A stretch of 64,000 bases of DNA from Spinellus fusiger (taxonomy: Eukaryota > Mucoromycota > Mucoromycetes > Mucorales > Phycomycetaceae). The translations under genes and the position numbers were made by a program. Where the stretch lies: assembly GCA_025094145.1 (NCBI GenBank), contig JALLLS010000011.1, forward strand, positions 186,001 through 250,000, written 5' to 3'. Below are positions 1 to 64,000 of the stretch, in pieces; the stretch's first letter is position 1; every line of letters starts with the position of its first letter. The notes below the pieces were generated by a model that had not been told where the DNA came from, did not search any database, and saw only the letters and a list, made by a program, of their open reading frames with translations.

Positions 1-3000
1 AAGCTCCCTTTAATTCAATGACTTCAGGTGCCACTGTACATAATAATAAAATTAGAGAAATACAATGAGAAAAGAGTCCATAGTTGATTCATTTGTTTTC
101 TTAGAATGAAGCATGATGATGAAAAGAGAGGGGCTTATGAGGGAGAGGAAGGGTGTGTGTGATGACGAAAAAGGAAACATAGCTTACTCCAGTTAGGTGT
201 TCCAGAGACCGTGCCAGCATCAGCCCCTTTTATTTTTAAGTTGAGCGAAACACCAAAATCTGTAAGCTTTACATCTCCTGTCTTCGTCGTAAGAATATTA
301 GCAGCCTTTAAATCACAATGGACCACCTTTCAAAGAAGAAATCAAGGGTTATTACTGTAGCCTTGAACTTAGAATATAAAAATACCTCATTAGAATGCAA
401 ATACTCAAGACCACTGAGAATCTTGACACAAAAGGAGGCTACTAATTTTTCGGGAAAAGCACCAAATGCCTTGGAGGTCGACATGAGAGAGCCATTCTCT
501 GCAAACCTACACAAGAAAGAAAATGTTACTCTGTCAGCCAAAGATAGCTCATCTTGTTCTTTAACAAATTATTTCACTATTAACATACTCCAGAACAATG
601 TTGAGATGTTCTTCTGTTCGTATAAAACCGAGGTATTGAATTACATTTATGTGGGATAAAGTTTGCAATAAGCTGACCTCTTGCTATAATAGATATCAAA
701 TAATAATATAAATTAATAACCATACACTTTTATAGACACTTTAAAGGGTAAATAAATCTGTTCAATACTTGCTTACCATCATCTCTTGATCACGGACTTC
801 TTCATCTTCGAGGTTAATCCGCTTAATAGCGACGATTTCTCCTGTTGCTAGATCAAGTGCTCTATACACTGACCCAAACTGACCCTTGCCTATGCAGTTT
901 CCCAGTTGCTGATATCACTTCATTAGAACACTATAGCTCTTTTAGATGACTTACATAGTGAGTACTTGTGGTACCGTCTGTGCTTTTCAATGTCAACTTT
1001 ATGCGCGATGAATCTTCCTTTGGAGGCCCATTGGCCGTGTTTAAAGTTTTTTGATCCGTCTTTTGCCCAAATCCTTCAGAATCTGATACATTATCATTCA
1101 GATCAGTTGTATGGTTCTGAGCACTCTTCAAATGAGATTGTGGGATAGATAAACTTTGACGTCGTTTTTTAGATGGATCACTTTTCACAGGGGCAAGAGG
1201 GTTATGAACTGAGACAGCACGATCATTCTTCACTGTCTTTGTGCTTTTTGGCATGTTATGAGAGGCAGTCGTTTCTGATGCTGAAGAATATGGAGAGTGT
1301 GGATAGTTTGTAGTATGCTCTTGTATAGGGCTGGCTATTTGGATTTGATTCGCTTTATCTTCTGATTGATTTTCATAAAGTAGAGAGGTTTGCTCAGTAG
1401 GTTGATAGCCTGGACGCAGCGGGGACTTTGGAGGACGAGAAATAGAATAGACAGATAAACCACCACTCTTAATATTGTTTTGCTCATCGTTATTTTCATT
1501 ATGTACTTCTGATAGATCCTTTTTTGGAGAAAGATCATAGTTTATCTTTGATAACATTTGATCTTTTGTAATAGCGTCTCTCTGTGTCTGTTGACATTGG
1601 TTGTTCCTTGCATTTTGATCCACAACGTTAAACATGTCTCTGATGCCACGATGTTTGTTATGAGGCGCTGGTTCACTTTGATATTCAATTAGAGTATTGT
1701 TCACATCGGATTGATCAAATGTGTCGGGAGAAACAATAGATACTTTAACATTATCATCATAACTGCTTCTTTGGTGATTGTTGGATATATTTTCTAGGTT
1801 CTTCTGTGGTGAGTCTTCAGACAAGATATTATTGCACAATATTGAATCCTTCAAAAAAAAAGCCTGTCTTATATCGTCCAAGGGCAGATCTCCCTGGAGA
1901 CCTTTTTCCCTGGAGACTGTACAACTTAAGTCTTGGTTTTGGTTGTGAATATTCCCTGAGTCTATTTTGTCGTCCTCCTTGTCCGTTCCTTTCTCTGGTG
2001 ATGTCTTCTCCTTGTTGTTAAAACTGGGAAACTCCTTGTTGCTTATCAGCTCCTTTTTGTTCGAGGAGAGCTGTGCTGATAGTTGTTCATTAGGTAACTG
2101 TGCAAGGGCAGCAATAGTGTGAATGACCTAAATAAAATATGAAATGTTTAATTCATTCATGCTTTCTTACTAGCAGTTGCAAGAGAAGTGTTATTATGCT
2201 TACAGCTGTCATATCTTTGGCTTCATATAGATCAATGGCTTGAAATAACTGTGCCTTTTCAAGACCAAGCTACAAAGCGAAGAAGACATTAGATAAAAAA
2301 AAAGAAAGTAATCGGGTTTTCATGAAGTTTATACTTGCCTGTCGAGCTCCCTCCAAGAACCTTAGAATATTATCCATCTAAAAAATACAAAGATATTCAT
2401 TCATCTTGCTCTTTTATTCTACTTACTCTAACAAATGTCAGGTTTTTTTGCGCCACATTTTTAATAGTTCCTGGACGAAGTTTGTTGACAAGACTAAATA
2501 ACACGAGTCAATATCCACATGAAGTATTTCATGCATAGAGAGAGAGAGAGAGAGAACATCGATTCTTCTATTTTCAGCCCCTTTTTTGATTCACATCCTC
2601 CTGATCTCATTTTCTATATAGTTTTTGCCACATGCATAATTTGAATGTACATGGCATAGTCTGCCTTTTCTATTCTTTTCTTTTCTTTTCTATTCTCTAT
2701 ATTTATCCGTGTCTGTATCTGTGTCTGTATCTGTATCTGTATCTGTATCTGTATCTGTATCTGTATCTGTATCTATATCCATATCTATATTCATATCTAT
2801 ATATGTATCTATATCTATATCTATATTCATATCTATATATGTATCTATATCTATATCTATATCTATATCTATATCTATATTCATATCTATATATGTATCT
2901 ATATCTATATCTATATCTATATCTATCTACATAAAAACATCCACTTGAACTTACTTGCACAATAACACTCCATCTTTTAGCATAGAATAAAGCTCATCGA

Positions 3001-3148
3001 TATTCATTAGGGTCCCCATGGTTCTGTTGATAAAATCAATAGCAATAGCCTCATTACACCGCAGTTGTTCTTGTCTCTTTTTTCCAAATGCATGATCTGC
3101 ACAATGCTTGGGTCTACCCACTAGTGAAGATGCGTACATGGCTGTCAT
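1..3148 (-). CDS. CH-domain / Cdc7-SepH-like protein kinase fusion (3' end outside window)
   Basis: Ten exons read on the minus strand: 3148-2955, 2493-2427, 2377-2339, 2269-2204, 2127-955, 908-777, 683-589, 506-386, 326-188 and 33-1, continuing past the left edge. Exons 1-5 encode a calponin-homology domain (residues about 20-128) with [27 protein letters not shown] and [12 protein letters not shown]. About 380 Ser/Asn/Gln-rich, probably disordered residues follow. The kinase domain starts near residue 514: glycine loop [13 protein letters not shown] lysine, [19 protein letters not shown], catalytic loop [20 protein letters not shown], then GTPNWMAPEV. The segment from [12 protein letters not shown] to KAANILTTK is typical of Cdc7 (fission yeast), Cdc15 (budding yeast), SepH and plant MAP3K-epsilon, the top kinases of septation/mitotic-exit signalling. 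Odd points: HRD reads HCD; the third intron (2378-2338 side, after exon 3) has a GC donor (CAG|gcaagt); the first intron is 461 bp and holds a microsatellite. Role in septation is inferred from the family. Confidence 0.85.
2690..2935. repeat. Hexanucleotide microsatellite inside intron 1 of the CH-kinase gene
   Basis: About 245 bp of CTGTAT units that change to CTATAT units with scattered TTCATA interruptions. It lies between the splice sites at 2954 and 2494, so it is intronic. The long ORFs it creates on both strands are artefacts of the repeat. Confidence 0.9.
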
Positions 3149-6100
3149 CACAAAGGTAGAAAGAGATAAGACTATAATAGACGTCAGGATTTAAAAAAAA
3201 GAAGTGAATAAATGAATGAATTCAATTGAATACGAGCGAATGATGAATAGTACAGGCAAATAGCAAGGGGTCGAATACAAAATTAAAAAGAGTACACTGA
3301 ACAGCTGTGTTTATCAGTATTATGTTACTATGAAGGTAAAATGAAATAGAAAACAATAGTAATAGTAACAATAATAGTAATGGTAATAATAAAAGAGAGA
3401 GAAATAGAAGCAGACAATAAGAATACTATAGGATCCATATATATAGCTACATGTCAGTATCTGTTCTGCACCCTTGTCCTACTTATGAAGTTAGGGGAAA
3501 CAAAGAATCTTGGTGAAGCCATCTCCTGAGTGTTTTATTTTCTAGTCCCTGAAGTATACTTCTTTCTCTTCTTCTTCCTTTTCCTCTTCCTTTTCCTCTT
3601 CCTCTTCCTCTTCCTCTTCCTCTTCCTCTTTCTCTTTCTCTTTCTCTTTCTCTTCCCCCATAGAGTAGCTATTTTAAGTAAAGTAAAATGACAATAAAAA
3701 CACAAGGAGAGTCACTGGTGTATGAACAAGGTGCATTTATAGGATCTCCTTTCTTATTTAATAGGCTGTGTTTATATACAGACCATGGAAACTTTAGGCA
3801 TTAAACACATAATTTATTATTTAGCCTATTTATTTTACTCTATTATTAATTTGTTATGTCTTGAACTGTCACAATTTCCACAAATAGACAGATCTGCATA
3901 CTATTTACTTCTTTTTAACCTGTTTTCAAGGTTGTCTAATCCATTTTATATAATAATGGCATGGCTCGCGTGGCATCCATGCTAATGATCTCTAGACCCC
4001 TTCAAAGACATGTATTCTATAGAGGGGTATTTGTATTAAATCAATAGGCATAAGGGTGAGATTGAGCTGGGGATTCTATAAAACTTCATATTGATTGTGT
4101 ATAGTATGGTGTAGTGGATCAAGGTGAAAGAAGATAAAGTAAGTCCATAGTGAAAATATATGAAAATATATGAAACAAGGCAACAGCTGTGATATTGTTT
4201 GAAATCCCTAAGCAAATACCTGTTTTAATGGCTGTTTCTATGCAGTAAACAAATAGCAGATATCCAATGGCAAGATGACTCCAGGAATTTTAATATAGCA
4301 GTAAGAATAAAAAAAGAAAAGAAAAGCATGCAAGTTGATAGATAGAGCACATATATTGCATCAAAGATATAATCTATCTTTGTTGAAATAGGATATCTAT
4401 GGAGTATTTGCCATGTTGCTATATAAACGATAGACTACTATGCAGATATCTTAATAAAGTTATAATTTTCATTTTATGCAGAAACTCAAAATATAATTAT
4501 TTTTATACTGGAGGGGTGTTCATTCAAAACAAAAAGACCATAGTAGCTCTACTTTCTTTATTCATTAAAGGCATTCTTAATGAGTGAAAACATGCGCTCA
4601 TACGATCTACAGTGATACAACAGCCAAGTGATGGACAGTCTGTGGTGTTCATTTTGTCCTTTGTGAGTGTTACAATAATAATAAAATAACTTGCCACTTT
4701 TTGTCAAACCTTTTTATTTATTTATATATATTTATATATTTCATATAAACAAAGAAAGCTTAAGAATAGTAAATGCCAATCCATGACAGACATGACAGTG
4801 GTCATTCATACACTATTTACTGTAGACTAAAAATGATCTTGTCATTATCCTTTATTAATAGAGGGCTAATTAAAGGAATTCTCAGCCACACGGACAAGCT
4901 CATCTTATTTTGCGATGCTATCCTAGTGTAGAATAGGAATATTAGACATACTACACCATGGAGTAGTTATACTACTCATAATTAATGATAGAAGATAGAG
5001 AGACAGCACAGATGATTGAGATAACAGACAGTGTCTCTTTGATACTACTATGAATTGACATAGAAAGACGTTATTTTAAGTGTTCAAGGAGATAGTAAAG
5101 GCCATCGATGAATCCTCTCTCTCTTTCTCTCTCTTTCTCTCTTTTTCAAGATGGAAACCTTAATGAAAATAAAATAAGAATCCACATGTTATTACTATCA
5201 TATTACTATCATAGTATAGATAAATAACAAATAAAGTCTACCCTTCTTCATACGATATCACGACATTGAATGCCCTTGCTATCCCTGTCATTCTTTCCTT
5301 TGCACGATCCATCATAGTGTCTTGCCTTTTATTTCCTTTTGCAATATTCTTTACGCCTTACAGTCTAATGTGATTATGTTCATTAGATCAGTTTTTATGC
5401 TATGATAAAGAGCACTGTAGTTTACAAGATGGTTGAGGAGTGGTTTCACAGTTAAGTCAGTGCATGTTGTGATAGATCCCTCATCAGCACTCTGCCCAAG
5501 TGTGAATGTAGAAATGTTGGTAGTCAAAGTAGGCTTATACAATAGCTATCAGGCTTTTTATGTTCTATTGTCTTTATTTTCACATGTCCATCGTAAGATA
5601 GAGTCGTATTTTATTAACATATTCAATCTATCGATTCATCTTATCTGCATTAGCCAGCAAAGAGCCCATTCTGATTTCCTATACATACTAAAGATGCTTA
5701 TTGCTTATAAGAGAAAAGCCTGTAGGTGCTTCTCAACTCCTTCTATTCTTCTTTCTTTACAACCTGTCTCTTTTTCTTCAACTTAATGTCTCTTACTCCT
5801 GAAATCCATGGTGCCCTTTATTTATTACGTGACTTTAACCTCCCCACATTCCTATTCATTCAAACAATGTACTCTTAGCAGAGGCTTCTCTCTTTCTCTT
5901 TCTCTCTCACTCTCTCACTCTCACTCTCTCTCACTCTCTCTCTGTATATATGTATATATATATATGTATAAATAAATAAATGATCAATGCTTCTAATACA
6001 CATAACAGTGTTGTTATTATACCTTTTTTTATTTTTTATTTTATTTTTAATTCTACTTTTAATTTCTATTCTTATTCTTATTTATTCTTATTTTTATTCT

Positions 6101-6571
6101 TATTTTTATTCTTATTTTTATTCTTATTTTTATTCTTATTTTTATTCTTATTTTTATTCTTATTTTTATTCTTATTCTTATTTTTATTCTTATTCTTATT
6201 TTTATTCTTATTCTTATTTTTATTCTTATTCTTATTTTTATTTTTATTCTTATCTTCATGACAATCAACTGAGCATTGGACACTTCATCATCGCTGCTTA
6301 TGCAAAAAGATCAATATACCTTCTCTAATTTCTATCTGTTTCATTGGGAATCGGAACTCTTCGAAGACACTTCTATTTCTCTTTTACCATTTATCATATT
6401 ATTATAGTGCCTAACATTTACAGTGATAATACATACTCTTTATTGATACCCATTCTATAGACAACTACATACTATAGATTCCTATAAATCCATAGAGATA
6501 TAATATATTCATAAGATACTCATCTACTTTCATAGATCATCATTGGATAAGAAAGCATACATTACACTACC
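3149..6571. other. Gene-free spacer with simple repeats
   Basis: No convincing coding region on either strand; the open frames are short or repeat-derived. It holds a polypyrimidine CTCTTC run (about 3555-3655), CT-rich tracts (5108-5145, 5885-5945), an AT-rich run (5945-5982) and a large TTATTTTTATTC array (6060-6255). The last 300 bp before 6572 are probably the promoter and 5' leader of the homeodomain gene. Confidence 0.6.
6060..6255. repeat. TTATTTTTATTC minisatellite
   Basis: Around sixteen units alternating TTATTC and TTTTTATTC occupy about 195 bp, 300 bp upstream of the homeodomain gene. The all-Leu/Phe and all-Arg/Ile/Lys reading frames over it are translations of the repeat. Confidence 0.9.
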
Positions 6572-7639
6572 ATGACTGATACAATGAATAACTCTGATCT
6601 TCACACTACATTACACCATTCATCTCTTCTCCCAGCCGATTGGACCTTCTCATCCTTACTTCCTGTCCACAAGCACCCACTTTCCTTGGATCTCATGTTC
6701 TCCCAGCCTGTATCCCCTCATCCCACCACACCAGTCCCATACCAAGATACAGAAGAACCACTCTGGTCACCTATACCAAAAATAAATCCTACTTTTAAAC
6801 CCTCATTTTACAACCCATTTCAGGTCAATAGGCGTCGTCGTACTTCACGCGAACAACACAAGACATTGGAAGAGACATTCCAAATCAATCCTAAACCCAA
6901 CTCCAAAATACGGCGTCATCTAGCTGAACAACTTGAAATGCCTCTTCGAAGTGTCCAAGTATGGTTCCAAAACAGAAGAGCCAAAGCCAAAGTACAAGAC
7001 AAACAAATCACCCACCCTCCAAGCACAGAGCCACCTACCCATCCTCTCCAATGTCCTATCGAAAAGGAATGGTCTTGGGATCCACCCTACAACAGTGAGC
7101 TCATGACAGACCCAACACCTGGATTTGAGGACCAAGGTGAAGGACCTATTCACGAGCTACTAGAGCCAAGGTGCCACCATCACACTATCCACTATGAAGA
7201 TCAGAAAGGCTATGACAAGAGCAAGCACTGGCTATGGGAAGACCCTCTCCAGCCCCTAACACCCATACATTGTAATTCTTTTGTTCATCCCACACAAGGT
7301 CCATTATGGGTCCCACCACCACCCCATACAGCCTCCTCTTCCACCTGTCTGGAGAGTGTCCCCATGCCACGACCCTTGCCACTGTTGGTACCTTCTACAA
7401 CAGACTACAGTGCAGAAGAGACAGCCCAAAAAACAATTTTCTGCCAGTCGTTTATCTCAGACAAGACGCATTCACCTTGTGTAGGGTTTGTGAATACTTC
7501 ATTAGGAGACCATGAAGTACCTATCAAACTACCCTACACCTATGCCAATCTTATGCTCAGACAAGACGAGGCTTCTTGGTATGACCATGAGGTAATGACT
7601 CTTTTGCTATCAGATCATACACTGACTGTCAATAGCTGA
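6572..7639 (+). CDS. Homeodomain transcription factor
   Basis: Single-exon gene of 355 residues. The homeodomain spans about residues 86-144: a basic N-terminal arm (VNRRRRTSREQHKTLEETF), helix 1/2 with IRRHLAEQLEMP, and recognition helix 3 with the diagnostic SVQVWFQNRRAKAKVQ, including the invariant Trp, Phe, Asn and Arg. It is a typical 60-residue homeodomain, not the three-residue-extended TALE type. The rest is Pro/Ser/His-rich and probably disordered, with no second recognisable domain. The protein should bind DNA in the nucleus; fungal members of this group often control morphology or spore development, but nothing here shows the target process. The first ATG is taken because no in-frame upstream ATG follows the last stop. 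Confidence 0.88.
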   Translation: MTDTMNNSDLHTTLHHSSLLPADWTFSSLLPVHKHPLSLDLMFSQPVSPHPTTPVPYQDTEEPLWSPIPKINPTFKPSFYNPFQVNRRRRTSREQHKTLEETFQINPKPNSKIRRHLAEQLEMPLRSVQVWFQNRRAKAKVQDKQITHPPSTEPPTHPLQCPIEKEWSWDPPYNSELMTDPTPGFEDQGEGPIHELLEPRCHHHTIHYEDQKGYDKSKHWLWEDPLQPLTPIHCNSFVHPTQGPLWVPPPPHTASSSTCLESVPMPRPLPLLVPSTTDYSAEETAQKTIFCQSFISDKTHSPCVGFVNTSLGDHEVPIKLPYTYANLMLRQDEASWYDHEVMTLLLSDHTLTVNS

Positions 7640-8077
7640 CACATTGCCTTGCTGAAGCATCTGTTTGTGATGTACCGTTTGCTTTTGGCAGTCGTCTTTA
7701 AGCCTCGATCCCCTCCCCTTTTCTTTTTTCTTTTCTTTTCTTTAAAAATGAAAAATGAAAAGAAAAAAGAGCAGGTCATTTTATTTCACACTATGCCACA
7801 CCTACCTGACTTATGCCCTTGTTTTACTGATATGATCTTTGAATTGTTTTCCCTTTGATTATGCAAGAGTATGAAAGTGTCGTTTATATTCTCTTATTTA
7901 AATACGTTGTCCGCGGATGCTCTTGTCAAGACCCTCTTGATAGGACAGCTATTAAATACGGTCACTATGAGAGTCAATAAAGAGTACTTTATTTACAAGC
8001 CAACCCTTTGTTAACGGAAGAAGAGAAAGAAGAGAAAGAGAAAGAAGAGGAAGAGGAAAAAGAAGAGGAAGCAGTCC
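7640..8077. other. Spacer between the homeodomain gene and Fanzor-type element 1
   Basis: It holds the likely 3' UTR of the homeodomain gene and a purine-rich GAAGAGAAAGAG tract at 8020-8072 abutting the element. No gene is supported. Confidence 0.5.
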
Positions 8078-8289
8078 TACACACCAGGAGATCTTTAGGA
8101 TATAAAAGGAAATAGTCAAACTACAATTGTTTAAAAATGACATTGATTTGAAAAGGAGCAAAAAAAGTGAAATGTATTCATGTTAGATTTTAAATAAAGA
8201 TTATGTAGATTTACCTGTAAATATCTGAATCCCGAAGGAAACCACTTTCGATGTGGCGATATATAATATGAATACAAATATCTATTCTT

Positions 8290-8967
8290 ATGTGACTGTA
8301 TAGATATCCTTTGATGCATTTACATCTCTGTTCCAAACAATTCCATAACCTTGGCAAGCGTGGATACTGTTGAAATTCATGAATACCTCAGTGAGAATAT
8401 TTGTGTTATAAGTATGGCAAATCTTGAGAACAGAAATAAGAGTAACTGTTAGAACAGCTTTTCATATTAAGTGAGAGATCAATTATGTTTACCCTCGATG
8501 TTCGAAACTCATCAACATCAACCACATGAAGATTTCCATCTTTTTGTCTCTTTTTTCAATGATTGATATAAAATTATTGCCAAGCCAATACGATGACCTT
8601 TAAACTTGGCAGCATCTTTTACCTTTATTCCTGTGCCATAAGCAACAACTGGCAGCTTGGTAGGATTATACTCTAATCTTTTTAGGTGCCAAAACCCCTT
8701 TTCAATAATAAAATAATAGTAAAAATAGTTAGTTCAATATATATTAATGTACTCTCTATGTATGTAGTATTACCCTTGCACTGACACCTTTCTGTCTTTG
8801 TTCTTTGTTCTTTTCATCTCTCGTATTGCGGTTTCTTCTTTTTCATTCTCTCTATTTTGCTTTGTTTTTCTTCTTCTATACTTATTGTATTTTATACCAC
8901 CATTTATTAATATATTGACTATTTTTTCATATACAGCAGATAAACACCCTGAATAACTAGGATCCAT
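8290..8967 (-). pseudogene. Fanzor (TnpB-like RNA-guided nuclease) relic, copy 1
   Basis: Reading leftward, an exon encodes KLPVVAYGTGIKVKDA and then, after a frameshift, VDVDEFRTSR. An intron of about 75 bp with ggtaaa/caag borders follows, then ICHTYNTNIL and HACQGYGIVWNRDVNASKD. The order T-S-R-I-C, zinc-finger pair, five residues, R-D is the signature shared by TnpB and Fanzor proteins. Here the second and fourth zinc cysteines are tyrosines and the middle exon is frameshifted, so this copy cannot make a normal protein. An upstream frame starting MDPSYSGCLSAVYE (to 8967) may be the degraded RuvC-I region with its Asp-Pro, but I am not sure. It shares the same intron position and about nine-tenths of its bases with copy 2. 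Confidence 0.7.
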
Positions 8968-9573
8968 ATGACTGTCACCCTTCCTAATTTGCTTGGATAT
9001 TCTATAAAAACCATAGCTGTCGCTTGCGAATAGAAATAGCAGAATAGTATAAGTGTAGTTGTCTACATCTTTAATATATATATATATATAAAAAGACTTT
9101 AATCCAAACAGCTTTCTAGAGTATAAAAAAGATAGGCTTTAAGGACTTGAGTAGCTGACTGTTTCTTGTTTTCGACTTGTTTTCTTTCTATATTCCCACA
9201 TTGGTGCCATTATTATTACAGCTACCAGTCTGCCTTCTGTAACTCCATACCCTTCTCTTTTCTGTCAATTTCCATATGAGTGACCAGCCTTACGACGTCC
9301 TGTGTGTCTCTTGTCTCATAGCAACAGAATATTTTTGGGATATAAAGGGAAATACATGAACAATGAAATTATATTATTTCTTTGGTTGGCTAATGTATTT
9401 GAAAAGAACCTTCTCAATGTCTGTCTGTCTTAGCATTGCCTATTGACTGTGTAATTAAACACTATAAAGTTGGATAGAAGAAAGAAGTAAGCCTGACATT
9501 GCAACTCAATCACTGTATTTATTGTTTAACATGTGTTAACTATAAGCCCATAGCATTTGCAGTATGACACTGC

Positions 9574-9780
9574 TTAAGAAAGATGTATTACAAAACTTAT
9601 AGAGTTAACTTTAGTGATTATTATCCAGAAAATAGAACCAAAATCACTTGTGTTGAGAGCATTATAGACATTCATTGACTCAATATTCATAATAACCTCA
9701 ATTATCTCATTGTAACTGGTATTAACAGTGGTGCTTAATGAGAACTGTGTATTGTTTCTAATACTGGACTTTAGGCTCAA
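9574..9780 (-). other. Short ORF conserved in elements 1 and 3
   Basis: A 68-codon frame with YNEIIEVIMNIESMNVYNAL and NALNTSDFGSIFW. Element 3 has the matching sequence at 44394-44600 but with a stop in the N-terminal part and a different end. No family recognised. It may be a leftover exon of the autonomous parent or chance; the DNA identity of the whole block is high, so conservation of the frame is not evidence of coding by itself. Confidence 0.25.
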
Positions 9781-10450
9781 GGTAAATAGAGTGTGAATTG
9801 TTTGGCTTGTGAATTTTATGAGTGAAGGATATAGTGTATGCCTTACCAGTATAGATAGAAGTTGTAGACACTACCAAAGACTATTCTAGTGATAAAAAGG
9901 TAAGCAATATCTTTATCTGGGCCATGGCTTATTCTAATGTACAAGACACTCACTGTATTATTATTAGGCAAATAAAGACTCCTTTCAAGTCAGTCTCAAG
10001 TGGTCTTATATACTGTCTAGGGTCTCTAAGGTATACTCCTGAGCATAGTTATCTATCTCCCAAGGATAAAGAACAAGGATTTTAGGGTATAGATTCCATT
10101 GCTATGAGGGAATGTACTTGGGCAGTAGCTATAGTACATACTATAGTATTAGCTATAGTATTATAATAAACAATGCTATTCATCAACACTATATTCTATT
10201 GATAATACAATTTGATAGTGAGGTATACTACAAAAGAAAATAATTATTTGGATACTCTCAAACCTTTTGATTTTAAACACAGTTCCATAAAAGAACAAAA
10301 TGTGGGACCCTTGTAAAAGGAAATTTGTGTCCCTGCTTAAAATCCAGAAAAATCTCCTGATGTGTAGACTATTTCGTAGTCACAACTATGCACACGTGTC
10401 TATGACTGACTTGGCATGACATGACATGAGCAACCTCATCCCTTTTCTCC

Positions 10451-13099
10451 ATGTCCACACACACCACTGACCCACACTCTTTAAGGGCTACACAGTATGG
10501 TAAGCACTTTTAGTTTATCTTTTCCTTCTTCCTATGTCTATGCCTTGTATCTCATAGAACTATTAGCTGCTATTGTGTCCATGCTCAAACTCAATGCTAC
10601 TGACCCAAGTCACAACACCCACAGCAGCACTCTCACTGCCACCAGTGGAGCTATTAGTGCACAGGAGGATATTGTATGGAAGGCCCTAGTGTTTGATAAG
10701 TTTGGACAGGACATCATCTCTTCTATTATGAGAGTCAACGATTTACGTGACAATGGAGTCACTGTTCATATGTAAGCATAGAACAAACAACACAATCAAG
10801 GAGCAAGGGTTGCTTAACTGCAGACATAGGTCATTGAGCCAAGACAGATCTCCTCTTCCCGATGTTCCTGCTGTTTACTTTGTCGAACCCACTTCCGAGA
10901 ATATCAGACGCATCAACAATGTAATAAGATTCCATAGACGCCACAGTATTAATGTGACCCAACATAGGATATCAGTCGAAACCTCTATGAAGCCTACCAT
11001 GTTAACTTTTGTTCCACCATTCCACGTCCCTTGCTAGAGGAGTTTGCCAGTTTAACGATCAGTAGTGGTACATCGGACAAAGTGACACAGGTAGGAAACA
11101 TGACAAAAGACAAGCGTCGGCTTATTATAGAAAATAAAATAAAGGTGTATGATCAACACCTTAACTTTGTATGCACCAATGCTGATGTCTTTTCACTCCA
11201 CCAACCTGATACTTTTGTTCATTTGAATAATCCAAGTGCGCCTGAGAGTCTTATTGATGAGACACTGGAGTGTACTGTGAATGCTCTGTTTTCTGTTATA
11301 GTGACTATGGGTAAGAGGAAAAGAGGAAAAGAGGAAAAGAGAATGGCTTACATTCTATATTCTAGGGGTGATTCCTATCTTAAGGTGTCCTCGTGGAAAT
11401 GCAGCCGAAATGATTGCTACCAAGCTAGATAATAAGCTGCGTGATCATAGTATGAACTCTCGCACCCATCTATTCTCACAAGGAACCCACAATTCAAGTC
11501 TACAACGACCTGGTAGGTCCATCTCAACACTATAAAAAAAGACAAAATACCACCCACTCACCTCCTTCCAGTGCTTATTTTGTTGGATAGAAGTATGGAT
11601 CTTACACCCATGCTGAGTCATTCATGGACTTACCAAGCATTAATCCACGATGTACTGTCTATGAAGTTAAACCGTGTTACTATTGATGTAAGGACCTAGT
11701 GGGGGATATAAGTGACTTATACATACAAGGCCAATGAGCACAGTGATACACGAAAGAGCTATGACATTGAGAGTAAAGACTTCTTCTGGAATAAGAATGC
11801 CTCGAGTCCTTTCCCTCAAGTAGCAGGTAAACATCTACTTGCCATGACAGAATAAGAAGAAGGAAGAAAGAGAGTTGGTAAAACTCATCCTTGGCCATTA
11901 GAGGACATTGATATTGAGCTTACTAAATACAAGAAAGATGCGGCTGAGATCACTCGTATTAGTGGAGTGAGTTCTATTGAAGATGTGAATCAAGTGTAGG
12001 TACCACTGCTTGTACAAAACAAAAAAACAAAACAAAACAAAACATCTAATACGTTGCAGTGATCTTTCTTCCAATACAAAAGTGCTCAAGTCAGCTATTT
12101 CCGCTTTACCAGAACTAACAGCAAGAAAAACAACATTAGACATGCACATGAATGTTGCTACCAGTCTATTGAATTCAATCAAGGATCGTCAACTAGACCA
12201 CTTTTTCCAGATTGAAGAAAACATTACACGACAAGTAAGGGTGGATTCTTTCTCATAAGCAATACAATGACTTATCTATACAATAGAACAAAGCACTTCT
12301 CTTGGAGACTATTCGAGATGAAGAGAAGAAAAATCCTGAGGACAAAATGCGTCTGTTCTTAATATATTACTTATCAACAGCAGAAGAAGTGTCTAAAGAA
12401 GACATGGAGACCTATGAGAAGGCCTTGGAGGGTGCAGGTTGTGACCTTGCTCCTCTCACTTATATCAAAAAGTAAGTTTCTCTCGTAAGGCTGTGTCTAA
12501 GTCATTCTATAGAGTGCGTGCCTTGATGCGCATGACCTCTATGTTGGCTTCACCTTCAGGACAGACAGGATTCTCTCAGAATGACTTATTCAGAGGATTC
12601 AGCAGCATTGGCAATAGAGTAAGTAAGAAAGATGACCACACCCACTCACCCATCTATGCATTAGCTCACCGATAGACTCAAAGAAGGCGCATTAGGAGGT
12701 GGATTCGAGAATCTCCTGAGTGGTGTTAAGAACCTACTGCCCACTCACAAAGAACTAGTCATCTCAAAGATCGTGTCTGATATTATGACACCACCACAGA
12801 ATGAAGTATCAAAGGCAGAAGATTACCTCTACTTTGATCCTAAGCTTAATAAAAATGCCCGTTCAACACGCCAACACAAAGTGGCCTTCCAAGAAGCCAT
12901 TGTGTTTGTTGTAGGAGGAGGCAACTATGTGGAATACCAGAACCTCCAAGACATTGCTACAGTAAGTTATATAGGAGGGATTTATTACTAATAATAACAG
13001 CAAAGTAATACCAAAAAGAAAATCACTTATGGATCCACAGAGATTCTTTCGCCACACGAGTTCCTTGAGCAGCTTAAAACACTAGGATATGAAGCCTAG
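10451..13099 (+). CDS. SLY1: SLY1, Sec1/Munc18 family protein for ER-Golgi SNARE assembly
   Basis: Fourteen exons: 10451-10499, 10558-10771, 10824-10920, 10968-11090, 11145-11310, 11366-11512, 11572-11687, 11730-11826, 11902-11995, 12060-12234, 12287-12471, 12513-12618, 12665-12961, 13001-13099. Together they give 654 codons plus stop, close to the usual Sly1 length. The translation holds the family's landmarks: [25 protein letters not shown]-type [80 protein letters not shown] and [20 protein letters not shown]. Sly1 acts in the cytosol on early Golgi membranes, binds the syntaxin Sed5 and helps assemble SNARE complexes. The start is set by ATG at 10451, whose exon is in phase with exon 2 ([20 protein letters not shown]). 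Its promoter is squeezed between the transposon end at 10364 and the start codon. All introns are 44-75 nt. Confidence 0.95.
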
Positions 13100-13164
13100 A
13101 AATTTATAATAAACATTTAGGCCACCTTCCTTTCAACACACATTTACATTCTTATAAAGTGTAC

Positions 13165-14051
13165 TTATTCTACTTTGGATGTCCCAAAGCCAGAGAATCC
13201 CATCATTGCAGCCATACTATCTGCATCTGCAGATTCATGTACTTCCTCCTGTGGCTTCTTTTTGGCCTCTTTCTTCTGTCTTTTCTTCTCTTTTCTTCTC
13301 TTCTTCTCTTCTTCTTGCTCATTTTTCAGCTGTTCCACACGCGTATCGAGATCTATAGTAAGAAAGGATAAAGAATGAGACAGAAAGCGAGCTGTTGCTA
13401 TAGACAAAAAGCCAACCCACCATACTCTTCCTTAGGCTCTTCCTTCTTACGCTTTAGTTGAGCCAAACGTTCTTTTACAGAATCAACATTGGCTCTTTCA
13501 ACTTTCATGGAAAATCCAATGTTCTTTTGATCTTGCCTGTCCTTGTGAGTCTTTGAAGTTTATACATTCATCACTTAATAACCTACGTTTTCTGCCGTTG
13601 ATGTGATCAAGGTAGTTGGAGCTGTCCTTTACAACAATATCACATGCCTTGCAGTAAAATCCAGGCTGTCGTGCTGCTTCTCCAGAAGCACCACCTTGGA
13701 CTACCACCGTCTTTCCAAGGTTAGCGTCTAGTATAAGCCTTTCTTCTCTTGCTTTCAGGAGTTCTCTAGGTTCCTCCTCCTCCTCCTTTTTGTGAATAGG
13801 AGGAAGTCCTTGGCGTTTACGATCTTCGTTGATGGCACGCTCACGTTCTTTTGCTTCACGCAATTTAGCACGGGCTGCATACTCATCCTTGTCCCATTTT
13901 TTACGGAAGTCTGTATCTTGCTATGTTTTTTATTTATTTATATATATATTAAAATAGAAAACCTGTCTGTCAGTATCTAGTGTCTATTTGGCTAGTCTAA
14001 ACAGTAGAAGAAGTTGCTTACTGCTCTTCCTGCCCCGTAAGCACTTGACAT
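13165..14051 (-). CDS. SNU23: SNU23 / ZMAT2, U4/U6.U5 tri-snRNP zinc-finger protein
   Basis: Four exons: 14051-14022, 13920-13587, 13531-13421, 13352-13165, encoding 220 residues. FRKKWDKDEYAARAKLREAK near the N-terminus, the U1-type C2H2 finger FYCKACDIVVKDSSNYLDHI (Cys100, Cys103, His116, His122; the last His is made across a splice junction), QKNIGFSMKVERANVDSVKE and the C-terminal MAAMMGFSGFGTSK all match the Snu23/ZMAT2 family. The last third is a Lys/Glu-rich helix. The protein is a splicing factor of the B-complex spliceosome in the nucleus. It is convergent with SLY1, with only 65 bp between the two stop codons. The third intron has a weak donor, gtgggt. Confidence 0.94.
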
Positions 14052-17008
14052 TGCTTATAGTGTTGACATTAGAGAAAAGGCAAGGCAAAATCGCTTGAAA
14101 TACAGTCACATAATGCATTTGCCCTAAAATGGAAATATAAAAGAGTAGGAGATATCTTTTTGTATTATTGTTCTTTAGTGTTTGTAATGAGTAAAATAAG
14201 ATAAGCGAATTGAAATATCTAAAAATAACAAGTAATAGAAGACTCTATTCAATATCTACTATAAAAAGAAAAAGAAGAAGAAGAAAGGACAATCAAATAA
14301 GTTTTTATTAGCTTTGTCCTGATGAACAAAGAATGTCTTTTATTGCCTTAGTCAATAGATCTGTGATGAGATCAGTACAGGAATCAGTAACAGAGTGGGT
14401 AGGTTAATAGATCAGTGTGGTAGGTAGTTTATCAGATTCTTAATGCATAAGTGAGTGCATAAGTTGTTTTGTGTTATTATTCTCTACAATGGGTTTACAA
14501 TGGATTGATAATGGATTGACAATGGACTGACAATGATCCCAAACAGTCATTTTTTTAGTACAACTCTGCAATATAACTCTGCACTACATTTTTGCACTAA
14601 ATTTTCTAGTACAACTCTGCACTACATTTCTGCATTCTAGCTCTGCACTACATTTCTGCATTCTAGCTCTGCACTACATTTTTACACTGTAACTCTGCAC
14701 TGTAATTTCACATTCTGATTCTGTACTCTATCTCCACACTCCACCTTCTACTGTACCTGTTCTACGCCTCTGCTCTATTCTCCTACTGCATCTCCACGCT
14801 CATTCCAGAGACGTATTCTACAGTCCACTCTCATAGTCCATTCCCATAGTCCACTCTCATAGTCCACTCCTATAATCCATTCCCATAGTCCATTCCATCT
14901 ATAAAACTAGTCTTGCCCTATTGATCTCTCTTTTCAAGTTCAGTCCTAATCTGCTATTCAAGTACAAGAGATGAGGAATAGAAAAGCTCGGTCTTCTCGG
15001 GATAGTTCCTTACACTGAGAATCTGCGATCTTAATAACGATGAATCAACATTTGTAGACACAGACGCCATGCATTCATGTTCCTTTTTGACATTACACGC
15101 CTTTAAAGTGCTGGGGTTCCACCTCTAAGAAAACAGCCTGATCATGTCTACCCCATGTCCTCTAGTCATTGTAGAGTCTCTACCATATTCCTATAGTATA
15201 GTCTTACTGATTCTTACTGCTGCTCTTCAGTGGGACAAACTTTACTTTGCCAAGTAAAGAGATGACTCGGGCGTGTCCGAAACATGTTTTGGAACTCCTC
15301 GTTGCTATGGATTCCTTGTTCTGCCCACTTCCACCTTTCCTCCTCTTTTTTTTTTCTTTCTTCTTTCCCCATGACTTACTGTATTGATTTGGTATAACAA
15401 TGGAAAAAAAAGGTAAACAATAAACCTAAGCACTGATATTACAAGGCGGCAAAGAGGCTGTAGGAGATGATCGAGGAGGGCAGTAGTGATCTGTGTGACA
15501 AATAGAAAGGTTGTGTACTTTTGTTGGCTTCTCGGGCCGGTCTAAGAAGCAATACAAAAGATGCGTGGGATCAAAAGTGGCTTATGCTACACTCTATTCT
15601 GGGGTTATCTGTTTCTATAGGTTTGTTTTAGGCAACTATGTTAATATGTGAGTGGAGATGTTAAATGTTAGCATGTGTCTATGGCTAATTACGATGAATA
15701 TTTCTGACACAAGCTGCAAGTTGAATAGAGCGCCTTGACTGCTACCCTAATATACTGTGAATAAATTAACCCCACTGTTATTATCTAAAAATACACATTC
15801 AGACATATTATCCTAAATAAATAGATTGATAAATAGATGGATAAATAGGTAGTATCAACTAGGTAATAGGTAATAATAAATAGAGATAAATAGATAAATA
15901 TATTGATATATAGATAAATAAATAGATAAATAAATAGATAAATAAATAGATAAATAGATAAATAACTAAATAAATAACTAACTAACTAACTAACTAAATA
16001 AATACTGTATGGTTTAAAGAAGGGTCTGATAGCAAAAGAGGGATACTTTTCTATGGGCACGTGCAGTAGGCCACGTTATTGGAATCAAGTCCACGCAACA
16101 TGGTTAGTACTGGTCTAGGGATGATAAGAGACTGCATAAGTTCATTGGTTTATACGATAAAGTAGGTGTTTCTGTTCATGGACTTGTTTGTGGATTTGCC
16201 GATAGATGTGCTGATAGACTTGTTCATGGACTTGTTCATCTGTCCAACCCATTTTGCTTCTCTGCTGCTATCCTACTGACTTAGGGAGAGACATGAATGG
16301 GCGAATGGGATCAATATCACATATTTCCGAAGCAAATATAAGTGGGACAAGACTGACTGCCTTGCTTTGATTAAGAAACACATGATCCGTATATTTTTAT
16401 ATTTTAGAGTAGCCATAGTATTATGGAGTGCTTTTCTTTAACCTACAGATACTCCACAAAAAGACTCCTACCTGGCCCCACTGCAGTGTATAAGCACGTT
16501 TCTATCTCTTTTGCTGACTGACAGAGCTCTCTATTTCTATTCACCCTTTTGATTTCTGATATTCACTTGCACTTTATCCCTGCCTTATTCCCACTACTCC
16601 TCTGCTAATTTACCCTAGAGAAAAGTTGATTATTTTCATGTCCACACCCACACCCACACCCACACCTAATGCCTTTCTTTCTTTATCAACTACTACTTTG
16701 AGTGGGTCCACGGATAAATACTTTGGCAAAAAAGACAGACCTTCTCGTTGGCCCAGTTGCTTTTCATTTATCACAAAGGCAGTGGCATCAAAGCGTAAAA
16801 ATAAAAGAACTCTCCACACAAAGACAGGCCAATGCCATGCTTCACTGGCCCATACATTGGCTGTTCCCGCCTATTCACCCTCCCACCCACTGTCCCAAAA
16901 TTCTTGTATTGGAAAATGTAAGCCCAGAGAAGAGTGCAAAATAGAGTCTCCTTTCTCCTTTCTCCCCCCCTCATCTGATACTGATTGAATTGATTAGCCT
17001 CTTCATTC
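14052..17008. other. Long spacer with several tandem repeats
   Basis: No coding region is supported. It contains degenerate CTGCACTACATTT units (about 14565-14720), CATAGTCCACTCT units (14815-14905), and GATAAATAAATA arrays (15825-16010). Moderately GC-richer, non-repetitive stretches at 14930-15330 and 15430-15610 are not recognisable as RNA genes. The final part (16620-16660) has a CCACAC run and may be the leader of the next gene. Confidence 0.5.
15825..16010. repeat. GATAAATA / AACTAACT microsatellite
   Basis: Tandem GATAAATA and GATAAATAAATA units that end in ACTAACTAACTAACT. Plain simple-sequence DNA. Confidence 0.85.
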
Positions 17009-18463
17009 ATGCCGCCACAACGCTTCTCATTGCCTGTCACAGCCTTTTCTGCTCTCTCCCCTCCTCCACGCCGCCAATTCAAGCGCCGTCCCTGTCCCCC
17101 GGGGTCTGTTGTGAGCAAAAAATCATTACAACACGGCCTCCGACTCTCACTGCATGCAGAGCAGGACATTCCATCAGCACTCAATCTAATGCAGTGTCCT
17201 TCTTGCAGTGATACTGAGGCAGAGCCCTGCAACAGAAATTCAAGTCGGTTTTCAGAGTGCCATCATGCACTGGAGAAGCCGTCCTTTGATCTCGTCCTAG
17301 GACACCTACGAACTGCACCTGAATCATCAAGACCTGAATCATCCGACAACGGAGAAAGTGACTTTTGTCTTGATTCTCCCAAGGATTCTCCCAAAGTCTC
17401 TCTCAAGGATTTCCCCAAGGATTTTTCCAAAGATGCATTCAAGCGTTTCTCAAGAGAGTTCTCGAAGGATTTTTCGAGGGATTCCTTTAGGAGTTTCTCA
17501 AAAGATACATTTAGACGATTCTCAAAAGATTTCTCAAGGGACTCTTTTAAAGAATCAAATAGAGATAGTGTAAGAGATAGTGTAAGAGATAGTATCAAAG
17601 AATCAAAGGAGGAAACCACCACAGAACCCACCACAGAATCCGATGATGAGCCAAAGGATGAGCCAAAGGATGAGCCAAAGGATGAGCCAAAGGATGAGCC
17701 AAAGGAAAACAGTATAGACGACACTAACGACACAGTCCAACCCATCACCCAAAATAAAGAAACTTCACGCAAATCCCATCGCCGTCGACGCACTCCGCTA
17801 ATGATCCCCGATGATGATCGTATGACTCTCAAAACAGTAGCATCAGGACAGCCTCTGGAGAAGGCAGGAAAACACCACCCTAAAAAGAGAGACCACGACG
17901 AACTTGCTTGGCGCCAACGACTGCTGCAACACTCACTACACTATTGCTTTGATCAGATGTACACAAAGAGCCTTGCTCATTCTCATGCAAGTCCCAAGGC
18001 ACGCCGCTCAAGTGTAACCCATGCATGGGAGACACCACTGCAACACTCTACGGGGTCCTTTTCCATGGACAGTCACCGACAAGGAGAGAGTGACATTGTT
18101 AGAGATAAGGCACAGTACGATGCAGTTGTAGCACAGACACAGCACCGCAGACCCAGAGTCCATCACACCAAACATCAGAAAAGACCCACTTCATTAGTGA
18201 TGTCTTCCCTAGGAAAACATACGTCCTTCCTGCCTGCTTCTCCAGGGACACACACATCCTCCAGCAAGGTGTATGTCTCTGCACCACCCACACCCCTGGT
18301 CCCATCCCAGGCCATGGGTGCCTATTCTCTTCCCAAGAACATGACAGCACCTTCTCTTATTTTTGATCCTTCCTTGTCCAGTTCAACTGCATCTACAGTG
18401 GAGAATGAGGATCCTGAGCAATACACTCATCTGCCCTTGTGCTCACCCCAAGATTCTTTTTAA
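17009..18463 (+). CDS. Large disordered protein with Ser-Lys-Asp-Phe and DEPK repeats
   Basis: Single-exon ORF of 484 residues, no recognised domain. Residues about 120-190 are built of repeated (F)SKDF/SRDSF/RRFSKD units, followed by three RDSVRDS-type units and then five DEPK tetrapeptides (about residues 212-231). Downstream there is a basic motif, KSHRRRRTPLMIPDDDRM, and a Ser/Thr/Pro-rich tail rich in His. The unusually long open frame, higher GC content and lack of stops over 1.4 kb favour a real gene over chance. Charge-patterned S-K-D-F repeats could be phosphorylation or scaffold sites, but that is a guess. The minus-strand frame over the repeat (17263-17832) is its shadow. Start chosen as the first ATG of the frame (ttcattcATG); an upstream overlapping frame exists. 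Confidence 0.6.
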   Translation: MPPQRFSLPVTAFSALSPPPRRQFKRRPCPPGSVVSKKSLQHGLRLSLHAEQDIPSALNLMQCPSCSDTEAEPCNRNSSRFSECHHALEKPSFDLVLGHLRTAPESSRPESSDNGESDFCLDSPKDSPKVSLKDFPKDFSKDAFKRFSREFSKDFSRDSFRSFSKDTFRRFSKDFSRDSFKESNRDSVRDSVRDSIKESKEETTTEPTTESDDEPKDEPKDEPKDEPKDEPKENSIDDTNDTVQPITQNKETSRKSHRRRRTPLMIPDDDRMTLKTVASGQPLEKAGKHHPKKRDHDELAWRQRLLQHSLHYCFDQMYTKSLAHSHASPKARRSSVTHAWETPLQHSTGSFSMDSHRQGESDIVRDKAQYDAVVAQTQHRRPRVHHTKHQKRPTSLVMSSLGKHTSFLPASPGTHTSSSKVYVSAPPTPLVPSQAMGAYSLPKNMTAPSLIFDPSLSSSTASTVENEDPEQYTHLPLCSPQDSF

Positions 18464-18848
18464 GAAATACTCCACCTGCTATTCTTTTTTTTTGTTTTTT
18501 TTTGTTTTTGTTTTATCTGTTTTTTAACTGTTTTTTAACTGTTTTTTCATCTGTTTTTCTTATTTATTTATTTATTTATTTTTCTTATTATTTTTTGTTA
18601 AAGCCTGGTGCTTTGTTTTCTTGTAGTAAATAGGGTAGTAGCAGCATAAGAAAACAGACAGACAGAAAGAAAGAAAAAGTACACCCATAGATACATTTGA
18701 TGCTGTTGAGGGGTGTTTATTGTTATTGAATAGTAAAAGAAAAGAATCCCCTGTGAATACCACGAATGTCTATGATGAGAGAAGTCTGCTGTAGTGACCA
18801 ACAATGACCCTTCTAATGACCCTTCTAATGACCCTTCTAATGACCCTT
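18464..18848. other. Convergent 3' region between the disordered-protein gene and SCO1
   Basis: It holds T-rich sequence (18485-18600), probably 3' UTR and polyadenylation region, and four copies of a 12-bp unit AATGACCCTTCT at 18803-18854 that run up to the SCO1 stop codon. Confidence 0.5.
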
Positions 18849-19893
18849 CTAATGAGACAGAACAGGGTCTGTCTTCAATTCTCCTCCCTGTGCTATGTAC
18901 TCATGGTAATGCTTTTTAAAGCTCTCCAAGACATCCTCTGCTGTTGTGTTTTGGGAATAGCAGTCCAAAAAGACTCCTTCTGGACTCATCAGATAAAAGA
19001 AGATGGAATGGTCTACCAAGTAATCCCCATCCTCAGTAGAAGGAGGAGAAGACACATACACACGGAAGAGCTTGGCTGTCTTTTTGATCTCTTGCTCACT
19101 TCCTGTCAATCCAATCAAATCTGGATGGAAGTCCTTTACATACTCCTTCACCACAGGCACAGTGTCTCTGCGGGGATCACAGGTAATGAAGATAGGAACA
19201 AGTGCATTCTCACTGAATGTCTTGTCTGTTTCTATCCTACACATGAGTCCAGGATCTCTTGTTTGACTTACGAACTGCTGTAACGACGTGTGCCATCTTA
19301 TCCAATTCTTCAGGACAGATATCAGGACAGTGCGTGAATCCAAAATAAATCATGGAGAAATGTCCCTTGAGGGATTCCGAATCAAAGGACTCGCCGTTGT
19401 TGGCATGGGTCAATTGATAATGTCCTCCTAGTTTTGGCTTTCCATAAGACTTGGCCTTTTCCTGCTCTCTCTTTTCTTCTCCTACAATCCACATTCCAGA
19501 ACAAAGTCACATACATTCCAGGACGAGTGAGTTGTTTTTCTCTTTGTTGTTGTTTGTTTAGGACTTACGCTCCTTTACAGACTTTTTTTTTCATAGTCAA
19601 AATAGACTAAAAGAGCAGCACCTGTTGTGATGAATGCAGTAGCTGCTTTCCATGTAAAGGGCTATCCACACCCACCATGTTCTTGTGCATTAGACTAGGC
19701 AACCACCCACCAGCATAAGCCAACTTACACCAAAGGTTGCTGCTGTGCGTCTGCTCTCCTCACGTGTCCCATAGAACCGTTGTGTAGGGCGAAGGAGGCG
19801 GGTGGGTTGGAGAGTCCTTTGAGTGGAGTGGAGTCCGAGTCTGTTCAAGGATACTTTTGTTGCTTCCAAAGGACGGGCAAGGCGTGCTGACAT
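18849..19893 (-). CDS. SCO1: SCO1, mitochondrial copper chaperone for cytochrome c oxidase
   Basis: Exons 19893-19729, 19661-19583 (see below), 19481-19272 and 19231-18849 give 278 residues. The N-terminus is basic and Arg-rich like a mitochondrial presequence; one membrane segment ([14 protein letters not shown], about residues 62-76) anchors it in the inner membrane. The thioredoxin-like domain has the copper-binding CPDIC (Cys133, Cys137) in [19 protein letters not shown] and the conserved His in [17 protein letters not shown] (about 226). Sco1 delivers copper to the CuA site of Cox2. Odd point: exon 2 ends in a run of nine A (19591-19583 on the plus strand as T). With nine A the strong donor gtaagt at 19568 would put TAA in frame; splicing at the weak gtctgt right after the run, or a tenth A, restores the frame. 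It is divergent from the BAG gene. Confidence 0.92.
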
Positions 19894-20357
19894 TGTTGCA
19901 GTGCCTCAACAGAAGAAGAGACAAGTGAGGAGAACGAGTAGAATAGCAGATGGTAAAAAGATGAAGAAAATAAATAAATAAATAAATAAAATAAATAAAT
20001 AAAATAAAATAAAATTAAAATAAATAAATAAATAAGATAAATAAATAAATAAATAGTAAACAAAAGACCGGAGTCTACAACTTCACATGAATCCTCAGAA
20101 CAGTCATGCCAATGCTCTTTTGTGCAAGGATGTCTTACTTGTAGAGTGGCTGTGTCCATAGGTAGGGGGGAAGTTGACTCCTTCTCTATGCGTATTGACA
20201 CTACTCTAAAACGGCATTGTCCTCTCTCTCTCTCTTGTCAACACAGTCACACACACCCACACACACAGATCTAGAGAGGGAAATTCAAGCAACTCTCCTC
20301 CAACCCAAGTGACGGCTCTGCTGCCTTCAGTCTCCGTCCATTGCTTACTTCTTCTCC
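19894..20357. promoter_or_regulatory. Divergent intergenic region SCO1 / BAG
   Basis: The 464 bp between two outward-facing start codons must hold both promoters. It contains an A-rich AAATAAATA tract (about 19965-20060), a CT/AC tract (20220-20270), and no recognised specific element. Confidence 0.45.
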
Positions 20358-20611
20358 ATGACCCACCTTCCTATACAGTGGGAGAAGCGACACTTCCAAC
20401 TCTCTTATCCTGATCTTGAGACACTGGAGAGCGTGACAGTGGGTGATGTGAAGAACAAGTGCTCTACTGTGACTGGTGTTCCTGTTGAAGCTATGACCTT
20501 GTTTGTTCATGGAGGTAACACACTGTCTCTTATTACTATCATGATCAATCTACTCTTCAGTGAGGGTGGGAGTAGCTGTTGCTGACTGCCTATGACTGTT
20601 CAATGTACTCT

Positions 20612-20642
<31 letters not shown>

Positions 20643-21185
20643 GTGTGTGTGGGGAAGTTTAGCCATAATGAACAATGACCAGCTGTCATTGCAAAAGTAC
20701 AGTTACCGTCCAGGCTCAAAGATCATTCTTAATACTGTTTTCAAGGTAATGTCCCTGCTCTTTCTCTGGACACACTATTCATTGAAGGTGATCAGTCCAA
20801 ACACAGTCCAACCAAAGACAAAGCTCACCCGTACACAAGTGATGCATTGACACTCAAGATACTGGGAGTGACACAAACACGGCTTGAGGCTACTCTAACG
20901 GTGGCTGTGGATGCATTTGAAAAGGCAGTGAGGGAGTACCTTGAGTCCAAGACACCCAAAGACACAGAGGCCCCAGCAGAGACAAACCAACATCAGCTCA
21001 AGGCATTGCAGCGCAAGGCACTGGAGTGGGGAGAGCAGTTGATGCAGGTTCTGTTTGATCTGGACGAGATCTCTATGCGGCCTGGATTTGATGTGGCCCG
21101 TCAGAAGCGTAAACAAGCTGTCACAACAACACAGGCCCTGATAGATCGAGTGGATGCCATGCAGTGGTTGTTAGCACACAGATGA
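20358..21185 (+). CDS. BAG-family Hsp70 co-chaperone with ubiquitin-like domain
   Basis: Three exons (20358-20514, 20663-20745, 20796-21185), 209 residues. The N-terminal half is a ubiquitin-like fold: ETLESVTVGDVKNKCSTVTG, then GAIMNNDQLSLQKYSYRPGS across the first intron, a pattern typical of UBL domains in BAG1 proteins. The C-terminal half is a BAG domain: ALEWGEQLMQVLFDLDEISM and FDVARQKRKQAVTTTQALID, with the acidic/basic helix that contacts the Hsp70 ATPase lobe. BAG proteins are nucleotide-exchange factors for Hsp70; the UBL is thought to link to the proteasome. The second intron's acceptor is gatcag, because the nearer gaag would give a stop within 20 codons. Confidence 0.88.
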
Positions 21186-21365
21186 ACCTCACATCAATGG
21201 ATAGACCGTTGGATAGATCAATGACACAGTGTACTATTCTTGTCCTTTATTTATTTATTATTATTATTACTGGTGAGGGGAATCTACTGAAGAAAGAAAG
21301 AAGAAAGAAGAAGAAAAAAAGAGGCATGTACATTGACTCTCTACTATGGACACATAAAGCAGGCC

Positions 21366-22112
21366 TTATGGAAATAGAATAGAATCATGGCCTGAACCCG
21401 TATAATCAAAGTCAATGTCAGCAGTCTCCAGTAGGGGTGAAGGTGGAGGAGAAAAGGTAGAAGGTTGAAGGAATTCCCGTGCAAAGAGACCAAGGACGTC
21501 TTCTTCTTCGAGCACCCGGGTAGAAAGACCAGGAGTAGAAAGATCAGAATAATGAGAAGTAGTAGGAAGAGGGCCAAATAGATCAGGTGTAAGATGGGGA
21601 GAGTAGGCGTCGGATTTGTGTGTAGGCGTAGGAAGAGGAAGACGTCTGCGAGAAGAGTAGTAGGGGTGGTGGCGTACTCTGCCACGTCGTTGTGAATAAG
21701 TCATTGTTGTGTGTCCAGTGGCAGGTGGAGAGGTGTCAAAGGGGGTTCTGTGGGTGGGTGTTTGGGTGAAATCAGAAGTACAAGGGGTGTGGGCAGTTTT
21801 GCTGGCGTGGTATGCTTTGATAGAGGGATTTCGAATCAGATCTATATAGAAGAGGGCGGGGCTTGTGTCTTTTGGATTGGATTTGTTGGAGGGGTGTGCA
21901 GATCTTCCTTCAGTGGACTGTGAATAAGACGAGAAGCGCGGTGAGGCTTGAGGGTGAAACTCATGTTTTCGTGGGATAAGGTGACTGGAATGAAGTGGGG
22001 AAGAAATGGTTGGCTTTTTAACTAAAGCGAGAGAGAGAAAAGAGGAGAAGAAGAGGAAGAGGAAGAAGAAGGAATCCAAGTAAACAAGTGACAGTTGGGT
22101 ATAACTTGTCAC
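21366..22112 (-). CDS. Hypothetical Ser/Thr/Pro-rich protein
   Basis: A 248-codon open frame without a recognised domain. The C-terminal 60 residues look the most protein-like (LEEEDVLGLFAREFLQPSTF, ETADIDFDYTGSGHDSILFP). The first 35 residues (FFFLFLFFSSF) are encoded by a pyrimidine tract ending in tttag and may be an intron, so the true start may differ. It could encode a small disordered regulator or nothing. The facing gene BAG ends 180 bp away. Confidence 0.4.
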   Translation of the reverse strand: MTSYTQLSLVYLDSFFFLFLFFSSFLSLALVKKPTISSPLHSSHLIPRKHEFHPQASPRFSSYSQSTEGRSAHPSNKSNPKDTSPALFYIDLIRNPSIKAYHASKTAHTPCTSDFTQTPTHRTPFDTSPPATGHTTMTYSQRRGRVRHHPYYSSRRRLPLPTPTHKSDAYSPHLTPDLFGPLPTTSHYSDLSTPGLSTRVLEEEDVLGLFAREFLQPSTFSPPPSPLLETADIDFDYTGSGHDSILFP

Positions 22113-24840
22113 CTTTTATACTCTAGGCACTTGGACACTAAAGACAGAGAATGTGTGGTGGAGTGTTCTTTGTTCAATAGTTGCTTTTGCTTAGAAAGAC
22201 AAAATCAACAGAGAAGGGGGAAGGGGGCAGAAGAGAAGAAAAGAGTTGAAGAACAAGTCACTTATTTATCTATTGATAGAAGAGGAACTCCAAGTAGAAA
22301 TACAAAGACACCCTATAGGTTATACCATATAAGGGATGAAGAAAGAAGAAGTAGAAGAGGAAGAGAAGAGGAAGAAGAAGAGGAAGAAGAAGAGAAAGAA
22401 GAAGAGAAAGAGCAAATAAGAAAAGAATAAAAAAAAGGGGAGTGGGCTTGGGAAGTGGGAAAATAAACACTACAGTGTTACTTACTTTATATGATTGGCT
22501 ACTCATAGTGATACAGGCAGGTGAGAGGGTGTTCCTTGTCTAACAGTAGTAGGATTCTACGGCGATTCAAATAATACAAACAGCGTAATTCATTTAAAAG
22601 ACAGACAAGGAACATCAGCAGTGTGGCTTCAGAAGCAAAAAGAGCAAGAACAAGAACAAAAGAGCAAGAAAAACAAAAAAAAAAAGAAATACAGAAACAG
22701 AGACAGAGACAGTAAATGAAAAAGAACAAATGAGGGAGAAAAAAGAGTCACTATTTCCTAGCCAACCAGAAACACTCTATGTGTAGAGAACAGTTGTACT
22801 GTTGTTAGCTAAAAGATAGAAAAAGGAAAAAAATAAAAAGGGAACAGGTAGAACACACGTACATTTATAGTGTTTTTATCTCTTGTGCTAAGCTCATTCG
22901 TATATGATTGGCTGATCTTTCAGGATGCTACCAACAAGCAGTAGATGAAGAAGAATAAAAAGGCAATTTCCATATGAGCACACCCACCAAGAGGCCCATG
23001 CAGAGATACTTTAGGGAACTATGAAATAGCCTGTAAATAACTGCCAACGTAATAGTGACAAGAATAGAAAGAGTATAAAAATTGATATAGGCAGGTTGTA
23101 CTGATTCTCTCTAGAATAGAAAAGTTGGATCGTCCCGATAACCCGACACCTGACAGTCGTGGTGCTTCTTTCCTTGAAGATGGGAAGAGATAGACTGGGT
23201 GGTTAAGGTTGAATTGATTTTATCCTGAGTGATATACCTCTTGTCTTTGTTGATAGAGTGTCACAAAGCAATGTCAACAGAGACAAGAAGTGTAGAGATA
23301 GAAGAACAGTGAGGCATCCATTGGAAAGTCAAAAGTCACTCTTCACTCATCTCTTCAATCCATAGAATATCCCAATAGCATCTATTATGATCCATCTACC
23401 AACTCATTCTTTAATCAATAGTATAGACTTGAGTTGGAGCATAGCAGCCTACTTCTTTATTGTCATGACTACTAAATGTCAATGGCTTGTGAAGCGGTGT
23501 TATAACCTAGTGACACATGTAGCCATGGCAACAAGTGCCAAGTCCGTTACCAATAGTTGGAGTAATGTTACCCCACTTGTGTCATCGTGTTGTGCGAAAA
23601 AACCCTAACCCTAACTGCGCCATATAACATTCTTTACGCTTTACTACTGCCAAGTATACATTGTTGTCTGATGAAATAAACAATTGGGCTATGATGACAT
23701 TGAAAATCCAGTTTAATCATATTCTACTTTTTTTTTTTTCATTTGATGCATATCTTGTATTTGTTAGACATTCTACAAATAGTCAATAAAGAGAATCATC
23801 CCGATCCTATGGAATTGTCCCTTTGCTCAATTATCCATAGCAGACATGGATATATTTTACATTAGAAACTCATACAGCTTAGTCTACTGATATGGATTGA
23901 TTTTACATCAGACAGTTGAATGGAGTAAGTTCTGTCTCAATTCATTTGTAGTTTAACAATGTCAGCAGTAGAATAGACAATAGATCGAATAATGTAAAAA
24001 GATACATGATCAGATTCGTTTGATGAAGATGAGACATGTTCTCTCTCTCTCTCTTGTCAATAGAAAGAAGAGTGATCTAATATCCATGGTCGGAAGAAGA
24101 GAGACACAATAAATTAGTCAGTGGATCCTTATTGATAAGAAATAGACAAGTCATATGTTATGTGTGACAATAGGCAGACTACGGGAAAACAAATCATAAG
24201 TCCTTATTAGTGGAAAAGATAAGCAACGGATGAACAATGTCACTGAGTTGCAATGGTCTCTCCACATCACAGTCAATACAAGAAATGAAATAATAAAAAG
24301 GAAGAGTGCATGACGTATTTATCAATCCATCTTATCATAACTCAATGTTGAGATTATCCCGAGTAGTAAACACTGCAGAATAATCTACTATTGTTTATCA
24401 TCTTATAAATGACCTTATTGTTGTAGAGGCATTGGATTGATATGGAAAGTGCTAATAATAATAATAATTGTAAGCATATACACTTTCATGTCTTATTCTG
24501 TCAAGAGGAGCCAACAACGATAAGAAAAGAAAAAAAAACACTCCTCTTGAAACCTTTTGCAAAACTATTTTTATCATTGTAGACAAGCCTCCTCTCTTTC
24601 TGCTGAGCTCCACATCCATTGAATTCAACAATACACTATAGAGAAATCCATATCTTTGGTCAGGCATTGAAAATGAATACAAGAATAAGGTTCAAATGAG
24701 TCTGAATACGTGTACTCTTATATCCCTGTAGAGATGTAAGGGTGTTCAATTGATAAAAGAAAAAGAAAGAAAGAAAGATAGATCATGCATCAATAGTAAT
24801 TACAAGAATTCATACATTCATACATTGATCTATGAGTTTA
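22113..24840. other. Gene-free spacer
   Basis: No supported gene. It has purine-rich GAAGAG runs (22340-22420), two similar ATATGATTGGCT boxes with a CCAAT core (around 22490 and 22901), and two and a half CCCTAA units at 23602-23616. Short open frames here have no protein-like character. Confidence 0.5.
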
Positions 24841-26536
24841 TTATACCAAATATCTTATAATGAAACTAAATGTGCCACCCATAGCAAGGCCAAAGACAAG
24901 GAAGAAACTCATCAAATTTCCTACCAAAGACTTTTCTGCATTGCTCTTAATAAACGATTGCTGTGGTGCTGCCATCATGGTCAGACTGCCGATCCAACCA
25001 TTAGTAACAGCAAAGATCCAGAGGATCAAAAAGTAGAGAGTATCACTGTTCACCCAGACAGAGATGCCTCTTTCTTCAGGAACAATGACATTGCACACCA
25101 AGAAGAGGGGAATAAACAGTGTACGAAGCAAAGACATAAAGGCCAGTTTCTTGGTATCAAATATCTGGAAGCACTTAATAATAGGGATGGTTCTTCCTAC
25201 CCAATCACCAACATTGAAGAGTAAGAAGTGGAAGGCTACGAACAGATCATCATCAAAGAAACGGTAACGATCAGAAGGTGCGGCGACTAAGTTGTCTTCA
25301 GGTCGATGCACTGACTTGATGAGAGCAGTGATGGAGGGGAAAAGAGCGAGAGTAATAACAAATACATAGCCAACAGTGAAAATCAAGCCAGCAGATTTAC
25401 GTGTGACTCTAACAAGAGAAATGGAATCCTTTGAATAAACATAATCGCTTTGACTGATGCTTTCTTCGTCTGAGAGTTGTTCTGTGGAGGATTGAATGAC
25501 CACAGAAGACTTTTGGTAAATGTAAAAAGGGTGTTTTGCAATGACAAATCTGCCTACTAAGGAGGCCAATGTGATGACAAGTGCTGTTGTGAAATATAAA
25601 AAGGCAGATCGTGTCACTGCCTCTTCATCGGGTGTGGTGTCTGTAGAGCCCACCAAAGCACTAAGAATAGAGAATATGGCTACTGCAACACCAGAAACAC
25701 CTAACAATACAGATGAGCGGGATGTTGTTGATGAGTATTCTTACCTTGCCCACTGAAGAAGAATGAATATTTAATATTTAATAAAGGAGATACATGAGTC
25801 CTATGCACTGGGAATCACTGATCAACATTACCTCATAACAGCCTGCATGTATTTTGGTGGAAGACAGCTGGCCTCAGCAAACACTGCCACTTGAGCAAAT
25901 GCAGTAGACACCCCTGTAATGACCAGTAGAAGAAGTGTAAACCAGAAATAGTCACTGCCACTACTGTCTGTTTCTATGGTGATGGCCATAATGCCAAATA
26001 CGGCAGCATTGACAGATAAGGGAGTAATGACATCGGTGTGATATGACGTGGACTACCATCACCACTGCAGTTTCAGTATCCTTGACAACCACATTCTATT
26101 GCACTTACTCTGCTTTGTTTCCATAAAAGATAGGTAAAAATGACAAGATCAGAAATAGTGAAGCTGGTGGAAAAGTAGTTTTGAAAGGTGCCCTCATAGC
26201 CTGACCCACGGAAACGCCTGAAAAAGAATTCCGATGCAGTAATAAAAACTAATCAAAATAAAACATAGGCTAAAGGACGTATAACTTACTATTCCACGGC
26301 AAAAGCATAGCAATACCATAGAGGAAAAAGACCTTTGTACAAAAATAAGCCCACCATTCTTTTTTCTTCTCTCTTACCCAATAGACTACGCTGGCCTTGT
26401 CTTCAGGTTCCTCAGTGGTAATGAGGGATGACCCCGGCTCGTCTGATAGAAGCCTCTGTTGCTCTTGAGCAGTTGGATTTGCCCTGAAGAAATCATTGAA
26501 TTTAGACTGCACATAATGGGTGGTGGATTGAAGCAT
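24841..26536 (-). CDS. Equilibrative nucleoside transporter (ENT / Fun26 family)
   Basis: Five exons: 26536-26290, 26248-26109, 26052-25832, 25752-25745, 25700-24841; 491 residues, usual for the family. ENT signatures are clear: MLLPWNIFITASEFFFRRF at the end of TM1 and into the first loop, GSGYEGTFQNYFS, AQVAVFAEASCLPPKYMQAV and SGQGVSGVAVAIFSILSALV in TM4-5, GDWVGRTIPIIKCF, and a C-terminal GNLMSFFLVFGLAMGGTFSF helix. About eleven hydrophobic helices with a large cytosolic loop are seen. Family members move nucleosides across the plasma or vacuolar membrane; localisation cannot be told. Exon 4 is only 8 nt (TGGGCAAG) and supplies the conserved Gly-Gln; without it neither frame nor motif is kept. 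Confidence 0.92.
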
Positions 26537-27254
26537 GAAATAATAAAGGGGAGAAGTAAGAATTGATTAAGAAATACAGGACAATAAGAGCATAAGAGAA
26601 AGAGAGTAACGTATAAGTTTATCTTTTTATGACATCTCTTTATCCAATTAAGAGGAGTCATGTGGATTGAATCCAAGATAGTCTTTTATCTTACTCTGAT
26701 CTGGTTTCTCTGTTTAATAAAAACAACAGTGGGTAAATATGATATAAAAGTAGAAAATATAGGGTTTATCATTAACACTAGGCTTCTAACACTAATGGTA
26801 GATAGATTTTAAATAGTAGGCACCAAGTAAGAAATATAGACTGTTAGCAATGGTAGGACCAAAACAGTAAATTATACCACCACAGAATAGCAATGGAGAC
26901 CAGCAACGACCAAAAGAATCCCGTGATAGTATCCTCATTGGCTGCTGGGTGTTTAATCTATGTTTTTAAAGAATGAAATCTCTTTCCCATATTGTCCTTT
27001 GCTCCCAGTAGTACTCATGTTTAGTATTTAGTGTACCAGAGTAAATCTTATTCTTTGTAAGATAAACTATCCACTGTGTATTCCAAAATAAGAAAAATGA
27101 GGGTGATGGTGATGGTGATGATAATAACAATAATAATAATAACAATAATAATAATAACAATAACAATAACAATAACAATAACAATAACAATAACAATAAT
27201 AACAATAACAATAACAATAATAACAATAATAACAATAACAATAATAACAATAAC

Positions 27255-27291
<37 letters not shown>

Positions 27292-27533
27292 TGTACATGT
27301 AAACTATAAGCCAAACAGAAATAGGACATTCTCCTTGGGATATGTCCGTAATCATGTCAATCAACAGAAATGGTTCACTTTGTTTGTAATAAAATAAATA
27401 AATAAAAAGCTGAGTTTTATAAGGAGAGAGTTTGTTCCTTCAAATAGAGGGTCATAAGATCATAGGTAGGTGTAGTATTATGATAATTATGATAATTAGA
27501 ACAGCAATCCTCGATAATAATATAACCTGCCTG

Positions 27534-27565
<32 letters not shown>

Positions 27566-28079
27566 ATCAACCCAATGGTATAGCTCACCATGAGACATAA
27601 AAATAAAAATAAAAAAATAAAAGTTAAATGTCTAGATGGCATCAAAGGAATAGTGTGCTGATAATTGCTGATAAATAGAAATAGGGGAAACATTCGTTGT
27701 ATACAAGGCACTTTTTTTTAAAAAAATAAATAAAGAATCCCACAAAAACCAGGGTATTCTCCTGGTCAAGTTGTTAAGTCTTGCTTGCCAATGACCATCA
27801 GTCCTCCACTGTAGAGATATATCCTTCATGATACTCTTTATACTACTGGGGGTGAATGTATAAATGAATTCCTATATTGGACTATTCCAATGAGTTCAAT
27901 ACATTTGAATTTATAATCCTATTTCTAATACAGTCGAGGGGATATATCTGCTATAATATTCTAACTTTTAAAATATATCACCAGCACCCCCCCTTCTTGT
28001 AACGAAAACTCTCTGTTCTCTTTCAAGGGAAAGTTCATGAACCAAGAATGAAACTTACAAACCATGAATTTTGATTGAT
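26537..28079. other. Spacer with AACAAT microsatellite
   Basis: No gene supported. Contains a GGTGAT run (27098-27120), an AACAATAACAAT/AATAAT array (27120-27290), a TTATTA run (27541-27567) and A-rich tracts. Confidence 0.6.
27120..27290. repeat. AACAAT/AATAAT trinucleotide-type microsatellite
   Basis: About 170 bp of AAC and AAT units. It creates poly-Leu, poly-Ile and Thr-Ile open frames on both strands, which are not genes. Confidence 0.92.
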
Positions 28080-28490
28080 TTGTCTGGACTAACAGTATCA
28101 TCAACAAAGACTCATAGGCCAATTCTACTCACCCAAAAACAGCCCCAAAGCATCACACCACCGCCACCAAAATTTGTTGTTGGAGCACTATGATTAGGGT
28201 CATACTATTCTCTAACTTTTCTGATGATACCTCTTTACTGATCGTTTGTTCAATTGAAATGTTCCTTAGCCCAACAAAGCTGCTTCTCCTTGTGTTTTAC
28301 AGTGAGGTCTGACTTGTGATCTACAGAAAAATATTGGAACCTTAACTGATTGCAGTAGCTGATAAGAGTGTTTCTACATACATCCACCTCAAACTTCAAC
28401 ATTTTCACTCTCAGTTGATCATATGAGGCAAATGAATTCGTTATAATTATTTCTAGGTGTCTAAGATCTCCCTCATTCACTTTTTTATGT
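28080..28490 (-). pseudogene. Tc1-like transposase fragment
   Basis: Minus-strand reading gives NEGDLRHLEIIITNSFASYD, which aligns with NERDLRRLEAILKGNPFVSY of the relic at 32957-34024 (the Tc3-type helix-turn-helix region). After a stop and a gap come GGGGVMLWGCFWVSRIG and FVDDTVSPDKSIKI, matching the region after the first catalytic Asp of Tc1 transposases. No intact frame; both ends of the element are lost. Confidence 0.7.
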
Positions 28491-29302
28491 TTTCATGACT
28501 CTCCAAATGTAATAACAATCTATGTTCTTTGATATTTATAATACTATTTTGAACTATGAGATATTTCATCTCAACTATGCTTGCAACGATAGTCAACTTT
28601 AATTCAGCCTTCAACAGGTAATATATGCCCCATCATCTTCTATCTTTTGCCTTGTCCTATTCTCCACAGATGTGAGTTTATGAACATTTATATGACATAG
28701 TGTGTTGGTTTAACACTATTTAGAATGAAAAAGAGTTTCATACAAAAAAATGTGTTTTATTTATTTATTAAATAATAGCAGGCACCTGGCCCTTCTTAAT
28801 GGGCCATAATTGATAGCTCTCATGAATCAATCTAATGCTTATCAGAGTTCTGTTCTTTACAGTTGATATAAACAGTGTGTTAAGGTGTTGGGATATTATT
28901 TTATATTAAACATAATAATATGGACTGAAAACTAAAGTATTTTTATACAAACAATATTAGCAGTAGATCTATCTTCTCTTAGGATCTGTGAGCATTGGAA
29001 ATCCTCTTGGATTTAAATACCACTCGTGACCTTATTTATTTACCAATTGTTAACTATCAACTCGTCTTTTTAATGTATTAGAAGATTATTACTATACTAT
29101 TGTCTGTGATAAACTCATTAAACAACTCCAAACAGAGAATCTCTATTTGAATATCAATTTTTTTTTTGTATGAAGTCACTGACTTCAATTTTATTTACAC
29201 GCACAACCTATCAGAGGGAGGGAGGATATTTGAATATCAAATGTCATGCCTTAATTCTTTTTAATAAGATAGTCACTCCTATTTCAAATAGATGGATAAG
29301 CC
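28491..29302. other. Spacer before Fanzor-type element 2
   Basis: A+T-rich sequence without a supported gene or clear repeat. Confidence 0.4.
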
Positions 29303-29493
29303 TACACACCAGGAGATCTTTAGGATATAAAAGGAAATAGTCAAACTACAATTGTTTAAAAATGACATCGATTTGAAAAGGAGCAAAAAAAGTGAAATAT
29401 ATTCATGTTAGATTTTAAATAAAGATTATGTAGATTTACCTGTAGATATCTGAATCCCGAAGGAAACCACTTTCGATGTGGCGATATATAATA

Positions 29494-29553
29494 TGAATGC
29501 ATCAAAGAATATCTATTCTTATGTGACTGTATAGATACCCTTTGATGCATTCA
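29494..29553. other. 14-bp perfect inverted repeat at the 3' end of the Fanzor relic
   Basis: TGAATGCATCAAAG (29494-29507) pairs with 29540-29553; after a 2-nt mismatch, 29510-29516 pairs with 29531-29537, leaving a 14-nt loop. It begins inside the RDVNASK codons and runs past the expected stop. In element 1 the distal arm is kept but the other arm has lost several bases. Confidence 0.85.
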
Positions 29554-30058
29554 CATCTCTGTTCTAAACAATTCCGCAACTTTGGCAAGCGCGGATATTG
29601 TTGAAATTCACTAATACCTCAGTGAGGATATTTGTGTTGCAAGTATGGCAGATCTTGAGAACAAAAAAAGAAAACAGAGTAACTGTTAAAAGAGCATTTT
29701 ATATTGAGTGAGAGGTCAATCATGCTTACCCTCGATGTTCGAAACTCATCAACATCAACCATAAGAAGATCTCCACTCTTTTGTCTCTTTTTCAATGATT
29801 GATATAAAAATTTTGTCAAACCAACACGATGGCCTTTGAACTTGACAGCATCCTTTCCTTTTATTCCTGTGCCATAGGCAATGACTGGCAGTTTGGTAGG
29901 ATCATACTCCAATCTTTTTAGGTGCCAATACCCCTTTTTAATAATAAAAATAATTAGTTCAAGATGTATTAATGCACTCTATGTGTGTGTCGTATCACCC
30001 TTGCACTGGCTTCTTCTTCTTGCCTTTGTCTTTGTAACGGATTCACTGGGTTTATCAT
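29515..30058 (-). pseudogene. Fanzor (TnpB-like RNA-guided nuclease) relic, copy 2
   Basis: From right to left: a short exon starting MINPVNPLQRQRQEEEASAR, an intron of about 65 bp whose donor has decayed to gtgata, and an exon with KLPVIAYGTGIKGKDAVKFK and GDLLMVDVDEFRTSR. A 76-bp intron (29729-29654) follows, then ICHTCNTNIL and ACQSCGIV-stop-NRDVNASK. This fits the TnpB/Fanzor pattern exactly: T-S-x-x-C, two CxxC pairs, five residues, R-D. All four zinc cysteines are present, but the residue before Asn-Arg-Asp is TAG where copy 1 has TGG, and the N-terminal two thirds (wedge and RuvC-I regions) are missing. The Glu in VDEF just before TSR could be the relocated catalytic Glu reported for Fanzors. 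The last Asp (RuvC-III) is present. Non-functional. Confidence 0.75.
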
Positions 30059-30632
30059 AGTAAAAGAATATACAATAGAAACTGAATAACATGTCAAACA
30101 TAACAAACATACACAAACACTCACCAGATCACAACTGTTGGTTTATATGCCAGACAAAAGCAAACAAAATAAAGAGAGTAGAGGTTATAAAGAACAACAG
30201 ACAGTGTAGTTAGCAGGTTTTTATATCCGAACAGAAAAGAACAAAACGAATTTTCACAAGTCAATTGCTTAATCAGAGCTACCAAAGTAATGCAGATTAC
30301 AACAACATCTAAAAAGAAAAGAATTGCTTAAAGAACAGTTGCCTAGTTACCCGTTGTAATCAGATCGTGTGTTGTGTTCCTGTTCATGTACCCTCTTTGA
30401 TTTCCTTAGACTAGCCTTTGTGCCAATTCTCTATTTCTTAGTCCCTGCTAGAGACCAAATATCTATACATTTATCTCTCTAATGGCCTTGTTGATAACTA
30501 CAGTGCCTTTTATTACAGATACTTGCAAACCTTTGGTTTTTAAACACAGTCCCATAAAAAATGAGGTTTTATTGTGACATAAAAGGAAGGAGATATCCCC
30601 GCCTAAAAGCCAGAAAAATCTCCTAGTGTGTA

Positions 30633-32956
30633 GAAGGAAAACATAATCCTACAACCTGTAGAAACCTTTTAAAGAACTTGAGATCCAAAGAGTAATGAGT
30701 CTATGAGAAGAGATATTATTTGTGTCTATTTTTATCTAAACCTTTTTTTTTTAATAAATAAAATAAAATAAAATAAAATAAAGTATAGGCAGAAATTGTG
30801 GTCTTCTTACTTGAACTGATATGATTTACAAGAGCATTGATAAACAATGCTAATAAATATTTCATATGCATAGGATATATTTTGACACTCTCAGACACTC
30901 TCTTTACTGCATGAATATAGATTGATCTGTCTATAGTCTAAATTATATTTACCTGTGTTAGGCATAGCCAATGATATCAAGCATATCAAAGTATATTGGT
31001 TAATTGTACACATCCTTGTCAACTACAAGCAATACGGCTATTCATTCATGTATTTTTATTTTTATTTTTATTTTATTTAATATGACCTTAGACATAATAA
31101 AAACTAGCATGATCCAATAGGGTATAGTTCAAAATATGTGTTGCGTGTATTTGTGTGTCTCACATCAAATAGTTCAAGTTGGTAAAATAGTCTGCGCTTA
31201 TTAGAGGGTAATCGGTTACTGCAAAAACAAAAACAAAAACAAAAACAGACTGGCACTGAACCGAGAGTGTCTGTACAGTGCAACCTTCTGCGGCAAGGTT
31301 GGTGCTTTATTGCAACATTACACGAAGAAAATGAAAAATGAAAAATGAAAGAAAGGAAATAGTACCATTTTCTATCATTATCATATCAATAAAAGAAAGA
31401 TAAAGTGTATAACAATAATATTTTAATTCACTAGAGTCAACTGAGTGGTCATTTATTTTATTTTTATTCTTCTTTCTTCTTCTATTAAAGAATAAGCTAT
31501 TGCCCTTTATTGTGGTTGTTATGCACATATGTTAAATCAGTATGACTCATTCAAAGCCTTCAAGATCATATCAAATAATCTACAATAATTAAGAATGCAG
31601 AATGAACACTGTACCTTATTTGTCTTATTCACTTTATATGGAATAATATACTATAAGCTTCATGAAACCCTGAATCTCATGATATCTCGTAGTAATATTA
31701 GGTACTCTTAGCTTGGTGTAACTGAAATAAGAAAATTAGAGTTGATAATGCAGCAGCCTTCAATACAAGGTCGAGTGGATCTAACTTATCTGAGATGATG
31801 TAGGATGCTGGTTGATATGAAAATCCATTTCAGCCAAAGTGTCTTGCCATGTTGTTGCTCACAGTATTTATTAAAATGAAGCGATTTAGTCCTATCATTC
31901 TATGAATAGTCATCATGATGTAGACAGTCTCGAATTCTATTGAAGAGATATGAAGATTGAGCTTGATACATGATAGATGACTTGAGGGCTTTGTTTTATT
32001 CATTTATCTTATCTCACATAAATATAATCTAATGAGAGATAATAAAAGAAAGATCTGTAGAAAGTCCAAGTTGAATAAGTATAAACTCAAGCTAAATCAA
32101 CTAAGAAAGTAATCAAAATAATAATTAAAGAGCGTATATTTCTACATTAGAAATAATAGCGCTGCTAATACTAAATAAAATGATAAGAACGATGTGTGGT
32201 TCTAGATTATAAGAATAGACAGAGAGAAATGTTTCACTAAAGAATATTCTGCATTGTAACTTTGTTTTGATTATGTATTCACTATAGCTAACTCTATAGA
32301 TAGACCCTTTCTTGCTCTCTTATTTTTAAGTGTATCCACCTCACTTGACTATTGTCCAGTAGGGAATACACATCTTTATATTGAATTCAATAGGAAATGC
32401 CACGTATGTGATATTTCTTCCAGTTTTATGCACAGAGCATATTCATTTTTGAGAAGCCTCACTTTTATTAATTGTATTTTATTCATCAACTGTACCATTT
32501 GCAAATATAGCCATAGTATAATAAGAGCATCAGATGAAAGTATTTAAGCTATAGGTATTCGAGCAATAAACCATATATTTTTTCTGTTACAAAAGTTCGG
32601 ATCTACCTTAGGGACAGCTTCTGTCATTGTGCTTACTGTTTGTCTGCTTAAAATTCGAAAGACATGTCTTAACTTTTTCTTTATGTTTTATTTGCTCTTG
32701 TCTAGAAGATCATAACTCTTATTTGTTTTTTTGTTTTTTTATTTGTTTTTTTGTTTTTTTTGTTTGTTTGTTTGTTTGTTTTTAGCAAACTTCATCTCAT
32801 GCCTTAGTCATCTTTCTGAATATGCTCATTTAATTCTCAATCTCAACACGTACAGTCACACAGCACTAGAAAGGGTACGACCCCCTAATTTATACATTTT
32901 TAAACATGATTCTTCTTCTTTTTACCACAGAATCACATTCCATTAAACAATCTCAA
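30633..32956. other. Gene-free A+T-rich spacer
   Basis: No gene supported. Contains AAATA runs (30757-30783), five AAAAAC units (31220-31246) and a TTTG/TTTTTTG run (32720-32785). Confidence 0.5.
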
Positions 32957-34024
32957 ATGTCAAACGCAGAATCCTCAACTAGAAACTCTAGAGTTTATAA
33001 TAAGCTTGAAGAAAGAGAGTACTGGGGTGTTTACTGGCTTTAAAAAGAAAAATACTCCATGGGTGCCATTTCAAAGGTCATTGGCATTAGCAAGTCTACT
33101 GTCCAAAAGACCATTAGTAGAATAAAGACTAATGGTACACCTCTACCAAGACCTGGTTCTGGTGCACCAAAAAAACTTAACGAGAGAGACCTCAGACGAC
33201 TTGAGGCTATTCTAAAAGGCAACCCATTTGTCTCCTATAACTTCATAAATTTGGAACTTAAAGCACATGAGATAATCATCTGTAGAGCAACATTCATCAG
33301 ATATATACATCAGATTGGGTTTGGCTCCTACTTCGCAGCACACAAGCCAAGGTTGTCTGAAGAAAACATGAAGAAAAGACTTCGTTGAGCGAAGGAACGG
33401 GTCAATTGGACTTCTGAGGTTTAGAGACGCGTTGTAGGGTCTGATGAGTCACGGTTTGAAGTAGAGGGTTACTAGAGTAGAACCAGAGTGATTCGAAAGA
33501 TAGGAGAGAGGTATAAGGTTACTCATATCATACCTACAACCAAATGGGGGAAATGTAGCATAATGATCTGGAGCTGTTTCTGATCTGGTGGATTTGGGCC
33601 TTTGGTCTTTATTGATGGCACTGTAAATCAGGACGTATACGTCAACATTTTGGCAGGAAAATTTCTGCCATGGTTCATTGACCTGCACCATAAAGAGGAA
33701 ATAGGGTTTCTGTTACAAGAAGAGGGTGATAGCTGCCATGCAGGTGGCTATACAACATGGTGAAAAACACACATGCAATCAGGCGTTTTGATTACTAGCC
33801 TGCCCAAAGTCCTGATCTCAACCCCATTGAACATCTCTGGAGCTGTCTTGATAAGCTTATCAATGACAAGAGAGCCGGTATTAATAATATCGATGAGCTC
33901 AAGACAGCTTTAGAAGAAGCTTGGAGAAATATCCACGTTGATCTTGCCGAACGCTTAGTTGGCTCAATGAAGGATCGCTGCCAGGCAGTTATTGATGCCA
34001 AAGGTGGCCTAACAAAATATTAAA
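32957..34024 (+). pseudogene. Tc1-like (DDE) transposase pseudogene
   Basis: Nearly full-length transposase broken by several stops and frameshifts. In order: MSNAESSTRNSRVYNKLEER; helix-turn-helix MGAISKVIGISKSTVQKTIS with PLPRPGSGAPKKLNERDLRR; GSDESRFEVEG with the first catalytic Asp (about 33440); CSIMIWSCF; EEGDSCHAGGYTTW with the second Asp; then, in another frame, PAQSPDLNPIEHLWSCLDKL with the final acidic residue of the DDE triad (about 33830) and MKDRCQAVIDAKGGLTKY near the end. Spacing suits the Tc1/mariner superfamily. Terminal repeats were not found. It is the same family as the fragment at 28080-28490. Confidence 0.88.
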
Positions 34025-35210
34025 TAAAAGCCTTTATATATATATATTAACATAAAAAATAGGTTAAACTATCTTTGTGTTGAATTTGAGGTTATTAGTA
34101 TGTGTTTTGAGGTCGTAGCATTTCTAACCGTGAAGTATGTTCTTTCTCAGGATTTCAAAAAGAAAAAAAGAAAAATCGTATACTTTCTAATGTTGTGTGA
34201 CTGTATGAAAAACATTTCTCAGGTGTTATATCTATATCTTTGTCTATCTATCAGAAGTATTCATTTCAGTAATGTCAAGCCTGGATATATTTGAATCTAA
34301 CTTGGAAAAAGAGCTGCTGTTATATCAATTGATAATTGACTTTCTTAAAATCATCATGCACATACAAATGGACCGTGAAAGAGTTACACCGATACTGTTA
34401 ACTATTTGATAGTATATTTCTAAAAGCAAAATAGAATAATGTAAGATCATCTGTTAGAGTCCACCCACTCAATCTATCTGTCTCCTGGTGTGTAGTTGTG
34501 TTAATTGGTTTCTTTTAACAAATAAAAATATTTTTTGAGCTATTTACTATTTATTTTCTTGTATAAATAATGCGCTAACTACTCTTCATTTTATTTTAAA
34601 TACGTACGATTGAATGATACCTTTTAAATACAAACTAGGCAATGCATCGTTCAATAAAGAGATAAAGGAATAGTACAAATGTATCAGAAGTCTATCATGA
34701 AATTAAGTTTGTTGAATTAGTTACTAAAGACAACTATGAGGCATTGGGCTTATTTGCTGCCTTTTTATGTGTCTCCGTATAGACATCTGTACTAAGATTA
34801 TTATCCTATTAATACTTATTGTCCATAGTATTGGACACTCTTTTTTCATATGGAGGTTGCCATATAGTACGTCTTTTATTCTCACTGTATTCATGCTTTT
34901 TCACTACAAAAATAAATAAATAAAAAAAAAGAACAGACATATAGATTAAAAGAAAAATAAAGTGAGAGTAATGTCATCTACTAGGGTTCTTCTGTAAGTA
35001 GCATTCATTGTACTTTTAATGTGAATAGTGTGCAGTTGATCAGAAGATTATATCACTATTTGTTAAGCATGCAGTATGTTGTTATAGAGTCTAAGCATCT
35101 CTTCTTCTTTGCACTGCTATGTCTATTGGTATGGACAAGAAGAGACATGTAGTGACGCCACTCAACACAGCCTACGCCTACCACTAGTAATGCAATAGAT
35201 AGTAGATCAT
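34025..35210. other. Gene-free spacer
   Basis: No coding signal. Contains one isolated copy of the Fanzor-element terminus (TCTCCTGGTGTG followed by TA, about 34481-34494) with no partner. Confidence 0.45.
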
Positions 35211-35548
35211 GTATAATAGATAGTAGATAATAAATAGATAATATACAATAGACAATAGACAATAGATAATAGATAATAGATAATATACAATAGATAATAG
35301 ACAATAGACAATAGATAATAGACAATAGACAATAGATAACAAATAATAGATAATAGATAATAGATAATAGATAATAGATAATAGACAATAGATAATAGAT
35401 AATAGATAATAATATACAATAGATAATAGACAATAGACAATAGATAACAAATAATAGATAATAGATAATAGATAATAGATAATAGATAATAGATAATAGA
35501 TAATAGATAATAGATAATAGATAATAGATAATAGATAATAGATAATAA
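35210..35548. repeat. TAGATAATAGACAA satellite-like array
   Basis: About 335 bp of TAGATAA units with interspersed TAGACAA and TATACAA variants. One block around 35265-35340 recurs at about 35395-35450, showing higher-order duplication. It creates Ile/Tyr/Leu open frames on the minus strand. It ends about 330 bp before RPS2. Confidence 0.9.
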
Positions 35549-35875
35549 TGCACTAATACCCTTTTTTCCCTTTCTGGCTCTACCCTTGCCCATCCCTCCT
35601 ACATGTCATCCGCAGAATCTCCGAACCTACTCACCACAATGCCTTCTCTCTGTCAAAGAGGTGTGCGGCCATTGAACCTCTGTGACGTCAATAGAGGAAG
35701 ATGCATGTTGTTGCGTCCATAAGTGGATGATGGATCCTTCTCTTTGAGTTACTATTCAAACTAGATTTATGTGAGTAGATAAGGGATGGATGCATTGAGA
35801 AAGACATGGATTCATGGATCAACATCACAAACGGAAACGATAAAAAAAAACAAAGACTGACATGCACTGCAGCAA

Positions 35876-36646
35876 ATGGCTGATTCTGCACCGGCCGATA
35901 GACGCGGAGGATTTGGACGTGGACGTGGACGTGGAGGACCTCGTGGACGTGGACGTGGAGGTCGTCGTGGTGATGAAAAGACTGAGTGGGTGCCCGTCAC
36001 CAAGCTTGGTCGTCTTGTCAAGGCTGGCAAGATCAAGTCCATTGAAGAAATCTACCTCTTCTCTCTTCCCATCAAGGAGTACCAAATCGTTGACTTCTTC
36101 CTTAGCAACCTTAAGGACGAGGTGATGAAGATTATGCCTGTCCAGAAGCAGACCCGTGCTGGTCAGCGTACCCGTTTCAAGGCCTTTGTTGTGATTGGTG
36201 ATAACGATGGCCATGTTGGTCTTGGTGTCAAGTGCTCCAAGGAAGTCGCCACTGCTATCCGTGGTGCCATCATCCTTGCCAAGCTCTCCATCATCCCCGT
36301 GCGTCGTGGTTACTGGGGCTCTGCTCTTGGCCAGCCCCACACCGTGCCCTGCAAGGTGACCGGCAAGTGTGGTTCTGCTCTCTGCCGTCTTGTGCCTGCT
36401 CCCCGTGGTACTGGTATTGTCGCTGCCCCCACTCCCAAGAAGGTGTTGCAGTTGGCTGGTATTACCGATTGCTACACCACCTCCCGTGGTTCTACCCGCA
36501 CTCTTGGTAACTTTGTCAAGGCCACCTTTGCTGCCATTGGTAACACCTACGGTTTCTTGACTCCTGATTTGTGGGAGGAGACTGAGTTCAGCAAGGTGCC
36601 TTACCAGGAATTCACTGACTTCCTCTCCCAAAAGGCCAGAAAGTAA
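35876..36646 (+). CDS. RPS2: 40S ribosomal protein S2 (uS5)
   Basis: Single exon, 256 residues. After an Arg/Gly-rich tail ([19 protein letters not shown], a typical methylation target) comes [20 protein letters not shown], the S5 RNA-binding segment [20 protein letters not shown] with [20 protein letters not shown], and the C-terminal [20 protein letters not shown] and [20 protein letters not shown]. All are standard for eukaryotic uS5. It sits at the mRNA entry side of the 40S subunit. GC content and strong use of C-ending codons are much higher than in neighbours, as expected for a highly expressed gene. The sequence just before ATG (ctgcag) may be the acceptor of a 5' UTR intron. A T-rich stretch after the stop is the probable 3' UTR. 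Confidence 0.97.
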
Positions 36647-36910
36647 ACCCGCTTGCTTTTTTTTTTTCTATTTTTTTTTTCTTTCTTTTTTTTCTCTTCT
36701 TTTTTTATTATTATTATACATAGAAAAGTCTTTTTCTTTTCTTTTTATTTATTTCTTCAATAAATAAACCCTTATAGAAAAAGATAGCCCAGTGAAATCC
36801 ACAAAGTCAGCAATGAAGAAGGAAAAAAAAACTCAGTCCTTCTAAAGTGGTGTGGATTGCTCGTGACTCTTTTCTTACTATTCTTCCTTCTTTCTTCCTT
36901 CCTTCTTATC

Positions 36911-37486
36911 ATGACCCACCACAAACGCACCAGCCTCGGTCTTCACTTATTAAGCACCTCCAAGCGCCTTGAGCTGGAGGAAATGTTCACTAGTTTCGAT
37001 AAAGACAAGGACGGCGCACTGTCGAGAGAAGAAATGGGAGTCATGCTATCCGCCAGTGGATACAACACCACTGAAATCCCTGTTTTGGTAATAGTCCATC
37101 CAGCCCTTTCTTCTTATTCGTAGTAGATAGATCAGTTTCCTCTTACCAACGACATGCTCTCGTTTGAGCAATTTGCCAAGGTAATGCGACCCACTCTGGG
37201 CACACCCCACAGCAGAAGCAAAAAGGAGGACGAGCTGAGGGAGGCGTTTGAGGCGTTTGATCTCGATAAGGATGGGGTGATCAATGCGGCCGAGCTACAG
37301 AAAATGATGCAGAAGCTGGGGGATTCCATCACAGAACAAGAAGCACAGCAAATGATCAAGGAAGTAGATGAGGACAAGGACGGGGTAGTGAATTTTGCCG
37401 AATTCCTAGCCATGATGGGAGTGAAAAAGGGACCTGAGGCACGCCACCGATATTCACTCCGACAATGGCTAGGTTGGCATAAGTAA
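36911..37486 (+). CDS. Calmodulin-like four-EF-hand protein A
   Basis: Exons 36911-37087 and 37136-37486, 175 residues. Calcium-binding loops: EF1 residues 30-41 (DKDKDGALSREE), EF3 101-112 (DLDKDGVINAAE), EF4 137-148 (DEDKDGVVNFAE); all have acidic positions 1, 3, 12 and Gly6. The second hand (around 56-70, LFPLTNDMLSFEQF) has lost its loop and probably does not bind calcium. A basic, Trp-containing tail (RHRYSLRQWLGWHK) follows EF4, unlike calmodulin. Its role is calcium sensing, target unknown. The intron acceptor is taken as gatcag because it keeps the frame. It lies just upstream of protein B in the same direction. Confidence 0.85.
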
Positions 37487-37611
37487 TAAAACAAACTATT
37501 GGCCTGTATGATCTCAGCATCAGTGAATGTTCTATGCAGAAGGAGCACTTTTTGGTGTTTTGTTGTCCGCAAGAGTATTTAATGCTTGCCTAGAATGAGT
37601 CTTCTTCCTTC

Positions 37612-38171
37612 ATGGACTGCCTTACCCCCCAAGAATTTGATACTCTTCGCCAAGGTAGAGCATAGACATCCAAGAGAGATTACTGATGCATTTGTCAGCC
37701 TTTTCCCTGTATGATAACCATGGAAACGGCAGTCTTCCTCTCGATCAGTTTGCAAGAGTCTTGGAGGGGCTTGCCATTACAAAGGATCCCCAGCACACCA
37801 AGGCCCTTATCCGTGCAGCAGACTGCAATGGAGACAATAGAATAGACTTTGATGAGTTTGTCCATGCCATGGTGCAATACATCCCTCCCACGCCACCAGA
37901 GTCAGACGAGGAAATGGAGGCAGATGAAGTAGTCTACACCTCAAAACGAATGAGTCTCTATGAACAAGAAGAACTCACCCTGTGCTTCCAGGCCTTTGAT
38001 AAGAACAAGGATGGGTTCATTAGTGAAGATGAATTGGCACAGATGATGCTTGATCTGGGAGAGAACATGACTCTACAGCAGATTAGAGAGATGATGATGG
38101 AGGCTGATACCAACAAGGATGGCTACATAGACATGGACGAATTCAGACTTCTTCTTCCCAACACCCTGTAA
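37612..38171 (+). CDS. Calmodulin-like four-EF-hand protein B
   Basis: Exons 37612-37654 and 37699-38171, 171 residues. EF1 loop 20-31 (DNHGNGSLPLDQ), EF2 56-67 (DCNGDNRIDFDE), EF3 115-126 (DKNKDGFISEDE), EF4 151-162 (DTNKDGYIDMDE). EF1 has Gln instead of Glu at position 12 and EF2 has Asn instead of Gly at 6, so the N-lobe is probably weaker than the canonical C-lobe. An acidic linker (PPESDEEMEADEVV) joins the lobes. The start ATG at 37612 gives MDCLTPQEFDTLRQAFSLYD across the intron, which resembles calmodulin's N-terminus; the nearby ATG at 37595 is out of frame. Only 125 bp separate it from gene A. Confidence 0.88.
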
Positions 38172-38484
38172 TTAACCTCTCTCTTATGTTTATATCCACA
38201 TCTCCCTCCTGTTCTATTGATTGTTTATAGTTTCTTCCTTTATATTTACCCCATTTTTAGCTGGAATAGGAGCTGGGTTAAGACACATGTAGTCTGTATT
38301 CCTCTTAGTTTTTACTCTTCATTATACAAATAAATGCCACACTCTTTTCCATTGGACTTGAAAATTGATCTGCACTGTCTATTCTAGTGGTACTGTGCTC
38401 TTGATAGACTCATAAGTCGATGCTGGGTCTTGCATGTCATGTCCTTGATTCATAAAGCCTATTTCCATCGTGGGTTCTTTTCTT

Positions 38485-38700
38485 AATAATAATAATAATA
38501 ATAAATAATAAAATAATAATAGAATAATAATAGAATAATAATAGAATAATAATAGAATAATAATAGAATAATAATAGAATAATAATAGAATAATAATAGA
38601 ATAATAATAGAATAATAATAGAATAATAATAGAATAATAATAGAATAATAATAGAATAAAATAATAACAATAATAGTAAAATGATAATAAAATAATAAAA
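38485..38700. repeat. TAATAATAGAA microsatellite
   Basis: About 215 bp, mostly AATAATAGAAT units in perfect tandem. It generates Ile/Leu/Tyr/Phe-only open frames on the minus strand. Confidence 0.92.
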
Positions 38701-39587
38701 AAGTAGATATTCTTCCAAGTAGTAAAGAACAACACTTGACTAATAACAAAACAAATCATTCTCCATGGCAACATACCCAATGTCTGCTTTGGAAGCAAGG
38801 AACACAGGGACATATGCATAATGGGAAGATATGAACACATCCATAAAGATGACCTATTCTTTACTCTTCATTCTTTATCATTACTACTATTGTCCACTGC
38901 CAAGCAATATAACCAGTGGCATGTTTTTAATACTATATTCAATCTCAGCATTGGTGTTTGGAAGGCATGAAAAGGAATGGAAATAGCAGAAAGAAATCTT
39001 TTTTTTTAATATATATTCTTTCTTGTCATGTCAGCAAGTGAAGCAGGGGTGAAAAGAAAGATAGAAAGAAAGTCAGCCAGTCCCATGAAAGGAAAAAAAA
39101 TGGAAAATGCAAAATGCAAAATGCAAAATGGAAAAAGACGCTCCTTGGCCTATGGAATTCTATACAACACAAATTCATAAGGAGTTATGTTTTATTGGCA
39201 AATCTTCTTTCTATTCAAAAGGCCGCTTCCTTTTCACTTTTCTATTGACAGTACAGGTAAGTACATGATCACCACAGAAATGCCTTTTATGGGTCATGAA
39301 TCGTTCTAGCATAACAAACTACGTACAACCTGCTCTGTAAGGAACAATCACAGAGAACAATGAAAATCAGATCAGAGACAAACAGCAGTCCCACTACAGT
39401 ATCTCCTTCCAACAAGTGCTGTTGCCTGTCCACACACCCATACGTTTCTCTTTTTCTTTTTCTCTCTCTACTGGTGAGGCTGGGCTTTGTTGGGCCATTG
39501 TTTGCTAGGTAGTGGAGTCTAGGAAGATCCCAAGTGCAGAGAGTACTCTATCTTCATGACATCTATAGGCAGGCACGTGCCAATATC

Positions 39588-39830
39588 CTATGAGTAACAT
39601 CCAGTGGGGATGAGGTATTGATGGATTTGGACACCATTTGTCTCAATTCTTGGCAAATGTGGATTAGCAGCAAATAGATCTTCCCTTTGTTTCAGTGGTG
39701 GCTGCCTTACATAATCCACTCTTAAGGAAATCCAAAAGAGAGCCCTCTGAACTGTATTTATCAATGCTCCAGGCTCCAGACTTGCTTTGTAATACAAAAA
39801 AGAACTATTTCTCTTGAGAGTATTCATCAT
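39588..39830 (-). other. Coding-like relic of unknown origin
   Basis: An 80-codon frame including QREDLFAANPHLPRIETNGV and LINTVQRALFWISLRVDYVR has a balanced amino-acid composition, unlike the low-complexity frames around it. No family recognised and no continuation found on either side, so it may be a remnant exon or chance. Confidence 0.2.
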
Positions 39831-39994
39831 TGTATGGCATTCTATGGACTAATGAACACGTCACTCTCCTTTCTACTTGCTAATAAAATGGGATTTTCTC
39901 ATAATATCTTCAAGAGAAACTACTCTATTAGTGGTGGTCATAAAGTAGCTTCAAATGCAACAGAGTCCAAGGAGAATGTACATGTAAATTATTT

Positions 39995-40172
39995 GTTATT
40001 ATTACATTACAGTGATATTATTACATTACAGTGATATTATTACATTACACTGTTATTATTACATTACACTGCTATTATTACATTACACTGCTATTATTAC
40101 ATTACACTGCTATTATTACATTACACTGCTATTATTACATTACATTGCTATTATTACATTACACTGCTATTA
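39995..40172. repeat. 19-bp tandem repeat TATTATTACATTACACTGC
   Basis: About nine nearly identical head-to-tail copies without spacers. Unit variants differ mainly in the last three bases (TGA, TGT, TGC). Related TTATTACAGTGTTA units occur at 48150-48300. Confidence 0.9.
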
Positions 40173-42274
40173 TTACTTGTGGAATAAACAAATGTGCACC
40201 ACCTTAGGTTGTATCTTACTACCCTTTTTCCATGTAATTTAGAAAGTAACCTCACCACTTTGTGTCGGTATCTAATATTAAGACAGTTGAAGCACGGGTA
40301 GAATTACATTTTTACCGAAAGATAACAGCTACACACCGGAGAAATAGAATAAACCAATAGATTACACTACACCATTTCCTTCTAAGAAAGAATGGGCCGA
40401 GAACTATACAGCAAGAGAGGTACGGAAAAAATAACAATAGAAAATAAGAAAATAAGAAACCACTATGCTAACGGGGTAATATTTTATCTTCTTTATAGAA
40501 TCTCATCCTCCTGATACTGTCGGATTTATATGTTAGAGATTGAAAATAAAATAAAATACTAAAAATATTACTTGTTATTACATCCTATTAGGGTGATATT
40601 GAATATTAAGCATTAAACAATAGCAAATACCATTCCCATTTTCATTCCCATTTTCATCTCCACTCATATTCTTATTTCTATTATAAGGGCTCTACTGTTA
40701 TTTTTAATATGAAAAACAACTTTTATTGCTTCATGTTATTGTTATGGTAATGGCGATGGCGATGGTGATGGCGACGACGATGACGATGCCACTGTAGGGA
40801 TAGTTTAAATATCCAACACATTCAAATACTTATAGATAAGATATTTCATTGAGCCTATAATAGAACCCCTTTATTTATTTATATTTATTTATATTTATTT
40901 ATATTTATTTATATTTATTTATTTATAAATATTTACAAATATAAGTTCCATTTTGTATTCCACCGAGATTCATCTTCTGATTCATCTATTCTAAATACAT
41001 AATGGAATATGTAAAATGAATAAAATAAGCATTCTCCCACTGTTATATTATACAAATTAATTATATTAAAGTAAGACAGAGGCCAAAGACTTGATCTTCT
41101 TTTGCACATTCAATCAATAACTTTATTGCCGCATATCTTTCTTATCTAGAATCAAGACAGTATTCATGTCTCTCTTTGGTAGATGACCAACCGTATACTT
41201 ACACAAGCCAATAAGAAAAAATAAGCTCATTTTCATAATAAATCATCAGATGTATTCCATCTCTTTTGTCTCTTTGTCCAATGAAAACAAGAAAATACAA
41301 TACACCAAAATAAAAATAAAAATAAAAAAAGACATGCCCTTTATTCTATTTTCTCTTATTCATAAAAGAGGAGCTACAGGATCCAATGTCTGCTTATAGC
41401 ACAACATAAATGAACTATTAAAATATACTATTAAAAGTACAAAGATAGGTCAGGCGATCTTTAAACCATTTGCCTATTAGAACACATTGGATTATAACAA
41501 GAACAATGCTATAAAACATGCCTTGTGCTGGCCCATGTTTATTATTATATTTTGATAAATGTAACTAATAAAGTGGTGTGAGGAGGTGCATGTAGAATAT
41601 CATTTAAGCAATAAAGTGGATTGCTATAGTCTATTCAATAAAATTCACCATAGATTCGGTGCAAATGTATGTTATTAATCCTCTTCTGAAAACCAGAGAA
41701 TGCTCTCCTCTTCCCCCCTTTTCTTTTTTCTTTTTTTTCAATAGGTTTGCCACTCTCGAGTTAATGATAGTGGATGACACCACATTTCTTAACATGATAC
41801 CACATTTCTTCCCTTCCATCTATAAACACTATAATGATTTTATTATTTTGGTGAAAGATAGAAATAGACAAGTGAATAGAGTGAGATTTCTGCAAAGATC
41901 CATGTTTGTTGGTATGAATGAGATGGTAGTGTGATTGTGGACATGGAATTTATGTTATTTCAAGAGAAACTCATCTTCATGGATTCATGTTTTTATTTCA
42001 TTTATATTTATATTTATATTTATATTCATGTTTTTAATTCTATTGCCATGCATAGAGTCATGAGTGAATGTCCCTGACATCCCTTGAGATGGTCTGAACA
42101 CACATTCTCCTTTAATACACTACAAAGGCCAAGAATGTCTGCTTTTGCAATGCGTCTTTATATGTATATATTTAAATACTACTACTAGGGCCATTCTCTT
42201 GTGTATCGTATAGGTGTTGATCAATGAGTAAGCTAAGCAGCAACCTAAACGCATCAGCCATAATTCTTGTGTGT

Positions 42275-43321
42275 CTAGCTTACATGAATATGGTCAGAAT
42301 ACAATTGGTATTCGAGGAGAATAGGTAGAAACTGTCTTAATGAGAATTCTGGCCATAAACAATCCACAAATTGGATTTGGCATCCATGACTAGCTTGCCA
42401 CAGTAAAAAATCACTCAGGCGAATCTCACCCGAGGTTCTTACAATGATATCCAGAGGAGGACACTCCGCTGTGAATAGCTGACTGTTTAGGACAGACGCA
42501 TTGATCTCTCTAAATTTCATGTGTCAGTTGTCTAGAATGGAAACTCACTTACTCTATGTTCATCTTTTCTTCCTGTACAAGCTGTACTGTACGTTGGATA
42601 GAATGGGTCATTTCTTCACGTGAGGTGTAGGGACAGCATATGTTAAGAATACATCTGTCATAGAAACCACTCTTTTATTAGGCACTGTCCTTCTTCTTTT
42701 ATTGTGTTGAAAAGGGATGGGATGTTGTTTGTGACTTACCTATCATTATCTTTGGTGAAATCTTCAAGAGACAGAATAATGTCTCTTAATTCAGTTGGTA
42801 ATGTGTTTACATTGCCAAGAAAGCGTATGCCCACTTGGAATTTACTCACAAAGTCACTATTTTGTTTTTTGTTCCACACATTGAGCAGAGTGTGAGATAG
42901 TTGTCTAGAGCCCATCTGGCCTGTGTGTATCGATAGAGAAAGAAAGAGAGAGAGATACGAAGAGAGAAATATGTCCTCACCTCTGTTCGCGCAAAGACCT
43001 GAATGTCATGACAAACAGCTTCATCAAGTAGTCGACTTCTTCTTTTGGTCTGTTAAAGTTTTCAGTGCTAAAGGCATACATGGTCAGTGCCTTGATATTG
43101 AGCCGCATGCACAATGCAATCACTTTTTCAAGTTGTCTGCAGCCGTCATTATGGCCTGAGAGAGGATCGTTTCCTGTTTTGCGGGCAAAGCGTCGGTTGC
43201 CGTCCAAGATAAACCCAACATGACGAGGCATTTTTCCTTTGGTAAGAATGGAAATCATAGCATTTTCCCAGAAGTTGTAGCAATAGTCAAAAGAGTCTTG
43301 AAGGGACAAATTGAACTGCAT
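42275..43321 (-). CDS. RER2: cis-prenyltransferase, dehydrodolichyl diphosphate synthase subunit
   Basis: Exons 43321-42981, 42904-42740, 42654-42553, 42509-42275; 280 residues. Conserved regions are all present: HVGFILDGNRRFARK with catalytic Asp40, GHNDGCRQLEKVIALC, MYAFSTENFNRPKEEVDYLM, NICCPYTSREEMTHSI, and the substrate-binding PPLDIIVRTSGEIRLSDFLL. The N-terminal helix YNFWENAMISILTKGKMPRH is typical of the Rer2/Srt1/DHDDS branch. It elongates farnesyl diphosphate with isopentenyl units at the ER to make the dolichol precursor, usually as a heterodimer with a Nus1-type partner. The RxG motif seen at the C-terminus of Nus1 is absent, as expected. The last codons (HVS-stop) overlap a gtaagc, so a further 3' exon is possible. 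Symbol RER2 by family; SRT1 is the alternative. Confidence 0.9.
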
Positions 43322-44093
43322 CTGAGAGAGTCAAGAGCCGTGAATGGTATTGGGTCAAAATAAATACAAGAAAATAGAGTGTTCGAGTCGTTTGGGTATA
43401 GACTAAAAAGGTAATATTTATTCTGGGACAAGAAGACAGGGGGGAAAGGACTTTTGCGTATCAATGAAACTACATTAGTTATTATTGAATAGAAGTATGG
43501 AGTAAAAGATAGACAGTACATTCTGTGGAGGCTGTCTATTGGAAGAGAATCTTCTGACTGTTTTTTTATATAGATACATTATTATATACATTATTATATA
43601 CATTATATAATATTATATAATATTATCATTATTAGGATGTATCAACAGAATGTGTTGAGGGGAGAAATAGAGTGTAGAATGTAAGCAGGACCAGAACATG
43701 CCTGTGGGTTTATTAAAGAGATGTATATGTGTATGTTATTCTGTTAGTAGTCCTGCATAACAATTCCTACCACTGTAGATAGTCTTAACCTTAGGAATTG
43801 AAGATCAAAAAAGGACTGATGAAAGCATAAGAGGTGCCCAGCAAGCTTATATCAAGGATGTATGAGGATGTTTGTAGACTGTAGATAAGTAGAGATTATT
43901 TATTCTTCAGAAAAGAATAGAGTCATAAAAACCATCATTTCTTTCTTTTCTTTTCCAATCTATAGAGTGAAAGAGAAAGAAGAGCTTTTACGCTATAATA
44001 AATCCCCTATTTCAAGGCTCTAATAGATCCAAATGATAGTAATTTCAGTGGGTTGAGGTTATGAATGAAAGTTTTATTATTGAACAAATTGAA
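43322..44093. other. Spacer before element 3
   Basis: No gene seen. Contains an ATTATATA run at 43575-43630. Confidence 0.4.
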
Positions 44094-44095
44094 TA

Positions 44096-45184
44096 CACAC
44101 CCAAAGATTGTTAGGATATATAAGGAAATATCCTGAGAATAAGATCGCAATATTTATTTGATTGGCTAATCTGTTTGAAAAGGGCTTTTTCGCTGTCTAA
44201 ATGGGCTATTTCAAACTCTACCTGCCTGTTTTAGCAATGATGATTGACTTTGCAATTAAAAAGTATAGAATTGGTTGTAAAGACAAGAAATAGAACAAGA
44301 ATTTACTTAATATTACAACTCAGTCACTGCATTTATTGTTTAACATAATGTGCTATCCATAAACTCACAGTATTTGCAGTATAGTACTGCTTAAGAAAAT
44401 ATTTATTATAGGACACACACTGAATTAACTCTAGTCGTCATTGTCCATAAAATAGAACCAAAATCACTTGTGTTGAGAGCATTATAGACATTCATTGACT
44501 CAATATTCATAATAACCTCAATTATCTCATTGTAACTGGTATTAACAGTGGTGCTTAATGAGAACTATGTATTGTTTCTAATACTGGACTTTAGGCTCAA
44601 GGTAAATAGAGTTTGAATTGTTTGGCTTGTGAATTTTATGAGTGAAGGATATAGTGTATGCCTTACCAGTATAGATAGAAGTTGTAGACACTACCAAAGA
44701 CTATTCTAGTGATAAAAAGGTAAGCAATGTCTTTATCTGGGCCATGGCTTATTCTAATGTACAAGACACTCACTGTATTATTATTAGGCAAATAAAGACT
44801 CCTTTCAAGTCAGTCTCAAGTGGTCTTATATACTGTCTAGGGTCTCTAAGGTATACTCCTGAGCATAGTTATCTATCTCCCAAGGATAAAGAACAAGGAT
44901 TTTAGGGTATAGATTCTATTGCTATGAGGGAATGTACTTGGGCAGTAGCTATAGTACATACTATAGTATTAGCTATAGTATTATAATAAACAATGCTATT
45001 CATCAACACTATATTCTATTGATAATACAATTTGATAGTGAGGTATACTACAAAAGAAAATAATTATTTGGATACTCTCAAACCTTTTGATTTTAAACAC
45101 AGTTCCATAAAAGAACAAAATGTAGGACCCTTGTAAAAGGAAATTTGTGTCCCTGCTTAAAATCCAGAAAAATCTTTGGGTGTG
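44096..45184. mobile_element. Third element of the Fanzor-associated family, without Fanzor ORF
   Basis: 1089 bp with perfect inverted termini CACACCCAAAGATT and TA on both sides (44094-44095, 45185-45186). From 44451 to 45170 it matches 9631-10350 of element 1 without a gap and with only a handful of substitutions; the first 350 bp are much more diverged. No intact ORF of note, so it is a non-autonomous (MITE-like) derivative. Confidence 0.8.
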
Positions 45185-45186
45185 TA

Positions 45187-45605
45187 GATAGAAATATAAA
45201 ACCTTCAATACATAAAGATAGTAGTATTGATAATACATCACAGTGATTTTATGTCTTTAGCTAATGAGTTTATGAAACTATTAATAAAAAAAATAAAAAT
45301 AAAAAAATAAAACTACATCTGAAAGAGTTCAATTAGTTTTGTTAAGTCACTTCACATTAGCTTAATAGCAATGGCCATTCATAAAGTGTATAGATGAGAA
45401 GCAGTAGACATCTATTTCTCTCTTCACTACTCCACCCTACTCTTTATTTTACCTCCTCGTCTCTTTCTTTTTCTCTCTTCCAGGGCAAGTAATAATGCTA
45501 TTTTATTTATTTATTTATAGGGCTATTATCTGAATTCAGAAAAAAAAAAGAAAAAAAAAGAAAAAAAGAAAGAAAGAAAAAAAAAAGGAAAAAGAAGCAC
45601 CCCTT
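45187..45605. other. 3' region of the phosphatase gene
   Basis: Contains an A-rich homopurine tract (45538-45595) directly after the phosphatase stop codon and pyrimidine-rich sequence at 45410-45485. No gene. Confidence 0.45.
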
Positions 45606-47872
45606 CTATCCACTCTTATCGCGTGCTCTCCATGCCTTTTGAAGTTGCTTCATCTCCCGCTGTGTATCTGGACTGGGTGGATGACCCACATCAATCAAGT
45701 GCCAGTCTGTACCTGCGAAATTGCTGGTTTGGCCATGCACACTCTCTTCAAGCTTCATCAGTTCTGCCACAAACCCAATGTTGGGAGATACACTGGGACG
45801 TGACTTGATAAGATGGCGGTAGGCACGCTTCAATGTCCAATGTTCTGACAGTACCAAGTAGGCAAGAATCACTGCCACAGATCTTGACTTTCCTGCCTTG
45901 CAATGTACATAAATAGGCTCATGACGATGTTTGGCAGTGTCTAACAATTTAGTGACTAGCAATGGAAACAACGCATATTACCAATCACTTGGACAGCCTG
46001 CTTGAGGGTCGACTGTACATTGTGCATTTCAATTGTATCGCGTGCTGATATTTTGGTATAGGTGAAGCTCTCTTTCAAGCCAGGCACATTGTCATCACAC
46101 TCCTCTGCCATATTAAGAACATGGTGAATGGTGCGATGGTGGAGTCCCCGCATCTGTTCCTGTGTGGTGATTTCCGGTCCAAGGTACAGGAAGCCCGGGA
46201 TAATCTCAGAGATAACAAAGGACTCTTCACTGTCGGCATCTGGGGTGCTTTCTCCAGAGATGGCAGTGGGACACATGTCTATGGGGGTTTCCTGGCGTGA
46301 GGAGGGTGTACCAGGCACAGACAGTGTCTCTGATATGCATGAGAGGTCTGTGCGGGAGAGAGAGGGCATTGGAAAGGGTTTAGTAAGATGAGGAGGGCGG
46401 TGAGGGTGAGGCGTGGGCTTGGCTATAGAACGGACAGAAGTGTCTAGGCTGAACAGAGATGCTCTTCGTTGGACATTGGGGTTGGTGGCGGCGGTAGTGG
46501 TGGCACTGCGGGATTGCATGGGGAGTGGGAGTGGGAAAAGACTATGGCTTAAGGAGCGTTGAGGAGCAGGTGGGTGGTGGTGGTGGTGGTAGCCTTCTCT
46601 CATGGCACTCTGTTCAGCAGCTGTTAGCAGGGCAGAATGACCTACAAAAGGCAAAAGTGACTCTACACCCTCATGGTCTACAGGACATGGGCAGTGAGGA
46701 GGAGCAGCAGCAGGAGGAGGAAGAGGAGAAGAAGAAGGAGAAGGAGTACTGGTGGAAGCATCGACATTAGCATACTCCCATTCCTTGAATGCCTCATAGC
46801 CTCCCTGAAGCCAACAGATCTGCCCCTGATGTTGGGTAGGAATAAATAAACACTTCTCTAGTACGCCCACTAGTGTCCAAGCATAGGATGTTTTGTCTGA
46901 TTCATCCATATGGTCGTCATATACTACAATCCTAGGACAGTCTTCATGCAGGTCTTCACCCATCCAACGCTGTTTCCAAGCAAGAAAATAGTCTTTGCCT
47001 TCTGGTGTACTAATGAAGTTCTCGAGATTGAAGTTAGAAATAGCCCCTCGACGGTACCGTTTGATAAGGAGAGTGGGTAGATTCACATTGATGGCTTCTC
47101 CAATATGGGACTTTTCATAGTCTCCCAGGCTACGTATATCAATAATAAGAAGGGGGTGGATCTGTAATAGATGATGAAGTTCGCTTGGCTCCAGGGCTGT
47201 GGCTTCACGGAATACCTTGACGCCTCCAGAAGGACTGTGGGGAGGAAGGGCTGTGCTTAGTGCTGGTATCCGCTTGTTGACTTTTCCAGATGGGCGATGG
47301 TTATTTAGCATTTGCTTCCGTGGTGAGGACGGTGACATGGTTGAGTGGAGGGGTCGAGAGGTTGCATAATAAAGACTGGGACGATCTGATAAGGAGTCGC
47401 GGCGAGAACAGTGGACAGTAGGAGAAGGAGGAGAGTCAGCAGTGGTGGGAGCCATGTGCAAATCTGCCATGGACGGCAGAATAACTGGCGAACTGGCGTT
47501 GTGGTGTTGATAGGGGTTATGTCGGATATCTTTCAGGGTGCTTGTGCCTGTAGACGTAAGTTGATGCAAGTCAGTTGCAGTTAATACTAGATTTGCCCGA
47601 TGAAGAGAGGTGGCATCACGTTTCCGTGGTTTCTCGGGTGCCTCATAGGATGTTCGACAGCGACTGGGGTTACTGGAAGAGTGGCGGCGAAGAGGACTAG
47701 GACGGTGGTGGTTGGTAGAGTGGAAATGAGAGCGAGGTGACCTTGGTGTGGGGGTGGATGAGACTTCTTCGACACTTGCTTGGGCCTGAAATGCAGCAGA
47801 AAGGACATCCAAGACACTGGGTGACTGTGGAAAGAGGTCTTTTTCTGAGCAAGAGTCCAAAGGTGGGAGCAT
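45606..47872 (-). CDS. Rhodanese plus dual-specificity phosphatase (MAP-kinase-phosphatase-like)
   Basis: Exons 47872-45982 and 45955-45606 give 746 residues. The N-terminal 230 residues are Ser/Pro/His-rich. A rhodanese/Cdc25-like domain follows (about 230-370: LLIIDIRSLGDYEKSHIGEA, IVVYDDHMDESDKTSYAWTL) and then a second disordered stretch. The catalytic dual-specificity domain is at about 555-690: IIPGFLYLGPEITTQEQMRG, HVLNMAEEC, general-acid Asp in ISARDTIEM, and the P-loop YVHCKAGKSRSVAVILAYLV with Cys649 and Arg655. Rhodanese plus DSP is the layout of MAP-kinase phosphatases, so it probably dephosphorylates Thr/Tyr of a MAP kinase, though the rhodanese lacks an obvious Arg-rich kinase-docking cluster. 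The two exons are separated by only 26 nt (gtaata...gctag); this gap must be spliced, because reading through gives a stop before the active site. Confidence 0.88.
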
Positions 47873-48758
47873 CCTATCGAAACAAGTAGTGGTTGTGTGC
47901 TTGTGTGTACTGGAGATAATAAGGCAATAATAAGGCTCAAGAATAGGCTTTCTTGAGTAAGAACAAGTAGAAGAGTGACGTAGTGGATTTTTAAGACGAC
48001 AAGGCTAGGCTAGGCTAGGCTAGGCTAGGCTGGCATAAAGAGGCAGTTATAGTGTAGAGTGTCTTGTTTGTAGATATTTCTCCGAGAGTTCTGCCTATGA
48101 AGCAGTCTCTTTCTCTATCTCTTTCTCTTATCGTCCATGTCACTATTATATTATTATTACAGTGTTAAGTTGTTATTACAGTGTTAAATTGTTATTACAG
48201 TATTACAGTGCTAAATTGTTATTACAGTATTACAGTATTATATTATTATTACAGTATTACAGTATTATATTATTATTAAAGTATTACAGTATTATATTAT
48301 TATCATTATCATCATTATTATCATCATGGAATTACCTTCTTCCTCTTACAAGTCAAGGAATAGAAAGTATAAATTCAATCAGTGAATGTCACAGTAGATT
48401 CAACATAGCAGTTATAGGCTTATTCTATTATCCTATTGAACATATACAGTAGTATAAAATAAAGAGAGGAAGAGACAAGTGCATTTATTTTATGAAAAAA
48501 ATAAAGGGTATAATCTAAGAGTACTTTTATTAGAGCCATAGGTGAGCATGTAGATGGGTAAGAGTGTATAGGCATGTAGATGGGTAGGGTGGGGCATAGA
48601 TAAAGTAAAGCATAATATGTATGTGCAGAAATTAAGAAATCACAGTAAAAACAAAATTGCCATCAATTAACAAGAAAAATAGAAAAGTAGAAAAGTAGAA
48701 AAATGGAAAATAAAACGAGAAAAAATACAATAAGATTTCATATGGTACATATCATCTT
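47873..48758. other. Spacer with CTAGG and TTATTACAG repeats
   Basis: Six CTAGG units lie at 48004-48031. Units of TTATTACAGTGTTAAA/TTATTACAGTATTACAG cover 48150-48310. No gene supported. The left part is the phosphatase promoter and the right part the 3' end of the next gene. Confidence 0.5.
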
Positions 48759-49488
48759 TTAAGGAGATGACACTGTTAATATTGAAAGACCTGAGGCTCG
48801 CTTGTTGGTTGTTATCTCTCCACGCAATTCTGCAATCTTCTTGGTCTGGCGGTCTACAATCGACATGAGCTGTTGTATACGCATTTTATACTGTTCTTGA
48901 ATATATCTTGAGTCTGCCAGTTCTCTTTGTAACTGCTCAACCTGAGGCTGTTGCGGTTGATGTGGTTGTGGTTGTGGTTGAGTGGGTGAAATTCGAGAAC
49001 TCATTGTGCTGAACCAGCTATCGGGGCTATCAGATTTGATCGTAGGGGCATCATAAGGAACCATTGATGCTTGCTGAGTCTAATATTAAGTAAATAGTAA
49101 GTGATCGGTATATTAAGCACATATGTAAATCCTGCCAATAAATCGATTATACCTTTTGTGCATGCCTAGGTGTGACAGCTGTGTTATACTCCCACTGATG
49201 CTGGTATACATAGGCTTCTGGCAAAGGAATCATAGAAGACACATTGGGTGCTGTTGGATAATTTGAGACAGGCACAGGTATATCCATCTCCACAGACATT
49301 GGGTAATGGTATGGTACAGTCGTATCTCCGTTTGCAAAAGTACTGGCAGTATGACTTTCTTGAGAATGTATACTTTGAGATTCATGGTTCTTGCTAGTTT
49401 GTGAATAATGAAATCTCCGAGAGTGGGATGGTATTATAGGTGAAGGTAGGTGTGATTGAATTCTGCTGTTTGGGTAGCTGGCCATCAT
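48759..49488 (-). CDS. Hypothetical protein with C-terminal coiled coil
   Basis: Exons 49488-49153 and 49079-48759, 218 residues. The N-terminal 150 residues are Ser/Pro/Gln/Tyr-rich and disordered (YPMSVEMDIPVPVSNYPTAP). A PQ-rich stretch (PTQPQPQPHQPQQPQ) precedes a heptad-like helix VEQLQRELADSRYIQEQYKM and RIQQLMSIVDRQTKKIAELR. Exon phase, GT-AG borders and clean frames support a real gene. No family recognised; a coiled-coil adaptor or transcription cofactor is possible but unsupported. Confidence 0.65.
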
Positions 49489-52400
49489 AGAGAGTCGACT
49501 CAGAATATTAAAAGATGAAAGAAAAAAGAAAAAGGTAACATAGTGATTAATATGTTTTGCATGCTTTATAAATAAACACCTTATTTAGAAAAGTAAATAG
49601 TCACTTGTATGGGCTCCAACTTCCAGTGAGAGGGAGAGGGAGAGTGTGTGTACGTTGGTGTGGAGAAATGAATGCAATGCGCCGTGGTTCCAATGTAGGC
49701 GCCGCGCAGTAACATCCAAGTTTTGTCTATTTTTATTTATTCAACATCTACGTAATTGATTTGTACTAATATAGAACAGTTAATGTTCTAGGATATGTAA
49801 TGTTGGCTGATAGGCTGAATGACTGATAAAGAAAGTGTTTGTAATCTCTATCAAATTCTCAGTTCTTCTGTCAAGTCTTATGTGCATTGTCTTTAGTTAC
49901 GTATTGATTAGTAAAAATTAGGCCAAAATATATAAGTATTCTATAGAAAGACTTTGTTATGATGCAATGATGGTCTATCTAGCATACATTGATACGCAGA
50001 TGAAGATATGCTTTCAGTACTCGCACTTTTAAAATCTCTCAACTCCACTTTTATGAACAGGAATGTCCCTAATAAAGACATATCTGAGCTATACACGGAG
50101 GGTAAACCTTGCCTTTTTGTACACATACATTGTAGTCTGTTTGCTATGTAGATAGTTTGCTTGGTAGAAAGTCGGGTTTGCATGCAAGTGTAAAGATAAA
50201 TTAGTAAATAAATAGAAAGATAAATATTCCCGGGAGAGCATCTAAAGACATGCAGGCACACTACTTTTTTTTTATATATATATCGATATAAGTATGTGTT
50301 GATTGATTAAATATTTATAAGATTATACACAAATATATATCTATTTAGCTACTTTTATTATACTATTTTCAATTGTTTGAAAAGTTCGAGATTCAAATAT
50401 AATGATACTTTAGTATTTGATATATCAACATATCAAAGCATTCATAAGTCCATGGGTAGATGAATCCATTTATCCATGGACAGTTATAGATTTGCAAACT
50501 CACAAGTGTGGAGATGTATGACTGTATTGGAATATTGATTTGCACCCGTACAGTGTTATAACCCCACACACATACAAGCATATCCATGGGCTATTACAAA
50601 TGGGTATCTTTCTAAATTTGAGATTGCCTATACCTAAATAATGAGACACATAATTAAATCAAAGTGTATTGATACCCTCGGTGTGACACCATATCCAGCC
50701 AACAAAGTATGAAAATAGGTACTAGTTTTAAGGTTTTGGTAACTATGTCTGTCTTTGACTATGCTTCTAGCATTCTCTGTATCACTGTATTCGTATGTTT
50801 TCGGTAATTTTGCTATAATGTACTGTTTAGACTCTTGTTCTGATAAATTAATATATAGTATATTACTATAATTTGATAGTATCCCGATCAAATAGCTGTG
50901 GGTTGTCTTCTTTCTCAAAAATAGTAAGAAACCCAGGGCTTGGCTTCAAGAAACTAAAAATATTCTCCGTGGCATAATTAAAGGTCAAGTGTGAAAGAGA
51001 AAAGATAATCTGATGTTATAAAATTGTTAAAGTAATACCGCTGTGGGTATTTGAAAATAGGAAAATAAAAACAACCTCCTCTCTATTGTGATAAGCAGGA
51101 GAGACGATGGCATGAGCCATGTGACATATTCTTATTCGATTGATGTACCGAACGGAGCGCAGAATCAGATATAAACACTGAGATAAATGTATTAAATGGC
51201 GCTTTTATAAGCCATTTATTTCTGTCAGTTACTATCTATACAGTAGTGAGCTTTGTTGGCTTAAAGTACCCTTACGACATACAGCTTTATTTGTTCTACT
51301 GATCATCTCCATGAAACCAAGAAGCTGGTATTGGGTAGTATAATACAAACAGTTCCTGAAAAATCACTTTGTTAGCTGTCAGTGCTATATCAAGCAATCA
51401 TGCGTCTGTCTTTTCTTTTTTTCTTTTTAAGGTTTTTATCAAACAGTTCTGCAAACCTTACCTTATTTCTCTTCCATTCATAAACACACACATGTAACCA
51501 TACTCTCTCTTTCGACATAACAATAAAGGAAATAAGCTAGAGCCATTCTATCTTTTTTGTAGTGTAACTCTCCTATTTTAATAAAAGACAATTCTATATC
51601 TTTATATATAAAGACTCGGTATAAAATTCCCGAGTCTATACACTTCCTTAAAAGAAACTCCCTCTGGAATAAAGAAACACCTACAATTATTGTTCATAAT
51701 CTATCTTGAATAGGATTTTTATTCACAGAATATACCTCAGTAACTTCATTTATGCGACACGAGCCTCATAGTATTTCATGAAGGCCTTATTTTACACTAA
51801 TTGATATGATGGTTATCTGATGTATGGCCATTTGTAGGATAAATATCTATTTTATAAATTTCAGGAATCAAGGTGTTAAGGTTTAAAGAGTATAAAAGAT
51901 CAAATGCTAAGAATATTTTGTATTGTTTTATAGCATATGAATTTGTAGAAATACAAACTATATTTATTTGTACTTTTTATTTGTCCAAGATCATAAGTAT
52001 GTGGCACATGTATAAGAGTAATAGATAGGTATATTAATACAGGTATACAGGTTTTTTTTATAGTTATATCACTAAGAGGTATAATAAAACCTGTATTGGT
52101 ATTCATCATCAGAGTAGGCCAACATTTAGATTGGATAAAATCTAATCACTCAACAGGAAAACCTTTGTGAAATATGCACATAAAGAGCATTCTATTCAGT
52201 CTATTTTCATATATTAAAGGATACCTTAATACAAAGAAGGTATATAAATAATAACACACTGCTAATAAAGTATAAAGATCAAATCAGCTTTATTTATTAG
52301 ATGAACACTATGAAGAGTATTTTATATTTATTAAGGTGATTCATGTATCTTTTTCTTCCTTCCTTCCTTTTTTTGTACCAAGAATTGCAAAATTAAAGTG

Positions 52401-52884
52401 ACCTATCCTACATGGAGGTTTCTATGTCAATGAATATTGCTCAACACATTCATCATTGATCTTGAAGGGATTCACTGGGTAGACTGATCATGAATGATAG
52501 CCTGTATTAATGAACCAATAAATTAATATATTAATATATCATTCTATCTATTTTTATATGTCTCCGTCGATTGTAGGGTTTATCTTTGCTCTTCTTCTGC
52601 CTGTACTGATTCTTATGAAATGCCATATATAAAGGAGAAAATTCATTTTGATTTTTCTATACAATTTAGAACTCATCTTTTCACTCTTGAGATAGTCTAC
52701 AATAATGCTTGCTGTGGACAAGTCACGCTGTTCAACGTCACACTTTCTGCTGTTTGTAAGTGTCTAATGAAAATAGGACTTACTTGTTTGATTGACACGC
52801 ACTGAGAACTTATGGGTAATGAGTAACGGATATTCCCCCAGCAACTCTACTAATCTTGAAGCAATGTATACATTGAATGTGTAT
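49489..52884. other. Long A+T-rich gene-free spacer
   Basis: No gene is supported. The upstream 250 bp contain the promoter of the coiled-coil gene (GAGAGGGAGAGGGAGAG at 49628-49645). A 94-codon minus-strand frame at 50634-50918 is protein-like in places but has no neighbours or family. The end (52600-52884) is the probable NSP1 promoter. Confidence 0.5.
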
Positions 52885-54954
52885 ATGACTATAGCGTTTA
52901 ACTTTGGAGACAACGCAAATAAGCCTACTGGCGCTTTTGGATTCGGCGCTCAGAGTATGTAGGCAACATGGGTCTTTACATTTGTCTACTGTTACTTATG
53001 CACCCCATTAGATACTGGTGCACCCGCTGCTGGAGGGTTTACGTTTAATAGTGCTGCTCCTGCTCCTGCCGCCGCTCCTGCTACTGGTGGATTCACGTTT
53101 GGAGGTGCCGCACCCACTGCTGCACCTGCCACTGGTGGATTTGGAGGATTTGGCGCTGCACCTGCCACTGGTGGATTTGGAGGATTTGGAGGAGGTGCTA
53201 GTACACCTGCTGCTGCTGGTGGATTTGGTGCTGCTCCCACTACACCCGCCGTTGGTGGATTTGGTGCTGCTGCTCTGCTGTGGATTTGGTGCTTTGGTTT
53301 GTGCTGCTCCTGCTGCTGGTGGATTTGGAGGATTTGGAGGAGGTGCTAGTATACCTGCTGCTGCTGGTGGATTTGGTGCTGCTCCTACTACACCCGCTGT
53401 TGGTGGATTTGGTGCTGCTCCCACTACACCCGCCGTTGGTGGATTTGGTGGTGCTGCTCCTGCTGCTGGTGGATTTGGAGGATTTGGTGGTGCTGCTCGT
53501 GCTGCTACACCTGCTGCTGCTGGTGGATTTGGAGGATTTGGTGCTACTGCTAATACACCTGCTGCTGTTGGTGGGTTTGGTGCTACTGCCGCTGCACCTG
53601 CTGTCAGTGGAGGATTCGGTGGGTTTGGTGCTTCTACTACCGCTGCTACTGTTAGCACACCTGCTGCTGGATTATTTGGTGGAGCATTTGGCAGTACACC
53701 TGCTATACCCACTGCTGCTACACCCGCTGCTGCTACACCCACTGCTGGTGGATTTGGTGTTTCTGCTACAGCACCTTCCACTAGCCTATTTGGTGGTGCC
53801 TCAGGCGCAAGTGGATTATCTTTTGGTACACCACCAGCATCTACACCTACAACCACACCCATCACACCTGCCTCTTCTGCACTGCCATTAGGGGGTTCTA
53901 GTGGTGCTGCCCTGTCCTTTGGAGGATTTGGTGCAGCAACCTCCACACCTGCTACACCTGCTACACCTACAGCTTCCACTGCTGCTACTACGACACCCTC
54001 TTCTACAGCCACCACGACACCTGCAACCTTTTCTTTCGGTGGATTCTCCGCTAATGCCAAACCTACTGAAACAAATCCTAGTAAGTTATTCTTGAACCAA
54101 ATGGAAATAGGCGGTCTACTGATGCATTGTAGCCACTAGCCTTGGTGCATTAAGTGCCCCTACATTAACAACTCAACCCAATGGATTTGCCAGTACACAA
54201 GCACCAGCAGCCACTATTCCTACACCTTCTTCTCTTAAAAACAAAACCATGGAAGAACTCTTGAATACATGGACAGCCGAACTCACCAAACAGACAAAAG
54301 ATTTCCATAAGAAGGCTACTCAAGTCTCTCACTGGGATCGTCAATTGATTGAAAATGGCACAGCTGTAAGTTATAGAGTCACCAGCTACAGCACTTATAC
54401 TTCTATAGATCAACAAATTGTATGAGAATGTGACTCAAGTAGAGTTAGCCCATACAGAGATTGATAATACAATGCTACTTGTGGAAAGACATCAGGATGA
54501 ACTGGGTCGTATTCTCGATGGGTATGAAAAACAGCTTCAGAATGCTCTGGAAGAAGGTTTCTTCGAGCAACCCCTTCTTCCTGCAGACATGATTCGTGAG
54601 AGTGCCTATGGTGTAGCCGAAACACTGAATGGTCAATTGGACGACGTGAATAGAAACCTGAGTGTGATGATTGAAGAGGTCAACAACATGAGCATTGCTA
54701 GTCAACCAGAAGTCACTGATGATCACCATGAAGATACAGTAAGATATACTATTTGTGCATTGTTGTTGTTGTTGTTGTTATTTTCTCATGAATGTCTATA
54801 GGTTGGCCAGATTGTGAAGATCCTTAACTCTCATTTAACCTCTCTTCAGTGGATCGATTCTGCTTCTTCAAGACTGCAGACAAAATTGCAGGAAGCAAGT
54901 AATATGAAAGAAAGAGTCACACAACAACAGCCAGTCTACCGCAATGACTACTAA
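52885..54954 (+). CDS. NSP1: NSP1/NUP62 FG-nucleoporin (one apparent frameshift)
   Basis: Exons 52885-52954, 53012-54080, 54133-54365, 54409-54738, 54802-54954. Exon 1 gives MTIAFNFGDNANKPTGAFGF; exon 2 is a long Ala/Pro/Thr-rich FG domain with many GGFG and GGFGGFG repeats; the last three exons form the Nsp1_C coiled-coil region (TMEELLNTWTAELTKQTKDF, ALEEGFFEQPLLPADMIRES, DDVNRNLSVMIEEVNNMSIA, IVKILNSHLTSLQWIDSASS). Nsp1/Nup62 lines the central channel of the nuclear pore and anchors through coiled coils to the Nup54/Nup58-type and Nup82-type partners. In exon 2 the FG frame changes once near 53270-53290, and exon 2 is one base too long for the flanking phases, so there is a single net +1 shift in repeat DNA. 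The change may be an assembly error or a real mutation. Confidence 0.85.
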
Positions 54955-55041
54955 ATAGCAACTAGCATCAAAGCGAATCCGAAGCGCTGATTCAATTCTC
55001 TTATAAATAAAATATGAAGCGTAGCAAACCGTCTCTTTACC

Positions 55042-56659
55042 ATGCAGACTCCATTCGTGGCTAGTCCTTATGGGGTTAAGCAGCAGAACATTGCTCATTT
55101 GTACAGTCAAATCCAAGTAGCCATAGACAGTGCCCACAGAGCACGCACCCAGTCACAACCAAGACATGTCCCACCCAGTCTTGCTTTGGACAGTCGATCA
55201 TCCACCTCATCCGACCCATGCAGCCTCAGCAGTAGTTTTAGTAGTCCATTAACTCCCAAACATGCAGTTCTGTGTGCATGTCACCAGTGGCTAGTGTCTT
55301 TAGACTCAAGTCACTGCGGGCTATGTGATGAGCCCCTCCCAGTTATGGAGCATTGGCACACTCTACGCCAGACTCAGTCCAAAGCTATCAAAGACGCCCG
55401 TGGTAAAATAGAGGAGTTGATGAAGCAGCAGAAGCAGTGTACAGAAAGAATAGAGTTGATGAAAACCACCCACAGAGACAAGGAGGAGGCTGTTTGCAAA
55501 TGTATTGATAGTATGCACTCCCTTCAACACGACCTTAAAGTACTCGAGCAAAAGTATCAGTGCGAACAAAAACAAATTGTGGAAATCCAAGAGTCTAAAG
55601 AGAATGTTAAGATGGAGATTGAGGATTTAACAGTTAAGCTTTTTGAGGAAGCCACCCATATGATGAAAGTGGAGCAGAAGGAGAAGCGTATTCTTCAGGT
55701 AGCCTACGATTCACTCGAAGCACAGTTGAAAGAAGCACAGGACAATCTGATGACAGTGGTGGCACTTCTGGAAACAGTGAGGCAGGAAATAGGGGATGTA
55801 GAAGACGACTCAGAGGCAGTGGAAGAAAACACCAAACCCAATGTTATTCCTCTCTCTTCAATGACACGGGCGCATTATGATTTGGCTCAACTACACCAGC
55901 TACCCCTGTGTAGTTCAATACAAGACTTTAAAGATGAGAATTTATTGGAAGAGTTTGAGCATTTCTTGGGTGCTATTCTTAATGTTCCTTTGCGCCGGGT
56001 GTACAATGAGCCTTTTATGAAGCATTGCGTTCGCGAAGATGTTGAACCTTGTCTGCGCTTTGGACCGAATCCCCGTCTTACAGCCAAAAAGATGATGGAA
56101 GCAATTCAAGTGAAAACATGTCTTGTAGAAGAATGTCCGCCGGGATTTGCAGAAGAAGAACAAACAGAAGCCCCCGCCACCACGAGTCTGTGGAGTCGAT
56201 TCGGAACTACCCCATTTCACGGCTGTGGTGCCTGTGGAAGGAGTGGAGGAGAGAATCGGGCTTCCATACTGACTTATCGGTTCCGAATATCATATTTTGA
56301 TACATGGACTTGTATTGACCGATACTGCCGAGACCGTCTTGTGTCTGTCATTGAGTTTTATTCTTTTTTGAGATCCCTTCGTATGGGTCTTTACCGAGAG
56401 CGCCCAATAAAAGAAGTATATGAAGAGTGTGTGCGTCTAAGACTTCAAATGTTCTTGTCAAGGTAAGGAATTAAGAACCTACTCTGTTGTACAGCCATTA
56501 ACTTTAAATAGAATGGGCTCATTGGGTCATTACTTGCAAGATATTGATGTTCATCCCTATGCTGTTGGAAATCCCTCTTTAGTCGTTGATTCTGCCCAGG
56601 ACGATGGGTGTTCTTCTACCAATGACTCCATCTCTACTGTTCTGTCAGCCACAACCTAA
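55042..56659 (+). CDS. SEC2: Sec2-like Rab guanine-nucleotide exchange factor
   Basis: Exons 55042-56462 and 56512-56659, 522 residues. After a Ser/Pro-rich N-terminus and a CACHQWLVSLDSSHCGLC cysteine cluster (about residues 77-94, possibly metal-binding) comes a long coiled coil (about 105-270) holding the Sec2 hallmark MEIEDLTVKLFEEATHMM, the segment that opens the nucleotide pocket of Sec4/Rab8. A C-terminal Rabin8/GRAB-like domain includes SYFDTWTCIDRYCRDRLVSV and ERPIKEVYEECVRLRLQMFL, then RMGSLGHYL across the intron. Sec2 activates the Rab Sec4 on secretory vesicles for polarised exocytosis at the hyphal tip. The start is 87 bp after the NSP1 stop, so the promoter must be very short or inside NSP1. 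Confidence 0.8.
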
Positions 56660-58120
56660 TTAGCTTCCATTTACCCACTCCACTCCATCTTACTTAATCC
56701 TATTTATTATTCGTTCTAATCTACCATTTTGCTTTTGGGGTTAGCCTGTCTTCTCACTATCTATCACCAATAAGACTATTTGTTATTAATATTTCCCCCT
56801 AATATATGACTTATTTATCAAAGCCTACATCTCAGGATCCATTTTTAAACAGGCAGTGTGTAGTACTATGATAAGATAGATATGAACAGGTCATCCCTTT
56901 TTAAAGCAGCGAAATAAGCACAAGTATGTCAGTGCAGCTGTGGAATCACTGTCATTATGACTTTTATTTTGTTTTATTTTGATATTCGTAGTATTTCTTC
57001 TTGCTCAGTTTGAAAAATAGCAATAATAATAATAGGAAAAGCAGTAGGAAAAAAAATAAAAGAAAAGAAAAAAGGTAAGGGTTAAGAAATATATGCACGC
57101 AACAGTTGGATATCGAATAAAATATTTTCAAATAAAAGCATACCCAATGGTTGGTTCATAAGTCCCACTATGGTTGTGCATATTATTTTTATTTTTATTT
57201 TGTAGTGGTGCTATGAATGGTAGATTATACTATTTTAGTGATTCAATGCTATTAGCACCCCACATTACTCTTCTAAACTAATAGACTAAGTGTCCATTGA
57301 ATTCATAGAGATGATAGATCACAGGTCTGGTTTTGTTACTGCATTCAATAAGATGTTGTTCTTGCCGCTCATTATGACGTGTCATTATAAATAGATGCTA
57401 TTATAATAAAACCTTTTCTAGAATAATAAATAATAACGTTATGAGTCGTATTCCAAGGAGGGAGAGCCAATTCAGTTTACATTTATTCAGTTTACATTTA
57501 TTTCTGCCTGGTTAAATTTCTATTGTTATTATTACTATGAATAGGGTTATTACTACCATTAATAGGGTTATTGTTATCGCTGTTGCTATTACTATAATTA
57601 CTAACACAAATTGCGAATAGTCTATTGGATGAGCCATTTTCATAGATTTGGTTTGAATATGTTTCACAGTACTCTGAGTCAAAATCAGTCGTCTTTTTCA
57701 AGTACCCTCATGAGACTATTTTTTATCTGATCTATAGTCTATATTCACCACCACCCATGGTCATGAAGGAAGAATGATCCATCACTACACTCATTCTATT
57801 ATTTGCTTTGAAATAATTCTCTCTGAATCAACTGTAAATATGTTCAGAAAGAGAACAGTGCTATTCACTAGGGGTGGACGAGCATTGTATCCTTCATTTA
57901 ATTAGTAGATTGGTACTAAACCAGCCTGTATTTCTTGTGTTTACTAAATAAAATAAAATAAAACTTTGATTGCATATCGTTCCTAAAGCAGTCTTCGTTG
58001 CCTCCATTCTGACGGGCAATGTGGTATTGCTCTCAAGAACCACGCTTTTATTCCCCCATAAATAAAAATAAAAATCTATCTTGACTTTATATCAGTCATG
58101 CATTCCTAGCAAAGATTTAT
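56660..58120. other. Gene-free spacer
   Basis: A+T-rich, no supported coding region. An Asn/Ser-rich minus-strand frame at 57498-57701 derives from TTATTAC/TTACTA repeats. Confidence 0.5.
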
Positions 58121-58620
58121 GTCAAACAATGACAATTCATCCAGTATTATCATAAAAGAACAATTGGAACAACTGGTCAAGGAGCTTCAGTCAAAACTCC
58201 AGGTTGAAGGGCCAACACAAACGAACAGTACAGTTACTTCGTGAAGGAATTGCCTCCAATTTAGACAATATCCCCTTCTATAACCTTAAAAAGCAAGAAA
58301 AACCTTGCAAGAGAAATGGACACAAATACATACACGGAGAGTGGACAACCCCTGAGACCATCAACAAGAACTTAGTCCCGGAACTCAAGAATAAATTCAT
58401 GGTCGACACCTAGCTCTCTATGGATACACCTCAATCTTATAAGATCAGCAGTTGCTTCAGTGTACAGAGTCATACACTACATGGGACGCCACGTTGTTAA
58501 TACACTACATACTTGACAATGGGTATCATTCAGAAACAATATCCGTAAGACCAAGTACTTTGGCAAATTGGGTAAAATATACCATGGGTTGAGCTAGTGT
58601 AGACACAGACATGTATAAGG
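58121..58620 (+). pseudogene. Frameshifted coding relic, unidentified (probably transposon-derived)
   Basis: Three consecutive frames read like protein: MSNNDNSSSIIIKEQLEQLV and KELQSKLQVEGPTQTNSTVT (58121-58245), then NIPFYNLKKQEKPCKRNGHK with EWTTPETINKNLVPELKNKF (58204-58413), then SSLWIHLNLIRSAVASVYRV with IHYMGRHVV (58411-58515), ending at a stop. The frames overlap or abut, so the original gene was broken by at least two indels. I do not recognise the family. Position next to other transposon relics suggests a mobile-element gene. Confidence 0.45.
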
Positions 58621-59130
58621 CCCACTCGCTGAGATCAACAGTAAGCACCAAAGCAGTACAAAAAAAAAGGTAATGGTAACCAAACAGTAACACTTTTGAA
58701 ATAAAACTCTACTATAAACCGATAGCTCAAGACTCAATAAGCACACAGATTACAAATTCTATTTTCTTATTGGAAAACAATACCGCATTGTCGGTTCTTG
58801 TTTCAGCAACTTCAGGATTATTCTTTTTAGACAAATAATAAATAAATCTCAGATGCTTTTCTTTTCTGACAAATGTAAAAACGAATTTATGGCAATTTAT
58901 CGTCTTTGAGTTTTTAGGCCAATGGTATACAGAGCAGTAGAACGTGTAGTTAAACTCTTTTGTTTATTGATTGGAATGACTATGTCTTTTATACTTTTCT
59001 AATGGTACTAGATTCGGAGGTGTACAGTGGCCTGTGATAATTTTAGGGATATTTCACCTCTAGACCATAGTTCTACCCTCAAAAATAAAAAGTTTAGTTA
59101 AACAATTTTATTTATTGCTTTCTCACTATA

Positions 59131-59770
59131 ATGTCTACCTCATCTAACAGCAATAAACAACCCATAAGACCTTTTGGAAACAAGGACAAGGATATTGATG
59201 ACTTTACTCGTTGTCTTATTGCTCACAAGACCACTGTCAATGGTACCATCTATGCTATCACTTCTGCTAGATTTGGAGTTAATAGGCAGTCAATTTCCCG
59301 CATTGTAAAGAGATACAAAGAAATTGGATGCTTCAAGGCTAAAAAAAAAGAACTGGGTGTAAGTCTATTCTTAGTTATAGGGATGAGAGAGAGGTTGCAC
59401 ATAAAGTGGCAAGGAATTCATTCCAGACAATAGATTAACTTCACACGCAGATGACCACCAAAGTGTGCATAAGCACTTTCATAAAAATGATGAAGAAGCT
59501 TGGCCTATTTTCTTACAAGGTGGTTAAGAGACCTTCCCTCACCCATAAACACAGGAAGTTGAGGCCTGCTTGGGCCAAGGCTCAGCTTCACTGGACAGAA
59601 GAAGACTAGAAAACAGCCATCTTGGACCAATGAGTCAAAGTTTCAGTTGATGAGAACCAGCAACCTTACCCGAGTAGTACGAAAGAAGAAGTGTAGAAAG
59701 CACAAAAGGGCATTGTCATAATTAACACATGTATGGAAATCTTTCCAACAAACCTACCAAAACTAATTCA
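59131..59770 (+). pseudogene. Second, distinct Tc1/mariner-like transposase pseudogene
   Basis: Opens with MSTSSNSNKQPIRPFGNKDK and a helix-turn-helix (SARFGVNRQSISRIVKRYKE). It is then broken: KKLGLFSYKVVKRPSLTHK-like sequence follows in another frame near 59490-59540, and WTNESKFQL near 59620 corresponds to the first catalytic Asp region (here Glu). It ends without the rest of the DDE domain. It is not close to the relics at 28 and 33 kb. Confidence 0.65.
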
Positions 59771-60389
59771 ACATTAGACTCCTATTTTCTACCATTTGTG
59801 AAGTGAGTTAACTAAGACAAATTACCTTTTTATTGTTCATTTTCATTTTTTTTCTTTTTCTCTGCCAAACTCATCTCCGTTTTTGGCTCATTTTAATTTT
59901 ATTATAGCTATTATCAATCATCTTCTTTGTTGACGGATCTGCTGTTATTTATTCATTTTTATTTTTTATTTTTTCTTAATAATTCAATAGATAAAAGACA
60001 TCCTTTACCTGTCTAAAATACCTTTGTTCATTGTTGTTTTTCCTCTTTCTTATTATTGTTACTTAGTTTGATCTGTGATGAATATATTTTTATTGATATT
60101 TAACCCCTATTTATTTTTATCTTATCAACTAAACTCAATTTATCAACTAAGTTATTTTTTAAGGCCTAGAAGCTGTTTTGTTGGAAGATTAGAAGAATTT
60201 TCCCAAAGATACTGCAGATAGTCTTATAAACATAATAAATTGGAGATGTAGGGCTGTGATAGAAGCAAATTTTATACTTTATCTAATCTACAAGTTTTTA
60301 TTGTGTGTTTAATGTGTGTTTTTATGACAAAGAATAAGTATTTCTTATGACAGAAGCATACCGGGAAATGAAAAATGTCCCTAATTTTA
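59771..60389. other. Spacer between Tc1 relic and LINE relic
   Basis: T-rich sequence without a supported feature. Confidence 0.4.
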
Positions 60390-61740
60390 TTGCAAGTCAC
60401 TGTACAACGACAAACTCCTGTGAATTGTTTGTTGTATGCTGATGATGTGGCTCTTATGGGCTGCCCAGAAGATATACATTGAATGCTGGAACTTGCAGAA
60501 ATTCACTCGACCCTCCTTGGTTACAAATAGAGTCCTTCCAAATGTGAAGTACTCAATGCCCCGGCCAATGTGCCGTTTTACCTCTATGGCAACGAGCTTC
60601 CAACCTGTGATACTTTCAAGTACCTTGGTATCCTCTTTTCACGTCAAGGTATTAACCAAGACGCACTTTTCTCACACTAACAAGTCAAGGCAATTGCAGT
60701 AATGCAAAAGCTAAGAGGAATGGGTGTAAACATGTATGTCTTTGGGATTACAGCAGCCCTAAGAGCGTATACTGTTTTTGTTCGGCCTATTGTTGAGTAT
60801 GGGTTGGCTATTTGTAATGTCAATAGACTAGGCATCCGCCCGCTACAAATCTGTCAGTCTGCTTGTCTGAGACTTTGTCTTGCTAGATCTGCTACTGCTA
60901 GGTTTGGAACAATCCATGTTGCTCAATTAGCCGCCCTCCCTAACATATACTCTCGTTTCCTTTATCTGCAAGCCAAATTTGTTGAGCACACAGATATCCT
61001 TCTTGAAGACACCCTCCTCTGGTGCCTTGTCTTGCAGCTTGAAGCACCCTAGAGTAAAGCCAGATGGATTAATCTACGTGGCAATGTACTCTGGAAAAAT
61101 GCTCAAAGAATAGGACGGGCTCACAACCCTCCTAAATATCCATTAAAAGTAGCTTATCTTGAACGTCTTCAAAGTGAGATTACTAGTCTAGTACGTGGCA
61201 AGAATCCGCTGGTGACGGTAGCCCGTGGACTCTATAGACCTGTTTGGGATCCAATTCTTCTACTACCGTGCACGCGCAAAGAAAGACATTGTCTATTAAA
61301 ATGGAGGATTGCTTGGTTACCACCAACACCTTTAGTTCCTTGCCAATGTGGCCACCCATCTGCCAATCGGGACCACTTCCTTACTTGCACATTCGTTGAT
61401 CATAAACGCTTTATGTTCTTGTTCTTCCTAGTTCCTGCCCCACCACAAGACGTTCATCCAATTGACTATTGTCTAAATCTTTTGCCGCGCACGGTTAAGT
61501 CTTTTGTTAAATGGCGAGATCTTTGGCCTAGTTTTTTGATACTGCTGCAAGTTATTGATCAAACCACGTCTGCTCGAGACTTTAAGGTAGAGCCATCAGC
61601 TGGTAGCTTGCTCATTGAGGCTGCTGATGGGTGTGTTGAGCGGGAACGCCAACGCCACCATAGAGTGCAAAGACTCCTTCAGCAACAGACGCTGTATCCT
61701 CACTTCTCCTCCGATCTCTCCTCTACCATCCATTCTTAAC
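60390..61740 (+). pseudogene. 5'-truncated non-LTR retrotransposon (LINE) reverse-transcriptase 3' end
   Basis: It starts abruptly just before the reverse-transcriptase catalytic motif CLLYADDVALMG (60430). After several frameshifts come FKYLGILFSRQGINQDALFS, VMQKLRGMGVNMYVFGITAA and YTVFVRPIVEYGLAICNVNR, typical of the thumb region of LINE enzymes. Another frame has LERLQSEITSLVRGKNPLVT, LLPCTRKERHCLLKWRIAWL and a C-terminal zinc-knuckle-like CQCGHPSANRDHFLTC (C-x-C-x7-H-x4-C). 5' truncation is normal for LINEs. At least three frame breaks and stops make it inactive. No poly-A tail is evident after 61740. Confidence 0.85.
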
Positions 61741-62022
61741 CCGTTTAGCAAAGCCAGAAGCTGCTAGTGTAGTTGCTACATATATTCTCAGGATTGTCCG
61801 AGTTGCTCTAAGTATCACTCGTTGGATTTCGAATCACCACAGGATGACGGTTATCTTTTCGGTGTCCTGGTTTCCTTGCTGAATTTATGGCCTTTTGGAT
61901 GTCTATTCATAATTCTCATTTTACCATCATTTCTCATTTTTCATCATTTTTCCCTCATCTGAGGTTTTTTATTTCTCGGTCCTTCTGTTTCCCATTCATT
62001 TGCATTTTTTTTTCAAAAGTTC

Positions 62023-62445
62023 TCATAGGGTGGCCAACATGCCCAATGCGCGAATAGCATCCAACACCCATAAATAAAAATACTTTGAACTGTATATAGG
62101 CTGTATCTTACACTTCTTCCCAATAGCTGTGCTTTGCAAGAGACTTTCCATGGCATCCAGTGTTTTGGCTCCAACAATTATATTCCACTCTGTTTTGAAA
62201 TCGATGACTGCCAGACTAGTCCAACGGCCAGGGCTGTTGTTGATTCTTAGCTTGGCATTAGATCGTCCATGGGCGGTGTATGTAGTAGGGTCCCACAAGA
62301 AACGGAGCTTTAGTGGTGACTCTGTCTTTATACATAGACCTAATTGATCGGCAGTTTCTTTGGTTATTAGATCGGCAGCAGCTCCTTGGTCAGCCACTGC
62401 ATATACTCTTTTTCCTCCAATAGAAGCTTCTGGGAGAGTTACCTA
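62023..62445 (-). pseudogene. Retropepsin-like fragment of a Ty3-type LTR retrotransposon
   Basis: The frame reads (from the right) VTLPEASIGGKRVYAVADQG, AAADLITKETADQLGLCIKT, then WTSLAVIDFKTEWNIIVGAK. This is the pattern of retroviral-type aspartic proteases in gag-pol (active Asp, Gly-Ala, then a hydrophobic-Asp-ILG-like stretch), with D-Q-G where D-T/S-G is normal. Only this domain is left; no reverse transcriptase or LTR was found around it. An alternative is a domesticated protease-like gene, but it lacks a start and continuation. Confidence 0.5.
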
Positions 62446-63323
62446 ATGTGTGGAAATTTTCCCTCTTGTTATGGCGACATTTGATACCCCAGAAGGTTGT
62501 AGATTTTCATGGCCTCTTCTGAGCAGTTTTTGGGTGTGTGCTATTCAAAACACAATCTTCCTGAAAGCTTGACTATAAACTCGTTCTTGTATCCATGGAC
62601 TGGAAAGCTCTTGGCCAAAAATGCATACAGGTTCCCGGTGTTTTGATGACATTAGTCTCCACTGATTTGGCTGTTTTGTCACTTGGCTTTGTATTGAGTA
62701 GCATTGTAGTCAAGAAAGGGCTCAATTAGTCAAATAGACCTTTTCCCCATTCGCCCATTTCGTCCATCTAAGAGTTTATGTCCATAGACTCAATATCACC
62801 AGTAAAGATAGATGCTTGCTTGATGAAGAACTCTTGGGCAGTGGTAACATTCATTGTTGTAAAGTAATAGGAAAAAATAATTGTTCGAAATCCTTAAGCA
62901 AAAAAGTGTACTGTTTGGAATTATAAAGTATATTTCTCAAAGATGTAAAGGGTGCATCTGTTCCCTCTATTTATGATATTCTATATTACACCTATATGGA
63001 ATTACTATAACAGGTTCTCTTGAAATAAGTGGCTAGGTCTCCTTATTTATAACAATATTAATATAAATTGGCTTATTCTTGTCATCATTCACAATACATA
63101 ATAGTATTTTGAATTATTATATCACTCAGTGTTGCTTTGCACACTACATCAGAAAGCATTTATATGTTGTAATTGACAACTAGATAGTTTATCTATTTAC
63201 AATGACACTGCTTTTCATTACTGCAACATTGTTTATTAATAATAGCTGTTTTTTTTCCCTGTGCAAGGGATACTACTTTATTTATCATTTGTCATGTATG
63301 TGACATAGTATCCTATCTATGCA
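62446..63323. other. Spacer
   Basis: No gene seen on either strand; A+T-rich with a decayed coding-like start adjacent to the retropepsin relic. Confidence 0.4.
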
Positions 63324-64000
63324 TTAGACCTGACTCATGGTAGAGTAAATAATCAAGGGCTTACCAATGGCCTTTGGTGTTGAGACAGAATAACATATAA
63401 TATCCCCTTGTCTCTCACTTCCTAAGATTTGCATTGGTTTGTCTTTCCAATAAACTGTACGTTTTTTATCTGATTGACTAGTATTGACACTTTCTGTCAA
63501 TCGAGGAGGGTTTATTATTGCTGATTTCGATGGTTCTTTAGTATTATTTCTGTATTGATGTGTTCTTTTCCTACCTTCTGATGATGAGATGACAACAACA
63601 GGTTGAGGTATGTTGAATTTCTGTTTAGAACTCTTGACTAAAAATGGAGCGTATTGTTCAAAGTCTTCTACAGGCAGTTTTGAAGGCTTATTTGACGAAT
63701 CCGGCTTATAACGAGAAAGAGCAAGAGGATATGACTGAGGAAGAGGGTCTGTGTTTAAGCGGCAAGGCTTATGCTTGTTTGGTATTGGTGATTTTCCTCT
63801 ATTACTAAGTAAATCCTCCTTTTTATACTGCTCAAAAAGCTGGATCAGTGTGGGATCATTATTCATTCGCATGCTCCACTCTATGTCATGAGTGGGATGA
63901 TGTTGAAAACCACACATGTACCAGCGTAATGACTTGTACGAGTTACTTTGTCTCTTGTGCTTGATATACTTAATCATTTGTTTGAGGCTGATGGGAAATG
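63324..64000 (-). CDS. Unidentified protein, N-terminus probably beyond the right edge
   Basis: An open frame of 217 codons from ATG 63977, open further to the window edge (FPISLKQ before the Met), so the gene may continue outside. No known domain. Visible features: an aromatic/His-rich N-terminal part (LRWYMCGFQHHPTHDIEWSM), LFEQYKKEDLLSNRGKSPIP, a basic Ser-rich middle (SSSEGRKRTHQYRNNTKEPS) and a beta-like C-terminus (DIICYSVSTPKAIGKPLIIY). It has balanced composition and no repeats. The stop is at 63324-63326. Confidence 0.5.
   Translation of the reverse strand, partial: FPISLKQMIKYIKHKRQSNSYKSLRWYMCGFQHHPTHDIEWSMRMNNDPTLIQLFEQYKKEDLLSNRGKSPIPNKHKPCRLNTDPLPQSYPLALSRYKPDSSNKPSKLPVEDFEQYAPFLVKSSKQKFNIPQPVVVISSSEGRKRTHQYRNNTKEPSKSAIINPPRLTESVNTSQSDKKRTVYWKDKPMQILGSERQGDIICYSVSTPKAIGKPLIIYSTMSQV

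Follow-up and report, generated by a model that had tools for sequence, protein, structure and literature searches.

The window analysed here is a 64-kb stretch of the genome of Spinellus fusiger (Mucorales; assembly GCA_025094145.1, contig JALLLS010000011.1, positions 186,001-250,000, forward strand). Fanzor is an RNA-guided DNA-cutting enzyme, and two sites in the window are confirmed as remnants of dead Fanzor genes, each lying within a TA-flanked element with short inverted repeats at its ends. The relics belong to a transposon family of hundreds of copies, most of them without the gene; a third member of the family lies farther along the window. The features are as follows.

8080-10364, minus strand: Fanzor-family element A, 2,285 bp; right end at 8080, left end at 10364, TA at 8078-8079 and 10365-10366
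8780-8985, minus strand: additional upstream Fanzor exon piece of element A (genome-wide, 40 matches scored of 49 candidates)
8493-8697, minus strand: decayed exon of element A, GFWHL...DEFRTSR, with a change of frame inside; upstream border approximate
8423-8492, minus strand: intron of element A, 70 nt, between the R and I codons
8288-8422, minus strand: relic of the last exon of element A, ICHTYN...CQGYGIVWNRDVNASKDIYTVT-stop; PF07282 35.9 bits as a spliced piece
29305-30630, minus strand: Fanzor-family element B, 1,326 bp; right end at 29305, left end at 30630, TA at 29303-29304 and 30631-30632
29730-29933, minus strand: exon of element B, GYWHL...DEFRTSR; upstream border approximate
29654-29729, minus strand: intron of element B, 76 nt, positioned as in element A
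29519-29653, minus strand: relic of the last exon of element B, ICHTCN...CQSCGIV, an inherited TAG, then NRDVNASKGIYTVT-stop; PF07282 42.6 bits, spliced, with X at the stop
29525-29587, minus strand: last 21 zinc-finger codons of element B, all three codon positions conserved in 37 copies
29491-29556, minus strand: 26-nt inverted repeat of element B (arms 29491-29516 and 29531-29556), the second arm within the RDVNASK codons
29305-29364, minus strand: conserved 60 nt next to the right end of element B, a putative 3' part of an omegaRNA scaffold
44096-45184, minus strand: third family element, 1,089 bp; left end at 45184, variant terminal inverted repeat (TIR) CACACCCAAAGAT, TA on both sides

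Each of elements A and B has CACACCAGGAGAT at one end; at the other, the inverted copy carries a single mismatch (CACATCAGGAGAT; CACACTAGGAGAT). Read on the minus strand, both relics run through DEFRTSR, an intron, IC.., the position of a second Cys pair, five residues and RD. The first-pass annotation had described TA-flanked inverted-repeat ends, an intron at one shared place and separate damage in the two genes, and all of this is borne out: in element A, both Cys pairs have one Cys replaced by Tyr, with a frame change in the exon before, and in element B a TAG stands in place of the Trp codon ahead of NRD. The further deduction, that different damage implies recent intact relatives, was wrong for 29305-30630. 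The stop and a 45-nt deletion occur together in 8 of 38 aligned copies (7 besides element B); the stop is therefore inherited rather than private, and the subfamily multiplied after it arose. The 26-nt inverted repeat is present at full length in only some copies.

Assignment of the relics to the Fanzor/TnpB proteins, also made in that annotation, is supported by both of the searches that it proposed. In the first, the spliced conceptual translations match PF07282, the TnpB/Fanzor zinc finger, at 42.6 (element B) and 35.9 bits (element A), above the cut-off of 26.3. Genome-wide, all 150 scored stretches (of 457 candidates) match it at E<=0.001 and 147 of them exceed the cut-off, two only together with in-frame neighbours. 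The relatives read TSR-I-C..C, C..C-GIVWN-RD, which is the Fanzor1 motif of [TS][TS]xx, C4 zinc finger and RD. In the second, longer genomic copies were found with additional upstream exons and a Fanzor1-type segment bearing the RuvC-I Asp; this segment is missing from both window relics. The Asp, in the form GVDLG or GVDPD, lies ~200 residues ahead of TS (an estimate from reading), within the 125-275 residues expected of Fanzor1 between this Asp and the zinc-finger motif. RuvC-I exon matches occur at ~19 places. One of the longer copies, L085:633-4101 (3,469 bp), combines both ends with upstream exons, RuvC-I and zinc finger; its unspliced last exon scores 25.7 bits against PF07282, slightly below the cut-off. 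Five of the ~19 places were read and all five are damaged, with no intact Fanzor gene among them. Reading L082+L080 as a single 5.7 kb element was ruled out by a complete 1,052-bp gene-less ("ghost") element at L082:232-1283, so the Fanzor gene there is left with no confirmed left end.

Could the zinc finger come from another family and merely resemble that of TnpB? Single-sequence searches of solved structures gave weak TnpB/Cas12 matches (best E 0.0023) or none, and NCBIfam TnpB models matched without reaching their cut-offs (best E 1.4e-6), as such a reading would have it. Against it stand the PF07282 scores above cut-off and the alignment of the RuvC-I segment of the longer copies to SpuFz1 through a profile, which together make it highly improbable. 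That profile, built for the RuvC half from 14 sequences (one S. fusiger protein being included twice), matches SpuFz1 (8gkh) at E 1.2e-4 and four other solved structures at E 0.4 or worse; SpuFz1 is the only credible solved relative of the segment. Named homologs, among 17 matches, come from Cokeromyces, Basidiobolus and Rhizopus, and the RuvC half looks closer to Fanzor1 than to prokaryotic TnpB. Pfam returned no significant family for the upstream pieces of the longer copies, and structure prediction for the RuvC segment (12 sequences) reached a mean pLDDT of 48.8.

Within the window, a search for the TIR pattern allowing two mismatches finds 6 matches, a number reached by 7 of 100 shuffles and so not clearly above chance. 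The reality of the family ends follows instead from longer end patterns searched genome-wide (<=3 mismatches), with 855 left and 722 right matches and none for reversed-pattern controls. All 24 complete elements (25 pairs minus one duplicate) have TA and TIRs at both ends. Set against the ~19 RuvC-I places, these counts mean that few copies bear the gene: ends were kept and the gene was lost. Internal deletions differ among the 12 complete elements compared, and in miniature elements, 258-280 bp long, the right end is reduced to ~102 nt, with a junction common to the three examined. Since the miniatures lack the conserved zinc-finger core described below, that segment is unnecessary for an element to move. 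Neither a zinc-finger exon nor the conserved right-end segment beyond the TIR is present in the third window element.

The placing of these elements with Tc1/mariner in the first-pass annotation goes no further than TA and TIRs, and a limited search found no transposase with these TIRs. (A PF01359 search found no match anywhere; its controls were also silent, making it uninformative.) The one Tc1-like (DDE_3) family whose ends were examined, seen in the window and at L019, was ruled out as transposase source by its different TIR. Among the fetched loci, no empty site that would prove the TA duplication was spanned by joined flanks. One Tc1-type family without Fanzor in this genome is the TACAGTCACACAACA family.

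The varied internal deletions, the inherited stop and the miniatures with their common junction would all suit a MITE-like amplification, in which passive deletion derivatives were moved by a Tc1/mariner transposase and Fanzor was a dead passenger. Such a passenger would not need what is found at the nucleotide level. In 37 copies (5 of 42 being dropped as short or identical) the core (the final zinc-finger codons, at a distance of ~220-330 nt from the right end) has diversities of 0.063/0.065/0.071 at codon positions 1/2/3. The upstream exon, at 0.188/0.168/0.226, is at the level of introns (0.20 and 0.16). Diversity is also low near the right end. Because many copies were fetched by a zinc-finger match, the values for the first two codon positions of the core are biased; a rerun that excluded the subfamily to which the window copies belong left out 9 more. 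The pattern points to constraint on a nucleic acid rather than on a protein. The cause might instead be selection on the zinc-finger protein or a recent gene conversion in the 3' part, and the ICHTC... part of the exon does show a protein-like gradient (0.070/0.130/0.173). Core third positions are nevertheless about as invariant as the first and second, and the tail that separates the conserved blocks has intron-like diversity (0.21/0.19/0.15). Had the whole 3' part been converted, that diversity would be gone; we consider either alternative improbable.

We infer that the conserved segment at 29305-29364 holds the 3' part of an omegaRNA scaffold, in which case the flank beyond 29305 would serve as guide. 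The right-end alignment (47 sequences, 41 distinct, with L026:9272-9607, L084 and L101 left out) gives a 4-bp helix near the right end by RNAalifold. Covariation lends the predicted fold no support, with 305-471 of 500 shuffles reaching the observed values. A slid control favours RNA structure (98% of cells paired vs 35-45%) and carries little weight, the structure being derived from the same sequences. The last 106 nt by themselves fold worse than shuffles (z +1.73), and Rfam at gathering thresholds found nothing in the window.

The flanks of the elements bear on a further property, the TAM. Genome-wide, the base ahead of the left TA is C at 208 of 285 exact left ends, and the mirror base at right ends is G at 138 of 336 (left vs right, p 1.1e-15; these counts include duplicated contig stretches, unthinned). 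By eye, the 24 complete elements have C ahead of the left TA in 20 and G after the right TA in 7. A looser end pattern, likewise with similar flanks collapsed, mixed end classes and was set aside for a stricter one, which left 58 of 63 left and 47 of 49 right ends after collapsing, 53 of 165 candidate ends being unclassified. In this set, TCTA occurs at 25/58 left and 10/47 right ends (p 0.02). The T shows no significant orientation (31/58 left, 22/47 right, p 0.56), and the evidence for orientation is therefore confined to the C. This oriented bias sits where a Fanzor TAM would be, and the predicted TAM is (T)CTA. A symmetric target preference accounts for part of the bias, since the CTA mirror is also enriched at right ends (41% vs 19% window background). 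The weaker preference on the right side, and the CTA that the third window element has at its left even though it lacks the conserved right-end segment, favour passive amplification, with the bias then reflecting the target preference of a transposase for which the two non-identical ends are not equivalent. The strength of the orientation, and its being on the side of the Fanzor TAM, count against it, as does the core conserved even at third positions, and we regard that account as unlikely on the whole.

What the copies show is compatible with a Fanzor enzyme that once worked with guide RNAs from its own family. We favour, with reasonable confidence, a model that starts from what the genome contains: the zinc finger, the Fanzor1-type RuvC-I of longer relatives, the ends, and many copies of which few bear the gene. 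The elements would have been moved by a Tc1/mariner-type transposase supplied in trans. Fanzor protein from the few full copies would have bound guide RNAs originating from the right ends of full and ghost copies alike, with the right flank as guide; it would have cut empty alleles, recognising them by (T)CTA on the left edge, and repair off the occupied sister copy would have restored or spread the element. Ghosts would on this model outnumber gene-bearing copies because they needed only the ends and the guide-RNA region. A bolder form of it is put forward tentatively, as possible and rather doubtful: several hundred ghosts, each with its own right flank, would constitute a genome-wide guide repertoire for Fanzor acting in trans; (T)CTA-dependent cutting of empty alleles, and not transposase preference, would have shaped their persistence; and the guide RNA would reach into the zinc-finger codons by long-range pairing with the right end. 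The family bears on why eukaryotic transposons keep RNA-guided nucleases: hundreds of copies allow a TAM to be read from genomic flanks and protein-level constraint to be separated from RNA-level constraint, and the retention model for Fanzor becomes testable in strains with and without single insertions.

Comparable systems are known. Bao and Jurka (2013, PMC3627910) describe Fanzor1 in Tc/mariner elements with the C-terminal motif, TIRs and TA target duplications, some with Fanzor and no transposase, and list Fanzor1 for the Mucorales Rhizopus, Phycomyces and Mucor; Spinellus is absent from the part of their species table considered. The S. fusiger family resembles these elements in C-terminal motif, TIRs and TA flanks, and differs from their MCi-2 (11 copies) in being far larger and mostly gene-less. 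According to Saito et al. (2023, PMC10432273), SpuFz1 elements have a conserved CA ahead of the 5' inverted repeat and CATA as TAM, with 42 gene-bearing loci (19 full-length) and 134 ghost Spu-1 loci that have ends and no gene. Here too ghosts outnumber gene-bearing loci, with end counts several times those of SpuFz1 (search thresholds differ), and the bases before the left end would, with TA, form the TAM, (T)CTA in place of CATA. The right-end RNA, demonstrated for SpuFz1, is predicted from sequence in S. fusiger, where the conserved segment, unlike that of SpuFz1, extends into zinc-finger codons. In PMC11423790, in which the TAMs of GtFz1 and SpuFz1 are swapped relative to PMC10432273, the mucoralean Fanzor1 of Parasitella parasitica, PpFz1, has ATN as TAM, in contrast to the (T)CTA predicted here, and a short RNA scaffold whose 4-bp SL2 is like the 4-bp helix near the S. 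fusiger right end.

Read on the minus strand, the two decayed Fanzor-bearing elements of the window share one layout: an exon ending in DEFRTSR, then an intron at an identical position in both (70 nt in element A vs 76 nt in element B), then a last exon in which the two cysteine-pair positions are followed by five residues and RD. Inverted ends (TIRs) and TA lie on both sides of each. That reading confirms the gene layout and damage claimed for both in the first-pass annotation, and the profile search proposed there places both spliced relics (element A, 35.9 bits; element B, 42.6 bits) above the 26.3-bit cut-off of PF07282, the Cas12f1-like TNB zinc-finger model. Their identity as Fanzor relics is near certain; the full explanation, judged mainly on its mechanism, is held with reasonable rather than high confidence.

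Elements in the window
8080-10364, minus strand: element A, 2,285 bp, decayed Fanzor-bearing element
29305-30630, minus strand: element B, 1,326 bp, decayed Fanzor-bearing element
32850-34207: Tc1-like element, decayed, carrying the remains of a DDE_3-type transposase; its TIR, TACAGTCACACAACA, is not that of the Fanzor family
44096-45184: third family member, 1,089 bp, with TIR variant CACACCCAAAGAT; it has neither the zinc-finger exon nor the right-end segment conserved in other copies

Fanzor1 was described inside mariner elements flanked by TA in 2013 (PMC3627910; mentioned also in PMC10711439), and ghost Fanzor elements, which lack the gene, in 2023 (PMC10432273). A literature search with most subscription journals outside its scope found no paper on Fanzor in Mucoromycota or Spinellus, or on the Spinellus fusiger genome. 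The family is new and very large, and of a kind already known. Allowing up to three mismatches, 855 left ends and 722 right ends (the latter 3' of the Fanzor gene) were found genome-wide, with 0 matches to reversed-pattern controls. PF07282 matched all 150 stretches scored, from 457 candidates, at E<=0.001, so that 150 is a lower bound. Comparison of twelve complete elements (1.0 to 3.1 kb) shows them to derive from a longer element by internal deletions that vary between copies. At three other loci (L092, L097 and L101), miniature elements of 258-280 bp have a common junction, retaining the left end up to about 183 bp and about 102 bp of the right.

The proposed search for longer genomic copies did recover RuvC-I and upstream exons; at L085:633-4101 (3,469 bp) these occur together with the zinc finger in an element that retains both its ends. 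A RuvC-I exon query gave 25 matching stretches (25 of 25 candidates scored), grouped by us into about 19 places, at 17 of which the Asp is spanned. The five places read (L036, L080, L083, L084, L085) each carry at least one apparent lesion, with exons as read, for example RuvC-I exon stops, a missing cysteine pair or the deletion of an exon. The RuvC-half profile matched SpuFz1, the S. punctatus Fanzor, at E 1.2e-4, the other four entries at 0.4 or worse. Pfam matched no family significantly in the upstream pieces, and their labelling as Fanzor N-terminus therefore rests on position. A 206-aa open piece from the longer copy L083 is 100% identical to a Spinellus fusiger protein over 93% of its length; this mould belongs to the Phycomycetaceae, in the Mucorales. 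Zinc-knuckle-like CxxC...H...C motifs, seen by eye and matching no profile, lie upstream of the Fanzor exons at L080:718-1358 and L084:1314-1649.

Across 37 copies, nucleotide diversity (given for codon positions 1/2/3 in coding segments) is low both in the core, the 21 last zinc-finger codons, at 0.063/0.065/0.071, and over the final 60 nt, at 0.065-0.069; the 3' region stands at 0.11. The last exon begins with a part at 0.070/0.130/0.173. The upstream exon, at 0.188/0.168/0.226, and the coding tail, at 0.21/0.19/0.15, are about as diverse as the two introns (0.20 and 0.16). Many copies were fetched by their match to the zinc-finger model, which favours intact core positions 1 and 2 but hardly position 3; core third positions differ from those of the upstream exon at permutation p 1e-4, and from introns at p 5.5e-4 (all 37). 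With the window-copy subfamily left out (28 copies), the core stands at 0.036/0.033/0.059 and the upstream exon at 0.213/0.195/0.239. The pattern therefore argues that core and right end are held by nucleotide-level constraint and that the upstream exon is close to unconstrained.

The RNAalifold prediction joins core and right-end region through 54 pairs, 2 of them with a two-sided change, and a repeat search of element B returned the same complementarity (29350-29368 with 29555-29573). Covariation in this predicted fold shows no excess over shuffles. The last 266 nt of element B fold better than shuffles (z -3.27), mostly through a hairpin at 29491-29556 that is full-length in only part of the copies; the last 106 nt fold no better (z +1.73). 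The guide RNAs of SpuFz1 (90 nt) and PpFz1, from Parasitella parasitica (75 nt), as given in PMC11423790, are shorter than the conserved region and so leave core conservation unexplained.

In an alignment of 38 right-end regions, the TAG stop of element B and a 45-nt deletion occur together in eight rows, element B and seven loci fetched as its close matches (L010-L016). Element A has the deletion and retains TGG; another locus, L021, has TAG without the deletion. From these eight rows it follows that new copies of the subfamily were still being made once the stop was present, and this requires help in trans. Separately, the Tc1-like element shares about 90% identity with a copy at L019 over 1.36 kb, and has further DNA relatives at L010, L022, L023, L028 and L034. 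A single 374-aa open frame at L035:1113-2234 consists of several helix-turn-helix domains of Sleeping-Beauty type in tandem (PF25787 matches five stretches), and the 25 families listed for it include no DDE domain.

TA flanks both sides of all 24 complete elements. Counted by eye from the list, C precedes the left TA in 20 of them and G follows the right TA in 7 (p 3.6e-4); exact ends genome-wide have C at 208/285 left and G at 138/336 right (Fisher p 1.1e-15). Against a frequency of 0.19 for C before TA in the window, these counts indicate a preference common to both sides and an additional enrichment confined to the left. In a separate thinned set C is again oriented (42/58 vs 18/47, p 7e-4), and T one base further out is without orientation (31/58 vs 22/47, p 0.56). 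A transposase handling its two ends differently would produce the same oriented picture. By analogy with S. punctatus, where the dinucleotide preceding the 5' IR combines with TA to give the target motif (TAM) CATA (PMC10432273), we infer (T)CTA as the predicted TAM of this family. Facing left ends, perhaps of two-left-end elements, occur on four contigs of this genome, with these outer bases beside TA: C/T (C10:27294-27961), C/A (C31:24149-26350), C/G (C61:20029-24775) and C/C (C111:210939-211617).
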